Positions 1 through 64,000 of a stretch of DNA of 64,000 nucleotides are shown here, piece by piece. The notes under the pieces were generated by a model. The model searched no databases. It was not told the DNA's origin and saw only the letters and a program-made list of their open reading frames with translations. How positions within the stretch are numbered: position 1 is the first letter of the stretch; each line of letters begins with the position of its first letter. This DNA comes from Aradus depressus. Taxonomy: Eukaryota > Arthropoda > Insecta > Hemiptera > Aradidae. The position numbers and the translations under genes were made by a program. Location: the NCBI GenBank assembly GCA_963662175.1, contig OY759216.1, positions 51,911,087 through 51,975,086 of the forward strand. The letters are read 5' to 3'.

Positions 1-758
1 ACATACTGTTACTTCTGGCTGGCCCCTCCCCATCCTTCGGGCGCCTCTTCGGGATGTTTCGTCTGGAGTCGTGTCTGTTGGCTGGTCGGCTTGACAGTGT
101 TTGTTTTTTGTTTCCTAGGTTTTCTATAGAACCAGGTTAATTTATTTTACATATCAGATTACATTTTCCTCTAATGGTACATCTCGCACACAAGTCAAAT
201 CAAGTTACAAATAAGTGAACTCAAAGCTAGGAGAAGCTTAAGATTAGTGCAGTTTTGGGTGTTTGAACACATTCGTGTATGACCTAAATTGGGTGCAATT
301 TTAATCATATAAACCTTTAACATCCAATTTGTTGTGATTAAGTTTATAAGATTATAATTTTATAAGATAATATTTTGTAAATCGAGACTCCTCAAAACGG
401 CTTAGGCCATTGAGTTTGTCTCCATAAAAGATCTCATTAATGTAGATATGGTTTGTGTGTAATATTCTATTATGTTAATAAAGACTTTACTACTACTAAA
501 TCCAATTTAAAAATTGCCATTTTATCAACACAAAGTATTTAGTCATTTAAGTAAACCTGAAGTCGGATTGTCTTGATATCTCCAGAGATACTGGGAGCGC
601 TGGAGTCGCCAGAAGATTATCTTGATAGTTCCAGAAGTGCTAGAAGAGACATTAGAAGTCGGATATCTTAATAGTTTAAGAGAAGCTAGGATTGCTGAAG
701 TAATACGATCATATAAGAGGGTATATAACAGTACAACTTTAAGTTGACATTTTCAATA

Positions 759-886
759 AATAAATAAAACAAACTTCCTTTTTTTAAAAATATATGTTAT
801 AACTAAACCTGAGGAAGGTTTGATGCCGAAATTATGTACTTACACATAGAAAACATTTCAAAAACGAAGTTTGTTTTATTTATTTA
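759..886. repeat. Short inverted-repeat (foldback) MITE
   Basis: AATAAATAAAACAAACTTCC on the left is matched by its reverse complement at the right end. The interior holds TGATGCCGAAATTATG, related to other foldback repeats in the window. Confidence 0.5.
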
Positions 887-1479
887 AAAACAGTAGGTAC
901 TCGATATAAATATCTCAGTATAATTAGTTAGTAATGAAAGGAACTATAAATTTATTAGGTTAACAGAGATTACAAATTAAATTAACAGGTAGAAATGCTC
1001 GCTGCAGTTGTCGAAAGAAAAGAGGAACAAGTGTAAAATCAATTTCCGATTAAACGGATCATTAGCGGCCTTTCTATGCAGGCCGTCTCCTTACCACTTT
1101 TTTCCCGCTTCACAAAAATTCCCTGTGAATTTTATGCACATTAGGGATTTTTTTTCTCTAAAATATGGTCTAACATAATAGACTATTACCCTGATTGCTA
1201 CAGTTCTTTGAGGAATAATTGAGGGTTCCATTCCTCCAGAATTCAAGGATAACTATAGATTTTCTTAACTAAACTTACCTTAATCAAAATGAACCAATAG
1301 TAAAATCATTCCTAAGTCATTATTAATTCATAAATCAAACCTAAAGTCTACATATTTCTGAGATGAACATAATTTTCTTTCCAAAAAAATGCTTGTTGAT
1401 TTTTCAGTAAATTGTTTCATAAGCCCTCTCTCCAATAAAATTCAAATAAAGGTCTATTTTACAATTGCATAAGTGCAAC

Positions 1480-1905
1480 ACGAGCTGGTAAAATTCGATG
1501 AGTTCACCTAAAGGTTTGTGTCTCCTCTTGACAATACCGGGTACCACGGCTAGATAATTTATAAAAATATAGGTATACCTTTTTTTTTTTTAAAATTTTT
1601 TTGCTTTTATTTATTCTACAAAAACATAAGTAGTAAGGTTGACATGAGAAGAAATGATAAAATAATAAGTACCTAATACAAAATATTTAAAACAATAAAC
1701 AAGTTATATCTTCAAAATAATGGTAAATATATATATATATAAGCCTATCCTTAATCCCATTTTTCCTAAGACCGATTTGGCTGAAAATCAATAGATGTCG
1801 TCCTTTGGATTTATATATGAAGTTCCATGTCAATACACTCTTTACAACGGCAGTTATTAGTGTTTCTTCTAAGTATCCCTTTAATCTTCCTTTCCCTTCG
1901 ACCCT
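1480..1905 (-). repeat. Copy of the dispersed subrepeat family
   Basis: Contains CCGATTTGGCTGAAAATCAA and AACGGCAGTTATTAG, two hallmarks of the subrepeat family seen at 10686-11610 and elsewhere; degenerate. Confidence 0.45.
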
Positions 1906-2585
1906 ATTATTTATAATAAAAATATATATAAATAACTGTAAGTAATAAATGTATATAAAGTAAACAATAAAATATATGTTATAGTGGCAAATTAATAAAA
2001 AAAATAAATACCAAGGATGAATTGTTATTTTTAATGTACTCTATTAAAAATTTAATTATATTGTTGCTTATCAGTATTTATAGTTCTCGGATCAAACTAC
2101 AAGTCTGTTCAAGATACTCGAAAGAGCGCGTTACAAGTTATTTTATTGACCCTCACCACAAAGACAAAATTGCTAAAAGAGATTGATGTGGGATAGATCC
2201 TTCCCCATGACATACCTACACGACAGTTTTTGATATTGCGCCCACACTAAATTAAGTAATTCTGGAAATAAGTTGAAATTTTTCGACAACTTTCAGGTCG
2301 TAGAAGTGTTGTATCACTTACTTCCCGGCGAATAGTAAATTTAGGGAGCTCATGGCATACATTCACGGAAAAGGTCTAAAAATTTGCATGATTCTTTGAA
2401 TTTTTTAAGGGTAAAAATTACAATTGAATATATTATATGTTTTTGAGTTCGCCATTAAGTTTTTTGTAATTTGGTGGTTCATGCTTTACAAATTATACTG
2501 AAATTCTTAGTATAATATTGAAAATTATTAAACTTAAGTATACAAAAATTTCGGAAGTCTATGTGGAAGGCAGTGTATTTTGTCT

Positions 2586-2645
2586 CCAAAAAATTCAGCT
2601 ACTTTATCTTCGTACCGCATTGTGCCAGCAATTTGAAATGAGATC
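2586..2645 (-). mobile_element. Short LINE fragment, same family as 3135-3611
   Basis: AATTCAGCTACTTTATCTTC and the following bases repeat the sequence at 3579-3620. Confidence 0.5.
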
Positions 2646-2777
2646 AAATTAAATGAAAATAAATTTTTATTCTTGAACCGAAGTCCTGTAAGAATAAATA
2701 CATACAGAATCAAAGAAATAAAATAAAATATCAGTTAGCCCTAAAAAAAAAAAAACTAAACAAAAAAAACTGAAATT

Positions 2778-3130
2778 AAGGCGGCTTTACACGACGCTAG
2801 TAACTCGTACGAGTCACTAAAACCGAGTTCTCACTCTTAGTACTCTCCTTGTGTAAATTGGTGTTCTGTATTCCAGTAGAGTACTCACCGCGAGTGTCCA
2901 TGCCAGTCGAGTGAATAGAAAGCAATTCTATTTACTGGAACGAGTTGGTTCCCCCACACAATACTCGTACTAGCACCGTTGGAGACCGATTACACGATTC
3001 GAGTAACACGTACGAGTGGTTAGTTTAGTGCAATTTTAGGGTGTAGACGCCACTATCCCTGTGAAACACTCACCTCCAGTACTCGCCCCGGTGACTCGTA
3101 CGAGTTACTAGCGACGTGTAAAGCCGCCTT
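2778..3130. mobile_element. MITE with about 40-bp terminal inverted repeats
   Basis: AAGGCGGCTTTACACGACGC opens the element and its near-exact reverse complement closes it. Both ends and the interior contain copies of the palindrome CTCGTACGAG. No coding capacity. The target duplication is unclear. Confidence 0.75.
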
Positions 3131-3134
3131 TGCT

Positions 3135-3611
3135 AGTGGAGAGTACCGTACAATAATAAATATACAAATAAATAAATGAATAATTAAATTAACACCATTA
3201 CTAAATGGATAAAGACGAAAAGGAGATACATTAAAATTATAAGAGAGGGGAGGATGCCCAGACGGTTTGAGATAATATTGATTTAAGAGAAATAGATGTA
3301 ATACTAAAATGAAGTGAATTAATAAACTAAATACAGAGATAGTAAGAACTGATAGTAAATGTAGGGAAATACAAAGGAAGGGGAATGAAAGGCTAATCGG
3401 AAGAGGATTATATGTCGAAGAGGAATTGAATCAGAGAGGACTTGAAGGAAGCCATGGAAGGAGAGTGACGGACGTGGGGAGGCAGGGAGTTGCAGAGAGA
3501 GGAGGCTTGGACAAAGAACGAGTTGTGGAAGGCAGAGGAACGATGGGAGGGGATGAAAAGGTCCAAAGGACAGTGTAGAAATTCAGCTACTTCATCTTCG
3601 TACCACATTGT
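3135..3611 (-). mobile_element. 3' end of a non-LTR retrotransposon (LINE), truncated
   Basis: The minus-strand frame at 3408-3608 encodes a typical reverse-transcriptase C-terminus, with HNSFFVQASSLCNSLPPHVR and a Phe-Lys-Ser tail before the stop. About 270 bp of AT-rich 3' UTR follow. Confidence 0.7.
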
Positions 3612-4228
3612 GCCTACAATTTAATCTGAACTATAAAATTTAGCAAACTATTTCAATCTCAATCAATACTTTACCTAATTAAACGTTGTAAAATAATAAA
3701 TTATGGAAATAAATAGTCAAACATTTCCCGATATTACGCTAGAAGTGCTAATTAATAACAGTTATCATAAAAAAAAATATGTTAATCTTTAAATGAAATT
3801 GCTAAACCTCATAAATGTACATACGATTACATAAGTGTGTGGTCCTGTATCACTTTCTCTCTATTTAAAGTCGATTCAGAAGAATTCGATATGTCACCAT
3901 TTAGTATTCACGGACTGGTGTCCAGTTGTGGAACTAGACAACATAAAGAAAAACGGTCGAAAAAGAAAAGAAATGTTCCAAGAGTAAACTAGAGGTCGTT
4001 CGACTGACCTCAGTGAGCTCTGTTGGCATCATGAGAATCTATTGTCGAAGAAGGATCTAGGACGATGGAGAGAAAATGATGATACATTTAAAGAAATGCG
4101 TCGGTAAATGACCGGCTATGTACTTTTGAGTTTACACGATTTGAAAAAGCATCGTGTATGTCATGGGAGGGCGGAGCAGATCCATTGCTGGATGTCTGTA
4201 TACGTGGCAGCGTATTACATTATATTTA

Positions 4229-4541
4229 TAAAATAAAATGATAGATAAAACATTTTTTTGAACCCTTATATTGTCTAATTCTACAAACATATACTTAAAT
4301 GTGTACCGGTTTCTATATATAGACTTCCACCCCCCTGGTTTTACCAGAGGAAGGGGACCCTTTCACCTCAGGTATTCTTAGGTTAATATAAATATGTATG
4401 CTTGGCAAATATCTCATTATTGTTGAACATTGTGCTGACGATGACGTAAGCTGAAACCGGTACACATTTAAGTATATGTTTGTGGAATTAGACAATATAA
4501 GTGTTCAAAAAAGTGTTTTATCTATCATTTTATTTTATTTA
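4229..4541. repeat. Foldback MITE with about 85-bp inverted arms
   Basis: The left arm runs from ATAAAATGATAGATAAAACA to GTGTACCGGTTTC (about 4312). The right arm, from about 4452, is its complement. Single-arm relatives occur at about 22090-22170, and the TATTGTCTAATT motif recurs in the palindrome at 16236. Confidence 0.7.
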
Positions 4542-4683
4542 TTAGTATTTCCACTATATCAACACAGAACGCAAACAATGTATTCGGACATTATATTTAT
4601 GATTATATTGATTTCTTATCAATATTCCCTTATTTAGGTACATTTCCAGAAACACCTGCCACTTATTGTTTTCCTTGTTTTAG

Positions 4684-4746
4684 GTCAATTCAACCGATAC
4701 GGTCACGGATGCCCCATTAACAGGCGGCTTTGAATGGAAGCAGAAC
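4684..4746 (+). CDS. Isolated candidate coding exon, possibly a 5' exon of the SLC17 gene
   Basis: A 63-base stretch lies between a strong acceptor (pyrimidine-rich, ending TTTTAG) and a strong donor (GTAAGTGATA). Only one frame is open; it encodes 21 residues starting VNSTDTVTDAP and ending FEWKQN. Its composition is more GC-rich than the surroundings. SLC17 proteins have a short hydrophilic N-terminus just before the CIPQR motif, so this may belong to the gene starting at 14898. However it ends in phase 0, while the exon at 14898 needs one extra base, so a linking exon of 3n+1 bases would be required. It could also belong to another gene. Confidence 0.35.
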
Positions 4747-5311
4747 GTAAGTGATAATAATGGGCATTGAATTTAGAAATAAATGCAAAATCGGAAATGG
4801 ATAAACGAATTTAGATGAGTATAGAGGGAAGAGTATAGAAAAAAGAATAAATGAAGTGAGAAATAAAATTTAAGAAGAAGCAAATGTTTGAACGTTTTGA
4901 TAACAATGAAGTGTCGTCAACAGCTATGATAACAGTTTGGCCCATTGTAAGAATGTGATGAGCAAATCTAAGCTAGGAGAAGTGTCATCAAACAAAATGA
5001 AGAGTTGGGAAGGTAGAGCAAAGTTCTCCATGGTCGGCTGATATTGGGGCAGTCCTGGAGGACAGAGAGAACGGCTGGCTGGCCATGAAGTGTCCATAGA
5101 TCAGTCGGCTGTGTCTGTGAAGAACGTTTTTATTAAAATAGATAGAGAACTTTCTTATACCAACCACTTTTGTACAGATCATTCTCCCTGCCCCTTCCTC
5201 CTGTAATACTTGCATTTCTGTTTATAATAGTCACACTCAATACTATTATGCTGGAGAATGAAACAAAGAAAACTGCTAAAGCCAACACATTACTTTCCTA
5301 TACCGAGAAAT

Positions 5312-5617
5312 CAGTGGCGTAGCTAGTCCCTGAATCAAACTTTTTTGGGGGGCCCTTTTTCAAACAATAAACAAAAACAAAATATATTAGAAAATAACAA
5401 AAATCACAATAGGTACTTTTTTGCTTTTTTTTTCAGCGAATGTATTTATTATATCATCCATAGCTGTAAGTCCGATAGCCGTTGTTGTCCTAAGTTCTAT
5501 GATAATTTTTAATTTAGAAATTTAGACTTAGCTTTTTCGCTTATGCATGTTGGGGCAGCTCTAGCTCGGAGGCCCTGTATCATTGTTACTATATTATTGT
5601 TGGTAACAACGCCACTG
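5312..5617. mobile_element. hAT-like MITE
   Basis: Ends CAGTGGCG...CGCCACTG, the terminal form common in hAT elements. No ORF. A similar terminus (CAGTGGCGTGACGAGG) appears alone near 33879. Confidence 0.5.
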
Positions 5618-5668
5618 CCAGTAATGCCAGTATGAAATTAATTTGATAGGGGGAAGGGGGAGGGAGAG

Positions 5669-5994
5669 TTAGTTATTATGACTCAGGTTTACAAGGTCAT
5701 ATCGCCTACTACCAGAGCGCTCTTTCGTCACTCTGGTGGACATGAGGCCGACTGTACTATGGGAGTCCTAAATTTTGCCTAACCTAAATTTTTATTGACG
5801 TAGGTTAGGGATCTTTAACGAGTACCTGACATCGCTCAAGCTCGAGACCATTGCTCAACCTGCCATCCAAAGGACGGCGTACTTAAGTTTTTTTCACCTT
5901 TCAGATTAAAACCTAAAAAAGGCCTTGGCTGGGTTTCGAACCCGCGATCTTGAGTTTAGTGGACTAACAAGCTACCTCTGATCTACCGGCGCCT
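5669..5994 (-). mobile_element. tRNA-derived SINE, near full length
   Basis: The minus strand has a GCGCCGGTAG-like head and box B GGTTTCGAACCC in reverse, then the conserved body GAGCGCTCTGGTAGTAGGCG. It reads through to ATGAGTCATAATAACTAACT. Confidence 0.75.
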
Positions 5995-6233
5995 TCTGGG
6001 AAGGAGAGTGATCTGTACAAAATTGGTTGGCATAAGAAAATCCGTGTTGGCGGATTTCTGTTCTGGATAATTTAGTCTATTTGCCCAACCCCTATAAATC
6101 TATATAATATCGCTATAATATCACCTCAAATAAATAGGTTCTGTACATATTTTTGATAAAACGATGTTACTCCCAGCAGTGCTGGATAACCTGTGCTAAT
6201 GAGAATAAATACCTATTGAATAAAATATAATTT

Positions 6234-6294
6234 ATTGAAAATATGTGTACTTGTCTCTCTATAACCTAGAGAGAGAAGTACACATATTTTCAAT
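6234..6294. repeat. 61-bp hairpin
   Basis: 27-bp arms (ATTGAAAATATGTGTACTTG start) differ at one position around a 7-base loop. Confidence 0.6.
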
Positions 6295-6853
6295 CTCTCT
6301 AGAGTCTAGATGTTACCGTTAACGTTAGGTAAGGGATGTTGGGATTTAAGGGTAATATCTTAAAATGGATTGTATTGTAATTATTAAAGTAATATAATTC
6401 TGAATGAGGAGGGTGAAGGGTTATATCCCCTTAGGTTAGATTAGGGTAGTTTGACAATCCCAATTATTTCATCATAAAATATGAAAACAATTTTCGAATA
6501 AATGCATAAAAATGAATTAATCACGGTTCATAGTGTGTCTGGCTTCGTAACCCTGTGACGTAAGTTAGCTTGCAGTGAAATAGTACGGGAATATTTCAGT
6601 AATACCATATATTTTGCCTTTTATAGAAAAAAAAATAAAGAAAATATGAGGAGGTGAGAGCTGCAACCCCCTTGCCATAGGGCTGAGAGTGGGCTTTGGA
6701 GAATTAGCGCAAAGCTTCCTACATAATTAAATATACTTTGGTTAAGGGAGTATTTTTAAGAATTAAATGTACCCTGTTGGTATGATTGCTATGGCAACAG
6801 TGCTCTATATTCTTTTTTTAGGTTAGGTTTGAGGGCGGTTTTAGGTTTTTTGA

Positions 6854-7174
6854 GGGCGCCGGTAGCTTAGTGGTATGCGTGCTTGACTTCTGAGCTCAAG
6901 AACGTGGGTTCGTAACCCGACCGAGGCCCTTAGTTTATTTTATCTGGGAGGTAAAATAAATTTAAGTATGCGATGGTCCCGAGCCTGTACGATGTCAGGT
7001 ACTCGTTAAAGACCCCTACCCTAGGTGAATAACAATTTAGGGTAGGCAAAATTTATGACTCCCACAGTAGAGTCGGGCTCATGTCCACCAGAGTGACGAA
7101 AGAGCGCTCTGGTAGTAGGCGATATGACCTCGTAGTTAAAGCCCGGGCATGAGTCATAAAACCTAACCTAACCT
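6854..7174 (+). mobile_element. tRNA-derived SINE with CCTAA tail
   Basis: Pol III box A (TAGCTTAGTGG), box B (GGTTCGTAACCC) and the conserved body are present. It ends in ACCTAACCTAACC. About 27 bases of the middle (the CGTCCTTCGGATGGGACG region) are deleted. Confidence 0.85.
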
Positions 7175-7190
7175 TTTTCTTTTTTTACTC

Positions 7191-7436
7191 CTACTGATCT
7201 CAAGATTGCGGATTCGAAACCCAGCCGAAGCCCGTAGGTTTTTGATATCTTGGCAGTGAAAAAACCTTGAGCACGCCATCCTGTACGATGTCAGGTCCCT
7301 CCCTACCTTAGGTGAATAAACCTAGGTAGGCCAAATAAAGGACTCTCACGGTAGAGTTGGACTCATGTCCACCAGAGCGACGAAAGAGCACTCTGATAGT
7401 AGGTGATATTACCTCATAGTTGAAGCTCTGGCGTTA
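7191..7436 (+). mobile_element. Degenerate SINE copy, tandem to the previous one
   Basis: Box B ATTCGAAACCCAGCC and the diverged body GAGCACTCTGATAGTAGGTG are recognisable; the head is partly missing. Confidence 0.7.
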
Positions 7437-7559
7437 CTTTTTTTTCAACTGACCATTGAACTTATTTTTAAAAAAATATTGTAGGAATATATAACAGAGT
7501 TTTCTTTTCAATATATAAAAAAATTCACAATTTTTAGGAAATTATAAAATTTTGTATCG

Positions 7560-7810
7560 ATACATTCATTTTATCAGAAATTATAGTGTTCACAAACACA
7601 CACACCGCCAAATTGGCCGAAGGAAAGGGGGGATGAGAGAGGCTTAAAACAAAAACCCCAATAACTGCCCTTTTAATAAATAAATCGTCACTAACTTTCA
7701 TATGCAAAGTTATACAAAGACGTCACATTAATTTTTAGCAAAAACGGCCGAAGTGAAGGGGGGATCAGAAAAGGAATCAACTCAAAAAGTCCAATAACTG
7801 CCGATGTATG
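7560..7810 (+). repeat. Copy of the dispersed subrepeat family
   Basis: Contains AATTGGCCGAAGGAAAGGGG and later AATAACTGCCGATGTATG, marking about two subrepeats. Confidence 0.55.
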
Positions 7811-8660
7811 TGTGTAGAATGTATCGACATGAAATTACAGACACCGTTTATTATAGCAACTCTTTTCAATAATTTGCCCAAAGATATAAAACTAGAAATA
7901 GAATACCGGAGAGGTTCTCTGGGCAGGTATATGACTAGGGTCATGGAGTGGGTCGGCGGACTGAGCTCTGATCAGGTTGAGTCCTTGTTAAGTTCTCTCT
8001 ACTCTGACTAGCACGACGCTCTGTTCTACTCTCTTCTCTCTGAGCAGGTACATGACGAGTCATGGAGTGGGTCACCGGACTGAGCTCGGATCAGGTTGAG
8101 TCCTTGTTAAGTTCTCTCTGCTCAGACTAGCACGACGCTCTGTTCTGATCTCTTCTCTCCCTGCCCAGCCCTGCCACGGTCCGCCCCATGTATGCTGTTG
8201 TGCTCTGCCAACATCATGTTCACTTGTCTTGTCTCTCACTCGATTAAAATTCAATGCCAGGTCTCCGGGTTGTCAGGTTCATTCCATCAGCACTTCATTA
8301 TTCATCTATTTTTATTTCACTTTTCTTCTATATTACGAGAATATTTCTTATTTTAGTCACTTTTTCTTTTTTCATTCTTTTATTTTTATTATTATTTTTT
8401 TAAAATTATTATTATTGTATTTTTTTATTTTTTACTAAAGATATTATTTTTTATTTATTTATTTATTTTTGTATTTTTCTTATTTTTGTATTTCTTCTCT
8501 CTATACTATGTTAAATTGTTAACAGTGTTTGTACAGTCCTAGCTGACTGCTCCCCCTCCCACACTCAGACTCCGTCTTCTGGGAGGAGGTAGCCTATTTA
8601 TCTTGTAATGTTTATCTTTTATTTTGTAATTATCTAAAGGCATTAAATAAAAAAATAAAA
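7811..8660 (+). mobile_element. 3' end of a LINE with a roughly 115-bp tandem duplication
   Basis: The frame at 7808-8011 resembles a reverse-transcriptase C-terminal end (TPFIIATLFNNLPKDIK). The TCATGGAGTGGGTC...CGACGCTCTGTTCT segment occurs twice (from about 7938 and 8060). A 3' UTR ends in ATTAAATAAAAAAATAAAA. Confidence 0.55.
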
Positions 8661-9640
8661 AAAATGTCTCCTTATGGGGTTCAGGGCACATATACTAAAT
8701 TTTGTGTCGATAAATTCATTACATCAGAAGTTATTAGGGTTTTACATCCCCAGATATACTAAGTGTGATAATTAAAAAATGGTTTTAAATAAAAATGAAA
8801 ATAATTGAAATAATAAAATTACCACATTTCCTGTAGAAATTGTAGCTGGTATTCTACTAAATTTTGATTTCTACAGTAATTTTTGAAAAGGGCCCTAAAA
8901 AAATATAGAAAGTTCAAGACGAGCAATTTTGAAGAAAGTGCACGTATTTAAAAAAATTTCAATTAACAAATTTTTCATTTGGATTTCTTTTAAATTTACT
9001 AAAGAGGTGCCATGTTGTTTTCTAAATTTACAAAAAATGTTCAATCCAATCCAAAGGTATAAATTATCTTACCGGGTTAACAGGGAAAATGAATAGCGTA
9101 TAATAAGAGAACAAATATTGGGTTTATTTAACTTAACTACATTTTAAATAAAATCAGAATATCAATATAAAATAAAAAATTAAATTACTTACAATAAAAA
9201 AAATCTTACAAACTAATTTCTACATCTACTTTAGCCTCTTTTTTCTGTTTTATAGTGGCCATTATTTATAATTCTTCTATATTTTGGGCATATAGATATA
9301 CTGTGATAAAAAAAATTTTGATAAATTAAAAATGAATAATAATTAAAACAATAATTGAATTAATAATAATTAATAAACACAACTCACTTCTAGCCTGTCC
9401 GTCCACCTTCACATCTCATCTCACCTCCACAATATAGACTCGTCCACTTTAAGTAGAACAGCTGATGGTCTTCTTTTGTTTTTAACTCATTGGCTCATTC
9501 CAAAACAAATGCGACTTCATATAATTATTCACCAATTTAGTTGCTTCTTTGTTTTTATACAAATAAATATAATTAATTTTTATAATATTAATAATTTGAA
9601 TGGGTGTAATTTTATACATCACAATACATCTCCTCTTAAG
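8661..9640. other. AT-rich stretch without a recognisable gene
   Basis: Starts with a fragment of the subrepeat family (ATTCATTACATCAGAAGTTATTAG at about 8705-8740), then simple AT-rich DNA. I saw no coding exon. Confidence 0.5.
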
Positions 9641-9642
9641 AG

Positions 9643-10370
9643 GGGTGTTACACGTTCAATCTGGCATCAGTTCAGTCCGTGACCTTGACATTTGTGACAT
9701 TTCTATTTTTTTATTTATTTATAAATTTAGATCTTAATATACCAAAAGCGCCTTCAACAACTGACCTAGCTGTTGACAATCGATAGTTAAATGTAGATTG
9801 GTTAGCATTACACGCACTTTGCGGGAATGGTTTCATTAAATTTATGCCTAGTGCAAAAGCATTTGTATTTGGCAATGGTGACCAATCTGGTATATTTAAT
9901 TCGCCTTTTGTAAACTTTTCCCAGAATTTAGTGTAGAATAATATACCGCCATCAGATATACGTCCATTAGCTCCAACATCTACCATTATAAAAATGGTTT
10001 GACCATTTCGAGGAAGCTATCAAAACAAGCATCTTTCATACGATAATAATTTTTATAATCCTCATCTTCAGTGCCTCTTATTTCACTCACTAAGTTTAAA
10101 TGCGTATAAACATCTCTTTTCAGTAACCATTTTTTAGCCCATCGTTTTTTTTTTGCAGACAATGCAGCAATTATTGCAATACACGCTTTTTTTTTATTGC
10201 AGTCCATAATAATATTAATATTAAAGAAGCAAGAGGTGTTACTTGACCGACTCTTGGAGATAGACTGATGTCAGTCTGGACTGATCGTGTAACCTCTAAC
10301 CACACTCCATCAGTCAGTTCATGATCAAGGTCACGGACTGAACTGATGCCAGATTGAACGTGTAACACCC
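9643..10370 (-). mobile_element. Internally deleted PIF/Harbinger DNA transposon
   Basis: Terminal inverted repeats of about 46 bp: GGGTGTTACACGTTCAATCT at the left and its complement at the right. Two minus-strand frames remain. The one at 9986-10207 resembles the transposase N-terminus (YYRMKDACFDSFLEMVKPFL). The one at 9711-9986 is the C-terminal half, with DVGANGRISDGG, NYRLSTARSVVEGAFGILRS. The middle of the nuclease domain, including part of the catalytic triad, is missing, so it cannot be autonomous. Confidence 0.85.
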
Positions 10371-10685
10371 GTCTACATCTTTTCTCACTCAGACTGGTTC
10401 ACTACACCTTAACCCTAAAAACACTTCTCTCTCTAGACGGTCCACTTCCACAATACATCACACTATTTTAAACAGCTGTTCGTCGTCATTTGTTTTTCAT
10501 TCATTGGTTGTTCACATTGCGGTTTAAAACAAAATGCTACTAGTCCATCTTTGTATATTTATTCACTAATCAAGTTACTTCACTCCTAACAGCTGTTTTT
10601 ATACATATAATAATAATTGATTTTATAATATACCTATTAATAATCTTAATGTGAGTAAATTTTTTACATAACAGAAGTGTAGGTA

Positions 10686-11610
10686 TGGGAAGTTATGTAA
10701 TCGGTCAAAAATTCGATCCTGAGTTTTTTACGGAATTTCATGTTTTCCGACCTATAGCTTCCTAATTTGAATAATTTTGTTAGTTATTATGACTCATGCC
10801 CGGGGTTTAACTACAAGGTCATATCGCCTACTACCAGAACGCTCTTTCGTCACTCTGGTGGACATGACCCCGACTCTACTAGGGAATCTTACATTTTGCC
10901 TACCTTAAATTTTTATTCACTAGGAGTTAGGGTCTTGAACGAGTACTTGACATCGTTAAGGCTCGGGACCATCGCTTAATGTCCTAACCGAATTAAGGCG
11001 GACTCAAGTTTATTTTTGCCCACTAGTCTGTGTGTCTGTGAACACGATAACTTCCGATAGAACGGGTGTATCAACACGAAATTTTATGTGAATTCATAAT
11101 TTTTTAACAACGACACTCATTGTGTTTCAGCTATCGACCAAAGAGAAGGGGCGATTAGAAGGGAGGCTTAACATAATAGCTTCAATAACTGCCTATAGAA
11201 TTAATGTATCGACACAAAATTTTATATCTGTGACCAAAACCCCATAAGGAAAAGGCCTTTCGATTTTCAACCAAATCGGCCAAAGGAGAGGGGGATTAGG
11301 GGAGAGGCTTAACTCTAAAACTCAAATAACTGCCGATGTATTGAATGTATCGACATGAAATTTCGTATTTAATGTCAAAACTCAATGAGGACATACCCTG
11401 TTAAATTTCAGCGATATCGGCTGAAGGGAAGGGGGGTTCAGGGGAAAGGGCTCAATTCAAAATCATTAATAACTGCCGATTTAATGAATTTATCAACACA
11501 AAATTTAATATTAGGATTTAGGAGCCCCTACGTATGTCATCTGCGTTCTGGAGAGGGAGTGGAAAGTTAATTGATTAATTCGTTCTGGGTAAGTACAGTG
11601 TCCTAAAAAG
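10686..11610 (+). repeat. Dispersed subrepeat element, near complete, with a nested SINE
   Basis: Begins GGGAAGTTATGTAATCGGTC and ends GAGAGGGAGTGGAAAGTTAATTGATTAATTC. Between are about four or five subrepeats of roughly 110-150 bp, each with AACTGCCGAT, TATCGACACGAAATTT and CAAATCGGCCAAAGGAGAGG. A minus-strand SINE sits inside at 10779-11017. No protein is encoded. Confidence 0.65.
10779..11017 (-). mobile_element. SINE copy (truncated at the tRNA head)
   Basis: Conserved body GACCTTGTAGTTAAACCCCG on the minus strand, through the CCTGACATCG-type middle. Confidence 0.7.
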
Positions 11611-12504
11611 GCAGTTCCTGTATGACCTGATGACTTCTTCTCTGTTTTTTAGCAGGCTGAGAGGAGATCTGAAGGGCGATGACTCCGTGGTGTGTGACCA
11701 TCTTCACTTGCCTTCCTATCGATTCAATCTAACCAGCCCATCCTTCTGAAAACGGTACACAACGCTATGGTTTGAATCAGGTAAATTCAAATTCAATATA
11801 CCATTAACTTAAAAACATACTTTTAATTTTTTTTAGCATTTAATTGTAATAATTTTTAATAGAAAATATGGATATTAAAAATTCATTAATAACTATTGAT
11901 ACTATTATTCCCCCTTATATCATTCATGATTCTTTTTGTTTATTGTACATTTTTGTTAGTTTTCAAATGAGCAAGAAAATTTACATTTTGTTTTTAGTTT
12001 AATTTTTTTTTTCTAATCCTGCTAAATTTATGTTTTTTTTTTTCAAAAGAATGGATGGATATATGATTAATTATGTATCATTCATAACAAATTTGTTGTA
12101 GTATTAGTATACTATATATATATTAGTCAATGAAAGAACATAATAATTAATACACACAAAGTTTATATATTTAATTTATCATACATGTTCTAGGTCACTG
12201 TACAAGTTAGCCATAGAAGTTTGAGAACGCTGCTCTAGAGAGTCCTTTCTGCCCGAGTTGGAAGTACATGAAGAAGGTAAACAATAACAATAACGAAATA
12301 TACTTCTCGGAATTATAAATTGTTTTGAGGTAATGAGGTTCTATCCGACCAAAAGTTATTTTGAGGTTTGAAAATTTCATAATATTTGTAATATGTACTA
12401 TTCGTTTTTGAGTGTAAGTTCATTTCTTATTCACCATTAGGCTCTTCCATTCCACGCATTTTTTTAATACTAGCTTCATATATTAAACTTATCTAAACCA
12501 ATCG
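11611..12504. other. Non-coding stretch, AT-rich
   Basis: Holds a GC-richer patch at 11640-11760 after TCTGTTTTTTAG, but no open frame of useful length follows. The rest is AT-rich with no feature I can support. Confidence 0.4.
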
Positions 12505-13168
12505 GTTAGTTATTTTGACTCATGCCCAGGCTTTTGCTGTGAGGTCACATCGCCTACTACCAGAGCGCTCTTTCGTCACTCTCGTGCCCGACTCTACTAT
12601 GAGAGACCTAAATTTTACCTTCCTACGTATATTCACCTAATAATGCAAGGAATAGAGAGAGACATTGCAGAGTAGAAAAAATAGGGGAAAGCTGGATTTT
12701 TGCATGAACCTTCCTTTCGTGGTTCTAAACAATATACCAAAAGTCCCCACCGATACATGTGCCGCTGAAAATGTTACGCGGGGTCAAAGGTCACAAAAAC
12801 GGGTTTTCGCGAAAATCTAGTTAACGGTGACTTTTATCGAAAAAATAGTAGTTATCAAATTTGTAGCTTACAAAATTACCTACAAAATTACTTTTTTTCG
12901 TAAGACTAACGGTTTTCGAAAAAATTCGGGAATTTTTCCGAAGTTTGACCTATTGTCTTTATTCTCTGAATTATAAGGTAGTGAGGGGACTTTAAGGAGT
13001 TCCTAACATCGTACAGGCTAGGGATCATCGCTTATCGTCCCATCCAAAGGATGGCATGATCAAGATTTCTCCACTTCCCAGATAAAAAACCTAAGGGCCT
13101 CGACCGGTTTGGAACCCGCGATTTTGAACTCAGTAAGCAAGCAAGCAACCTCTCAGCTACCGGCGCCC
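12505..13168 (-). mobile_element. SINE copy interrupted by a ~330-bp insertion
   Basis: The SINE tail part is 12505-12640 and the head part 12976-13168, including box B and CTACCGGCGCCC. The inserted block 12641-12975 is unrelated, begins ATAATGCAAGG and has no ORF. Confidence 0.7.
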
Positions 13169-13659
13169 TCATCTAAACCAGTTGTTGAGTGATAAATAAT
13201 TTATCAAATCATTTTCACTCCAATCATTTAAGCCACATCTTTCAAGATATGACCGACATTTTAACTGACGATAGAAAAGGTCTACTGCACAAGTATTACC
13301 CTAAAAATCTCAATTTCTTAAAAATACAGAAAATAGTAGAATATTATTTGAAAAAAAAATAAATAAAAGAAATCTTATCAGATCATGTGGTTAAGTACCG
13401 AAATATGATATAGCCTTTTTCCGTGTTTTTGTTGGTGTTAATCACTGCAAAATGTTTTTAGTTTTGGAACCAAATTGTGAAAAAATTGGGTAATGTTTCA
13501 CTTAACACCTTGTAAGTATTATCCTGTATTTTAATAAAATAAAAATTGACCTTACTTTAGTAATCTTACAAAACTGCCAAAAAAAATAAAATTGAAAATT
13601 ATAGTTGTTTTTGGAACCTAAGGACCTTTTACAAGATATAGTGGGCTAGTCAGGATGTA

Positions 13660-14065
13660 GATGTACTCTCCGAGAATTGGAACGGACTAACGACGGATTT
13701 TCGGAACTGGCTGATCAGTAAAGACGTTGATGCGGTGTTGAACTCGAGGTTTAATCTTTATTACCGGGATGTCAGCAGTCTGGGGATCATAGAACCAGAT
13801 ACCCATCTTCATAGCCATATAAACAAGCTAAGAGTGCTTGTCCAGCTTCGGTTAGCAGGGAAAAAGGAACACGGATTTATATAAGAAACGAGAAACAGTT
13901 CTCTCCTGAGATTAGTTGTGGGTTGTGTTCTCTGAGAGAGATGGATGACCTGGCCCATTTTCTGATATACTGCCCCATATATGCTATGATTAGAGCAAAT
14001 ACCTGGCTGGCTATTTGGGAGATGTTCCGGTAGATGTCTCTCAGCAACAAAATCGTCATGAAATA
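13660..14065 (+). mobile_element. C-terminal fragment of a LINE reverse transcriptase, frameshifted
   Basis: The plus strand encodes NWLISKDVDAVLNSRFNLYY and LRVLVQLRLAGKKEHGFI. After a frameshift comes SCGLCSLREMDDLAHFLIYC, with the C-x2-C...H...C knuckle typical of LINE ORF2 ends. Confidence 0.75.
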
Positions 14066-14165
14066 TTAGAATATTAGAACAGACGGTCGAATGGTTTTGA
14101 AAAGGGTGCGAAAAATTAATTGATAAAATCGTTCTGGGGAAGTACATTGCCGGTGATTCACCGGT
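14066..14165 (+). repeat. End fragment of the dispersed subrepeat family
   Basis: GAAAAATTAATTGATAAAATCGTTCTGGGG matches the right end of the element at 11560-11600. Confidence 0.5.
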
Positions 14166-14897
14166 CTGTTTTTGTTAGCGGTACAAATGCTAGCGGGTAT
14201 AAATCCTTTAATTTAGTCATGAGAAATTGGAGAGAAGCCAGTCAGTCAGCTGTTCTATAGAATGCGTTAGTGATCAGTTGATGAAGTAGTTAAATTGTAG
14301 GTAGTGCTTTGGATCAAGTTGAAAGATCGATTAGTTAGTTACGTTGTAAATATTTCAATGACGCAAGATACTGTTGTAAACAGATGGTTTTTTGCGTTTA
14401 TTTGAGCCAGTTTTCTATTATTTCGTTGTGAATTAAGTTTCTAAGCTGTCAGTAATATTATTTATTTTTGCCTAAAGTGATTTTTGTTAATAATATAAAT
14501 AAAGACAGTTGTATCTTTTCTCCTCACAATAAGTTTTTCTACAAGTTTTCTTTTGGACTAACCGGTTCACCAAGCGTGTACTGTCAAAAAATATTGAATA
14601 GTTTCTCACCATAGTGTGGATTCTACTCTGTTAACAGTGTTTTTAACACTATTTAAAACAGTGGTGTGACGTCTTTTATTTCAATGAGAAATCTTGTCTC
14701 ACATCTTACTATCACAAATAGATTATTTGATAAACAGACAAAAAGTCATAAACAGACTGACCCACTTCTTCGAAGTCAATTGATTCAGTCCTAAGCTTAT
14801 TCTGTGATTACTGGGTACAATTTTCTTTGATGATAACTATTATTTTTGTGTATGTAGTCATAATGTTTGGTATTTAAAAATTACTTTTCAATTTCAG
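14166..14897. other. Region upstream of the first identified SLC17 exon
   Basis: May hold the missing start exon. Contains a repeat at 14655-14720 (ACAGTGGTGTGACGTCTTTT) whose inverted relative is at about 20366-20440. No convincing ATG exon was found. Confidence 0.4.
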
Positions 14898-17800
14898 CTT
14901 GTATACCCCAAAGGGTATACATGTCCATAATCTCCTTGATTGGTGTGACTATATGCTTCATGATGCGGTTTGGGTTCTCTTTAGCCATAACTGTTATGAC
15001 CCCTCCTAAAAAAAGTAAAGTAGATCCTCATGCCTGTCCGGAATTCGGCGAATATGAGCCTAGCTCAAGCACAAATTATGTAAGTACCTACATATATCTA
15101 CATACGTATTAAATAAAGTATCGTATTTGTCATTTCTAGGATTGCTTGTTTTATTTGGTGGTAAATCATTTGTAAAAATTAAAGTAGTGTGATAAGTTGG
15201 TTTTATTTTCTCGGAAATTAAATCGATCAAATATTTAAAATTTAAGCTTTGTTGGAATTTCATATTTTCCGATCCTCTTAATCCAAAGAGGACAAAAAAG
15301 AAAATCTTGAATTGTAACACCACCAATATAATGCAGAAGGGAAAATTGTATACATAATGTTTTTTTCTGTTTATTGTTATGTATTTTTATTGCATATTTG
15401 CTCTTATTTTAGTGTAAATAACAGAAATAGTTTATAAGAACTTCTTAAAGTTAATTTTTGCTTTTTTCCAGTTTATTACAATGTGATACGTATGTAGCAA
15501 AATTACGCACGAGTAAAGTTTGCTTTCGTTTTCATTATCTATACTATGATATGTATAGAGAGTGAAAGTTTGATTGTTTATTTGAGGTAATCACCGATTT
15601 GGATAATTTTTTTTTCCGTTGGGAAGTTGTTTCTGTTGGATATAGGCTGTACATATTCACGTTACATCAGAAGGGAGCTGAGCAGTGATAGTAAAAGTAA
15701 AGCAAGTCTGAGGAGATACGGCCCCCAGAGCGCCATTTTATGCACGTGCTGCTTAAACCGTTGAAGATACATGCAAAACCTTGAATAACGATATATTACT
15801 TGGTGGTAGGCAGATGTAGTGGACTAGCTTGTTAAATAAATAATTAGATTTATCAGTCCAACATATTTTTTTATTTTTACCACAACTAGTTTCGGCAATT
15901 TGCCATCTTCAGGTGGTGAATCTTTCTAGAGAAGAGGTCAAGAGACACGTTCGAGTATCATCAGGGTCCAGCTCTTCTACTTTGTCAAAAAACAAAAAAG
16001 TTCTCTTTTTCTGCGAAGAAAATTCGGAAGACCCAACATACAGATTTAGACGACAATGCTTTGCTGCAATGGTTTAAGGCCTATCAAAAGAAAAATGTTC
16101 CTATTAACGGCCCGATTTTACTTTTTTTTACATTTTAACTTTCTTCCAACTCTTTAATCTAAATAAGTGCTATTTTTTAAATAAATATAATGTGTTGTTT
16201 TTAATAAATTGAATTTTTTAAACCTTTATTCCATTGGACTTGAAAAATAAAATAAAACTTGTTTATTTGATATATTGTCTAATTTCACTAACTATATACA
16301 TATACATGGGAGTACTTTCGGTATTTCTACCATCCTCAGCCAAAAGCATAAGAGATAAGAGTCTTATCTCTTATGCTTTTGGCTGAGGATGGTAGAAATA
16401 CCGAAAGTACTCCCATGTATATGTATATAGTTAGTGAAATTAGACAATATATCAAATAAACAAGTTTTATTTTATTTTTCAAGTCCATTTGAATTATTTC
16501 ACAATATCTCTGCAATAATGTCAGTTTTCTTTATTCCATTGTTGTTTAGACCTTTCATTTGTTATTGATGCGATTGGGGGGGAGTGGTTACGACGACCAG
16601 ATTTTCCTATCCCCTTGGAGGTCGTTATAGACGATTTTGAATATATATCAAAATGATATATGAACCAAAAATTCCCCGACAGCATATACCTATTTGTAAC
16701 AGATAGTTTTTATTTCTGTATATAGACCATATTTTTAGATCGTAACTAATGTCTTTATATAATATTTTATGTATTTATATTTGGTGTGTATTGTTATGAA
16801 TGCTTAAAGATCAGTTGTCAGTCCAGTTTACGTATTTCTTATGTTGTGCCGCCCACCAAATTCATCGTTTGGACCACAGATCCTTCCTTTTTTCACCCAT
16901 CGTTCTATTCCTTTCCCCATGGTTTGTACTATTTGTTTATCATAATAAAAAAATCTAATACTAGTGATTGTGTTGGGAGGGGGGGGGGGCTTATTAAAAA
17001 TTGTGATTTGTAAGCATATATAAGTCCATTCTCTAGAAATGTTGTTTCAGAAAGAGTATACGTACGACTGGAGCGAGCTGGTGCAGGGTGTGATCCTGAG
17101 TTCCTTCTATTTGGGCTACTGTCTGACGCAGATCCCAGGAGGTGCGGTGGCAGACAGGTTCGGACCTCGCCTGGTCCTCTGTGTATCTGTTTTTGTCACC
17201 AGCATCCTTACCATCTTCACCCCACCTGCCATCTATGTCGGTGACTGGCCCCTTCTCATCGCCGTCAGGATAGCTTTGGGATTTGTTCAGGTATTATGAT
17301 CTGGGTGTTATTTGCACGGACACCGCACGCGAACCGCGGACCCCTGTCGTAGAACATGAATTATCTCAGTTAATAGTGTGTCTTTGTTGTAACAGAGAAG
17401 TAACTCTCTCAAAGTTTAGACAAAGAATCGAATCATTAGTTTTAACTTTATTTTTGAAAAAAAAAATCATATTTTCAAAATTAGATTTCTCTGAAACGAT
17501 TCAAAAGAATTTTGCATTTTTTTTTTTCAAAACTGATAAGGAAGGTAGTGTATACGTACGGTTAAAATAATTTTAATGGTCCAATTGGATTAAATGAATT
17601 TCAACACAATGCTACTAGCTGGCTACAGAGAAATGAATTTATAAGTGTTATTAATAGAAGTCGTCATTTGGTATAAATGCCACGGTAACAATGCTTTTTG
17701 ATCTATTGAATCCGCTAATCCAATAATTGGAGGAAATAAATGTATAGGGGAAGTTATGTAATCGTTTAGAAATTCAATGCGGAGTTTTCAAAATGATAAT

Positions 17801-20800
17801 TCCAAAAATGAAAAAAAAATGGCTGTCTGTGTGGTTAACTCCCGATAGAGTGAATGGATCGACACAATTTTTTTTATATGATTCCAGAACCCTCTAAGGA
17901 CAACACCTATTGATTTTCAGTCAAATCGGCCAAAGGGAACAGATGTGTTAGGGGGAGGCTTAACACTAAAATTCTAATAACTACAGTTGTTATGAATGTA
18001 TTGACACGAAATTTCATATGTGAATTAAAAACCCTATAAGGACGTCATCTATTAATTTTCAGTGGAATCAGCCAAGGGAAGGGGGGCTCAACTCAAAAAT
18101 CCTAATAACGGCCGATATAATGATTGTATCGATACAATATTTAGCATGATTATTCAGAAGCCACCATGTAAGTCAAATATTGAGTTTTAGCCTAAACGGT
18201 GGGTCCAATCCGAAATTTAGCCTCCCCCCTTCTAAACTGCCCTCTGGATCCGCGCGATTTTGAAAGTTTGCTCCTATAAATTTAACTTCCAACGAATCGG
18301 TAGATTGGTTTCAGAGGGAGAGCAAAACCTTAGTTAATTTGCGCTCATCATAAAATTTGACGCGCAGAAGTCCAACTCGTTTTGAACATGAAAATTCATG
18401 GATAATAGCGGTCATACAATTTTTCTCTTAGACCAAAATAAGGTTCACTTAAGTAGGTCACCAACCTCAATTGTGATAATTACCATAAACACTCCATTCA
18501 ATTGATAATTGGATTAGCGGTTAGTTAAAAAAAAAAAAAGAAATTCAAATATTCAATAGATCAAAAAGCATTGCTAGCATGGCACTTATACCAACTGACG
18601 ATTTCTATTAATAATTCTTATAAATTCATTTCTCTGTAGCCAGCTAGTAGCATTGTATTGAAATTCATTTAATCCAATTGGACCATTGCTCAACATTTCT
18701 AAGACCACTCCTGTGGAATGTTGCGTGATGCTTCGACTTGGACACATATTGTTTTCATTATTACAATTGTCGCCATCTTCCTTACATACACTTTGTATGC
18801 TCAACACGTCTTACAAAGCCCCTGTTGTGTACTTGTTATTACCTTTGTTGCAGGGCTTCTTTTATGCTTCACTCCACAGTGTTGTATCTCAATGGATCCC
18901 AAGAAAAGAAAGAGGATTTTGGGGATCATTCATATTTATGGGTAATCTTGATGACCTTTGGGTTTTTTTTCTCCATTTCTTCGCCTTTTTATATTTTTAT
19001 GCTTAGAACCTATTACAGAAGTATACTTTTATTAGTTTAGTATATTATTTTTTTATTACTGGGTGCTCCGGTAAATCATCCGCCCCGCAACTTCGTCGGG
19101 GAAGAGACTATTTAATTTAAAAATCAAATATAACAATATACAATAATGGAGTCAAATATAACAATATACACAACAATACAAATCAAATATAACAGTATAC
19201 AATATAAGGTATGGGGGTGTCTGGGGGCGACAGTCTCTGGTCTCTAACGGGACAGGCTGGCACTCCCAGACCTCCTAGTGTTGCGGCTACCTGGTGGCGC
19301 CGAGAGAGCTCGAGATTAGTGGGATGGGGCTGCTACTACATCGCGGTCGCCGGGGGTAGACTTCGGGCTTGGCCCGTCAATAGCCCCCGGCGCCGGGTCA
19401 AGAGGGCTTTCTCTGTTCTCGCCAGGAGGTGACAAACCGGCTGAACGCCAGGTAGTTGGACTCCATCATCAACTCCGGCAGGATCAATCCCAGATACGAT
19501 CCTGTCGCGCGGATCAACTCCACCCTAGACCTGTCGTACAGGGGGCAATCGAGGACCACATGTTCTGCAGTCTCGATGCCGCCACACGAACAGTTTAGTA
19601 TATTAATGAATTATTCTCTTACGGAATCTTTCAATGAGTGACCTGAGCTCACTCCTCTTTTTATTTAGTTTTGTTTAAAGGAGGGTGTCCCTAGCTATGA
19701 AGCAATATCATCCTGTCTAAAGTGGGGAGAGGAGCTCGGGATGGAGGGGTTGATGGGGGACTGGGACCGGCCATCGGCTCGTCCCCAGCCCATCTAACAG
19801 TGCTTGTTTCTGCTCCCGTCAGGAGCCCTTGTATTGTTTCAGGCGCACCTTGCTTGTGTGCAACATCACCTGTCCATGTTTGTAGAGGAAGTTCGGGATC
19901 TAGGGGTCCGCTAGGAGCCGACGAATCGGCTGAACATCAGGTAGTCGGTTTCCGTCACTTGGTGCCGTAGATCCAGTCCCGTGTACGATCCTGTCCCGTG
20001 GGTCAACTCCACCCTAGCTTGGTTGTAGAGCAGACATTCGAGGATTGCATGTTGATGCCACCGCATGAACAGTTCTGGTTGTTTTTCCTCTTAAAGAAGA
20101 AGAGGTTAGAGTTAAAGTCACCATGGCCAGATAATATTTGGGACATCCAGTTATCAGGCTGTACCACCGTAGAGTTGAGGCATAGCCGGATGTCCGGGAA
20201 GTATGCGTACGTCGTTCGGCCATCCGGGCATTGTGTCGGTTGTCATTTTTGCACTATCCAATTCTGGACGATGTCCTTGCAACACTCTGGTCTAGACTGT
20301 GCGAGTAGGTCTCATACCACACTTGTGTATAAACGTTACTTATTAACGTAACGTCAAAATTATTTACATATGTGATAGTAAGATGTTGTGGGACGAGATT
20401 TCTAATAGAAATAAAAGACGTTGTCTTCCCACTGTTTTATTTTATACCAGAACCGGTTTTCGACGCAACAGCGTCATCATCAGTGGTTCATCCCACTCAC
20501 ACAGCACAGACGTTGCAAGATAACTGAGCTATCGGCGCCCTCTCCGAGGATAAGGTTATATGTTCAGGTGTCAGCCCGGTTAAAAATGATATTTAGTGCG
20601 CTAATATGCACGTTGGTTTGTATGCCTAGGCTCCCATCTGGGCAACTTTTTGGCGATGCTAGCAACGGGCCAGCTGCTGGGCCATATGGGGGACGACGCC
20701 TGGCCATTCGTCTTCTACATCTACGGCTCTATGGGGCTCCTCTGGGTGCTGGTGTTCGTGATAACCACCTACCCCTCTCCCATGGAACATCCCAGTCTTT

Positions 20801-23800
20801 CTGACAAGGAGAAGGAACTTCTCTCTGAATACCACTCGGAGTCTAGCAAGGTTAAGGTAAGTAAGGGCCCCTTCCCCGTCACAGGGAAGTTATGTAATCA
20901 GTAAGAAATCATATTAAGTTCTAATTAGAATTTCTTCGTTAGCCCCTAAATCCAAAAATGAAAATAAAACATCAGATTTGTCTGTGGACATGAATATATT
21001 GAAAGGAGTTTTTATATGTGTATACAGAACCTCACAAGGAAGGGACTCATTGATTTTCAGCTAATGGGAAGGCAAAATTAATAAGGGGAGGGCTTAACTC
21101 AAAAACTGCCGATGTATTGACACAAAAAGTTATATTTGTCAAATCTCCTGTTTACCAGTTATAGATTTATATATTACTGTCGTATGCCTTTCAACACTAA
21201 CGAATGAAAAAAAAAACAGTTATTGAATGTACATTGTACAAAAATTGCCAATAAATGAGAAAAAAAAATAACTTGAAACCTGAGAAACCAGAAAGATGTG
21301 TAGTGAACGCTGTTCTCTCCATAAACATAGAAATAATAAAGGATCTTAACGCAAGATTTACAAACTTTTGAACAACTCAAATAATATATTAAAATGAAGA
21401 ATACAAAAATAAAGAAAATTTAATAATAAAAAATAAATTTATAGTAGAATTCATATTATACATAAGAACTAAGAGCTACATGACATAATATTAAAGTACA
21501 AGAAGAAAATAAAATAAAAATGCGTACAATCTTTATAATGTAAATACACATATTATATTAACTTGGTGGCGTTTACAGGAGTGAGAATTTGAAGTGAATT
21601 TGGTCGTTCAAACAATTCCCATTTTCTCTGGAACACCTGAAAATTAAGAGAACTATAAAAAAAAAAATTGTTTGAACGACAAAACTCTATTCAAGTTCTC
21701 ACTTCTTTTAACGCCACTAAGTTAATAGGTATATTGTGTATTTTCAATATAAAGACTATGTGTTGTTTATTTTCTTCTTGTACTTTAATTTACTTTTTAT
21801 CTCACACATTCTTTATTTCCTATATATATATATTCTATGTGTTCTATTATTTATAAACTTAATTTTTATTTATACAACTACTATTATATTTTCTTTTGTT
21901 GTATTTTCTTTATTTTATTAGATTATTGACAACTCAAGTATTTGTCAATATGTTACGGTAAGACTCTCCCCTCCCTAACCCAGCGTCTTCTCCAGGGGTC
22001 GGGGAGGCACAATCTTAAGTAATCTCTGGTAACTTGAACTATAAATATTTCAAAGCTTAAATGTAACTTTTGAACTTTGTGCGGACGATGGCTTGAGCCG
22101 AAACTGATACCCTTTATGTATATATTTTTGTGGAATTAGACAATATAGAAGTTAAACATGTTTTTTGCTTTTATTTATAAATGTCACCAAAAATCATTTG
22201 ATCATATTTAGCACATTATTAGGATTGTAAAATAATACACAATTAATTCATTATAATTATTTCCCTTTCTTATTATTTGTATTTGTATAGAAAGTGAGCG
22301 CCACTCCATACAAAGCTATATTGACCAGTATGCCAGTCTGGGCTATCATTGTCGGCGTCATCGGTCATGACTGGGGTTTCATCGTTCTGGCTGTCGACTT
22401 ACCCAAGTTTTTCAAAAGCGTCATGCGCTTCAATGTTAAGGATGTAAGTTGCTTTCTAATTTTTACTTAAAAAATATGCGATGTGGCCATTACAGGACTT
22501 TTTTATACCAACCACGCTTACAGATCTCTCTCTCCCTTCTCAAAATTAGTTCATACTGACATTACTGGGTTTAAGAAAGTATTGCGTTGGTGTCAGTGAT
22601 ATTTTTTTCTTTCATTGTACAACATAATTTTGAGAGTGACTTTCTTATACTCAATAATGCCAGTATTAAATAGTTTTAAGAGGGGAGAGGGAGAGAAATA
22701 GTGATATGTAGGCCTGGTTGGTATAAGTCCTGTCATGGCCACATGACATTTTTACTATTTTTTCCTTCAATTTTATACATTTTCATAAAATTTTCTAGTA
22801 ATAGCCCGACTCTACATGGAAGTTCTCAATTTTGCCTAGCCTAAATTGTTATTCACCTAGAGTAGCTTTTAGACTTATCTTTTTATGTGAATATAATTTA
22901 ATTAAATGGTCTACAAGACATTGTATCAAGACGAAGTATGTATATGCAGAACTCTATAAGAACGCCATCCATCAGCCTAATCGGCCAAAGAGAAGAGGGG
23001 CTACTTCACACAAACTCTTCACCTTCACCACACACATCCACTCGAGTCATTATAAGGCCCTGAAGAAGAAAATAAATAGTTTTCCAAACGTTGCCCAAAT
23101 TTTGAATTTTCATTTACACGACAGAACCTCGAATTCCTTCTACATTAAGGATATGTTTGTTTGCATATTTTTTTCTTCAGAATATAACTCAGTTAATAAC
23201 ATTTCGTCCCAAAAAATTAAAATATATCGCACATAATTCGAATAATAATTAGTCCTGATGAAAATACATTGGCTTACTGAGACATTTTTTATTTTGAAGC
23301 GAAGCTCTTACCTGCTTTTCATGCGATGCACTACTACTGCCACATGAAGATCCTGCATTAGTGACCATAGTGATAGGATGTAGGATTCTTTATATTATGT
23401 TTACCTTGCGTCATTGCCGTGCTCTTCGTACTCTTCTCGTTCATATAAATATCGCTTCTTGTTATTAATATTTATATTATATATTTAATATAAAGAATCT
23501 CTACTGTGAAGATGTGAAATTGGTGACTGAACAATCAGGAGACATTTTTCTAGTGTCTGCAATATAAGTAGTCAAAGAAGGAATAAAGTATTAATTGTCT
23601 GCTTTCGTTGTTGGTGATAAATTGTATACAATCACCAACGACAATGACTGTGTCGGTAGAAAAAATATAAAATAGGTGAATACATTTTTTTCCAAAAAAT
23701 ATTTATTGGGTAATTAATGTATGCAAAAGGACAAATCATAAAAAAGTAGATTAGGCGGTAAATTAAAAAAAAATTAGTTTCTCCAAGAAAATAAATAAAA

Positions 23801-26800
23801 CTCATATATTTTAGTAATCTGTAATGTGGTTTATTTTAAAACTCATTTATTAAAACAAGAAAGACTGTCGTGCCTTTTTGAAGTTTACACCTCATTTTAT
23901 TTATTTATTATTTTTAATTCTCCAGAGACTGTTTGATGATTGTTTACAATCATCGATGAAAGAAAATAATTTAAATTTAAAATAATAAATTATTTTAGAC
24001 ATTCACCAACATTATTTTGTCTAAATTTAGACTCTGCCTACTGCATCTATTTTTGTTTCAGAACGGACTGTACTCTTCCCTGGGCTACCTGAGCATCCTG
24101 CTAGTGGTGATCCTGAGTGGCTATGTGGTTGACTTGATTGAAAAGAAGCAGATCGTCAAACTCACCACCAATAGGATCATATTCACCACCATAGGTACAT
24201 CATCACCATCTGCTATAATAACATTCCACTTGAACCGACTAAAGATCCCAACTGTCACATATACTGTACTCTCCATGGGGGCGGGATACCACAGATAAAT
24301 CCAAAGACTAAAACAATTTCTATAGAAATGTGGGTTAATGAAGTTAAATTCTGAAGGCAACACCTCATCAAAATTGAAGTTTAGAGTAAATCTTGGAAGA
24401 TTAAATTTAACACCATAAAATTGACATTTTCATGTATTCATTTTTCCAGTATTCATTGAAAACCAGCCATTACCTCATACCTCTTCCGTAAAATATTTAG
24501 GATCAACCCTCAATAGAAGGCTGACTTGGAACCCTCACACTCGGACGACACGACTCACACTAGACCGGCGACTTAGACTACTGTACCTAATAATAATACA
24601 ATCTAAATTATCTACTCGACAAAAACTGAATTGTTATACCTATCTTCTCCGACCTCTCTGGACCTATGGCTTACAAATATATGGTACAGCCAAGACTTCG
24701 AACATCAAAAGAATACAGGTATTTCAATCCAAGACTTTCCGACTGATCACGCAATGCCCACCATACGTTAGCAACAAGACTTTACACCGCGACATCACAA
24801 CGTCACACCCATAGGCATTAAACATTTATACCAACGTTTCTACACCAAAATTTACTATCAGAGGTTTCCTGTTTTGAAGTGATGCCATGAGGGTTCACCG
24901 CTGGGTGTTTTTCCTCTCTCAAGCCTTTCATGTCATATTTATTTTTATTATTTTATTTTATTTTTATTTTTTGTACAGTATATGTCAGCCCAGTCGCTGG
25001 TTGTGCATTTTTTGCATAGTTGTGGCTTCAGATAAATAAAAACAAAAAAAAATATCTGAGGGCTGAGAAATATTCCTTCATAGAACCATATAATTTTATC
25101 GCATTTTACTATACTTTTTTCTCCTCACATTCTTCTCTTCCTGAGAAATGGTAATTATGGTTTCGCTAATATTCATCGAATAATTAAGCCATTCATTCTT
25201 TCATTTCTTATAATGGTAATTGTATACAATTTAACTTGAGAGTTTTTGCGAAAGCATCTTTCCCTTCAACTATCTTATTGATTTTAAAACGTTTTATCGT
25301 CACAGTTAAGCCACAATACGGTTGTTTCGCCCCCGGAGAATTGGAAATAGAGTATAAATGAAAGTTTTATTTGAATATGGAGATTATAAACCACCAGCTC
25401 AGTGTCTCACAAGATCAAGTAGTTGTGGCATCTGGCCTTATTAACAGATCATGAGCCACCAAATATATTTTTAAAAGTTTTGCTTTCACTCAAAATTATA
25501 CTCAAGGTGCAAGCATTTGAACAAAAAGTCTTAATTTATTCTCTTATTAAAATATATTTAATTAAAGAAAATATATTTGAGGGGTCTAGTTGCAAAAGTC
25601 ACATTCTCCATTCTTATCAAAAATGAGTTATGTGTTATCTTTCATGTTGAACGGTACAAGTCTTAAAAGTATACAAAACTCTCATTCTCCTATAATAAAA
25701 GGTATTTAAAATCTGCCGTTAGTTGCAAAACTAACATTCTCCATTTTTATCAAAAATGAGTTATGTGTATATTCTTATTCTGCCATTTGTGAGTGCAAAA
25801 CACATTTTCCAATGTTTTATGTTAAATAAATTCGTTTTACATAAATCAATTTTATTTTTACAAAAATTTTGGCTTTTGAATAGCTACACTGAGACTACTG
25901 TTAGCAAGAACATGGATATTCCGTCTTCGTTAATTTTTAGATGTTTTTTCAATTTTGTGAAAATTGCAAAAAATGGAGAATGTGAGTTTTGCAATTAGAC
26001 CTCTCATTTATAACGTAAGATTAGAATAATAGCATGTGATCTATCGTAAAAAATAGTAAACATTACAATAAATATATAAATTAAATAAACTTTAAAATAT
26101 ATAAATAAAAAAATAATATGTAACTTGAACAAAATTATAATATTAAATAAATGTATAAATAAATATAAATAAAATAAACTTTAAAATATATAAATAAAAA
26201 AATAATATGTAACTTGAACAAAATTATAATATTGCAAGTAACTTTAAAAAAATGAAAATATTGCACTAAATATGAATAACAGAAAATTTATCTAACAAAA
26301 GATATATACGACGAAAAACATTAAATAAAAACACTAGAATATGTACTATGAGGGCGCACAAAGGCTGTGTGGTTGGTTTGCATCGTTCAACTTCTGAAGG
26401 CATTGTTTTACATTTTATATCCACACCCCAGAGAGAAGAAAGAACTCCAAATCCTTGTTTTTATGTTGATCAGAACACGTTTTCATTTTTTTCATTAAAA
26501 ATACAAATTGCATACATATTAGCGAAGAAACATCTGCTCTTTTTCGTAAATGTCAATATCTAGGACTATTTTCACAAGTCGAACTGATTCTGATCAATTT
26601 ATCGATGTAATCCTTGTAATGGCTTAAAACCGTAAAATATTAAGTTGTTTTCGTCTTTGACATGAGTATCGAAATGGGATTATTAGGCGATAACAATATA
26701 TAAACAAATGATACTTGGCATCGGTATTAATGTTTGGGATTTGGCACATTTATCTATACTTTCAGGTATAATTGCATATATATTTTAAGATGATTTAACC

Positions 26801-28167
26801 CGTATGGAGCAGCCTCAGTGGGTCCGAGTGTTGGCTTCCTCTTGTCCACCTATGTTGGATGCAACAGAGGTATAGCCACGGCCTGCTTCCTCATGGGGAT
26901 GGCCTTCATGGGTACCTTCTATCCCAGCCTCAAGGTGAACCCCATCGACATTGCACCCAACCATGCCGGCTTCCTTGGAGGACTTGGCAACTGTCCTGGA
27001 AACATTGTCGGGCTGTTTGCTCCAACTGTCGTCGGAATCGTCGCCCCTCAGGTAACCTAAACTCACCCTCTTCATAGACTAGTCCATTTTTACTGAATTT
27101 GTCTCATTATGTCTTTTTTGAGGAACTAGGAGCAGCCATGTGTTTTTTATTGTAAAGATGATGTTTAAACAAATTGGTTATATAGAAATGTTTTCTATAC
27201 AAAAAGTATTCTTCGTTGAATTGTAACAATAATCTTCTCATTTTTGATAGATGTGACCGTGAGCTGTTCCCATCGTTGACCGTCGCAGAAATTCTTTCTG
27301 TTTATTTTATCGACCACTAGCCTGATCTCTCTCTCTGTTCCTATGATATGTAGAAAATCGTTTAAATATATTTTAATTGGTCCATATATGGAATAGTTAG
27401 TTATTGTGCCTTATGCCCGGGCTTCAACTTCGAGTTCATATAGCCTTATGTCAGTCTGGTGGACATGAGCACGGCTATACTATGGGAGTTCTTAATGTTG
27501 CATATCCTAAATTTTTATTCATCTAGGGTAGGGGTCTTTAACGAGTACGTGACATCGTACAGACTCATAACCATCGCTTAACGTCCCATCCGAAGGACGG
27601 CGTGCTCAAGGCTTTTTCACCTCACATTAAAAATTTAAGGGCCTCGGCTGGGTTTTGAAGCACGCATACCACTGAGCTACCGACGCCATATACATAATCT
27701 TCAGATAACCCCGAAACCATCGACCACTTTTAATCTTATCAACTTAATTCTTGATCAGATTCTTCGTACCGTCTGGTTACTAACCAAAATGTTTAAAATG
27801 TCTCAAAACCCCTTTTAAGTCCTAAAAAACCCATATTCCCATTTCGAGATAAACTTTTTTTCCAATTTCGTTAGAATTTGGGCTTTAAAATGTTTTGAAT
27901 TCTATTGGCCGATATGAAATTAATTTTTAGACAAGGATTGGAGTTCAACGGTCACTCGATATCATAAAAAGCCTTTTTACGGCCCCTTTCTATGGTTATA
28001 TAATAAGATGTACAATTTTATTGTTCTAGGGTTTTTTGGCAGAATGGAGACTGTTTTTTTGGATCACTTTTGTCCTAATGACTGTGACAAACATCTTCTA
28101 CATTATCTTTGCCTCGGCTGAGATCCAGCCCTGGAACACAGAAGGTGCTGAACAAGAGCCTTCATAG
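14898..28167 (+). CDS. SLC17-family major facilitator transporter (sialin / inorganic phosphate cotransporter-like), 8 exons, N-terminus incomplete
   Basis: Exons: 14898-15079, 17051-17290, 18854-18941, 20630-20856, 22291-22443, 24062-24194, 26813-27051 and 28030-28167 (TAG stop). All have AG/GT borders and phases that agree, giving about 466 residues; the family is usually about 470-500. Seen: CIPQR before the first membrane helix; EYTYDWSELVQGVILSSFY then GGAVADRFGPR, the MFS loop 2-3 signature; GSHLGNFLAMLATGQLLGH; PVWAIIVG; IDIAPNHAGFLGG, typical of SLC17; and a C-terminal WRLFFWITF...IQPWN block. By family knowledge this is a 12-helix plasma-membrane or organelle anion transporter, driven by sodium or protons; the substrate cannot be read from sequence. 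The first exon starts inside a codon (one base must come from upstream), so the start ATG lies in an unseen exon. Introns carry many transposon remnants. The 3' end converges on histidine-rich gene A. Confidence 0.93.
15820..15935. repeat. Foldback-family fragment in the first visible SLC17 intron
   Basis: CCACAACTAGTTTCGGCAAT and CATCTTCAGGTGG resemble the CGAAACCGGT...ATCATCAG signature seen at 4440 and 20445. Confidence 0.45.
16236..16486. repeat. Perfect 251-bp palindrome
   Basis: Two 125-bp arms, identical as far as I can trace, meet at a single G at 16361. Outer ends are GGACTTGAAAAATAAAATAA and its complement. It lies in an SLC17 intron (15080-17050). It has no TSD that I can define. 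Confidence 0.9.
17576..18686. mobile_element. Foldback element with ~155-185-bp inverted arms
   Basis: ATGGTCCAATTGGATTAAAT opens the left arm; the right arm ends with its complement. The arms reach to about 17730 and from about 18500. The interior (17745-18345) is a copy of the dispersed subrepeat family. It ends 167 bp before the SLC17 exon at 18854. Confidence 0.8.
19060..19600 (-). mobile_element. LINE 3' end (R1/jockey-like) in an SLC17 intron
   Basis: The minus strand encodes CSCGG...E, then CPLYDRSRVELIRATGSYLG, a typical LINE ORF2 C-terminus. A GC-rich 3' UTR follows with a hairpin (CCCCGACGAAGTTGCGGGG). Short AT-rich units (CAAATATAACAATATACA) at 19123-19205 lie within this 3' UTR. 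Confidence 0.75.
19690..20350 (-). mobile_element. Second LINE 3' fragment of the same family
   Basis: The minus strand shows YAYFPDIRLCLNSTVVQPDN, MSQILSGHGDFNSNLFFFKR, NCSCGGINM and, after frameshifts, YNQARVELTHGTGSYTGLDL. It is the same C-terminal region as 19600-19210 but extends further toward the RNase-H-like end. Confidence 0.75.
20360..20546. repeat. Foldback-type repeat plus SINE head fragment
   Basis: Contains CAGAACCGGTTTTCGACGCA and CGTCATCATCAGTGG. The end, TAACTGAGCTATCGGCGCCC, is the reverse of a SINE head. The first part is related in inverted orientation to 14655-14720. Confidence 0.55.
20884..21150 (+). repeat. Copy of the dispersed subrepeat family
   Basis: Starts GGGAAGTTATGTAATCAGTA, directly after the donor of the SLC17 exon ending at 20856. 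Confidence 0.6.
21488..21792. repeat. Long imperfect inverted repeat (MITE)
   Basis: ATTAAAGTACAAGAAGAAAA on the left pairs with its complement at about 21769-21791. Inner arms (ACTTGGTGGCGTTTACAGGA / CGCCACTAAGT) pair too. Confidence 0.7.
22481..22744. mobile_element. MITE with about 40-bp terminal inverted repeats
   Basis: ATGTGGCCATTACAGGACTT at the left and its close complement ending ATGGCCACAT at the right. Single ends recur at about 49415-49460 and 51405-51450. Confidence 0.7.
22800..22865 (-). mobile_element. SINE fragment
   Basis: TAGCCCGACTCTACATGGAA and following bases match the SINE body in reverse. Confidence 0.55.
23015..23127. repeat. Single arm of the foldback MITE family seen at 57733
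   Basis: ATAAGGCCCTGAAGAAGAAA through ACACGACAGAAC matches the right arm of 57733-57957. Another arm lies at about 50265-50360. Confidence 0.6.
23600..23655. repeat. Short hairpin
   Basis: TCGTTGTTGGTGAT and its complement ATCACCAACGACAA flank about a dozen bases. Confidence 0.45.
24425..25045 (+). mobile_element. Jockey-type LINE 3' end in an SLC17 intron
   Basis: The frame includes YLGSTLNRRLTWNPHTRTTR, LRPLWTYGLQIYGTAKTSNI and IQVFQSKTFRLITQCPPYVS. These are the usual jockey ORF2 C-terminal blocks. A 3' UTR ends GATAAATAAAAACAAAAAAA. It is 5'-truncated and the frame is broken by a stop after HRDITTSHP. Confidence 0.85.
25579..26005. mobile_element. MITE with about 36-bp terminal inverted repeats
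   Basis: GAGGGGTCTAGTTGCAAAAG at the left, complement at the right ending GACCTCTC. An inner partial copy of the left end starts at about 25714. Confidence 0.7.
26075..26240. repeat. Tandem duplication, two ~85-bp AT-rich units
   Basis: AATAATATGTAACTTGAACA and flanking bases occur twice in direct order. Confidence 0.7.
27398..27690 (-). mobile_element. SINE copy, near full length, in the last SLC17 intron
   Basis: The minus strand runs from a diverged head (GGCGTCGGTAGCTCAGTGG) through box B remnants to the ATAACTAACTA end. Confidence 0.7.
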
Positions 28168-28413
28168 TGGACATTACCAGACAGAATGTATATGTGATCA
28201 CTGTTTTTACATTTTTTATAAATTTACATCCAATTTTTAATTTGTTTTATTTATTGGTTCGACATAGCCAGTATGTAATAACATTTAAGTGAAAAATTAA
28301 GAAGCTTAAATTGTATTTTATTTGTACATAGTTTTTAATTTCATTTCAAAACTTTTTATGTATAAAAAGTAAAATACATTAAAAAATAATTTACATATAT
28401 ACACCAAGCCTAA

Positions 28414-28419
28414 AATAAA
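28414..28419 (+). promoter_or_regulatory. Probable polyadenylation signal of the SLC17 gene
   Basis: AATAAA about 250 bp after the TAG stop at 28165-28167, at the end of a simple AT-rich 3' UTR and before the next repeat. Confidence 0.55.
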
Positions 28420-29335
28420 GGGATGGTTTTTAACTTCATTCAACCATTATTTGTCTTATATTTGCCTGGATTCTGATATTGAAGGCGCTTGTCGCTAAGT
28501 GTAATCTTGAACAGGTTCTGATATGAGGTTATCTATAAAGAAATACAAACAATTTAATATTATTCATTATACGTACATATGTAAATATTTGTATTAATAT
28601 TTTAATAAATGAATTTTATAAAAAATACATTTGGCATATGATTTTTCTTAACAATTGTATTTATTACGTACAGAGACCCTGTAAGCTAAACCATATCTTG
28701 AGTTGGATGTTTTGGAAGTTTTTGGTAGCGAAAAAAAATCGTCTTAAGCAATTATAAAATAAGTTCTCTGGTATGAATTTAATTTGAGTAAATGATTAAG
28801 AGGTTTTTAAGAAATACACCTCAATTTACTTTCAAAATCATGGAACAAGTGTTACTAACATAGTGGATGAATGTGATACAGGCATTTAAATGCAACATGA
28901 ACTAATTTTCAAATTAGGGATCTGATTATGGTGCAGAATTTTATTAAGTCACACTATATTTTATTTTACAACCTAAACTCTGTTCCATTTTAACTTCATT
29001 TAAGTGGCTTTTTTAAACAGGAAGAAAACAGTTGGAATTAGTTTATAATTGTTTGACCAAAAAAACTTTATGAAAATACATTACATACAGGATTCGAAAC
29101 TAACAGAAGATTCAGCATATTCTAGACTATCATTGCAATATAGGGTACTTGTGATAGTGTTTTGCGGTGAAGATGGCGGATGTGAGAAGTGATTTACAGG
29201 TTGTAAAATAAAATATAGTCTGACCTCTCACATATTTTATTAATTTTTACTAGCGGGCTTTCGAGATGCTCTCGTCATACTACAAAGCCCGCACGGCCAG
29301 CATGGCTCCCAACCTTGAAGTTGATTGTTTTCATT

Positions 29336-29720
29336 TGAGGAGTTTGGAGCCAGAGCGGACCAACCCACAATTTTTCGGAAAATGAGTTATTACCATCCTG
29401 ATGTTGGCATAGGTTCCCTTTTTCAAAACCAGTGTGGATCACTTAATTTCTTCACTTCAGTGATAGATAGCAGCACTTTAAGTTTAGTCCACAAGTATTT
29501 TGTGCATATATTTTCAAAGTCACAATGGATCATACGGCCTTCAAAAACTTTATAGAACACAAAAAGGGATCAGTCGTCCAATACTATTCTAAAATTTCAA
29601 ATATAAATAAATATTTGGGGCCCATTTATGGAGATAAACAAAATGTACTCAATTTTCAATTGCCATTTTCTACCCGTTCAGTTTCAACCAGTTGGTCCGT
29701 TCTGGCTCCAAACTCCTCAT
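29336..29720. mobile_element. MITE between the SLC17 gene and gene A
   Basis: TGAGGAGTTTGGAGCCAGAG at the left, near-exact complement at the right. It ends 68 bp from the gene A stop. Confidence 0.65.
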
Positions 29721-29787
29721 TTGACTGTTAGACTAACTATAGAGTATCAGATTCATATTACCTCCAGACCTTAGTAGATCCCATATT

Positions 29788-32700
29788 TCATTCTTGTACA
29801 ATGGAGTATGGTTGTTGAGAATAATCTACTATCTCAGATTGTCCATGGTCGTAATCAGCCTCAAAGTCCAAACTCTCAAAGGATATATCTTCGAAGTCTT
29901 TTATTACAAATTCTTCCTTAATTTGTCGATTTTTTCTTTTATTGAATTTTTTTGGCAAATCAGCATTAGTTTGGTTTTTTTTCGATGCTTCACTAGCAGT
30001 GCCAACACGCTCTATTTCTTCGTCTGTGAACTTGTCATCGTATGTTGTATGTAGTGAGGCAGCCTGGCTGATATCCCCATGAAGCACGTTGTGGTCGTGT
30101 CCTTGCTGCAGTTTCCCATGATGGCCATGTCTGTGTCCATGCAGACCTTGGTGGTGGTGAACATGTTTCCCGAGGTTGATGTGTTTATGGTCATGTCCAT
30201 GTTCTCCATGATGCTTATGTTCATGTTGTCCACTTCCTTCATGTTTATGCTTATGATCCATATGCCCGTTGCTAAGGTGTCCATGTGAATGGTGCCCATG
30301 GTGATTATGGTCATGTGACTGACTCCCATGATGTCCATGTTTATGCTTTGTTGTGCCCCCATGTTTATGCCCATGAGCATGATGACCTTCATGTTTGTGA
30401 CTATGTTGACCGTGTCCACGATGTTTATGATCATTAAAATGGTGGCCCTTGTGTTTATGATCATGCTCAGTATGCCCCTGATGTTTGTGTTGGTGATGGG
30501 TATGTCCGTTGTGTTTATGACCGTGTCCTACCTGACCATTATGCTTATGTACATTTTTTGTGTGTCCTTCGTGTTTGTGTTTGTGCAGCGTATGGCCGTG
30601 GTGGCTGTGAGAGTGCATCGAGTCTCCGACGTGTTTGTGCCCATGTAAATGATCTGCTTCGTGCTTGTGGTGGTGTCCGGAATGGCCGAGGTGCTCGTGA
30701 CTGTGTTTTCCTTGGGCATTGTGGTTATGTTTGTGATCTGAATGTCCTAGATGATGATGCCCATGGCTTTGGTGACCAGCATGCTCGTGAGAATGTTTTC
30801 CTTGTGCATGATGCTTATGACCGTGAGAATGATCACCATGGTGTTTGTGTGAATGATGAGAACTTCCGAGATGCTTATGGCCATGATCTGCTAACCCAAC
30901 ATGTTTGTGTGAATGATGGGAATGTCCATAATGCTTATGACCATGCTCTGTACTTCCATGATGTAAATGCTTGTGATTGCCTTTGGCATGATGTTTATGC
31001 GAATGGTCAGAATGACCATGATGTTTGTGGCTATGATCAGCATTTAGATGGTGTTTATGGTGATGAGATCCGTGAGCTTGGTGTTTGTGTAAATGATGAG
31101 AATGCCCTTTGTGATCATGGCCATGTTCTGCATGCCCATGATGTTTGTGCCCATGGTCATGATGACCATGGTGTTTATGACTGTGATCCCCGTGCCCATG
31201 ATGGAGATGCTTATGCTGAGAATGCCCATGATGTTTATGTGAATGATCTGCTTCCCCAACATGCTTGTGGCCGTGTTTATGGTGACCATGATGTTTATGA
31301 CTGTGTTCAGCATGACCCTTGTGTTTGTGAGCATGAGATGCGTGGCCATGATGCTTATGTTTATGTTCAGCATGTCCATGATGTTTATGCTTGTGATGTG
31401 CATGACCGTCATGTTTATGTTTATGCAGACCCTTTCCCTGATGTTTGTGGTGATGCTCAGCTACTCCGTGATGTTTGTGCTTGTGTTCGCTAGAACCATG
31501 GTGTTTATGTTTGTGTTCCGATTTCCCATGGTGCTTATGAACGTGTTCCACCTTCCCTCCGTGGTGATGGTGATGGATTACTTTTCCTTTATGATGGTGA
31601 TCTGAGTCATCTTTCTTTTTGTCATCTTTGTGCACGATAACAGTATGTGTGTGTTTTATCTTCTTGATGATTTCAGGAACATAAAGAAGCATTTTTTTCC
31701 TGAAACAATTTATTTATAGTTAATATAGAATCATAACACTGGATTACTTTAAAAACACAGACAAGACTCAAGGAAACCATTTTTGTCATGATTATAAAAA
31801 TATCTCTATGCCTTGCATCACATCACGAAGACCCAATTAGCTAACAAAATCAAATATTAAAAAATTTTTTGGGAAAATCTACCACCTTCAATGTACCACG
31901 TTCAGAAAATCAGAACCTGCAAAATCTCTATTATTTCACAGATCATAGTAGGACATTAATTGAGTTTGTAGGCGAATTTCGGTTGTACAGATTATGATTG
32001 TACAGGATAAATTGGCTAAAGGAGGTAAAGTTGGATTAAGTCAATAAGCTTAGCTATGGCTGAAAATGAATGTTTATTTATTTCAACTCTAAATAAACCA
32101 AAATTTATTTAAGAATGAGTTACTGAGAAAATAAGGCTTTGCTTTTGAAGAAAATGATGAATATTTAGTTAACCAATGTAAAAATCCAACCACTGTTCAT
32201 TTGACCTTTGGCGCTTTTACCTTCGGTAGGAAATTATGAATAACCAATGTACTAAAGCCAATTATTAAACCTTTTATTATTAATATTCACATTATTTACT
32301 TAATATTTAAACATCTTATGCTTTATGTCTTTATTTCGTGTAATTTTACGTCCACAAGTAAACTTTTTTTCGTTTTTATTCTCATAATATAATTTATTAG
32401 CTCTGTAAGTCTGTCGTCCGCAGGGGAACTTGTTTTGTATATATATGTATAATTTTGTTTTGCTTTTTTTTTTTTTTCATTAAGAAGCCTCAGACTGACC
32501 ACTCTATACATATACAACAGAACACATCATAACGATTTCATGATACACACAGTACCCCAAACAATAAAAAACTGTGTAACCGCGACTTACTCCCACTTTG
32601 AATCATATTCGTTATTAATATTTTTCAACATTAATTTCCTTTACTTTTATTATCTCTCATTTACTACCCATCCATAAAAATTGTCTTCCTATTCCTTTTT

Positions 32701-33659
32701 ATTATTTTTTTGTCTTAATAATTAAGATACATGTTCGTCTCGAGGATCTACCACTGGGTGGCCTTCCTCTCACACGCCATTCACGCCACCATATCTACAT
32801 GTACATCATAGATGCTGGTTGTTGCACCCAGAAACAGTTGCATCTTTATAAATAGAAGTAAAAAAAAAAAAACTTTTTTTCTTTTTACCCTATCTTTCAT
32901 TTGATTCTATCTTGATTTCGAAAATTATATATTAGTATAGATGTATTAAAGGTTATTATTACTCATTAGAAACATTGTGAATTTTTGTTTTAAATTAACA
33001 TTGTCTAATTATATATTAGTATAGAGTTATTAAAGTTTATTACTCATTAGAAAACATTGTGCATTTTTGTTTTAAATTAACATTGCCTAATTATGTATTA
33101 GTGTTGAAGAATGTCATGAACAGAATGCTCCCAGTTGACATTTATTATTTGTCTTATTCCGTGTAATTCCTTTTGTCACATTCATCTTTAAGCGTTCAAC
33201 GGTCCTCTATGAAATTTTTGAAAAATTAGTTTTCTCCATTTTGAAGCTTATGTTTTTCAATGTTAATTTATTTTTTGCACAATTTTGAGATCAAAAATAA
33301 AAATAAATATATTTTTCTTTTCTTCGGTTGAGCAACTTGTCCGATTGATGGCGACTCTAGCAGAATTGTTTCATATTTTCGGCAAATCTTCCACATTCGG
33401 TTGGATTTCACTTCTCTTCTTCAGGTCACAATGACAAAAGGTGGACACCTCTGGTTAGATTTGCCGAAGATATAGAACATCATCCTATATAAGTCTAAGA
33501 AGCTCTCCAGCAAACTGCCATAAGCACGAGGGGTGTCATTAAAATGTATACTTACGGGGGTTGGGCATGAGCTGCACTATGATGTTCTTCCTTTTTTTTC
33601 TTCTTCTTCTTCCAGTCGAAGCCACTACTCGGTAAAACATGGATTATGATCAGAAAAAT
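29788..33659 (-). CDS. Histidine-rich repeat secreted protein A
   Basis: Exon 2 is 33556-33659 and exon 3 is 29788-31699 (TGA stop). Exon 2 encodes a hydrophobic IFLIIIHVLPSSG segment (signal peptide core), then a Lys/Glu stretch (DWKKKKKKKEEHHSAAHAQ). It ends with two bases that join exon 3 in frame to give PPKKMLLYVPEIIKKIKHTH. Then follow roughly 45-50 units of a 10-residue repeat, H-x-H-K-H-x-G-x-x-x, and a non-repetitive acidic/basic tail of about 100 residues ending YSIVQE. The repeats are far more diverged from one another than in B, C and D, so this may be the oldest copy or the least homogenised. At least 671 residues are visible. Exon 1 with the Met was not securely found: ATGTTC at 36592-36597 (followed by GTGACT) has the right phase, but its promoter context is weak. 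Predicted extracellular; metal binding is inferred from composition only. Confidence 0.85.
31700..32720. other. Gene A intron 2, AT-rich, no feature seen
   Basis: Intron between exons 33556-33659 and 29788-31699. Nothing beyond AT-rich DNA is supported in this part. Confidence 0.5.
32730..32875 (+). mobile_element. LINE 3' UTR fragment with A tail
   Basis: CTACCACTGGGTGGCCTTCC and TGCTGGTTGTTGCACC followed by an A-run resemble the 3' UTR of the jockey copy at 24890-25045. Confidence 0.5.
32920..33105. repeat. Tandem duplication of an ~86-bp unit
   Basis: TTATATATTAGTATAGA...CATTGTG...TTTTGTTTTAAATTAACATT occurs twice in a row, within gene A intron 2. Confidence 0.75.
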
Positions 33660-35185
33660 CTGGAAAAAAAATAAAAATATTTTCAACTATTATTATATTA
33701 AAATTTAGTAATATAAAAGCGTAGCCTGAGAGGGTATAAGGTTGGCAGCCCCTAAAAATGTAGCCTTCAAATTGTAATAATTGAAGATTTATTACTTCAA
33801 TGGATTAACAAGAGGTTAGAATTATCTATTAAAAACTATAGCTGTGTTTTTTATCCATATTGATAAGGATTAGACAGTGGCGTGACGAGGGTGTGTGTCA
33901 GTGTTGCCACATATTTCAGGGGCTGTCAAGAAGGATCTTACTTACTACTCTGCATAGTGTGCACCGGATTTCAAATATTTCTTTCGATGATGAAATGGAA
34001 GTCATTCATTAAAGCTTAATATGTGGTTATTGTTCACCAATTTTTATGGATTTGTCAGAAATCACTGATATGATACTTGGACTCAATTGATACAGACATA
34101 TCTATCACTAAATTGATTGGTACCAAAATCAATAACCCTTGATTTCTCACGGAAAGAATGGAGGAGGGGTTCACTTTTTTATTGTTGGTATTATCAATTT
34201 GGAAAAGGCTGACGCTGTTGGAAGTAGGTTGGTTTTCAGTTAACGCTGTTTAAAATATTCAAAACAGGCCCATTTCTGGGCTTTTTCCTTCCTTTTATAA
34301 CGTGATATCTCTGAGACGATGGTTTGAAAAAATTTTAAAAATATGTACTTTTGAATTCTCTCTAAATACAACTTATACTCAGGAAATGATAAAAACTGAG
34401 GCATGGAGATGAGACATTGCTTCTTTTGTCATGAAGTGCTTACATTAATTTTTACAGTCTATAACAATTGTCCAGTTATGTTTCAGTTTTTAACTAACTG
34501 GCTTTAATAAGTTGCTGACGAAAGACTCGCGAAGTCCTCACAGTCTTCCATTTGAAATATATACAATTTAAACAAATATTCATTAAATAATTGTGAGTTC
34601 TTAAAGATATTTGCATCCCGCTTTCATATTCATTTCCAACCTTACTCCAAATAAATATTCATCAACTTAATTCTCTGGTGTTTGGGCAAAAGGGCTTAAG
34701 TGAGAATAAGTATTGTGATCCAAAGGACTTAAGTGCATTTAAATATTTTTACCAAATGTAACTGATTGTTGGAATATTTTACTTTGTTTGTATTTAATAC
34801 TTTATAGAAATAATATTTCAAGGAACATAAATGTGTTTTACCTGATTTGCAGGAATTTTTCAAACCTTCAGAAATTCCCCTCCTAAAATTCAGATTTGCT
34901 GACTTAACCCCTTTCGCACAAACACCTGAGAATTATAATCAACAAAGCTTTTTGTTGACAATAGGAACAAAGTAAATTATTAGCATATTTCGGTCAATTT
35001 CCAAGGATTTCGTAAAATTTTCGTTCGTTAATTGAGGACTAAAATTCAAGACTTTACGACAACATTTCCATCTAGCGGCCAGCAGTGTTACTACAATTAT
35101 TTCATTATTCTAATAGAATTATTAAGTATTTCTGATTTATGTTGTGAATGTTCTTCCGGAACTGCGTTATCATAATGTTACAAAC

Positions 35186-35294
35186 TACTTTTACTAAGAC
35201 CCCTACTAAATCTGGGTAGAGTCGGGCTCATGTCCACCAGATGTACGAAAGAGATGGTAATAGGCGATATGACCTCATAGTTAAAGCCCAGGTA
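35186..35294 (+). mobile_element. SINE fragment
   Basis: GTCGGGCTCATGTCCACCAG through GATATGACCTCATAGTTAAA match the SINE 3' body. Confidence 0.65.
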
Positions 35295-35469
35295 TATAAT
35301 TCACAAGTCACTAAACATGCAAGGAAGGGGGTGGGGCTTTTTAAAATTCTAGCATTCAAGACACCCAAATGTCTTCAATGCACAATCTTAATATTTTTAC
35401 TACTGAAATCATTAAACGTAAATTTTATTGTGGCACTTGAACATATTTATACTACAAAAAAAATATATA

Positions 35470-35745
35470 TATATAAAATTCCCATTCGATACATTCATAA
35501 CAACGGCAGTTATTAGAGGTTTTGAGTTAAGCCCTCCCATTCTTTCTTTTGACCAATATGACTAAAAATTACGATATACTAAACTAATGTAATATAATAA
35601 ATAATATTATAATTACTAAATTAAAATGGCGAAGTTACGATACACATGTAGAATATCGTGTCGATACATTGAATCTATCGTGTACACGGACAGATTTTAT
35701 TTTTAATTTTTGATGAAGGGATTGGTAACATAAAATTCGTGTGAA
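35470..35745 (-). repeat. Copy of the dispersed subrepeat family
   Basis: AACGGCAGTTATTAGAGGTT and TCGTGTCGATACATTGAATC are family hallmarks. Confidence 0.5.
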
Positions 35746-36130
35746 AACTGAACATCGAATTTCTGACCGATTATATAAATTCACCTATAATTTGTATAGT
35801 TATACTATAAACACAAGTGTTGTCATGATTCGAAAATTCCTTTCTAGTAAAACGAAACATATCAAGTTTTCTCTCAGATATCTTTTAGATAAATTTCGAA
35901 ACTTCTCTACTTTGGAAAAATTATATTGAATATGTAAAAATAATCTTCAAGATGAGAAAGAAGCTCGGCCATGCGGTTGCGAGTTTTCAGGATACGTTTT
36001 TATTTTCATGCCAGACATTGTGCCACTGTTGGTTGTATATAATGTTTTTTTGTTATCTGAAATATGTTTTAATTATTAATAGGTGAGAACCTTCTCCTTA
36101 GAGACAGAAGAAAGCAGAGGCTCATTGGTC

Positions 36131-36296
36131 CATTGCCCTCGAATGAGAATTTGACATGGCACAGGCGTCCAATCCGAAGGACACGCAGCTTGAGGTTCGT
36201 TTCCTTCCAGATAGAGAGCTCTAAGGGCCCCCGCCGGTTTTGAAGCCGCCATCTTGAGCACAATAGGCAAGCACACTACCTCTATGCTCTCCAGCC
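36131..36296 (-). mobile_element. Degenerate SINE copy
   Basis: CAATCCGAAGGACACGC, AGGGCCCCCGCCGGTTTTGA and GCAAGCACACTACC align with the reversed SINE. Confidence 0.5.
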
Positions 36297-36766
36297 TCCT
36301 CAAATATTTTCCAGACTTTCCAAAGACTATCCCTATTATGTAGTCATGTGTAGCAAGTAAACAAACATGATTATTTTTTTCTAAATAACATTTTTATTGC
36401 TTTCTAGTTAATCAGGCGAGTTAAACTTTCCTGCACTTTCACTTCGATGTGGGTGGAACTCCGTGAAATTTCAGGAGAGTAAGGCAACAATAAATCCATC
36501 ATTTGCTAATGCATATGATTACATAACTGTTAAAGGACATAAAACGTGTTGATTTATTTTAAAGTTGTATTAATAATAATTTGAAAGTCACGAACATTAC
36601 CATTACAACAACGATTTGCAATATTATGTAGGGCTACATTATATCATCCTTTTATGAAATGTAGTAGGAATTTTAAAACACAAATTTATTCATTTTGGAA
36701 TAAATTATTATTTAATAAATATTAAAAATAAAATTAATTAAAAAAATGTTTCTCGACATCGTAAAC

Positions 36767-37284
36767 GGGCGCCGGTAGCTCAGTGGTATGGGCGCGATGA
36801 TAGTGTTTTAGGGTGAATGTGAGACCGTGGATAGGGTGATTAAATAAAATTTAGACCAATCCTGCATTTTTCATTACCAAGCCGAATTCTGGCCACCAGA
36901 GAACAGATGCGTCGGTTTCTAAATATAAAAAAAAAAGTACCATTATGGATCAGTGAATTTTAAAACGTGATTTCTCAAAATTCACATTTTTTTAGTTGTG
37001 ACTGTCTTGTTCTGAGGTAGCGAGATGTCTTTCCTTGGGATAATTATAACAGTTATCAATATTATACCGTTTGGATGGGACGTTAAGCGATGGTCCCGAG
37101 CCTGTACGATGTCAGATACTCGTTAAAGACCCTATCCTAGGTAAATAAACTGGGGTAGCCAAAATTTAGTAATCCCACAGTAGAGTCGGGCTCATGTCCA
37201 CACTGAGCGAAGAAAGAGCGTTCTGGTAGTAGGCGATATGATCTCGAAGTTAAAAGCCTAAGCATGAGTCATAATAACTAAAAT
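36767..37284 (+). mobile_element. SINE interrupted by a 284-bp insertion
   Basis: Head GGGCGCCGGTAGCTCAGTGG at 36767-36790; body resumes at GGATGGGACGTTAAGCGATGG (37075). The block between is unrelated and holds no ORF. Confidence 0.65.
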
Positions 37285-37963
37285 TATAAGCACATTTTTG
37301 TCATAGTTGGTTCCCAAAGTACGAAAATAGGCCTCAGAATGTTTTTTTTACTACAGAACATATGAAACTTGGGCGACATTTATCAAGTTTAGTGAGCAAC
37401 TACAAAGGAAATGTGTGCAATTGTTTCATGAAAGAATTTTAAAATGATTCTACATTGACATTTATTTTGTATTATATTATTTATTTTGGTGTAGAAAATA
37501 CAACACAGATGAATATGATTTGCAATAAAGGTAACAGCAGTTATGAGCTGCATCACGCTGCATTCCCCCATTACATTGAAGAGGATGTTTTCTCCACTAG
37601 GTAATATCACAGTTTGCAAATTCTGTTTTTGTTTCATTCCCCTTTTAATTACAATAATAGTTCTATTGTGTCATTTGGACATTGCAGATGTAACCGACTT
37701 GAAGCATTTCAAATCACCGCGTAGAACGGTCTCATTCGATTTACTTTACGTTTTGGTGTTATACAACCCGTGAGTAATGGAGCAGAAGAGCGTTATCAGT
37801 TTTTACCATTCAGGATACAGATGATTGCTTCGAAAGTGAAATTTCTCTGAACTTATAGACAGTTTTTTAAGTGGCACTTGTGGTGAATATTGTTACATAA
37901 TTTAATTATAATACAATTTCTATATCTTCGGTAAATAATGAATATACTTATAGGAATATATTC

Positions 37964-38211
37964 GAAACCCGAGCGAGGCCCTTAGTTTATTTTATCTGGG
38001 AGGCAAAATAAACTTAAGTACACCGTCCTTCGGATGGGACGTTAAGCGATGGTCCCGAACCTGTACGATGTCAGGCACTCGTTAAAGACCCCTGCCCTAG
38101 GTGAATAAAAATTTAGGACTCCCACAGTAGAGTAGGGCTCATGTCCACCAGAGTGACGAAAGAATGCTCTGGTAGTAGGCGATATGACCTCGTAGTTAAA
38201 GCTCGGGCTAT
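37964..38211 (+). mobile_element. SINE copy lacking box A
   Basis: Starts at box B (TTCGAAACCCGAGCG) and runs through the body to GTAGTTAAAGCTCGGGC. Confidence 0.75.
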
Positions 38212-39220
38212 ATAATAAATAATATATGTACATACTTATGTTCAAAGGTACTTTCTTAGAACAGTATCTTCGAACGAATTCATCCAATTTTAAAGTGTTT
38301 TATTAAAAACGTATTAAAAATATTATATATATATCTAATATCTTTTTGATAAAATACGATGAAACTGTTGGAAGATATTGTTCATTGTAATGTGTTATAT
38401 TTAGATATTTAAAAATTTTGTAAATTTAAAATTAATAAATCTTTTAAGTCTATACACATTAGGTGAGTACGTATGAAAATAATTACAAAAGATTATCATT
38501 TTTAACAAAATGTCCTTGAAATTTTTTTTTATAAGTTAACAGGATGTCTTTTTAAGGAATAAGTCGTGATTATACTGCGCAGCGTCTGTCTAGGGTCGGT
38601 CATTCTTGAACCCTTAGAAATCTTTAATTAAGATCAAAGATCTATACAGTTTCTATGACCTACAGTTTTTATGTAAGTTGGGCCTTGAAGGGTTTCGGGT
38701 CAGATTAGTTATACACTGAAGGCATCAGATTCACATGAAGCAGTTAATCCTATTGGATGGAAGCTGAGTTATACGATTATGCCTACGCTGTTCCTTCATC
38801 ACTGAAGCCCCAACTTAACGAAAATAGACTTCAGATATGAATATTTTTAGTACAATTATTATAGATCTGTTCTCGAATTCGACTGTTGGAGCCGTATAAT
38901 GGTTCAATTCTACAGATTGTTGCCGTCTGCTGTACGTTCTTCAGAGACTCTGTCAGCAGAGAAAAAAGACGGCGTTCAAACACCGGATACCGTCATACTT
39001 CGTCACATGAATACGACATTTTTTATAGTTTCTCCTGTTCTAAACTTTGTAAATGGAAATTTTTATTTCACTTATTCTTGTTTAAAAATATTTTAGCTTC
39101 ATTTGAGCTAGAAAAGTCATAATTTGTGAACCAGTAAGAAGTGTACAGGAAGCATCCATTATAGATCTAATTGGATTTTTTAGCAAAATAGTAAAATTAC
39201 CTGACATTAAAAAAAACGAA
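38212..39220. other. Intergenic stretch between genes A and B
   Basis: AT-rich. Two short overlapping open frames near 38886-39122 show no recognisable protein. I support nothing here. Confidence 0.4.
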
Positions 39221-39228
39221 ACAAAATA

Positions 39229-39234
39229 TTTATT
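39229..39234 (-). promoter_or_regulatory. Probable polyadenylation signal of gene B
   Basis: AATAAA on the minus strand, about 90 bp after the gene B stop codon. Confidence 0.5.
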
Positions 39235-39321
39235 ATATTAACAACAGTAAATTATATTAACAAATTTCAGTCAAATACAAAGTGTACAATATTTTTAAAA
39301 AAATATTTCCCTAAAGATGCA

Positions 39322-42300
39322 TCAGTATTTGGTTTCTTCCTCCTCTTTATTTTTTGATATTGGTTCTTCTGGTTTTTGTGATCTGTATGATTTGTCGGAT
39401 GCCTCGAAGTTAGGGATTTCGTCGTAGGCAGCAGCTTCGTCGTGGTGACCACCGCCACCGCTTCCATGCTCGTCTTTGTGCCCTCCATGTCCTCCATGAC
39501 TGTGGCCATGTCCAAAGTGGCCGCTGTGTTTGTGTCCGTGACCGTGATGTCCAGAATGTTTATGACCATGGCCAAACTCACCATGATGCTTGTGACCGTG
39601 TCCATGATGCCCTGAGTGCTTGTGCCCGTGGCTATGGTGACCTGAGTGTTTATGTCCATGCCCATGATGTCCAGAATGCTTGTGACCATGCCCGAAATGC
39701 CCACTGTGTTTGTGACCATGTCCATGGTGTCCTGAATGTTTGTGTCCATGACCAAAGTGTCCACCGTGTTTGTGGCCATGTCCAAAATCTCCATGATGCT
39801 TGTGTCCGTGTCCATGGTGGCCTGAGTGCTTATGCCCATGTCCCAAATGACCTCCGTGTTTGTGCCCATGTCCAAAGTCACCATGATGCTTATGACCATG
39901 TCCATGATGTCCAGAATGCTTGTGACCATGTCCGAAATGACCGCTGTGTTTGTGTCCATGACCGTGATGTCCAGAATGTTTATGACCATGTCCAAAGTCA
40001 CCATGATGCTTGTGACCGTGCCCATGATGCCCTGAGTGCTTGTGCCCGTGACCGAAGTGACCACCATGCTTGTGTCCATGACTATGATGCCCGTGGTGTT
40101 TGTGCCCATGCCCGAACTCTCCCCCATGCTTGTGACTGTGCCCATGGTGACCGCCATGTTTGTGACTGTGCTCCGCGTGGCCGCTGTGTTTATGTCCATG
40201 CTCGTGGTGCCCGCCATGCTTGTGACTGTGGTCTGCATGCCCCTTGTGCTTGTGTCCATGCTCGTGATGTCCATGATGTTTATGCACATGCTCCACGTGC
40301 CCTTTATGGATATGATGGTGGGTCACTGCTTCTGCTACGGTCAAGTCATTTGCATGCTCCCCTTTCGCATGGAGCACATCGTTTGTAACTCCATTTTTTC
40401 TGAAAAGAAATCCAATAATAATAATAATAGTATGAATGGTCATTCGTAGAAAGAAAAAACATAATAAAGTTATTGAAATGAGATTTTTTACATTGAGGCG
40501 GCTGTTTCGAGGTCGTTGATAATATTTGGCCTGAGATCAGCAATAGGAACGATTCCATTCTCTGGAATTACCTCTGCCAATCCCCCTCCAAGGAGGATGA
40601 GCAGTGCCGTGCAAGGGATTATCTGAAAAACAAATGGTTCATTAGAAAATTACCATAAGTTGTAACAATTAAATATGTTTTGTTGAGTAGTGAACTTTTT
40701 ACTTTCTATATTTTTAATGTGCCGACATAATTAATAGATTATTTAATTTTTCTTTTTACACAAATATTTGTTTTTGATTGTGTGATTTTAATGTTTTTCA
40801 TCTGTATTTATCATTTCAGTCAACGAGGAGATGTAAAAATGAATAAATATCTCAAATTAACAAGCAAGAAGGTAGAAGCAACTAATATGGGTTTTGGAGC
40901 TGTGTCGGAGATTAGTGTTTTGGAGCTAAGTCGGAGATCGACTGCTCGTCAATGTTTTGTTTATTTATTTTTGTTCTTTCTTTTGAGAAAGTTTTACCGG
41001 GGAATCACCAGCTAAAATTGTATGCAATAGACTTAGTTTCCGCTCTCCCTCTATACTACTTTTCCCCTTTGCGCTTGATTTAGGTTGAAAGCCAGTAGAT
41101 GTCTTACTTCTGGACTTCTGAATCATATAAATTTTCGTTTTGATGCATTCTTTCTATCTATCTAATCGTTTGGAGCTATGTCCCACTCTAATCCCCCCCC
41201 CCACCCCCCTTCCCTTTGACTGATTTGATTGAAAATCGATAGATGTTGTCTCCCTCGGCTTCTGAATTTCTTAATGAAATATATGTTAGGAGTTTTTAAT
41301 TTCACAGACATGAAATTTGAAGAGGACTAACAGAAAACTGGAGTCATACATGGATATCAAGCCCATAATTAGGAAATTTGCACCGAATCAATGGGAGTCA
41401 TTCTGGTAGAAAGAAATAGTCAAAAATTATAGTATGATAAATGACAAGGGGATGCTTTGGAAGACATGACGAGGTGGTGATCTGCTGGCTCCGTATTGGA
41501 CATACCCGGCTCACCTAATGGTTCTGAAGACCCTATATATTGTATTCAATCGCTAGGGACTTCATCTATAAACTCCCTTCTATTCTACCACTAATAAATT
41601 CCCCTTAAAGCCTCACTTTAATTTGTGGAACCTCCCGCAAATCATTAATCTTCTATAACATGCTAAAAAAAAAAGCTATAAAGTTATTAACGAGTATTTG
41701 ATTCTTATTGTTCTGTTCCGCGGACATCTTGGAACCTATCGAAGCTATGATGTAGACCGGACCTTAAATCAATGGCTCTAAAACAGTTGGGTAAAAAAAA
41801 ATTAAATACAATAAACGCAATATTTTTAAGTTAAAGAGAATAGTAAATCTCTTTCTATGGATCTAAGTTCTTACATATTATCTGTGGTCTGAATATAATT
41901 AACTTCATATAGTTTCATTGATTTTAATATTAAGATGACAGTAAAAGTCAACAATATATTATTTAGGTTTCTTATATCGAGTGAATAGAAACTTAAGTCC
42001 TTTCTTGAATTTATTAGTTATAGTCTAAATATTAATTCATAGAAAAATAGTAATTAAGAAAAAAAAGGTTTTCATAACCAAGTTCATTCATTTCCAGAAT
42101 GAAGGACAAAAAGACTGGAGCCTTTGTCCAGAGAGGGTTCGTCCTAGCAGCCCCCTCTCTGTATAATCAGTAAACTGACATGAAGAATTTTTGAAAATGA
42201 AATCAGGAAATGGAACAATCACCCTTACAAAAAAAATGGAAAAATCCTAGTTAATAGTTAATTTATTACATAAAATGATGATGCTTTTGTTGCCTCCGTT

Positions 42301-43921
42301 CAGTAGCCTAGTAGAAAATAAAATTCAAAGGGCTGACTATTTAAAAATAATAAAGAACCTAAACAAAGGCAGATTATTTTTTTCTTTTCAGCAGCAATTT
42401 GTTTTTTTTAGATTATTCGGAATAATTTAGTTTTTGCAGTTTATTTATTACATAAGAATATTACCAAGTTTGTAAAAAAAAGTTTATTTGAAATTACTGT
42501 TGCTTTTTCGTTTTTTATTTATATATTATTTTGAAATAAATACTTGTTTTCTAAAAAAAAGTTTTTCAATTCACTTTATTTATGTTATATTATCGTAAAT
42601 ATTTAAATTTCATGTATAAAGGACCAACAGATGTATTAAAACTAGCTAGCTTCCCTGAATTTCAAGTTTCAGATATAATAAATAATCCGTTATAAGAAAG
42701 AAATACTACCTACTGATCCCTTGGAGGCTCTTATGAACGATTTCTACTGTATATAGAAATTTATAATTGCGTAATTAATATATTTCTAACAATATAATTA
42801 CTAGAGATAACAAGTCTCATGGCTAAGTTCTTCTGAGATATCTCGGATGATGTGGCTACGTTTTCAACAACAGCTTCTAATACAATTATTAAAAATGTAT
42901 TGTAGTAGTGTCTGAATGGAATGTTAAATTAGAAACATTAATTTCACTACTTAAAAGAAAAAATTGGAACTAAAATCCTCAAAACAAAAAATTCCACAAA
43001 AACCCAAATCTCTGTCTATGTGTGTCAGTGTGCGTATCTGCAGACACGATCGCTCCCGAATGAATGAATGGACCCGAACCATTTACTTATGGGTTCAGAA
43101 GTTCATAAGAAAACTCCTATCGTCATTCAGCCACTCAGTCAAGGAAAAAAGAATGGCTTTAGAGGGAGAGCGAAAACTTACAAACAACATGGGCTGGGGA
43201 AGTACATTGTTGCTCATTTCATATGGGAAGTTAAGTACAAATGTAAGGGTGCCTGGGAAAAAGTCCAAAAATCTGAAATGGGTATTTTCGAAATACCATT
43301 CATAGAAAAAAATAAGAATATATTTTTTCTTCGGGCTTAAAGAGCACAAAACCATGATATTTTAAACAATTTGAGTACCTAATATTCCACTTTCCAGCCA
43401 GAAAGTCTGGGGCCCTTTTAAACCGGATCTTCGTGTTATCCTCCCAGGAGTGTGTAAACAAATCGCATTCAAATTTAATTGTAAGAAAACATCCTAATTT
43501 ACTGCTTATAAAGGGGGGGGGGGACATAACTTGTTATAAGTCTTTCAGTTATCTGCCAGCGCTCTTTCAAGTGGAACTTCTCGTCTTCATTTTTTAAGTT
43601 TTGTTTATAATGTAAAAACAATTTTCAAAAGTAGTGATGCATGTTGGGAAAAACTTTTCTCTCAAAATAAATCAAAGTGGACCTATCGCATGTCGTTGGA
43701 AAGCCAAAGAATTGAAAAAAAAAAATATTTCGTGTTTTTGAGGTCGAAATAAATAAAGATATATTTTTCTTCCGAAATATAAGAAATGTTTTGTATCATA
43801 AAATCCCTTGAAAAAATGTTTCGCTTTTTTCTTTTCTTGTTTTTTTGTTTCTATAATTTTTAACTGTTGTTATAAATTGAAGTATTGTAAATAGAGTGAG
43901 GAGTTAGGTACTTACGTTCAT
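39322..43921 (-). CDS. Histidine-rich repeat secreted protein B
   Basis: Three exons: 43916-43921 (ATG AAC, then GTAAGT), 40492-40622 and 39322-40399, giving 404 residues. Exon 2 supplies the signal peptide MN-IIPCTALLILLGGGLAE and a short mature spacer (VIPENG... to DLETAAS). Exon 3 begins KNGVTNDVLH, reaches the conserved entry AEAVTHHHIHKGHVEHVHKH, then about 25-30 decapeptides that alternate as GHKHSGHHGH and GHKHHGDFGH, i.e. a 60-bp higher-order DNA repeat. The tail is GGHKDEHGSGGGGHH, then an acidic stretch ending EEEETKY. Intron 1 is 3.3 kb and intron 2 is 92 bp. A TATA-like box and CAGT initiator lie upstream of exon 1 and a TTTATT (AATAAA on this strand) lies at 39229. The long antisense Met/Val frames over this exon are composition artefacts. 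Confidence 0.92.
40623..43915. other. Intron 1 of gene B
   Basis: 3.3 kb. Holds copies of the dispersed subrepeat family at about 41030-41300 and 42990-43215 (the latter including GGGCTGGGGAAGTACATTG), a CCCCCCCC run near 41200, and otherwise AT-rich DNA. Confidence 0.55.
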
Positions 43922-43941
43922 GTTGACATTTCCAACACTCC

Positions 43942-43974
43942 ACTGGCTGATCACTCTCCATCTCTCATTATATA
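43942..43974 (-). promoter_or_regulatory. Core promoter of gene B (TATA box and initiator)
   Basis: On the minus strand TATATAA begins at 43974, and CCAGT with its A at 43944 lies 30 bp downstream. That is the normal TATA-to-start spacing. The inferred 5' UTR to the ATG at 43921 is about 23 bases. Confidence 0.6.
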
Positions 43975-44739
43975 TTGTTTCTCCTGGGGTTGTTACCTCT
44001 CTCCCCCTCCTCCACTAACCCCCATTTCACTAATGTCTACCCCCTCCCAGGACCATCCTTTTGTTTCACACCCCTTACACTTTCTTTACAGCAATGTTTT
44101 TTGTAACTTTTTTTTTTTTTTTTAATAAATAACTCGTACTTTTACAGAATATTATCTGTAATTGAGAAACACAAATATTCAGAAAATTTATGGCGTCTGA
44201 CTAGCAATGGACGTGGTTGTTTCTCACTTCAACTTGGTAATACACAGTGTGGCCAACCACTCACATCGGTCGACTTTAGTGTCGCTGTCCATTTACTCCT
44301 CGTCTAGGCAAAAAGGGTAAGTGAAGTCAGACGGAAAATTCTGAATTCTACATGACCCCTGCTTTGTGTTCGGTCCTCACGACAACTCTTAACACAAAAA
44401 CATTATTTACTCCTTCTGCGGATGATTGGAGAGAAGGGAGACGCAGACACTTTCTTGTTCTAGTTCGTATCCAATGACATCCCATATATTTATAATATAC
44501 ATTGTATATCCAAAGAACAATACAGGATAAAGAAAGACCTTTTCATTTGAAATTTTTCTTCATTTTATCCCATAGAAAGGGTTGAAAAAAGTTACATCCT
44601 TTCTTGTTAAACTACAAATACTATCACCCCTAATCCATGTATAATGGCGGCCTGGAACAATCATTTACTATTAGTAAGTTTACCGAAAGCAGCCAAAGCC
44701 GACTTTAAACTATTATTCATTTTCTGTCCCCCTGGTTGT

Positions 44740-44925
44740 AACGGGTGATATTCCCCACAGAGCCTGTCTCAGACGACCGCTTAAACTTAGGTTTTATTAA
44801 GATGAGACATCAAACAGGCTCAAGACCATCATTTTACTTCCCATCCGAGGTTTTATTCTTCTCAAATATAAAAAACCTAAGCACAGTAGGCAAGGATAGA
44901 GTGCTACCGACGCCTTTGACTTCAC
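44740..44925 (-). mobile_element. Very degenerate SINE copy
   Basis: CAGGCTCAAGACCATCATTT, CCCATCCGAGG and GAGTGCTACCGACGCC keep the order of a reversed SINE. Confidence 0.45.
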
Positions 44926-45458
44926 ACTTAATATATAGGTACTGAATTAACAAATATTAATAATTAATATAATTACTATTCTCTCTGTCACAGTCACTTG
45001 AATTTGAATGAATAATTAAGGAGACAATTTTTCAAATAAATAAAATTTATTATATACTTCTTGGTTGCAACAATTAAATTAAATTATTAGGACATCGACC
45101 TCTTACGTTTGACAAAATGATGTGGTTTTCTTGAGGTTTTTATTTCTAAGTAAATCAAGTCTTCTATTCCTCAAATAGTGTGTAAAATATATATATTTTT
45201 AAATATAATTTTTCTTATGTAAATTTGTTTTCATAAATGAAACTGGGCTTAATGAATTTTAAATAAAAAATGGCTTCTTAAAGTGTCAAAAGACTATGGG
45301 CCCATATTTCATCGATAAACACTTGTCACCATTGACTTATTGTGTTACAAAGTTTGTAAGAGACTTTTTGCTAAAATAAAGCATCTTAGAAACAAAAAGG
45401 GTCATCTTTCTGCTATCTGAAAATAATCATTTTGAAATAAAATAAAAACCACATTTGT

Positions 45459-45474
45459 TTTATTATATTTTATT
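45459..45474 (-). promoter_or_regulatory. Probable polyadenylation signals of gene C
   Basis: Two AATAAA copies on the minus strand (45459-45464 and 45469-45474), about 300 bp after the gene C stop. Confidence 0.45.
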
Positions 45475-45762
45475 TAATATATTATGTTATATGTTAACGA
45501 CTACAAAACATTCAACTCAATATTGGTTAGAACACAGTTCGTCTACGTCATGATCACAGTCTGCCCTACTTGGGAATGTATGGGGACGTCAAGCTAATAT
45601 TTAACTACAACACTTTACAAACTTTCTATATACAGATATACACAGTATTTATAGTATAATAAGGAAATGTATTCAAAGTATGACAAATCACTCTTATAAA
45701 AAATTCAGTCTTGTTCACCAGATTAATTAATAATTCATTCCGTTTTAGCGTCATATTTGACT

Positions 45763-48700
45763 TCACAAAGTCACTTGGACGTCGAAATGTTTTTCAAATC
45801 TTTTTTCGTCTTGGCTGGGCGTTATTATTGTTTTCTGTTTGTCAGCCTCATGCTGCTGTTCTTTGTCAGTGAAGTAGAGAGGATGGAAGTGGGCCAAGTC
45901 ACCTGGCTGGGACGCAGCCGCTACTGTCTTAGCGTTCTCTTTCCTTTCGACCAGATGAGCCCTCAACTCGTGGCTCCGGCCGAAGCTGGCTTCGTGGTGC
46001 TCCTCAAAACCACTGTCATCATGTTCATCTTTGTGACCGCCACCACCGTCTCCATGGGTGTGACCATGGCCAAAACCACCATGGTGCTTGTGACTATGTC
46101 CATGCTGACCATGGTGTTTGTGACCATGTTCAACATGCCCCTCGTGTTTGTGTCCATGCTCTTGATGCCCATGATGCTTATGTCCATGGCTCTGATGGCC
46201 AGAATGTTTGTGGTCATGTCCATGGTGTCCTTCGTGCTTGTGACCATGTCCCATGTTTCCATGGTGTTTATGTCCATGATCATGATGCCCGGAATGTTTA
46301 TGCCCATGTCCCATGTGACCACCATGTTTATGTCCGTGTTCTATATCGCCATGATGCTTGTGGCCGTGTCCATGATGTCCATGATGCTTATGTCCGTGAC
46401 CTATTTCACCATCATGTTTGTGTCCATGCCCAATATCGCCATGGTGCTTATGACCATGGCCATGGTGCCCATGATGCTTGTGACCATGTCCAATGTCACC
46501 GTGGTGCTTATGCCCGTGTCCATGATGTCCCTTGTGCTTATGACCATGTCCGACTTCTCCGTGGTGCTTGTGACCATGTTCATGATGACCATGATGTTTG
46601 TGCCCATGTCCAACTTTCCCATGATGCTTGTGCCCATGGCCATGATGCCCGTGATGTTTGTGCCCGTGGCCCATGTGTCCTTCATGTTTGTGCCCGTGCC
46701 CATGATGACCATGGTGCTTGTGGCTGTGCTCCGAGTGGCCTTGGTGTTTATGACCGTGCCCATGATGCCCACTGTGCTTGTGCCCATGCCCGTGATGCCC
46801 ATGATGGCCGTGCTTGTGCCCATGCTGCCCGTGGTGCTTGTGATGGTGCTCCACCTGCCCCTTGTGGATGTGATGGTGTATCACGGCCTCTGCTGTTTCA
46901 AGATCCTCCACATCTCCCTTTAGGTACTTATTACCAGAAGCCTCTCTTTCCTTCCCTGCTGTAGTTATCTCTTCACCTTCCCTGCACAGAAATATATTTA
47001 TGAGAAAACAGGATGAAACTATAATTGACAGATACAGATACAGATTCAAGAAACCTACTTTAATGACGTAGCTCCAATATTTGTCAGATAAAGTTGGACC
47101 TTAGGTTCCTCCTCCGGCTCTGGGGTGACCTTATTTATCAAAATCACCTTAGCAAGTCCCAGGTTCAGAAGAAGGATCAGTGGAGTCAAGAAGAACGACT
47201 GACACAAAGAGAAAATGGAATTAGTCAATCTAAAACACTATGTCTCGATACTCACATGCATATTATTGTGACGTAATGTACGTCGGAAAATACTCCCCTT
47301 AATATTATTACTTCTTCAGATACGCGAAGAGTAGGGGATGTTACGTAATTGGTTAGACATTCAATGTTGAGTTCTAAAGTTTTCCGATCCATTGAATCCA
47401 AAAATGAAAACAAAATTTTTTGCATGTCTGTCAACATTTTAACTCCGGATAGAATGAATTTTTATTTGTAAATTCAAAATCAGATAAAGACGACACATAT
47501 TTGGGTATGGGTTCTCGTAATTATAATGCATCAATCCATTGGTATCGGCCTTTTTCGTTTAGTTCACTAAAACTGATTTATTTAAATGAATATAACAGAA
47601 AAGGAGTTATAAAAATTCAAAAAATATAAAAAAATAAATTGCGGCGAAAAAAATTAGGTAAATCCCCTCCTAAAATCGAACTTTTGGGTAGTTTTTTTAG
47701 AGTATAACATAAAACTGTTAATAAATTTCCTTCTATTTAGTCAAATTTTAGAAATGTATATGGTAGTTGTAACACTTACAACAAGCATATTTCGCCGCAA
47801 TTTATTTTTGTATATTTTTGGAATTTTTATAACTTCTTTTCTCTACACCAGAGGGCATAACTTACATGCCATTGTTTCAATCCTAATCTAAATCGTACAA
47901 AAAGTCAACGCTCATTTAAAATGTTTTTAGAAACTCTATGGGGGAATCAGCACTATTAAGTTGTATTATCTTCTCTCCAGAGATGGGGTACGCAAACTGG
48001 TAGAAACTTTTCCCATTCTTATTTATATTCAGAGTTTCATTCAGATCAATCATTGGGAAGTCTATCAAAAACAATCTCAAAAGTATGACAGTGAGACGTT
48101 TCTGCGCAACAAAACTTTAGTTTTCAAGATGATTCACAAATATGTAAATTTTTTTAAATTTTCTTATTCCTATATTATAAGAAATTATTATAATCGTGCG
48201 AAAATCGATGATGGAGTTTTCAATGGGTGCGATGCTGCAGACTGTGATTGAAACTGTGAGCGCACGATTTTAGCTATCAACTTGAAATTTTAAATGAAGG
48301 TGACACATATATTAGATTAGATCTATAAATATATTTAAAAAAACATTTACACTTTTTATTTAAAAAAAAAAATAGAGTATAAGAGTTAGATAATTAGTTA
48401 TTGTGGCTTACTCTAATTACAAGATCATATTGCTCTGATGGACATAAGCCCGACTCTACTGTCCCTAGAGTTGGTCTTTAATGAGTAGGTACCTGATATA
48501 GTACAGGCTCAGGACCAGCGCTTAACATCCCATCCGAAGGACGGCATGTTCAACGTTGTTTACCTCGCAAATAAAAAAATGTTAGAGCCTCGGCCGGGTT
48601 TCGAACCCGCGATCTTGAGCTAAGTAGGCAAGCATGCTCTGAGTTACCCCCTCTACAGTATAACATCTCTTCTCAAAACTGGCAAAGTTTCTAATAAGAT

Positions 48701-50601
48701 TATCTTATTGGTTCATTTGGAAAAAAATAAAAATTAAAACTTTTTGAAGAGTTTAATACGGTTAATTTTCAACTTTTGCACGCTATAACTAGTCGTATCA
48801 TTTTTTAAATAATTGTTTAATCTCGTTCAATATTTCATCATGAATCTGTTTTATAATAACGTCAACCTTTTTTGAAAAACAAAAAGTATACTAGATGACA
48901 TGAAACTTAAATCATGATCTTGGAAGGTCACTTCATCGCAATTCAATTGTAGTCTCAGCCAAAAATCTCAAAGTAAACAAAAGTTACTTCTATCTATCCA
49001 ATTGCTTTTTTTTCTTTTCTTATTTTTTTTCCTTTTTTGTTACACTCTTTAATCCAATATTAGACGTTTATTTTTTTTTTAAGTTCATGTTTATTTTTAA
49101 AAATTCAATTCTTGAAAGAGATCAAGGAAACAAAGTTAAAAGCCATGTAAAAAGCAACTATAACAAAAATGAGCTGGAACAATAATTCTTTCCCGTAAAA
49201 CTAAACATTTCAAGTTTTCCCCAGCTTTTCTTTTAGAGAAATTTCTCAGCATCTAACTATAATGCATTTAACTATGAGGTTATATCGCCCACTACCAGAG
49301 TGCTCTTTCCTTGCTCTATTGGATATGAGTCCGTCTCTGAGGGATCATAAACTTTGCCTAGGTTTAGTTATCATCGCTTAAATTTGTTCCAAGTTTAATA
49401 AAAAAATAAAATATATGTGATGTGGCCATTACAGGACTTTCTTATACCAAACCTCTTCTTTGAGGCGCTATAACTTTGGTCGTTTTGATTCTATCTCACA
49501 TCTGAGGACTTATAACCGATTGGAAATATAAGAAGGAACATTTTTGATAAGAGACAATTTTACGATAGGACTAACCGTTTTCGGGTAAATCAAGGAAACG
49601 TCTAAAAATATGTTTCGAAACTACATTTCAGAACGATTATCGGCATGTATATAAAAAACTGGAAGATCTACAAAAAATTGTATTTCATATAAAATATGTA
49701 TTTTAGTTTTTTCTACAACTTTTTAACCTAAAGATTTTTGATTAGGTCATAAACGTAAGCGTTCGTTATATTGTAAAATGTACTTAGACCCCAAAGTGAT
49801 CTCAATTTTCGTCCGATTTGGGCCCAAATCTAATCAGATCTAAGTTAGCACATGTGACCTCTTCATTCCACATTTCCAGTTCATAGCTACAATCGGTTTG
49901 CGGTAGAGCGCTCACAACTTTCCAATCACATACACACATATACGAAAATGGTCAACACATATTCAAGGGACCTTGAAACGTAAAAATCCGTTGAAATTTC
50001 GATCTCGGATTTTTGCAATACTTCCTTATACTATAGGTATAAGAAAGTAAAAATATATTCTTCAGCAATTACATATACACCATTACTGCTGAGAGACGTA
50101 GGAAATCTATGATGATTGTTAGACTGGACAGTATCTTTAGAGTGTTGAGGGAAGTCGAGGTACTGTTGTGTAGGGTGGGGTCATGTAAATAAAGAACTTT
50201 AGAACGGCCCTACAAGGACTTAAGAGGATGTGACATCATCACAAACACTTACCACCTTTACCACAAACATCCACTCAAGTCATTATAAGGCCCTGAAGAA
50301 GGAAATAAATACTTTCCAATACATTAGCCAAATACTGAGATTTTTATTTACATGACAGATTCTTGACTTCCCTGATCATCGGAAATCGATGTTTTTGTAA
50401 CAGATGATAGGATGAGGAACCGCTTGGCCACGCGCTGTCTGATATTTTCTGGATTGGCTTTGTTTATTCCAATAAATTTGTTCCGAAAATGTGAGGCAAA
50501 TTTATTGCCACCAGATCTGAGATGTGAGGATTGAGGACTTTGAGGTTGATTTGCGATGTATGTAGTTATGTATGGTATAATATGTATGTACTTACTTTCA
50601 T
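45763..50601 (-). CDS. Histidine-rich repeat secreted protein C
   Basis: Three exons: 50596-50601 (ATG AAA, then GTAAGT), 47059-47198 and 45763-46981, giving 454 residues. Exon 2 encodes the signal peptide (MK-SFFLTPLILLLNLGLA) and a spacer with PEPEEEP. Exon 3 starts EGEEITTAGKEREASGNK, then DLETAEAVIHHHIHKGQ, then about 25 decapeptides such as GHKHHGHHGH and GHKHHGDIGH. The tail is the longest of B-D (about 90 residues, GGGGHKDEHDDSGFEEHHEA to FDVQVTL) and has no His repeat. Phase at each junction matches genes B and D. Intron 1 is 3.4 kb. An alternative start, ATGCAT followed by GTGAGT at 47251-47261, would need only a 57-bp intron; I prefer the 50.6-kb exon because it has a TATA box and initiator. 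Confidence 0.9.
47325..47530 (+). repeat. Copy of the dispersed subrepeat family (head)
   Basis: GGGGATGTTACGTAATTGGT and AACTCCGGATAGAATGAAT are the left-end hallmarks. In gene C intron 1. Confidence 0.55.
48392..48652 (-). mobile_element. SINE copy
   Basis: Box B TCGGCCGGGTTTCGAACCCG in reverse and body remnants; head partly lost. In gene C intron 1. Confidence 0.7.
49268..49375 (-). mobile_element. SINE fragment
   Basis: AGAGTGCTCTTTCCTTGCTC and neighbouring bases match the reversed SINE body. Confidence 0.55.
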
Positions 50602-50646
50602 CCTAAGAAGTCCATGGATATCCGATCTCCGACTGACTGACTGTCA

Positions 50647-50682
50647 ACTGACATTGGATCTCGACCCTGCCTTCCTATTTAT
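50647..50682 (-). promoter_or_regulatory. Core promoter of gene C (TATA box and TCAGT initiator)
   Basis: ATAAATAG runs from 50682 to 50675 on the minus strand. The arthropod initiator TCAGT lies at 50651-50647 (A at 50649), about 33 bp downstream. It precedes the short first exon ending ATGAAA at 50596. Confidence 0.65.
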
Positions 50683-51058
50683 CCCCCAGTTTGTTCCGTC
50701 TAAGGGTTGTTTTCCGCCCCTTCCACAGTTTAATTCATGAGACAGGAGTTTCCTTCCGTGACCCCTCCCTTCCGATTTTATGTCACTACTTCCTCCCCTG
50801 ATGTTTCCGTTGAGTTGAGTTGGCACTTTGAAGAGGTCAGACACCCGCCACGCTTCCTCATCCTATCTTTCATCCCGATAATTAGCCGCCTTTAACCCGT
50901 GACTTTTCGAGTCCTACGGTCTGGCTGACCTGCCGTCGCCTCGAAAAATTGTTATGTACTTTTCACGGTACATTCTCCCATAAAAATTCCAGCCAATTGT
51001 GAGATCTTTTGTGTTGTTTAATTTATCTTCATTTAAAACATTTCAATTAATTTGCCAG

Positions 51059-51311
51059 AGGGTGCCGAAAGCTCAGATGTAGTGTGAGTTCGAAACCCTT
51101 CAAATGGGACGTTAAGCAATGGTCCCGAGTCTGTATTATGTCAGGTAGTCGTTAAAGAGCCCTATCCCAGGTAGCTATATCTGAGTAGGCAATATTTAGG
51201 CAGATATAGTGAGTGGAGTCGTGGCTCATGTCCGTCAGAGCGACGAAAGAGCCCTCTGGTAGTAGTAGATCAAACCTCGCAGTTAAAGCCCAGACATGAG
51301 TCACAATAACC
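51059..51311 (+). mobile_element. SINE copy, diverged
   Basis: GGGTGCCGAAAGCTCAG head, box B GTTCGAAACCC, body GAGCCCTCTGGTAGTAGTAG. Confidence 0.7.
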
Positions 51312-52582
51312 AGCTAACTCTACGAAATTAACCACCGCATCTAAGGTTTTAAATTTCAAATAAGAGTATGTTTGCTCATAAAGCCAAAAATAATACAAAA
51401 TACATGTGATGTGGCTATACCGGGACTTTCTTATACCGAACTCGTTTTTACACTCCCTGCGAATGTTTATTTATATTTATATTTTTCTTGATGTAGAAAA
51501 ATGCAGAAATGTTTATAAAATATAACTTTTTAGGAAATTTGAAATATTTTCTATCATTCGATCCAGGTTATGACAGCTGGATGACATGTTGGAGGATCCC
51601 AGAAGTCTGAGAGTGCAGGTAAAAGCCGGAACATCCTTTATGAGCAAAACTGTTTATGGTAAGAGCTCTGTCAGCTTAAGCTAAAACTACTTATAACCCA
51701 AAATATTGAACTGCTGGGAACGGATGGTGGACTTGTTAAAAAAAAAAAAAACTGCAGGGAAATATAAAAAAAACAACTTAAATTCCTGCCTTTGGCTGCG
51801 TTGTTTATATTCGAAACATTAATGGTTATTAGGAAAGAAAGTATTTCCCCCCTTAACAATACTAGTCATGATTACGATACCAGGAAGAAAAAAGATTTTG
51901 GAATAACTAAACTTTTTTTTGAAAAAAGGTTAACTCATAAAGTATTGGCATTCATTTTTCTAATGACCTTCCCAACTTCTTGAAGACAGTAGAAACAATA
52001 AAAAAAGGTAAACTTAGTATAAAAATAATAATGTTAGAGGCGACTCTCTATTCGGAAACGGAATCTTTTTCTCATTGTTCGAAAAAAATCATAATAAATA
52101 AAATCGTGTTTCATATTCAAAAACATTATTCGATACATGGACTTCATGTTTATATCTTTGGAGTTCCTCTTCAAGGTCTGTCAAATCTACGTTTTGCTTA
52201 ATCATTATTTTTTTATTTCTTATTTAGTAATTTATTTTATTTCTCCTGGTTTATTCTTTTATGTATTTTTTTAAAATATTTGTTTTTTTTGTTTTCTTTC
52301 TATTTTCTGTATTTCGCACACTGATGAAACGCAAACTGTGATGAAAGGACGTAAAAACACCGAAATATTGTCAAGAAATAGACAATTCTGGAAGAGTTAT
52401 AAAAAATATTTATCTTAATTTCAATTCAAAAAATTGTATTTATTAATATTATTATTTTTTTACTCAAGTATTTATTTCATTTTATTCTTAACTAGTACTA
52501 ACCGTACTACTAATCATAAGTGCCAGACTCTAACAGTTAGTATCTGTTTATGTATTTAATTTTTAAGCTAACTTAATGTATA
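51312..52582. other. AT-rich stretch without a recognisable gene
   Basis: Contains one end of the 22481 MITE family at about 51405-51450 and a CGCACACTGATGAAACGCAA patch near 52315. Nothing coding is supported. Confidence 0.45.
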
Positions 52583-52953
52583 TATTCTTTTGACGAGGGC
52601 GCCGGTGGCTCAGTGGTATGCGTGCTTGACTTCTGAGCTCAAGGTCGTGGGTTCGTAGCCCGACCGAGGCCCTTAGTTTATTTTATCTGGGAGGTAAAAT
52701 AAACTTAAGCACGCCGTCCTTCGGATGGGACGTTAAGCGATGGTCCCGAGCCTGTACGATGTCAGGTACTCGTTAAAGACCCCTACCCTAGATGAATAAA
52801 AATTTAGGGTAGGCAAAATTTAGGACTCCCGCAGTAGAGTCGGGCTCATGTCCACCAGAGTGACGAAAGAGCGCTCTGGTAGTAGGCGATATGACCTCGT
52901 AGTTAAAGCCCGGGCATGAGTCATAAAACCTAACCTAACCTATTCTTTTGACG
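52583..52953 (+). mobile_element. Full-length tRNA-derived SINE with 13-bp target-site duplication
   Basis: Body 52596-52940 (345 bp). TATTCTTTTGACG lies on both sides (52583-52595 and 52941-52953). It has box A, box B (GGTTCGTAGCCC), the conserved body and a CCTAACCTAACC tail. This is the best reference copy in the window and shows retroposition. Confidence 0.95.
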
Positions 52954-53189
52954 TATCCTATACCATGTTATGGTTTAACGGAAATAAATATTATTATAAA
53001 ACAATGGTGAAGACTTTAAGTGATGAACTGACTAAGTCGGTATAATTTCTCGTTAAAGTTAAAGAGGTCTCTGGCAGCAACGGGTCAACATCCTACATAT
53101 ATGTATCGTTATTCTATTAAACTGAATATCACGCATGACATCTATTCTTCTAAGTTACACATAATTTTCTGCTGACCTTACCCTAGTCA

Positions 53190-54345
53190 CCCTAACATAG
53201 GAATCTATCGATACAAGTACAGTATCGGTACGTTTGGCAGATACCAAGTAGATATCAAATAGATATTACTTGTATCGACTCAAAGTACTCGTTTCAAATT
53301 TCAACAACTAAAAAAAATTATATAAATTTTTCAATTCATCAAAATCGTTCACCGTTTAATTTCTTACAATTTTCTTTTATTTGTTGTTGTAATAATAAAA
53401 CTCAAGTTACGGTCCACGGACAAATGATACTCGTATATATCGATGGTGATAACCTCATGTGTGATGTCATCACGCAGTCTGCATGATGCGTCCTTATTTC
53501 TTACCTTATTTACATTACATGGTTTATCGTTTATGAAGGTACGTTTGTTTGATTTTGAACAGAACCGTGAAAGTGATTACGATTTCAACATTTCATTTTA
53601 TTTTTACATTCCATTTTGTCAATTTCAAATTATAATTCCTTGTCCTACGGCGAAAGTGTGGATATATTACACTAAGAACGTTTCGATCTCAGCGACTTGC
53701 AAAAAGTGTTTTAAAAAAGTGAAATATTGTGGGAATACGAGTAGTCTCCAGTAGCTTTATATCCTTAGTAAAAATAAATTGTATGTTTATTTTATAAGGT
53801 TTTTTATTTTTTTCAATACCTATGTTTTAAATAATATAATTTTATCTTATTAGAACCTACCCTACGTGAATAAAAATTTAGGGTAGGCAAAATTTATGAC
53901 TCCCACAGTAGAGTCGGGCTCATGTCCACCAGAGTGACGAAAGAGCGCTCTGGTAGTAGGCGATATGACCTCGTAGTTAAAGCCTGGGCGTGAGTCATAA
54001 AACCTAACCGAACCTCCTATTCGATTTAATTTATTTGTTTCTTATACAAAATCTCATTTATACCTTTTTAAATTGTATTGTGTTTTTTATTATTACTATA
54101 TAGGTATATATATTATACAGGGTTTAAAATTAATTATGACGAAGTACTCGATTCAATCGATACGATTTTTATTAAAATAGATTTATACAATTTTAAAAAT
54201 TAATTATAGCTAACTACTCTATTGAATCGATTCGAGTATGTATCGATACATTTTATTCGATACTTCAGTAGTATCGAAACTTTTGTAAGATACTACTCGT
54301 AAGTAAAAGTATCGGTACTTTGTGGTATCGACCCGAACAGCGACT
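53190..54345 (+). mobile_element. Remnant hAT element with BED zinc-finger exon and nested SINE
   Basis: The frame at about 53640-53754 encodes CPTAKVWIYYTKNVSISATC KKC...YCGNTSS in order, matching a BED-type zinc finger at the N-terminus of hAT transposases. Flanks at 53197-53290 and 54165-54340 carry many TATCGATAC-like motifs. The catalytic domain is absent. A truncated SINE lies at 53866-54016. Confidence 0.55.
53866..54016 (+). mobile_element. 5'-truncated SINE with CCTAA-type tail
   Basis: Begins at CCTACCCTACGTGAATAAAA and ends ACCTAACCGAACC. Confidence 0.75.
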
Positions 54346-54559
54346 ACATTGATCGGGGTGAGGAGTAGTTGTAAGATTGATAATGGAATGGCTGCTGTGA
54401 AGACTGTACTTGGTCACGCAACAGAAAACATTCTAATAAGTAGAAACACTCCTTGAACACAACTGAAAAACAAAAAGACATCCGTTTCAATTTCTGTTCA
54501 GATGAGTGTAAAACCAGACAATTGGTTAAGACAGTTTTGGTAATTGAAACGCTCCAATT

Positions 54560-55262
54560 TATTAGTTAGCAATGAGAGGTGAATCACCGGCTATATACTT
54601 CCCCAGAACGAATTAATCTATTAACTTTTCGTTACTCTCCAAAACTATTTGCGCTAATATTCAACAGTTGACTTACAAAGGGGCTCCTAAATTCTCACAC
54701 TAAATTTTGTGTCAATAAATTCATTACATCGGCAATTATTAGTTTTTTTATGAATCGAGCCCCCTCCCCTAAACCCCCCTTTCGCTGATATTTTACAGGT
54801 TATATTTTTTTTAGTCATATTTTTTTCAAACATTTTAAAAAAAAAAAAGGTTATATATTCATCGGGATTTGACTGAAAATATGAAATTTCATGTCCATAA
54901 TACATTCATTACAACTGCAGTTATTAGTTCTTGAGCTAAACCTCACCCCTAATATCCCCGTTTCCTTTAGCCGATTGGGCTGAAAATCGATAGGTGTTGT
55001 TCAGGTCACACACATAAATTTTTGTGTCGATACATTTATTATATCGACAGTTATTAGAGTTTTTGTATTAAACCTTCCCCATATCCCCCCCGTCCCTTCT
55101 CTTTGACCAATGTGGCTGAATGCCATTAGAGGGTTCTGGATTCACATAAATCACTAAATTTTGGATCAATGGATTCACTATAACGGCATTTATTTTGTTT
55201 TGCTCCCCATTTCCCTTCGCCCAATTTCACTGCAAATTAATAGTTTCTGTCTTTATGGGTTT
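54560..55262 (-). repeat. Dispersed subrepeat element, about five units
   Basis: Opens CACCGGCTATATACTTCCCC and then repeats GATACATTNATTA...GGCAGTTATTAG...CCGATTTGGCTGAAAATCGA type units at roughly 110-150-bp spacing. Confidence 0.65.
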
Positions 55263-55263
55263 T

Positions 55264-55526
55264 GTCGTTCTGGTGGACATGAGCCCAACTCTACGAAGGG
55301 AATCCTAAATTGTGTCTACAGTAAATGTTTATTCAACTAGATGTCTTTAAGGTGTATCTGACATCATACAGGCTTGGAATCATCACTTAACGTCCCATCC
55401 AAAGGAGGCATGCTCAAGATTTTTTCACCTTCCAAATGAAAAAACCTAACTGCCTGAGCCAGGTTTCGAACCTGCGATCTTGAGCTGAGTAAGCAAGCAC
55501 GCTTACCTTTGAGCTATCGGCGCCCT
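55264..55526 (-). mobile_element. SINE copy with intact head
   Basis: The minus strand begins GAGGGCGCCGATAGCTCAAA and contains box B in reverse (GGTTTCGAACCTGCG). Confidence 0.75.
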
Positions 55527-56179
55527 CATTTATGGTTCATTTCAAACCGTTTCAACATAATTTAAAAATCCGCTCTAGCGTCGTCTGTAATTAAATTTAA
55601 AGAATTCTTAATCTATTTTAACCATAATGTACATAGTTGAGAAAGATAGACCCGTGGGTGGAGGGGGGGGGGCGGTGGTGGGGGGGCCTGTACCTCGCAA
55701 CGGTCCTTCATTCCAGACAATTGAGTCAGTGACCATTGCTTTTACAATATTAATATTAACATTTCCAAAATTATAGATTGATCAGCTGAACAATAATGAC
55801 GTATATAAAGCAACATTTAACAAACTAAATTAATAACATAAATAAATTAAAACAAGTATAAATAAAATAAGTAATTACAAATTAATAATAATAATAATGA
55901 TGTAACAAAGACAGTAAATATGGAGGGGGGATGTAGGTATTGAATATCAATATACTATGGAAGTTGAAGTACATTATTCGTTAACAATGAATGATCTATG
56001 TTTCAGAGCGCTGATTAAATAATAGAAAATGTTTGAGATATCATTCTTATTATGGGCCAGGAGTAATGTATGAAAGTTGGATCGGTCTATACTGACTCTG
56101 AGGCAGGAAGTGGCTTCTAACGGGGGAGTATATCGGACAGGATATTAACAGGTGGTAGACGTCATCCAATTACTTTTTA

Positions 56180-56390
56180 TTGCAGATTGTACAAAGTTCC
56201 CCCCAGAACAAATTAATCAATTAACTTTTTGGTCCCTCTCCAAAACCAATCGACCGTTTTCGCTAATATTAAACAGTTGATTTACTTACATAGGGTCTTT
56301 TAAATCCTTATACTAAACCCCCCTTTCCAGTATGCCGATATCCCTGAAATTTTACAGGTTTAGTCCTTATTGGGTTTTGGTGATACTGGT
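56180..56390 (-). repeat. Partial copy of the dispersed subrepeat family
   Basis: CCCCCCAGAACAAATTAATC and AATTAACTTTTTGGTCCCTC match the family end. Confidence 0.55.
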
Positions 56391-56499
56391 ATAGTAAACA
56401 TCTTTTTTTTTTTGTGCTCATCAATTTTTTTTTTTTTCTCTTTCGTTTATGTACGATGCATATTAGCCATGTCACTGTGTTATCTAGTTATTTACGACA

Positions 56500-56590
56500 T
56501 CCATGGCCTCGGGAGGGAGTTCTGTCTACAAAATAAAACTCACTCCCGGGCGGGATTCGAACCCGCAAACCATGGGAGACCATGCGATAT
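56500..56590 (-). mobile_element. Short tRNA-like fragment of a different SINE
   Basis: GGTTTGCGGGTTCGAATCCC on the minus strand is a box B/T-arm sequence, but no acceptor stem or anticodon arm is recognisable. Confidence 0.35.
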
Positions 56591-56719
56591 ATTTTTGTTA
56601 AAAAAGTAAATTCTGTGAACTTTATTGTTTAAAATCTTTTCTTATTTTTTTATTTATTTTTTTTTAAAGAACTTTTTCATAATGCAAGTGAAAACATCGT
56701 AAACTAGGTGATTTTTTTT

Positions 56720-56835
56720 TTTTTATTATGATTATTATTTTTTTATTATTATTATTATTTTTATTATTATTATTATTATTTTATTATTATTATTATTATT
56801 ATTTTTTATTATTATTATTATTATTTTTTTTTTTT
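56720..56835. repeat. Imperfect (ATT)n microsatellite
   Basis: About 115 bp of ATT/TTT triplets. Confidence 0.9.
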
Positions 56836-56855
56836 CTTTTCTTCTACTTCAATTA

Positions 56856-57059
56856 ATGGCAAGCATTGAAGAAAAGGAAGAGGTCAATGCTGTCCCAGGG
56901 AACACGCCATGGCAGAAAGCATTTTCCAGAAAGAGGTCCGCTATAGAAAATAGAGACCCAAGGAAAATCGCTCGTCCTGCAGACACCATTCCTGTAAGTA
57001 ACCCTTACACTCCGTTAGCAACAAAAGATGACAACGTGGAGACGATCACGAATACATAG
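56856..57059 (+). mobile_element. Possible ORF1 (gag-like) start of a LINE
   Basis: A 67-residue open frame begins MASIEEKEEVNAVPGNTPWQ and has a basic stretch, then NPYTPLATKDDN, the style of LINE ORF1 N-termini. It stops early and nothing further of the element is visible. Confidence 0.35.
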
Positions 57060-57732
57060 ATTTTTCTTTTATTTTCTTATAGATTTTATCAGTTATTTTG
57101 ATAATTAATTATAAATGGTTTAGGATTAGCCGCTTTTAGAACAATATAAATATGTAATTCCAGTGTTTGCAAAAAATAAAAAAAAAAAAAAGATAATAAA
57201 AAACATATTTAATCGTGAATTATGAAACATGGATTGACAATTGATTTTTATATTTGCCTTTTATCTCAAATTTAAGTATTTCTTATATTTTCTTATTTAT
57301 TAATCACTTCATAATCAATGACCCTTCTCAGCCTATTAGCAATCAGACTAACATATATATATCCTTATCAAAATATGTAGTATCACAAAACCGCAATGAA
57401 AATAGTAAAACTAACCAATAAGCCTCCTCCAGGATAGTAATACCGCTCAACTGCACTTTCTTAAATGGCATTTAGGAGAAACCACGTGGCGCCCGATTTT
57501 AAGTAAGACAGACTTAGTCATTAGATCCAAAGTTATTTCAGGGTAACGCTGGGAGTCTTACTTAAAGTCGGGAATCCAAAATAAAAGACAGTCACTTTAA
57601 TTAATAAGCTACCGAGGGCCCTTAAACAAGCCCTATGAGGTTCGTAGCCAGACATACTAACCACAATCAAGGACCCTTCTCAGCCTAGTAGCAAGTTAAC
57701 CGTGTTCTAATAATATTATATTGAGGTTCGAG

Positions 57733-57957
57733 GTTCTGTCGGGTAAATGAAAAACTCAGTATTTGGTCAACGTTTCGGAAACTATTTATTTCCTTCTTCA
57801 GGGCCTTAAAATGACGAGTGGATGTATGTGGTGAAGGTCGTAATCACAAATACTTACCACACACATCAACTCAAGTCATTGCAAGGCTCTGAAGTAGAAA
57901 ATAAATATTTTCCGAAAAGTTGGCCTTATACTGAGTTTTTTATTTACAAGACAGAAC
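57733..57957. mobile_element. Foldback MITE with ~110-bp arms
   Basis: Ends GTTCTGTC...GACAGAAC. Each arm carries CCTTCTTCAGGGCCTTA-like sequence. Single arms occur at 23015 and 50265. Confidence 0.7.
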
Positions 57958-58142
57958 AGCAGTTGAAGTGGAACACACATTTTCCCAAGAACAACTTCCG
58001 ATTAACAGGAGAAAAAAGTTTTTCAGGGCATTTGTCATCATCTACTATTAGGAACTCAATGATTTTATAAAATCTGAAAAAAAAAAAAAAAAAAATTAAA
58101 TAGAGTTGTAGTTTGGGGTGAATGCAGAAGCTGTTAACTTAC

Positions 58143-58393
58143 ACAAATCGACTAAAATGGTTCGTACAACGTTGTTGGACATCTTCATTTTGAATCTGTG
58201 TTCTTCCTTTGTAACTCTATGTGCTCCATGAATGAAATCTTCCTTGTGAAGTTTGGGGTTCAACCTCACGGTCCATTCGTTTAGTGTGTGCCAATCGTGC
58301 CTCAATAGATGAACCATGAACTCGGTTTTGTTTCTGAATGGTTCTGTTCTAACCAATGGCATGTTAGACAATTTTTCCAGGCCCCCGATTGTT
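58143..58393 (-). CDS. Unidentified protein-coding exon head-to-head with gene D
   Basis: A 251-base open stretch lies between an acceptor (TTTCCACTACTTAG) and a GTAAGT donor on the minus strand. It encodes about 83 residues, starting TIGGLEKLSNMPLVRTEP, continuing through HDWHTLNEWTVRLNPKLH and ending NNVVRTILVDLC. The residue mix is that of an ordinary soluble protein with no low complexity. I do not recognise the family. Its edge lies about 190 bp before the gene D start site. It may be an internal exon of a neighbouring gene or part of a mobile element; no partner exon was located. Confidence 0.45.
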
Positions 58394-58498
58394 CTAAGTA
58401 GTGGAAATGATAGATTAATGATCAGTCAAATGAGGTCAGATCCGAGTTTGGTTTGGGGAGGTCTGGTTATTAGGCTGATTAGCTCCATAACCTGGAGA

Positions 58499-58525
58499 GG
58501 GGGGGGGGGGGGGGGGGGGGGGGGG
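58499..58525 (+). repeat. 27-base G run just upstream of the gene D TATA box
   Basis: Uninterrupted G run ending 27 bp before ATAAATAG at 58553. The length may be inexact in the assembly. Confidence 0.85.
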
Positions 58526-58552
58526 TTCGGTGATCTAATAGTTAAAACAACA

Positions 58553-58586
58553 ATAAATAGATCCGTTACTCTAAGATTTTGTCAGT
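58553..58586 (+). promoter_or_regulatory. Core promoter of gene D (TATA box and TCAGT initiator)
   Basis: ATAAATAG at 58553-58560 and TCAGT at 58582-58586 are spaced 31 bp apart (A to A). The predicted 5' UTR is about 34 bases before the ATG at 58618. The same arrangement is found at gene C. Confidence 0.65.
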
Positions 58587-58617
58587 TGGTTACCAAGCAG
58601 CATCCCATGTCGGAAAC

Positions 58618-61600
58618 ATGAAGGTAAGTTCGTTTTCAAAAATTTACTTTCATTAAAAAAAAAAAACGAAAAATTGAGTATTTATTAAATTTCTAAACTG
58701 TTCAAAATGATCTAGGAAACAAAACATTTTTTTTAGAATATCTCTGTTGCATATGCAAAATTAAGTTTAAAAAAGAAATTTCACTTTTAAAAACTTTTCA
58801 TTTTAATTATTTTTTTCAAATGAAAACTAAACAATGGTACTTCTGTGATATTGAAAAGTTACAAAAAAAAGGAATATTGTGCATGTCCTTATGCATTAGG
58901 CAACACTGTTAATTGTTGGAGGTGTTGTTTCCATGGTCTCAGGACATTTGACATTTTCGAAGTGTGGGACAGAATGCCTTCCGTATGATGATTGAGTCTT
59001 CTCTGGAGCGAACGTACAGAATGGGTTTAGGGTTGAGAGATTGTTGATTCATTCCATCACTGCACGAGCCATGTGCAAGTGTAAGTTGTCCAGCAACAAG
59101 TCAGGGCCGAAATATGGACAGAGGTCGCAAAACTTGCTCCAAGTACTGGATGGTTCTGTTCTATGAGGAAGAACTCTCTTCGGATCTGCCCAGTCCATGG
59201 TCGTGCCAACTCTAGGGTTCAGACTGTCACCATACCCCCGTTCTGCGGGGCAGTTAGGATGGAAACCGAATCTTGACTCAGCTGTGAACAAGATACTACC
59301 CCATTGCTGTTCTTCTGCCCATGCTGAACGTTCTGTTGCTGTAACTCTCGTGTTACGTCGTGCCTGCTGTACCGTAGATCTGTTCTGTCGTGGGGTGGTA
59401 ACTCTTCCTAGGCTAAGTTGTATTTCAGCCAAATCATCTGTGTCCTGGTAGGTAACGCTCCTATAAACGGCATATGACCTACTCCTTGACGACAGTTTGA
59501 CTCCAAACCCGGCCCTTACTTTTCTGCCGCTCTAAGCAAGCTCAGACGTATTTTTTGGTAACATTTTTTGAATAGATTAAAATTTGTGATTTGTATGAAG
59601 AAATAAAATAAAATATTCTCAATATTATTTTTAAAAAACATTTAGAGGCCCTAATTCCACTGAGAATTATTGGTGTTCTGAAGTTAAGCCCCCAGCTACT
59701 CCTAAACATCCTCTTCTCTTCGATCGATATGGCTGAAAATCAATAGGTATATTAATAATGGACTACCTACTGAATCCACATACATTTGGATTCAATATGC
59801 TCATTTTATTGCAAGATATTAATGCGATCCTGGGAAATTTGAAAACGGAATGGGACTTGTACATAGTAAATTATCTTTCAAAATTTTATCGTAACAGCAT
59901 TAATAATTTTAACTTCAAACAATAATATAGGAGACTGTAACGTTCCTAGTGGTAGGTTTACTTCTTCAGTGGTACCTAATATAGGGGAGGTTATGTACTG
60001 GGTAGAGGTTCCATGTGGAGTTTTCTTCAGAACTTCACATTTTCTAAGAGGGCGCCGGTAGCTCAGTGATATGCGTGCTTGACTTCTGGGGACGAACGTG
60101 GGTTCGAAACCCGACCGAGGCCCTTAGTTTATTTTTATCTGGTAGGTAAAATAAACTTGAGCATGCAGCCCTTCGGATGAGACGTTAAGCGATGGTCCCG
60201 AGCCTGTACAATGTCAGGTACTCGTTAAAGACCCCTAACCTAGGTGAATAAAAATTTAGGGTAGTCAAAATTTAGGACTCCCACAGTAGAGTAGGGCTCA
60301 TGTCCACCAGAGTGACGAAAGAGCGCTCTGGTAGTAGGCGATATGATCTCGTAGTTAAAGCCCGGGCATGAGTCATAAAACCTAACCTAACCTCTACACG
60401 TGATTTATTATGTGGGTCCAGAATCATATAAGGACGATATCTATTTGTTTTCAGTCAAATGAGAGGGGGGAGGGGGCTCATCTCTATAACACTGATGTGT
60501 TACGTTGATACGTTGCTGCTACTACTCAGGTACGTCAGGCCCTGGCAACGTTCAGTTAACGTTCAGTTAACGTTTCCAAAACGGATCTGAAAAATGGAGC
60601 CTCCCCGTTCTAGTTATACAATTATCTCAACATTCACTCATCTGATTCTAAGGTCAAAATTATAATTGCCAATGTAAAGAATTTGTGGATAGAAATATAG
60701 GAGGATTGAGAAGGCCCTGAGTAGGACACCTATTGTTCTTCAGCCAAATCGATCGGTTGTTTCTAGAGGGAGAGCACAAACTTAGTTGATCAACTCCCGC
60801 TGGGGAATTACAAGGCTGGCGATTCACCGTCGACTTCTTATAAGGCTGGCGATTCACCAATTGACTTCTTGTAAGGCTGGCGGTTCACCGTCGACTTCTT
60901 ATAAGGCTGGCGATTCACCATCGACTTCTTATAAGGCTGGCGGTTCACTGTCGACTTTTTATAAGGCTGGCGATTCACCATCGACTTCTTATAAGAAGCG
61001 ATTACTATGAAAAAAGTTCGGTGAATCATTGCTTTTACCGATTACTGAGTTTTCTCTCTCCCTCTACAACCAATCTCTCGATTAAACTGAAAATCAAAAT
61101 ATGTCTTGTTCAGGGACCTCATCGTCTCCATATAAAATTTCGTGTCGATACATTCATTACACCCGGGCTCCCGCTTCTTCTAATCTTCCTCTTCCTTTGA
61201 CACAGTTTTTTTTATTTCTTTGGATTAAAGGTTTGGAAAACGATGTACCTATGTGTTATAGATTGTTTAATTCAGGTTACCATATAAAAACGTTATATTT
61301 TTTTATGTTTTGTCTTTTGTAAGGCACTTGTGGGGACAACGTTACTACTACTGCTCAGAGAGCTACTGGCTGGAGTAGTTCCAGATGGAGGAGGACTGCT
61401 AAAACACGAGCCTCAAATATTGGTTAATGTTTCTCAAACAGATCTGAAGAATGCAGCCTCCCAGTAAGTTGAAGTTATACACACAATTATCTCAATTTTC
61501 GCACATCTACTAACATCATATGATAGTATAATTAAAATATTGAGCACATTGTCTTGTTCAGAATAAATCAAAAAATTAAAATTCTTTGACCCCAATTCGA

Positions 61601-63530
61601 ACAATTTGGGCGCTATGACACATGGGCTCAACACTTGACTAATAGTTTCTAAATCTAAATAAAGAGAGAAATATTTTTCGATTGGCTCTTTCTACGCCAA
61701 CCGGATACTCTGAAGCGCTCCTAGCGATAGTTCTTGTAAAAATTAATGATTAAGAGTATCTCTACCTAGCGAGAATGCCATGAACTACATTCCCATTACG
61801 ACATAAAAGGCCCATTTTCCCTTAATCCCTGTTATACTAATGTCAAAATAATATATTTTTTAGAACAATCGATGTTTTCAAATCTCCGACTGGATTCAGT
61901 CCAACGAATATAAAGGAAGATGATACAACGACTCAAACCAAGTAAAAGTTATTTTTTTAATCATTCTATGGCTTGGTGCAAGAAATTCTTAAATCCATAT
62001 TTATATAAAGTTAGATTTCGTCATTGGCATTACTTGTATATATAATATACATATGTTTTCGATTTCAATACGTTATAACTAAACTCAACACTTTAGGCGA
62101 GAATCTGACATTGTCACTTCTTGCTTCAAAGCGCATAATTTATTTATGTTTTTCATGCTAAGACATTTAAACTAGCTTATGTTAGGTCCTGATAGGCAGG
62201 ATACGAAGGCATTTGTCTTATAGTTCTAAAAATATCTGTCATTTATTAGGGGAAAACGTTGTTTGTGATGTTTTTTGGGCTGTTGGTAGATGCTTTGCTA
62301 ATCTATCTAATGGACTAGGTTTCACCTCACAGATTGTAGTTACAATGATATGAAATTTTATTTATTTCTATTCTTCTGTATTTTAGAAACAATTCAGATA
62401 CTTCTACATCTGAATCTCTCCTCAGCTTTAGAATACCTGGATTAAATCCAAGTGAGGATATCTCAGAGTATGTGTCATTTCAATGATATAATTAATTCGT
62501 TTTCAAGGAGCATAAATGTTGATCGATTTTTTTTTTTTTTTTTAGATATCCGACAATCGTAACGGCTGCCAAAAAACAGCTAGATCTTAAAGGAAACCTG
62601 AAAGGAGAGCCGGGAGACGATCTGAAAGGTTCTGAAGCAGTGACACATCATCACATCCATAAGGGTAAAGTAGAGCATCATCACAAGCATCACGGAGAAT
62701 CAGAGCACAAACACTCGCACAAAGGACATGGGAGTCACAAACACAAACATAGCGGACACCACGGACATGGACACAAACACAGCGGTCACTATGGGCATGG
62801 ACACAAGCACAGTGGGCATCATGGGCACGGTCATAAACATCATGGGGAGATAGGACATGGACACAAACATAAAGGCCACCATGGTCATGGGCATAAGCAT
62901 GGAGGCCACTTCGGGCATGGGCACAAACACTCGGGGCATCATGGTCATGGGCACAAACATCACGGAGACTTTGGCCATGGTCATAAACATTCGGGTCATC
63001 ATGGGCACGGGCACAAGCACTCCGGTCATCATAGCCACGGGCATAAGCACTCTGGTCATCATGGTCACGGTCATAAACATCATGGTGATTTTGGACATGG
63101 GCATAAACATGGGGGTCATTTTGGGCACGGGCATAAACATCATGGACACCACGGACATGGTCACAAACATCATGGAGATTTTGGACATGGGCATAAACAT
63201 GGGGGTCATTTTGGGCACGGGCATAAACATCACGGACACCACGGACATGGTCACAAGCACCATGGACATCATGGTCATGGTCACAAGCATCATGGGCATC
63301 ATGAACACGGGCACAAACATTCTGGCCATCATGGACACGGTCATAAGCACCATGGACATCACGGCCATGGGCACAAACACCATGGTGAATTTGGGCATGG
63401 GCATAAGCACCATGGACATCACGGGCATGGGCACAAACATGGGGGCCACTTTGGGCACGGCCACCACCACAAAGGACACGGAGGTAAACATAAAGATGAA
63501 GCTTATGCTGATGGAGATTGGATTTTTTGA
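58618..63530 (+). CDS. Histidine-rich repeat secreted protein D (inverted paralogue with two extra exons)
   Basis: Five exons: 58618-58623 (ATG AAG, then GTAAGT), 61324-61463, 61864-61941, 62387-62467 and 62546-63530, giving 429 residues. Exon 2 is the signal-peptide exon (MK-ALVGTTLLLLLRELLAG, then VVPDGGG..., ending KNAAS). It aligns with gene B exon 2 (VIPENG ... TAAS). Exons 3 and 4 (78 and 81 bases, both entering and leaving in the same phase) encode Ser/Thr/Asp-rich spacers, with FKSPTGFSPTNIKEDD in the first and FRIPGLNPSEDIS in the second. They could be skipped without frame loss. The last exon reaches GSEAVTHHHIHKGKVEHHHK, then about 25 decapeptides with the 60-bp higher-order pattern, and a very short tail (GGKHKDEAYADGDWIF). 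No close AATAAA was seen after the stop. Confidence 0.9.
58990..59520 (-). pseudogene. Tc1/mariner-type transposase relic in gene D intron 1
   Basis: The minus frame at 59049-59432 contains TVQQARRNTRVTATERSAWA, SILFTAESRFGFHPNC and LLLDNLHLHMARAVME. These correspond to the pre-catalytic region, the first catalytic Asp block (here TAESRF instead of S-D-ESRF) and the LLDNAHPH block of Tc1 transposases. It is shortened and lacks the last Glu region. Confidence 0.7.
60049..60394 (+). mobile_element. Full-length SINE with CCTAA tail
   Basis: GGGCGCCGGTAGCTCAGTGA head, box B GGTTCGAAACCC, complete body, tail CCTAACCTAACC. In gene D intron 1, between parts of a subrepeat-family element (59985-60048 and 60405-60490). 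Confidence 0.9.
60505..60650 (+). pseudogene. Relic duplicate of gene D exon 2 (signal-peptide exon) inside intron 1
   Basis: The stretch matches the exon at 61324-61463 and its following intron in order. TTGCTGCTACTACTCAGG parallels TTACTACTACTGCTCAGA. GTTAACGTTTCCAAAACGGA with the GATCTGAAAAATGGAGCC after it parallels GTTAATGTTTCTCAAACAGA. TATACAATTATCTCAA continues the match into the intron. The GTAAGT donor is lost and the frame is broken, so it is a dead tandem exon duplicate. Confidence 0.7.
60811..60998. repeat. Minisatellite, six ~30-bp units
   Basis: ATAAGGCTGGCGATTCACCA plus TCGACTTCTT repeats about six times with small changes. Because the unit is 30 bp both strands stay open, but no start or splice context suggests coding. 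Confidence 0.85.
61020..61205 (-). repeat. Fragment of the dispersed subrepeat family
   Basis: GATTAAACTGAAAATCAAAA and TCGTGTCGATACATTCATTA just before gene D exon 2. Confidence 0.5.
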
Positions 63531-64000
63531 AGAATCTCAGCATAAAATGTCTCTAAAGAAAGAAGTGAATGAGAGAAGTAACAACTGGAACCGAGTAACA
63601 AATGTTGTTTTAAGTAAGTTATATTTTATTATTGCTGTCTCAAGACTGAATATGTTCCATTATTTTTCCAAAATAGCTTTATGGCTGTTCACACCAAAAT
63701 AATTCAAGTTATTCAAAAATTCCACCAAACAATCACACAATGCTCATATTACGTTTCATTACATTACATCACGACCTGAACATACATGGAGTCATACAAC
63801 AACTATAGACAGGTTCACACCTCACCCGAACAGACTGGTGGAAGCAACGTCGATGCGGTCCTTGACGGACAAACCTCCTCGACGATTGAATCGGCATTGG
63901 CCGCGTGAACTTTTGCCTGAGGATGCGGTGGTACCATTTCATCAAGAGATCCAAGTGGCTTTTATTTACAGTTTGTTCATATTTTCTTAGTATATGTTCC
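63531..64000. other. Region downstream of gene D
   Basis: No clear gene. A GC-richer patch at about 63810-63950 has open frames on both strands but no recognisable protein; it could be a transposon fragment or an exon cut by the window edge. Confidence 0.35.

Follow-up and report, generated by a model that had tools for sequence, protein, structure and literature searches.

In insect cuticle hardened with Zn and Mn, histidine is believed to be the main site of the metal, and the parts available to us of the two papers concerned name a sequenced His-rich protein for worms and none for arthropods (PMC8410824, PMC13120676). According to the available portions of the same sources, nereid jaws contain a protein, rich in His and Gly and carrying a signal peptide, that is linked to Zn (PMC13120676). 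For the ant tooth, Zn binding likely involves over one quarter of the protein residues, probably His, and in Zn-rich tools most of the Zn is argued to sit on a single His with water, with only a minor share in which several His join the same Zn (PMC8410824). Zn and Mn are also recorded in the available text on cicada mandible tips (PMC9953083).

Here we describe four related genes, A to D, with arrays of His-rich decapeptides in a 64-kb stretch of Aradus depressus DNA (the whole of which is called the window below). The nereid proteins Nvjp-1/Nai11527 resemble B, C and D in having a leader and a His/Gly-rich composition, and several similar transcripts are described in nereids (PMC13120676). 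Compared by description, the annelid Nai11527 contains 16% His and 29% Gly, whereas the four proteins here contain 31–34% His, and the decapeptide HxHKHxG is not described for nereid jaw proteins in the portions available (PMC13120676). The same 31–34% can be set against the ligand share of more than a quarter of residues given for the ant tooth (PMC8410824).

Other His-rich proteins were compared by repeat and by domain. For kininogen domain 5 and histidine-rich glycoprotein, the likeness lies in the string GHGHKH, which occurs in 8 papers, 3 of them naming kininogen. The histidine-rich beak proteins of cephalopods also serve a hard mouthpart and are built of His/Gly repeats, with GHGxY-type pentapeptides containing Tyr; A–D share the His/Gly repeats, but Tyr, which the beak repeats carry, makes up only 0.7–0.9% of residues here. 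Kininogen and histidine-rich glycoprotein are plasma proteins with cystatin domains that bind Zn and heparin, and ZIP and ZnT transporters have HxHxH clusters in His-rich loops. A Pfam scan that covered B at full length and, for A, C and D, the repeat exons gave 0 families at E 0.1, and thus neither cystatin-like nor transporter domains, nor any chitin-binding or cuticle domain (CPR etc.); apart from the leaders, the translations also have no long hydrophobic stretch (by eye). The conserved cysteines of the microplusin/hebraein antimicrobials were absent as well, A–D having 0, 1, 0 and 0 Cys, respectively, the single one of B lying within its leader.

Gene models and leaders

The four His-repeat genes lie where the original prediction had placed them, and its view of a multi-gene His-repeat set in an insect is supported. 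Genes A, B and C are on the minus strand and D is on the plus strand, and in each the repeat exon is long and the last one (Table 1). In B, C and D the predicted model is complete, leading from a start exon ATGAAN|gtaagt through a putative signal-peptide exon to the repeat exon. A phase-2 intron directly precedes the repeat exon in all four genes, and a phase-0 intron follows codon 2 in B, C and D. The sequence ATGAANGTAAGT occurs three times in the window, against 0.07 expected under a first-order Markov model, each copy being upstream of B, C or D. The TATA plus initiator pattern is weak evidence by itself, with 37 matches in the window when overlapping ones are counted. No poly(A) signal was found for gene D in the remaining 470 nt of the window, and no fifth array was found in the 64 kb by tblastn with all four proteins and a scan for His-dense frames.

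Table 1. Exons and associated signals of the four histidine-repeat genes in the window
Feature	Position	Strand	Remarks
Gene A leader exon	33556..33659	-	104 nt; acceptor ttccag, donor gtaagtat; 3' end phase 2; hydrophobic leader IFLIIIHVLPSSG, then Lys/His-rich
Gene A repeat exon	29788..31699	-	lead KHTHTVIV..., 50 in-register decapeptides, 110-aa tail
Gene B exon 1	43916..43921	-	ATGAAC|gtaagt; TATATAA at 43974; CCAGT 25 nt upstream of ATG
Gene B exon 2	40492..40622	-	putative signal peptide and further segment; weak donor gtaaaaaa
Gene B exon 3	39322..40399	-	29 in-register decapeptides, 57-aa tail; poly(A) signal 87 nt past stop
Gene C exon 1	50596..50601	-	ATGAAA|gtaagt; ATAAATA at 50682; TCAGT 50 nt upstream of ATG
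Gene C exon 2	47059..47198	-	putative signal peptide; donor gtaggttt
Gene C exon 3	45763..46981	-	28 decapeptides, 96-aa tail; poly(A) signals 284-298 nt past stop
Gene D exon 1	58618..58623	+	ATGAAG|gtaagt; ATAAATA at 58553; TCAGT 36 nt upstream of ATG
Gene D exon 2	61324..61463	+	putative signal peptide
Gene D exon 3	61864..61941	+	78 nt; phase 2 kept
Gene D exon 4	62387..62467	+	81 nt; phase 2 kept
Gene D exon 5	62546..63530	+	28 decapeptides, 19-aa tail

Judged by eye, B, C and D begin with a hydrophobic leader of 18 residues that has Ala at its end and is split by the intron after codon 2, and gene A has a hydrophobic leader exon for which no start codon was found. From these leaders we infer that the four proteins are secreted, as had been proposed. 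Three scans up to 39.3 kb revealed no acceptable start exon for gene A. A candidate at 34005 (20 codons, donor GTAAGT, right phase) was rejected, as it would add 20 residues before the leader, and a TATA/initiator-like site at 35777 was rejected for having no usable donor behind it (by eye).

A neighbouring gene is of the SLC17 type; its closest named proteins are from Rhodnius prolixus (48%), Nesidiocoris tenuis (46%) and Cimex lectularius (46%), with two nameless proteins (48 and 47%) at the top of the ranking.

Collinear decapeptide arrays under constraint

The repeat unit is xxHxHxHxGx, the HxHKHxGxxx of the original prediction in another register, and a unit was counted as in register when it kept at least two of its three His. 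His makes up 43–48% of the arrays and 31–34% of the precursor models (A without a start exon), so the earlier figure of a third or more of the repeat domain was an understatement. The arrays of B, C and D are entered through V(T/I)HHHIHKGxVEH and that of A through VIHHHHHGGKVEH, which agrees with the entry motif and the variant in A reported before. Cys, Tyr and Trp each account for at most 0.9% of residues. The calculated net charge falls from between +133 and +244 at pH 5 to between +5 and +35 at pH 7.5.

At the DNA level, the tandem repeats of the window have periods of 30, 60, 90 and 120 bp. Gene B shows a super-period of 20 residues, and within a gene a regular switch at position 1 between hydrophobic residues and others was significant in B only (P 0.001), not in C (0.08), D (0.24) or A (0.81). 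In gene C one pair of units is irregular, with a spacing of 8 and then 12 that leaves the net length unchanged.

Between units, identity was 0.35–0.47 at third codon positions and 0.60–0.89 at the first two. Silent differences were beyond the correction limit, giving no dS, and pS was inflated by the two-fold His codons; third-position identity was therefore used against shuffles. The distance from the first HxHxH to the last is exactly 275 aa in each of B, C and D, which are collinear across 28 units with a net gain or loss of 0 units. For all three pairs of B, C and D the best offset was 0 (tested from -6 to +6), and none of 10000 unit shuffles did as well. Furthermore, the hydrophobic status of position 1 is the same in all three genes at 24 of the 28 units, a level reached by 0 of 20000 shuffles and, among 784 circular shifts, by the unshifted register only. 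The arrays are thus an old constrained protein, and young satellite DNA is nearly excluded as a reading. Tandem arrays of this sort normally gain and lose units. Given that exact length and unit pattern are kept in three paralogues with silent sites near random, selection seems to act on array length itself. Judged from the sequences, A is the conserved member, and B, C and D go back to old local duplication, their 28-unit arrays having kept one length and pattern.

An AlphaFold model of the gene C repeat exon gave 14 strands at a spacing of ten residues between residues 45 and 179 and no strand after 179, and a model of eight units of gene A gave seven strands. The mean pLDDT was low (47.0 for the C model and 55.5 for the A model), so that one strand per decapeptide is suggested with low confidence. 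Foldseek found no significant fold match in the PDB (best E 5.0 and 1.9), and the solenoid-like matches to GlmU, bactofilin and an ice-binding protein were rejected as non-significant.

Relatives in other insects

With gene C alone as the query, 0 of 7995 scored proteins passed E 0.001, while the paralogues reach about 1e-38 to 1e-90 for a database of that size. Relatives came up only with the four-gene profile, and the blank for gene C is therefore a limit of sensitivity and no proof of an orphan. The profile list has 24 rows, of which most are nameless and none of the names shown is that of an annelid jaw protein. Nine rows were inspected as sequences, and seven of these were kept as relatives: one from the planthopper Nilaparvata lugens (P0121, “putative uncharacterized protein DDB_G0282133”), one from the sharpshooter Homalodisca vitripennis (P0122, hypothetical protein J6590_018848) and five further proteins. 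The name DDB_G0282133, which seems to have been assigned automatically, carries no information. An entry of that name in Laodelphax ova (record 662197467, one peptide, 0.6% coverage) was set aside, the available text giving no tie to P0121 (PMC4899684).

E-values are inflated in such His-rich composition, and the case for relatedness was accordingly built on the lead and register that the proteins have in common. Two Paenibacillus enzymes, one of them with a His-rich tail, stood in the list at 1.6e-9 and 1.1e-8; these were a sirohydrochlorin chelatase (P0124, the one with the tail) and a record named precorrin methyltransferase (P0125), and both were dropped, as was P0130, which combines a PF15070 match with His-rich runs. 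Another 14 rows with E 1.7 or worse were dropped, 13 of them sharing a Pfam accession set including PF13649, which we take to be methyltransferase models.

All seven relatives keep the decapeptide. The lead [KT]-[HR]-T-V/I-Y, or a similar one, precedes VIHHHHHxG in gene A and in six of the seven, P0126 starting after the lead; B, C and D have no lead and keep V(T/I)HHHIHKGxVEH alone. P0123 and P0126–P0129 start near the array, as if the last exon alone had been read. The highest phmmer scores to gene A among the seven belong to P0121 and P0122, which are like gene A in their lead KH-T/V-HTVY, their entry VIH-H/K-HHH or HIH and their register. They differ from it in having 34 and 12 units in register, respectively, against 50 in gene A, in the Lys-rich array of P0121 (31%) and in their tails. 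P0121 also has a putative internal leader, MSFYHHVLLLLLVAGVPVTC (by eye).

In an eight-unit alignment of 22 pieces, 21 of the 24 His columns were invariant and 23 were conserved to at least 90%, as were all 8 Gly columns. These pieces were non-overlapping (gene A gave six from 48 units, and B, C and D gave three each from 24), since overlapping sliding-window pieces are aligned by their own overlap and were unusable. The conserved orthologues sought by the original prediction were thus found in part, as probable hemipteran relatives reached by the profile search. Its statement that no insect family with this exact repeat has been described held up in the literature searched, where we found no description of such a protein family.

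Proposed function and competing explanations

We consider these genes to encode secreted structural proteins of Hemiptera whose His rows form an extracellular material that sets with metal or pH, likeliest in hardened cuticle such as that of the stylets or ovipositor, and we put the probability of this reading at roughly 0.5. After removal of the signal peptide, the protein would be mostly a row of His-rich decapeptides. The three alternating His of each unit (H-x-H-x-H) would all face one side if the unit is extended, and the near-invariant Gly could serve as the turn into the next unit. In acid and free of metal, the chain would have protonated His and be strongly positive and soluble. Deprotonation of His at about pH 6–7, or contact with Zn, Cu, Ni or Mn, may act as the trigger, upon which the His rows would take up metal, some of which would bridge units and molecules, and the strands would stack to give a dense material outside the cells. 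What the original prediction put forward, metal binding or assembly near pH 6–7, fits the sequence and its calculated fall in charge. In favour of the reading as a whole stand the gene structure common to the four genes, the conserved protein with scrambled third positions, the collinear arrays of set length, the relatives with their lead and register, the predicted strands and, by analogy, the metal of nereid jaws, ant teeth and cicada mandible tips. Going by the single-His argument made for Zn-rich tools, bridging could be of secondary importance (PMC8410824).

The low confidence of the AlphaFold models, the want of a significant fold match, the position-1 alternation confined to B and the irregular unit pair of C weigh against this reading. 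So do the composition and the Pfam result, which gave no chitin-binding domain in the regions scanned. Cys, Tyr and Trp are the cross-linking residues of many hardened proteins, and with all three near absent there is no sign of them here. Piercing-part cuticle is, in our view, the most likely site and our first choice, with saliva or another gland secretion next. A stronger version, in which a hemipteran-wide, fixed-length “histidine-ladder” family is the matrix taking up Zn or Mn in stylet or ovipositor cuticle, is doubtful.

A salivary-gland protein, which would be released into plant or prey and there form or coat the stylet sheath or soak up host-defence metals and phenolics, is a possible but unlikely alternative. 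N. lugens and H. vitripennis feed on plant sap, so both named relatives come from sap feeders, and the diverged tails and local duplication of A–D are common among salivary genes. However, the portions of the salivary literature surveyed name no such protein, and the fixed array length and pattern are more what one would expect of a structural element than of an effector under rapid evolution.

It is improbable that the proteins sequester dietary Zn, Cu or haem in the gut, Malpighian tubules or haemolymph, in the manner of Plasmodium HRP-II or vertebrate histidine-rich glycoprotein. Their extreme His content and leader would agree with this, and the available part of a paper on Rhodnius haem crystals uses the term histidine-rich protein (PMC2734994). 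But the sap-feeding habit of the named relatives makes haem unlikely as a common ligand, and a soluble buffer would hardly need more than 100 His in every molecule, set in a fixed pattern. Equally improbable is a secretion of the egg-coat, accessory-gland glue or silk-like type, with strands of eight residues and Gly turns that would stack into beta sheets. The strand-turn alternation predicted every ten residues and the super-period of gene B speak for it; the low confidence of the structure models and a composition without the richness in Ala, Ser or Tyr of many silks and chorions speak against it.

Less likely still is a role in antimicrobial or nutritional immunity, by Zn/Cu starvation or by membrane damage when protonated, as with histatins, tick microplusin and kininogen domain 5. 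The strongly positive charge at pH 5–6 is compatible with it, and the GHGHKH string appears in the available text of kininogen papers, one of them on domain 5 antifungal peptides, yet the proteins are far longer than typical antimicrobial peptides and the Cys frame of the microplusin type is absent. Minisatellite DNA open by chance, which the tandem periods might suggest, is nearly excluded by the retention of His and Gly while third positions are scrambled, the splice phases common to the genes, the collinear B, C and D arrays without net unit gain or loss and the relatives in other insects.

An array of 28 units whose exact length and pattern are kept in three paralogues, with silent sites near random, is unusual. 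On the stronger reading above, the constant array and its conserved unit pattern would imply that each molecule folds or stacks into a rod of set length, and if the biochemistry holds, the family would offer a natural design for materials that set with pH or metal. If the proteins are indeed such a cuticle matrix, an insect protein could be assigned to metal-hardened cuticle, and a metal-ligand share of over one quarter of residues would be accounted for. With a probably secreted hemipteran family of 31–34% His, the question of what holds the metal in cuticle becomes testable through a named gene in a well-studied planthopper.

Arrangement of the four genes and neighbouring features

The window sequence carries four genes between 29.8 and 63.5 kb, three of them (A, B and C) on the minus strand and the fourth (D) on the plus strand, and their translations place a single long His-rich decapeptide exon (the repeat exon) at the 3′ end of each. 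The intron preceding this exon is in phase 2 in 4/4 genes. The first coding exons are minimal (ATGAAC in B, ATGAAA in C and ATGAAG in D), with gtaagt immediately 3′ of each. We found ATGAANGTAAGT three times in the window, both strands counted, against 0.07 expected under a first-order Markov model, and a looser start-exon pattern gave the same three places and none besides. Exon 2 of B, C and D encodes, as judged by eye, an 18-residue hydrophobic leader with a terminal Ala (3/3); the donor of B exon 2, gtaaaaaa, is weak. D has two additional exons of 78 and 81 nt, both preserving phase 2. The layout of A, a leader exon then the repeat exon, is as in B, C and D, and no start exon of A was found in scans of the window sequence. 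Poly(A) signals lie 3′ of B (+87), C (+284 to +298) and A (+546); none was present for D in the 470 nt between the gene and the window end. The tail (residues after the array) of D as modelled is 19 aa, against 110 aa for A, 57 aa for B and 96 aa for C; this early end of D may be genuine or due to an assembly base.

One upstream ORF of 3–5 codons was observed at each of B, C and D, its TGA overlapping the main start as ATGA, possibly a common translational control or the legacy of one ancestor.

Coordinates of the repeat exons, upstream ORFs and other features of the window
Feature	Position	Strand	Remark
Repeat exon of A	31699-29788	-	
Repeat exon of B	40399-39322	-	
Repeat exon of C	46981-45763	-	
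Repeat exon of D	62546-63530	+	
End of D as modelled	63470-63530	+	a different reading frame continues open past the stop
B upstream ORF	43918-43929	-	ATG at -8
C upstream ORF	50598-50615	-	ATG at -14
D upstream ORF	58607-58621	+	ATG at -11
SLC17-type (sialin / inorganic phosphate cotransporter) gene	about 14867-28167	+	several exons, one Pfam MFS_1 (1.4e-14); end 1.6 kb from the end of A; hand-joined exons, best named among the matches listed: Rhodnius prolixus 48%, Nesidiocoris tenuis 46%, Cimex lectularius 46%
DDE transposase fragment	9711-9986	-	PF13359 DDE_Tnp_4, E 3.5e-6; presumably PIF/Harbinger-like
tRNA-like repeated elements	60050-60370 (+), about 48650-48400 (-), about 52600 (+)		3′ part in common, by eye; probably SINEs
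27-G run	58499-58525	+	about 27 nt 5′ of the TATA-like site of D
30-bp tandem repeat	60808-60995	+	6.2 copies, within the first intron of D

The decapeptide array and its history

The unit is xxHxHxHxGx, with position 6 often K. When units with at least two of their three His were counted as in register, A had 50, B 29, and C and D 28 each. Measured from the first HxHxH through the last, the array of A is 485 aa long, and those of B, C and D share a length of exactly 275 aa; His makes up 43.3, 45.8, 47.3 and 48.4% of the arrays of A, B, C and D, respectively. At lags of 1–3 units, the unit-to-unit amino acid match was 0.52–0.80, and the codon match was 0.60–0.89 at positions 1/2 and just 0.35–0.47 at position 3; silent sites of the array DNA have therefore drifted, with His and Gly retained.

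Units at equal positions showed nucleotide identities of 0.725 (B–C), 0.769 (B–D) and 0.727 (C–D) vs shuffled means of 0.649, 0.662 and 0.654, and 0/10000 shuffles matched the observed value in each pair; offset 0 gave the highest identity, all other tested offsets from -6 to +6 being lower. The state of unit position 1, hydrophobic (F, I, V, M, L, Y, W, A) or not, was the same in B, C and D at 24/28 units, a value reached by 0/20000 shuffles and by 1 of 784 circular shifts, the unshifted one. Given this positional likeness and agreement, the array thus predates the duplications. Third positions at equal places showed a slight excess (0.446, 0.496 and 0.454 for B–C, B–D and C–D; chance about 0.39–0.40), a level that 304, 2 and 112 of 10000 shuffles also attained; since this identity is barely over chance, the duplications are old. 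Judging from the sequences, there has been zero net unit gain or loss since B, C and D were duplicated.

Some observations stand against a simple picture: strict within-gene alternation at position 1 reaches significance in one gene, B (0.001), with non-significant values for A (0.81), C (0.08) and D (0.24), one unit pair of C is off the regular spacing (8 then 12), and A showed no clear positional unit match to B, C and D (best mean 0.61 over offsets 0–20).

Relatives in other insects

C as a lone query gave 0 matches among 7995 proteins scored. A control query, the neighbouring SLC17-type gene, gave 235 proteins at E 0.001 among 8000 scored, and the best 120 of these 235 matches indicate an insect-rich database. 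With the A–D profile, 7994 proteins were scored and 24 rows passed E 10. Of these rows, 17 were set aside and 7 kept as relatives: P0121 of Nilaparvata lugens (5.7e-51), P0122 of Homalodisca vitripennis (3.7e-17) and five unnamed proteins, P0123 and P0126–P0129 (5.4e-10 to 6.8e-7). Because two Paenibacillus enzymes also scored well (1.6e-9 and 1.1e-8; a His-rich tail was observed in one), kinship was rested on shared non-repeat sequence.

The lead, a conserved stretch before the array, reads KHTHTVIV in A, KHVHTVYV in P0121, KHTHTVYK in P0122, KHTIYK in P0127 and P0129, THTIYK in P0128 and TRTVYK in P0123. In A and these six relatives it precedes VIHHHHH-like entries; P0126 starts downstream of it. 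The decapeptide register is retained in 7/7 relatives. B, C and D are without the lead and retain the entry motif alone, V(T/I)HHHIHKGxVEH; on this basis A appears to be the conserved member and B–D derived duplicates. An internal leader in the P0121 model, MSFYHHVLLLLLVAGVPVTC, supports predicted secretion. P0123 and P0126–P0129 start within the lead or shortly before, resembling last-exon-only gene readings, which suggests that the intron ahead of the repeat exon is old. These five have 9–11 units each and a common tail that ends near YxVTE.

Predicted structure and proposed role

With a Pfam cut-off of E 0.1, full-length B, the A, C and D repeat exons and four relatives gave 0 families; a search of PDB sequences with one query, the repeat exon of C, gave no match at E 1. 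AlphaFold modelled this exon at a mean pLDDT of 47.0 (block means 53–67 for residues 41 to 160), with 14 strands spaced ten residues apart over residues 45 to 179 and none beyond, and 80 residues of A at 55.5, with eight units giving seven strands. Foldseek with the predicted models found no significant match (best E 5.0 and 1.9). Our working idea from these models is one extended strand per decapeptide unit.

If the strand is extended, the three alternating His of each unit would all lie on one face. The net charge of the A–D precursor models, calculated with generic pKa values, is +133 to +244 at pH 5 and +5 to +35 at pH 7.5, and charge loss near pH 6–7, or loading with Zn, Cu or Mn, would be the natural candidates for triggering assembly. 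In the available text of PMC8410824, Zn in ant teeth is likely on more than 1/4 of protein residues, probably His, and a worm jaw protein has up to about 27% His; the same text argues that ant-tooth Zn is mostly bound by one His plus water, with multi-His links minor, which limits the bridging step of the proposed mechanism. The nereid Nai11527 of Zn-rich jaw tips is His/Gly-rich with a signal peptide (PMC13120676, in part).

His-rich extracellular proteins set by metal or pH are known already; new here are the decapeptide of A–D, its conserved array length and its hemipteran range. No such hemipteran family was described in the portions of the open-access literature covered, and no open-access paper matched on signal-peptide introns. 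Saliva, gut or egg coat may be sites of these proteins. Mn and Zn are reported in cicada mandible tips, and Mn in seed bug stylets, in the accessible part of PMC9953083 and a work cited within it, respectively. A hemipteran family, predicted to be secreted and with 31–34% His, would by analogy fit the need for a metal-binding His protein, and the stylets may be a candidate site.
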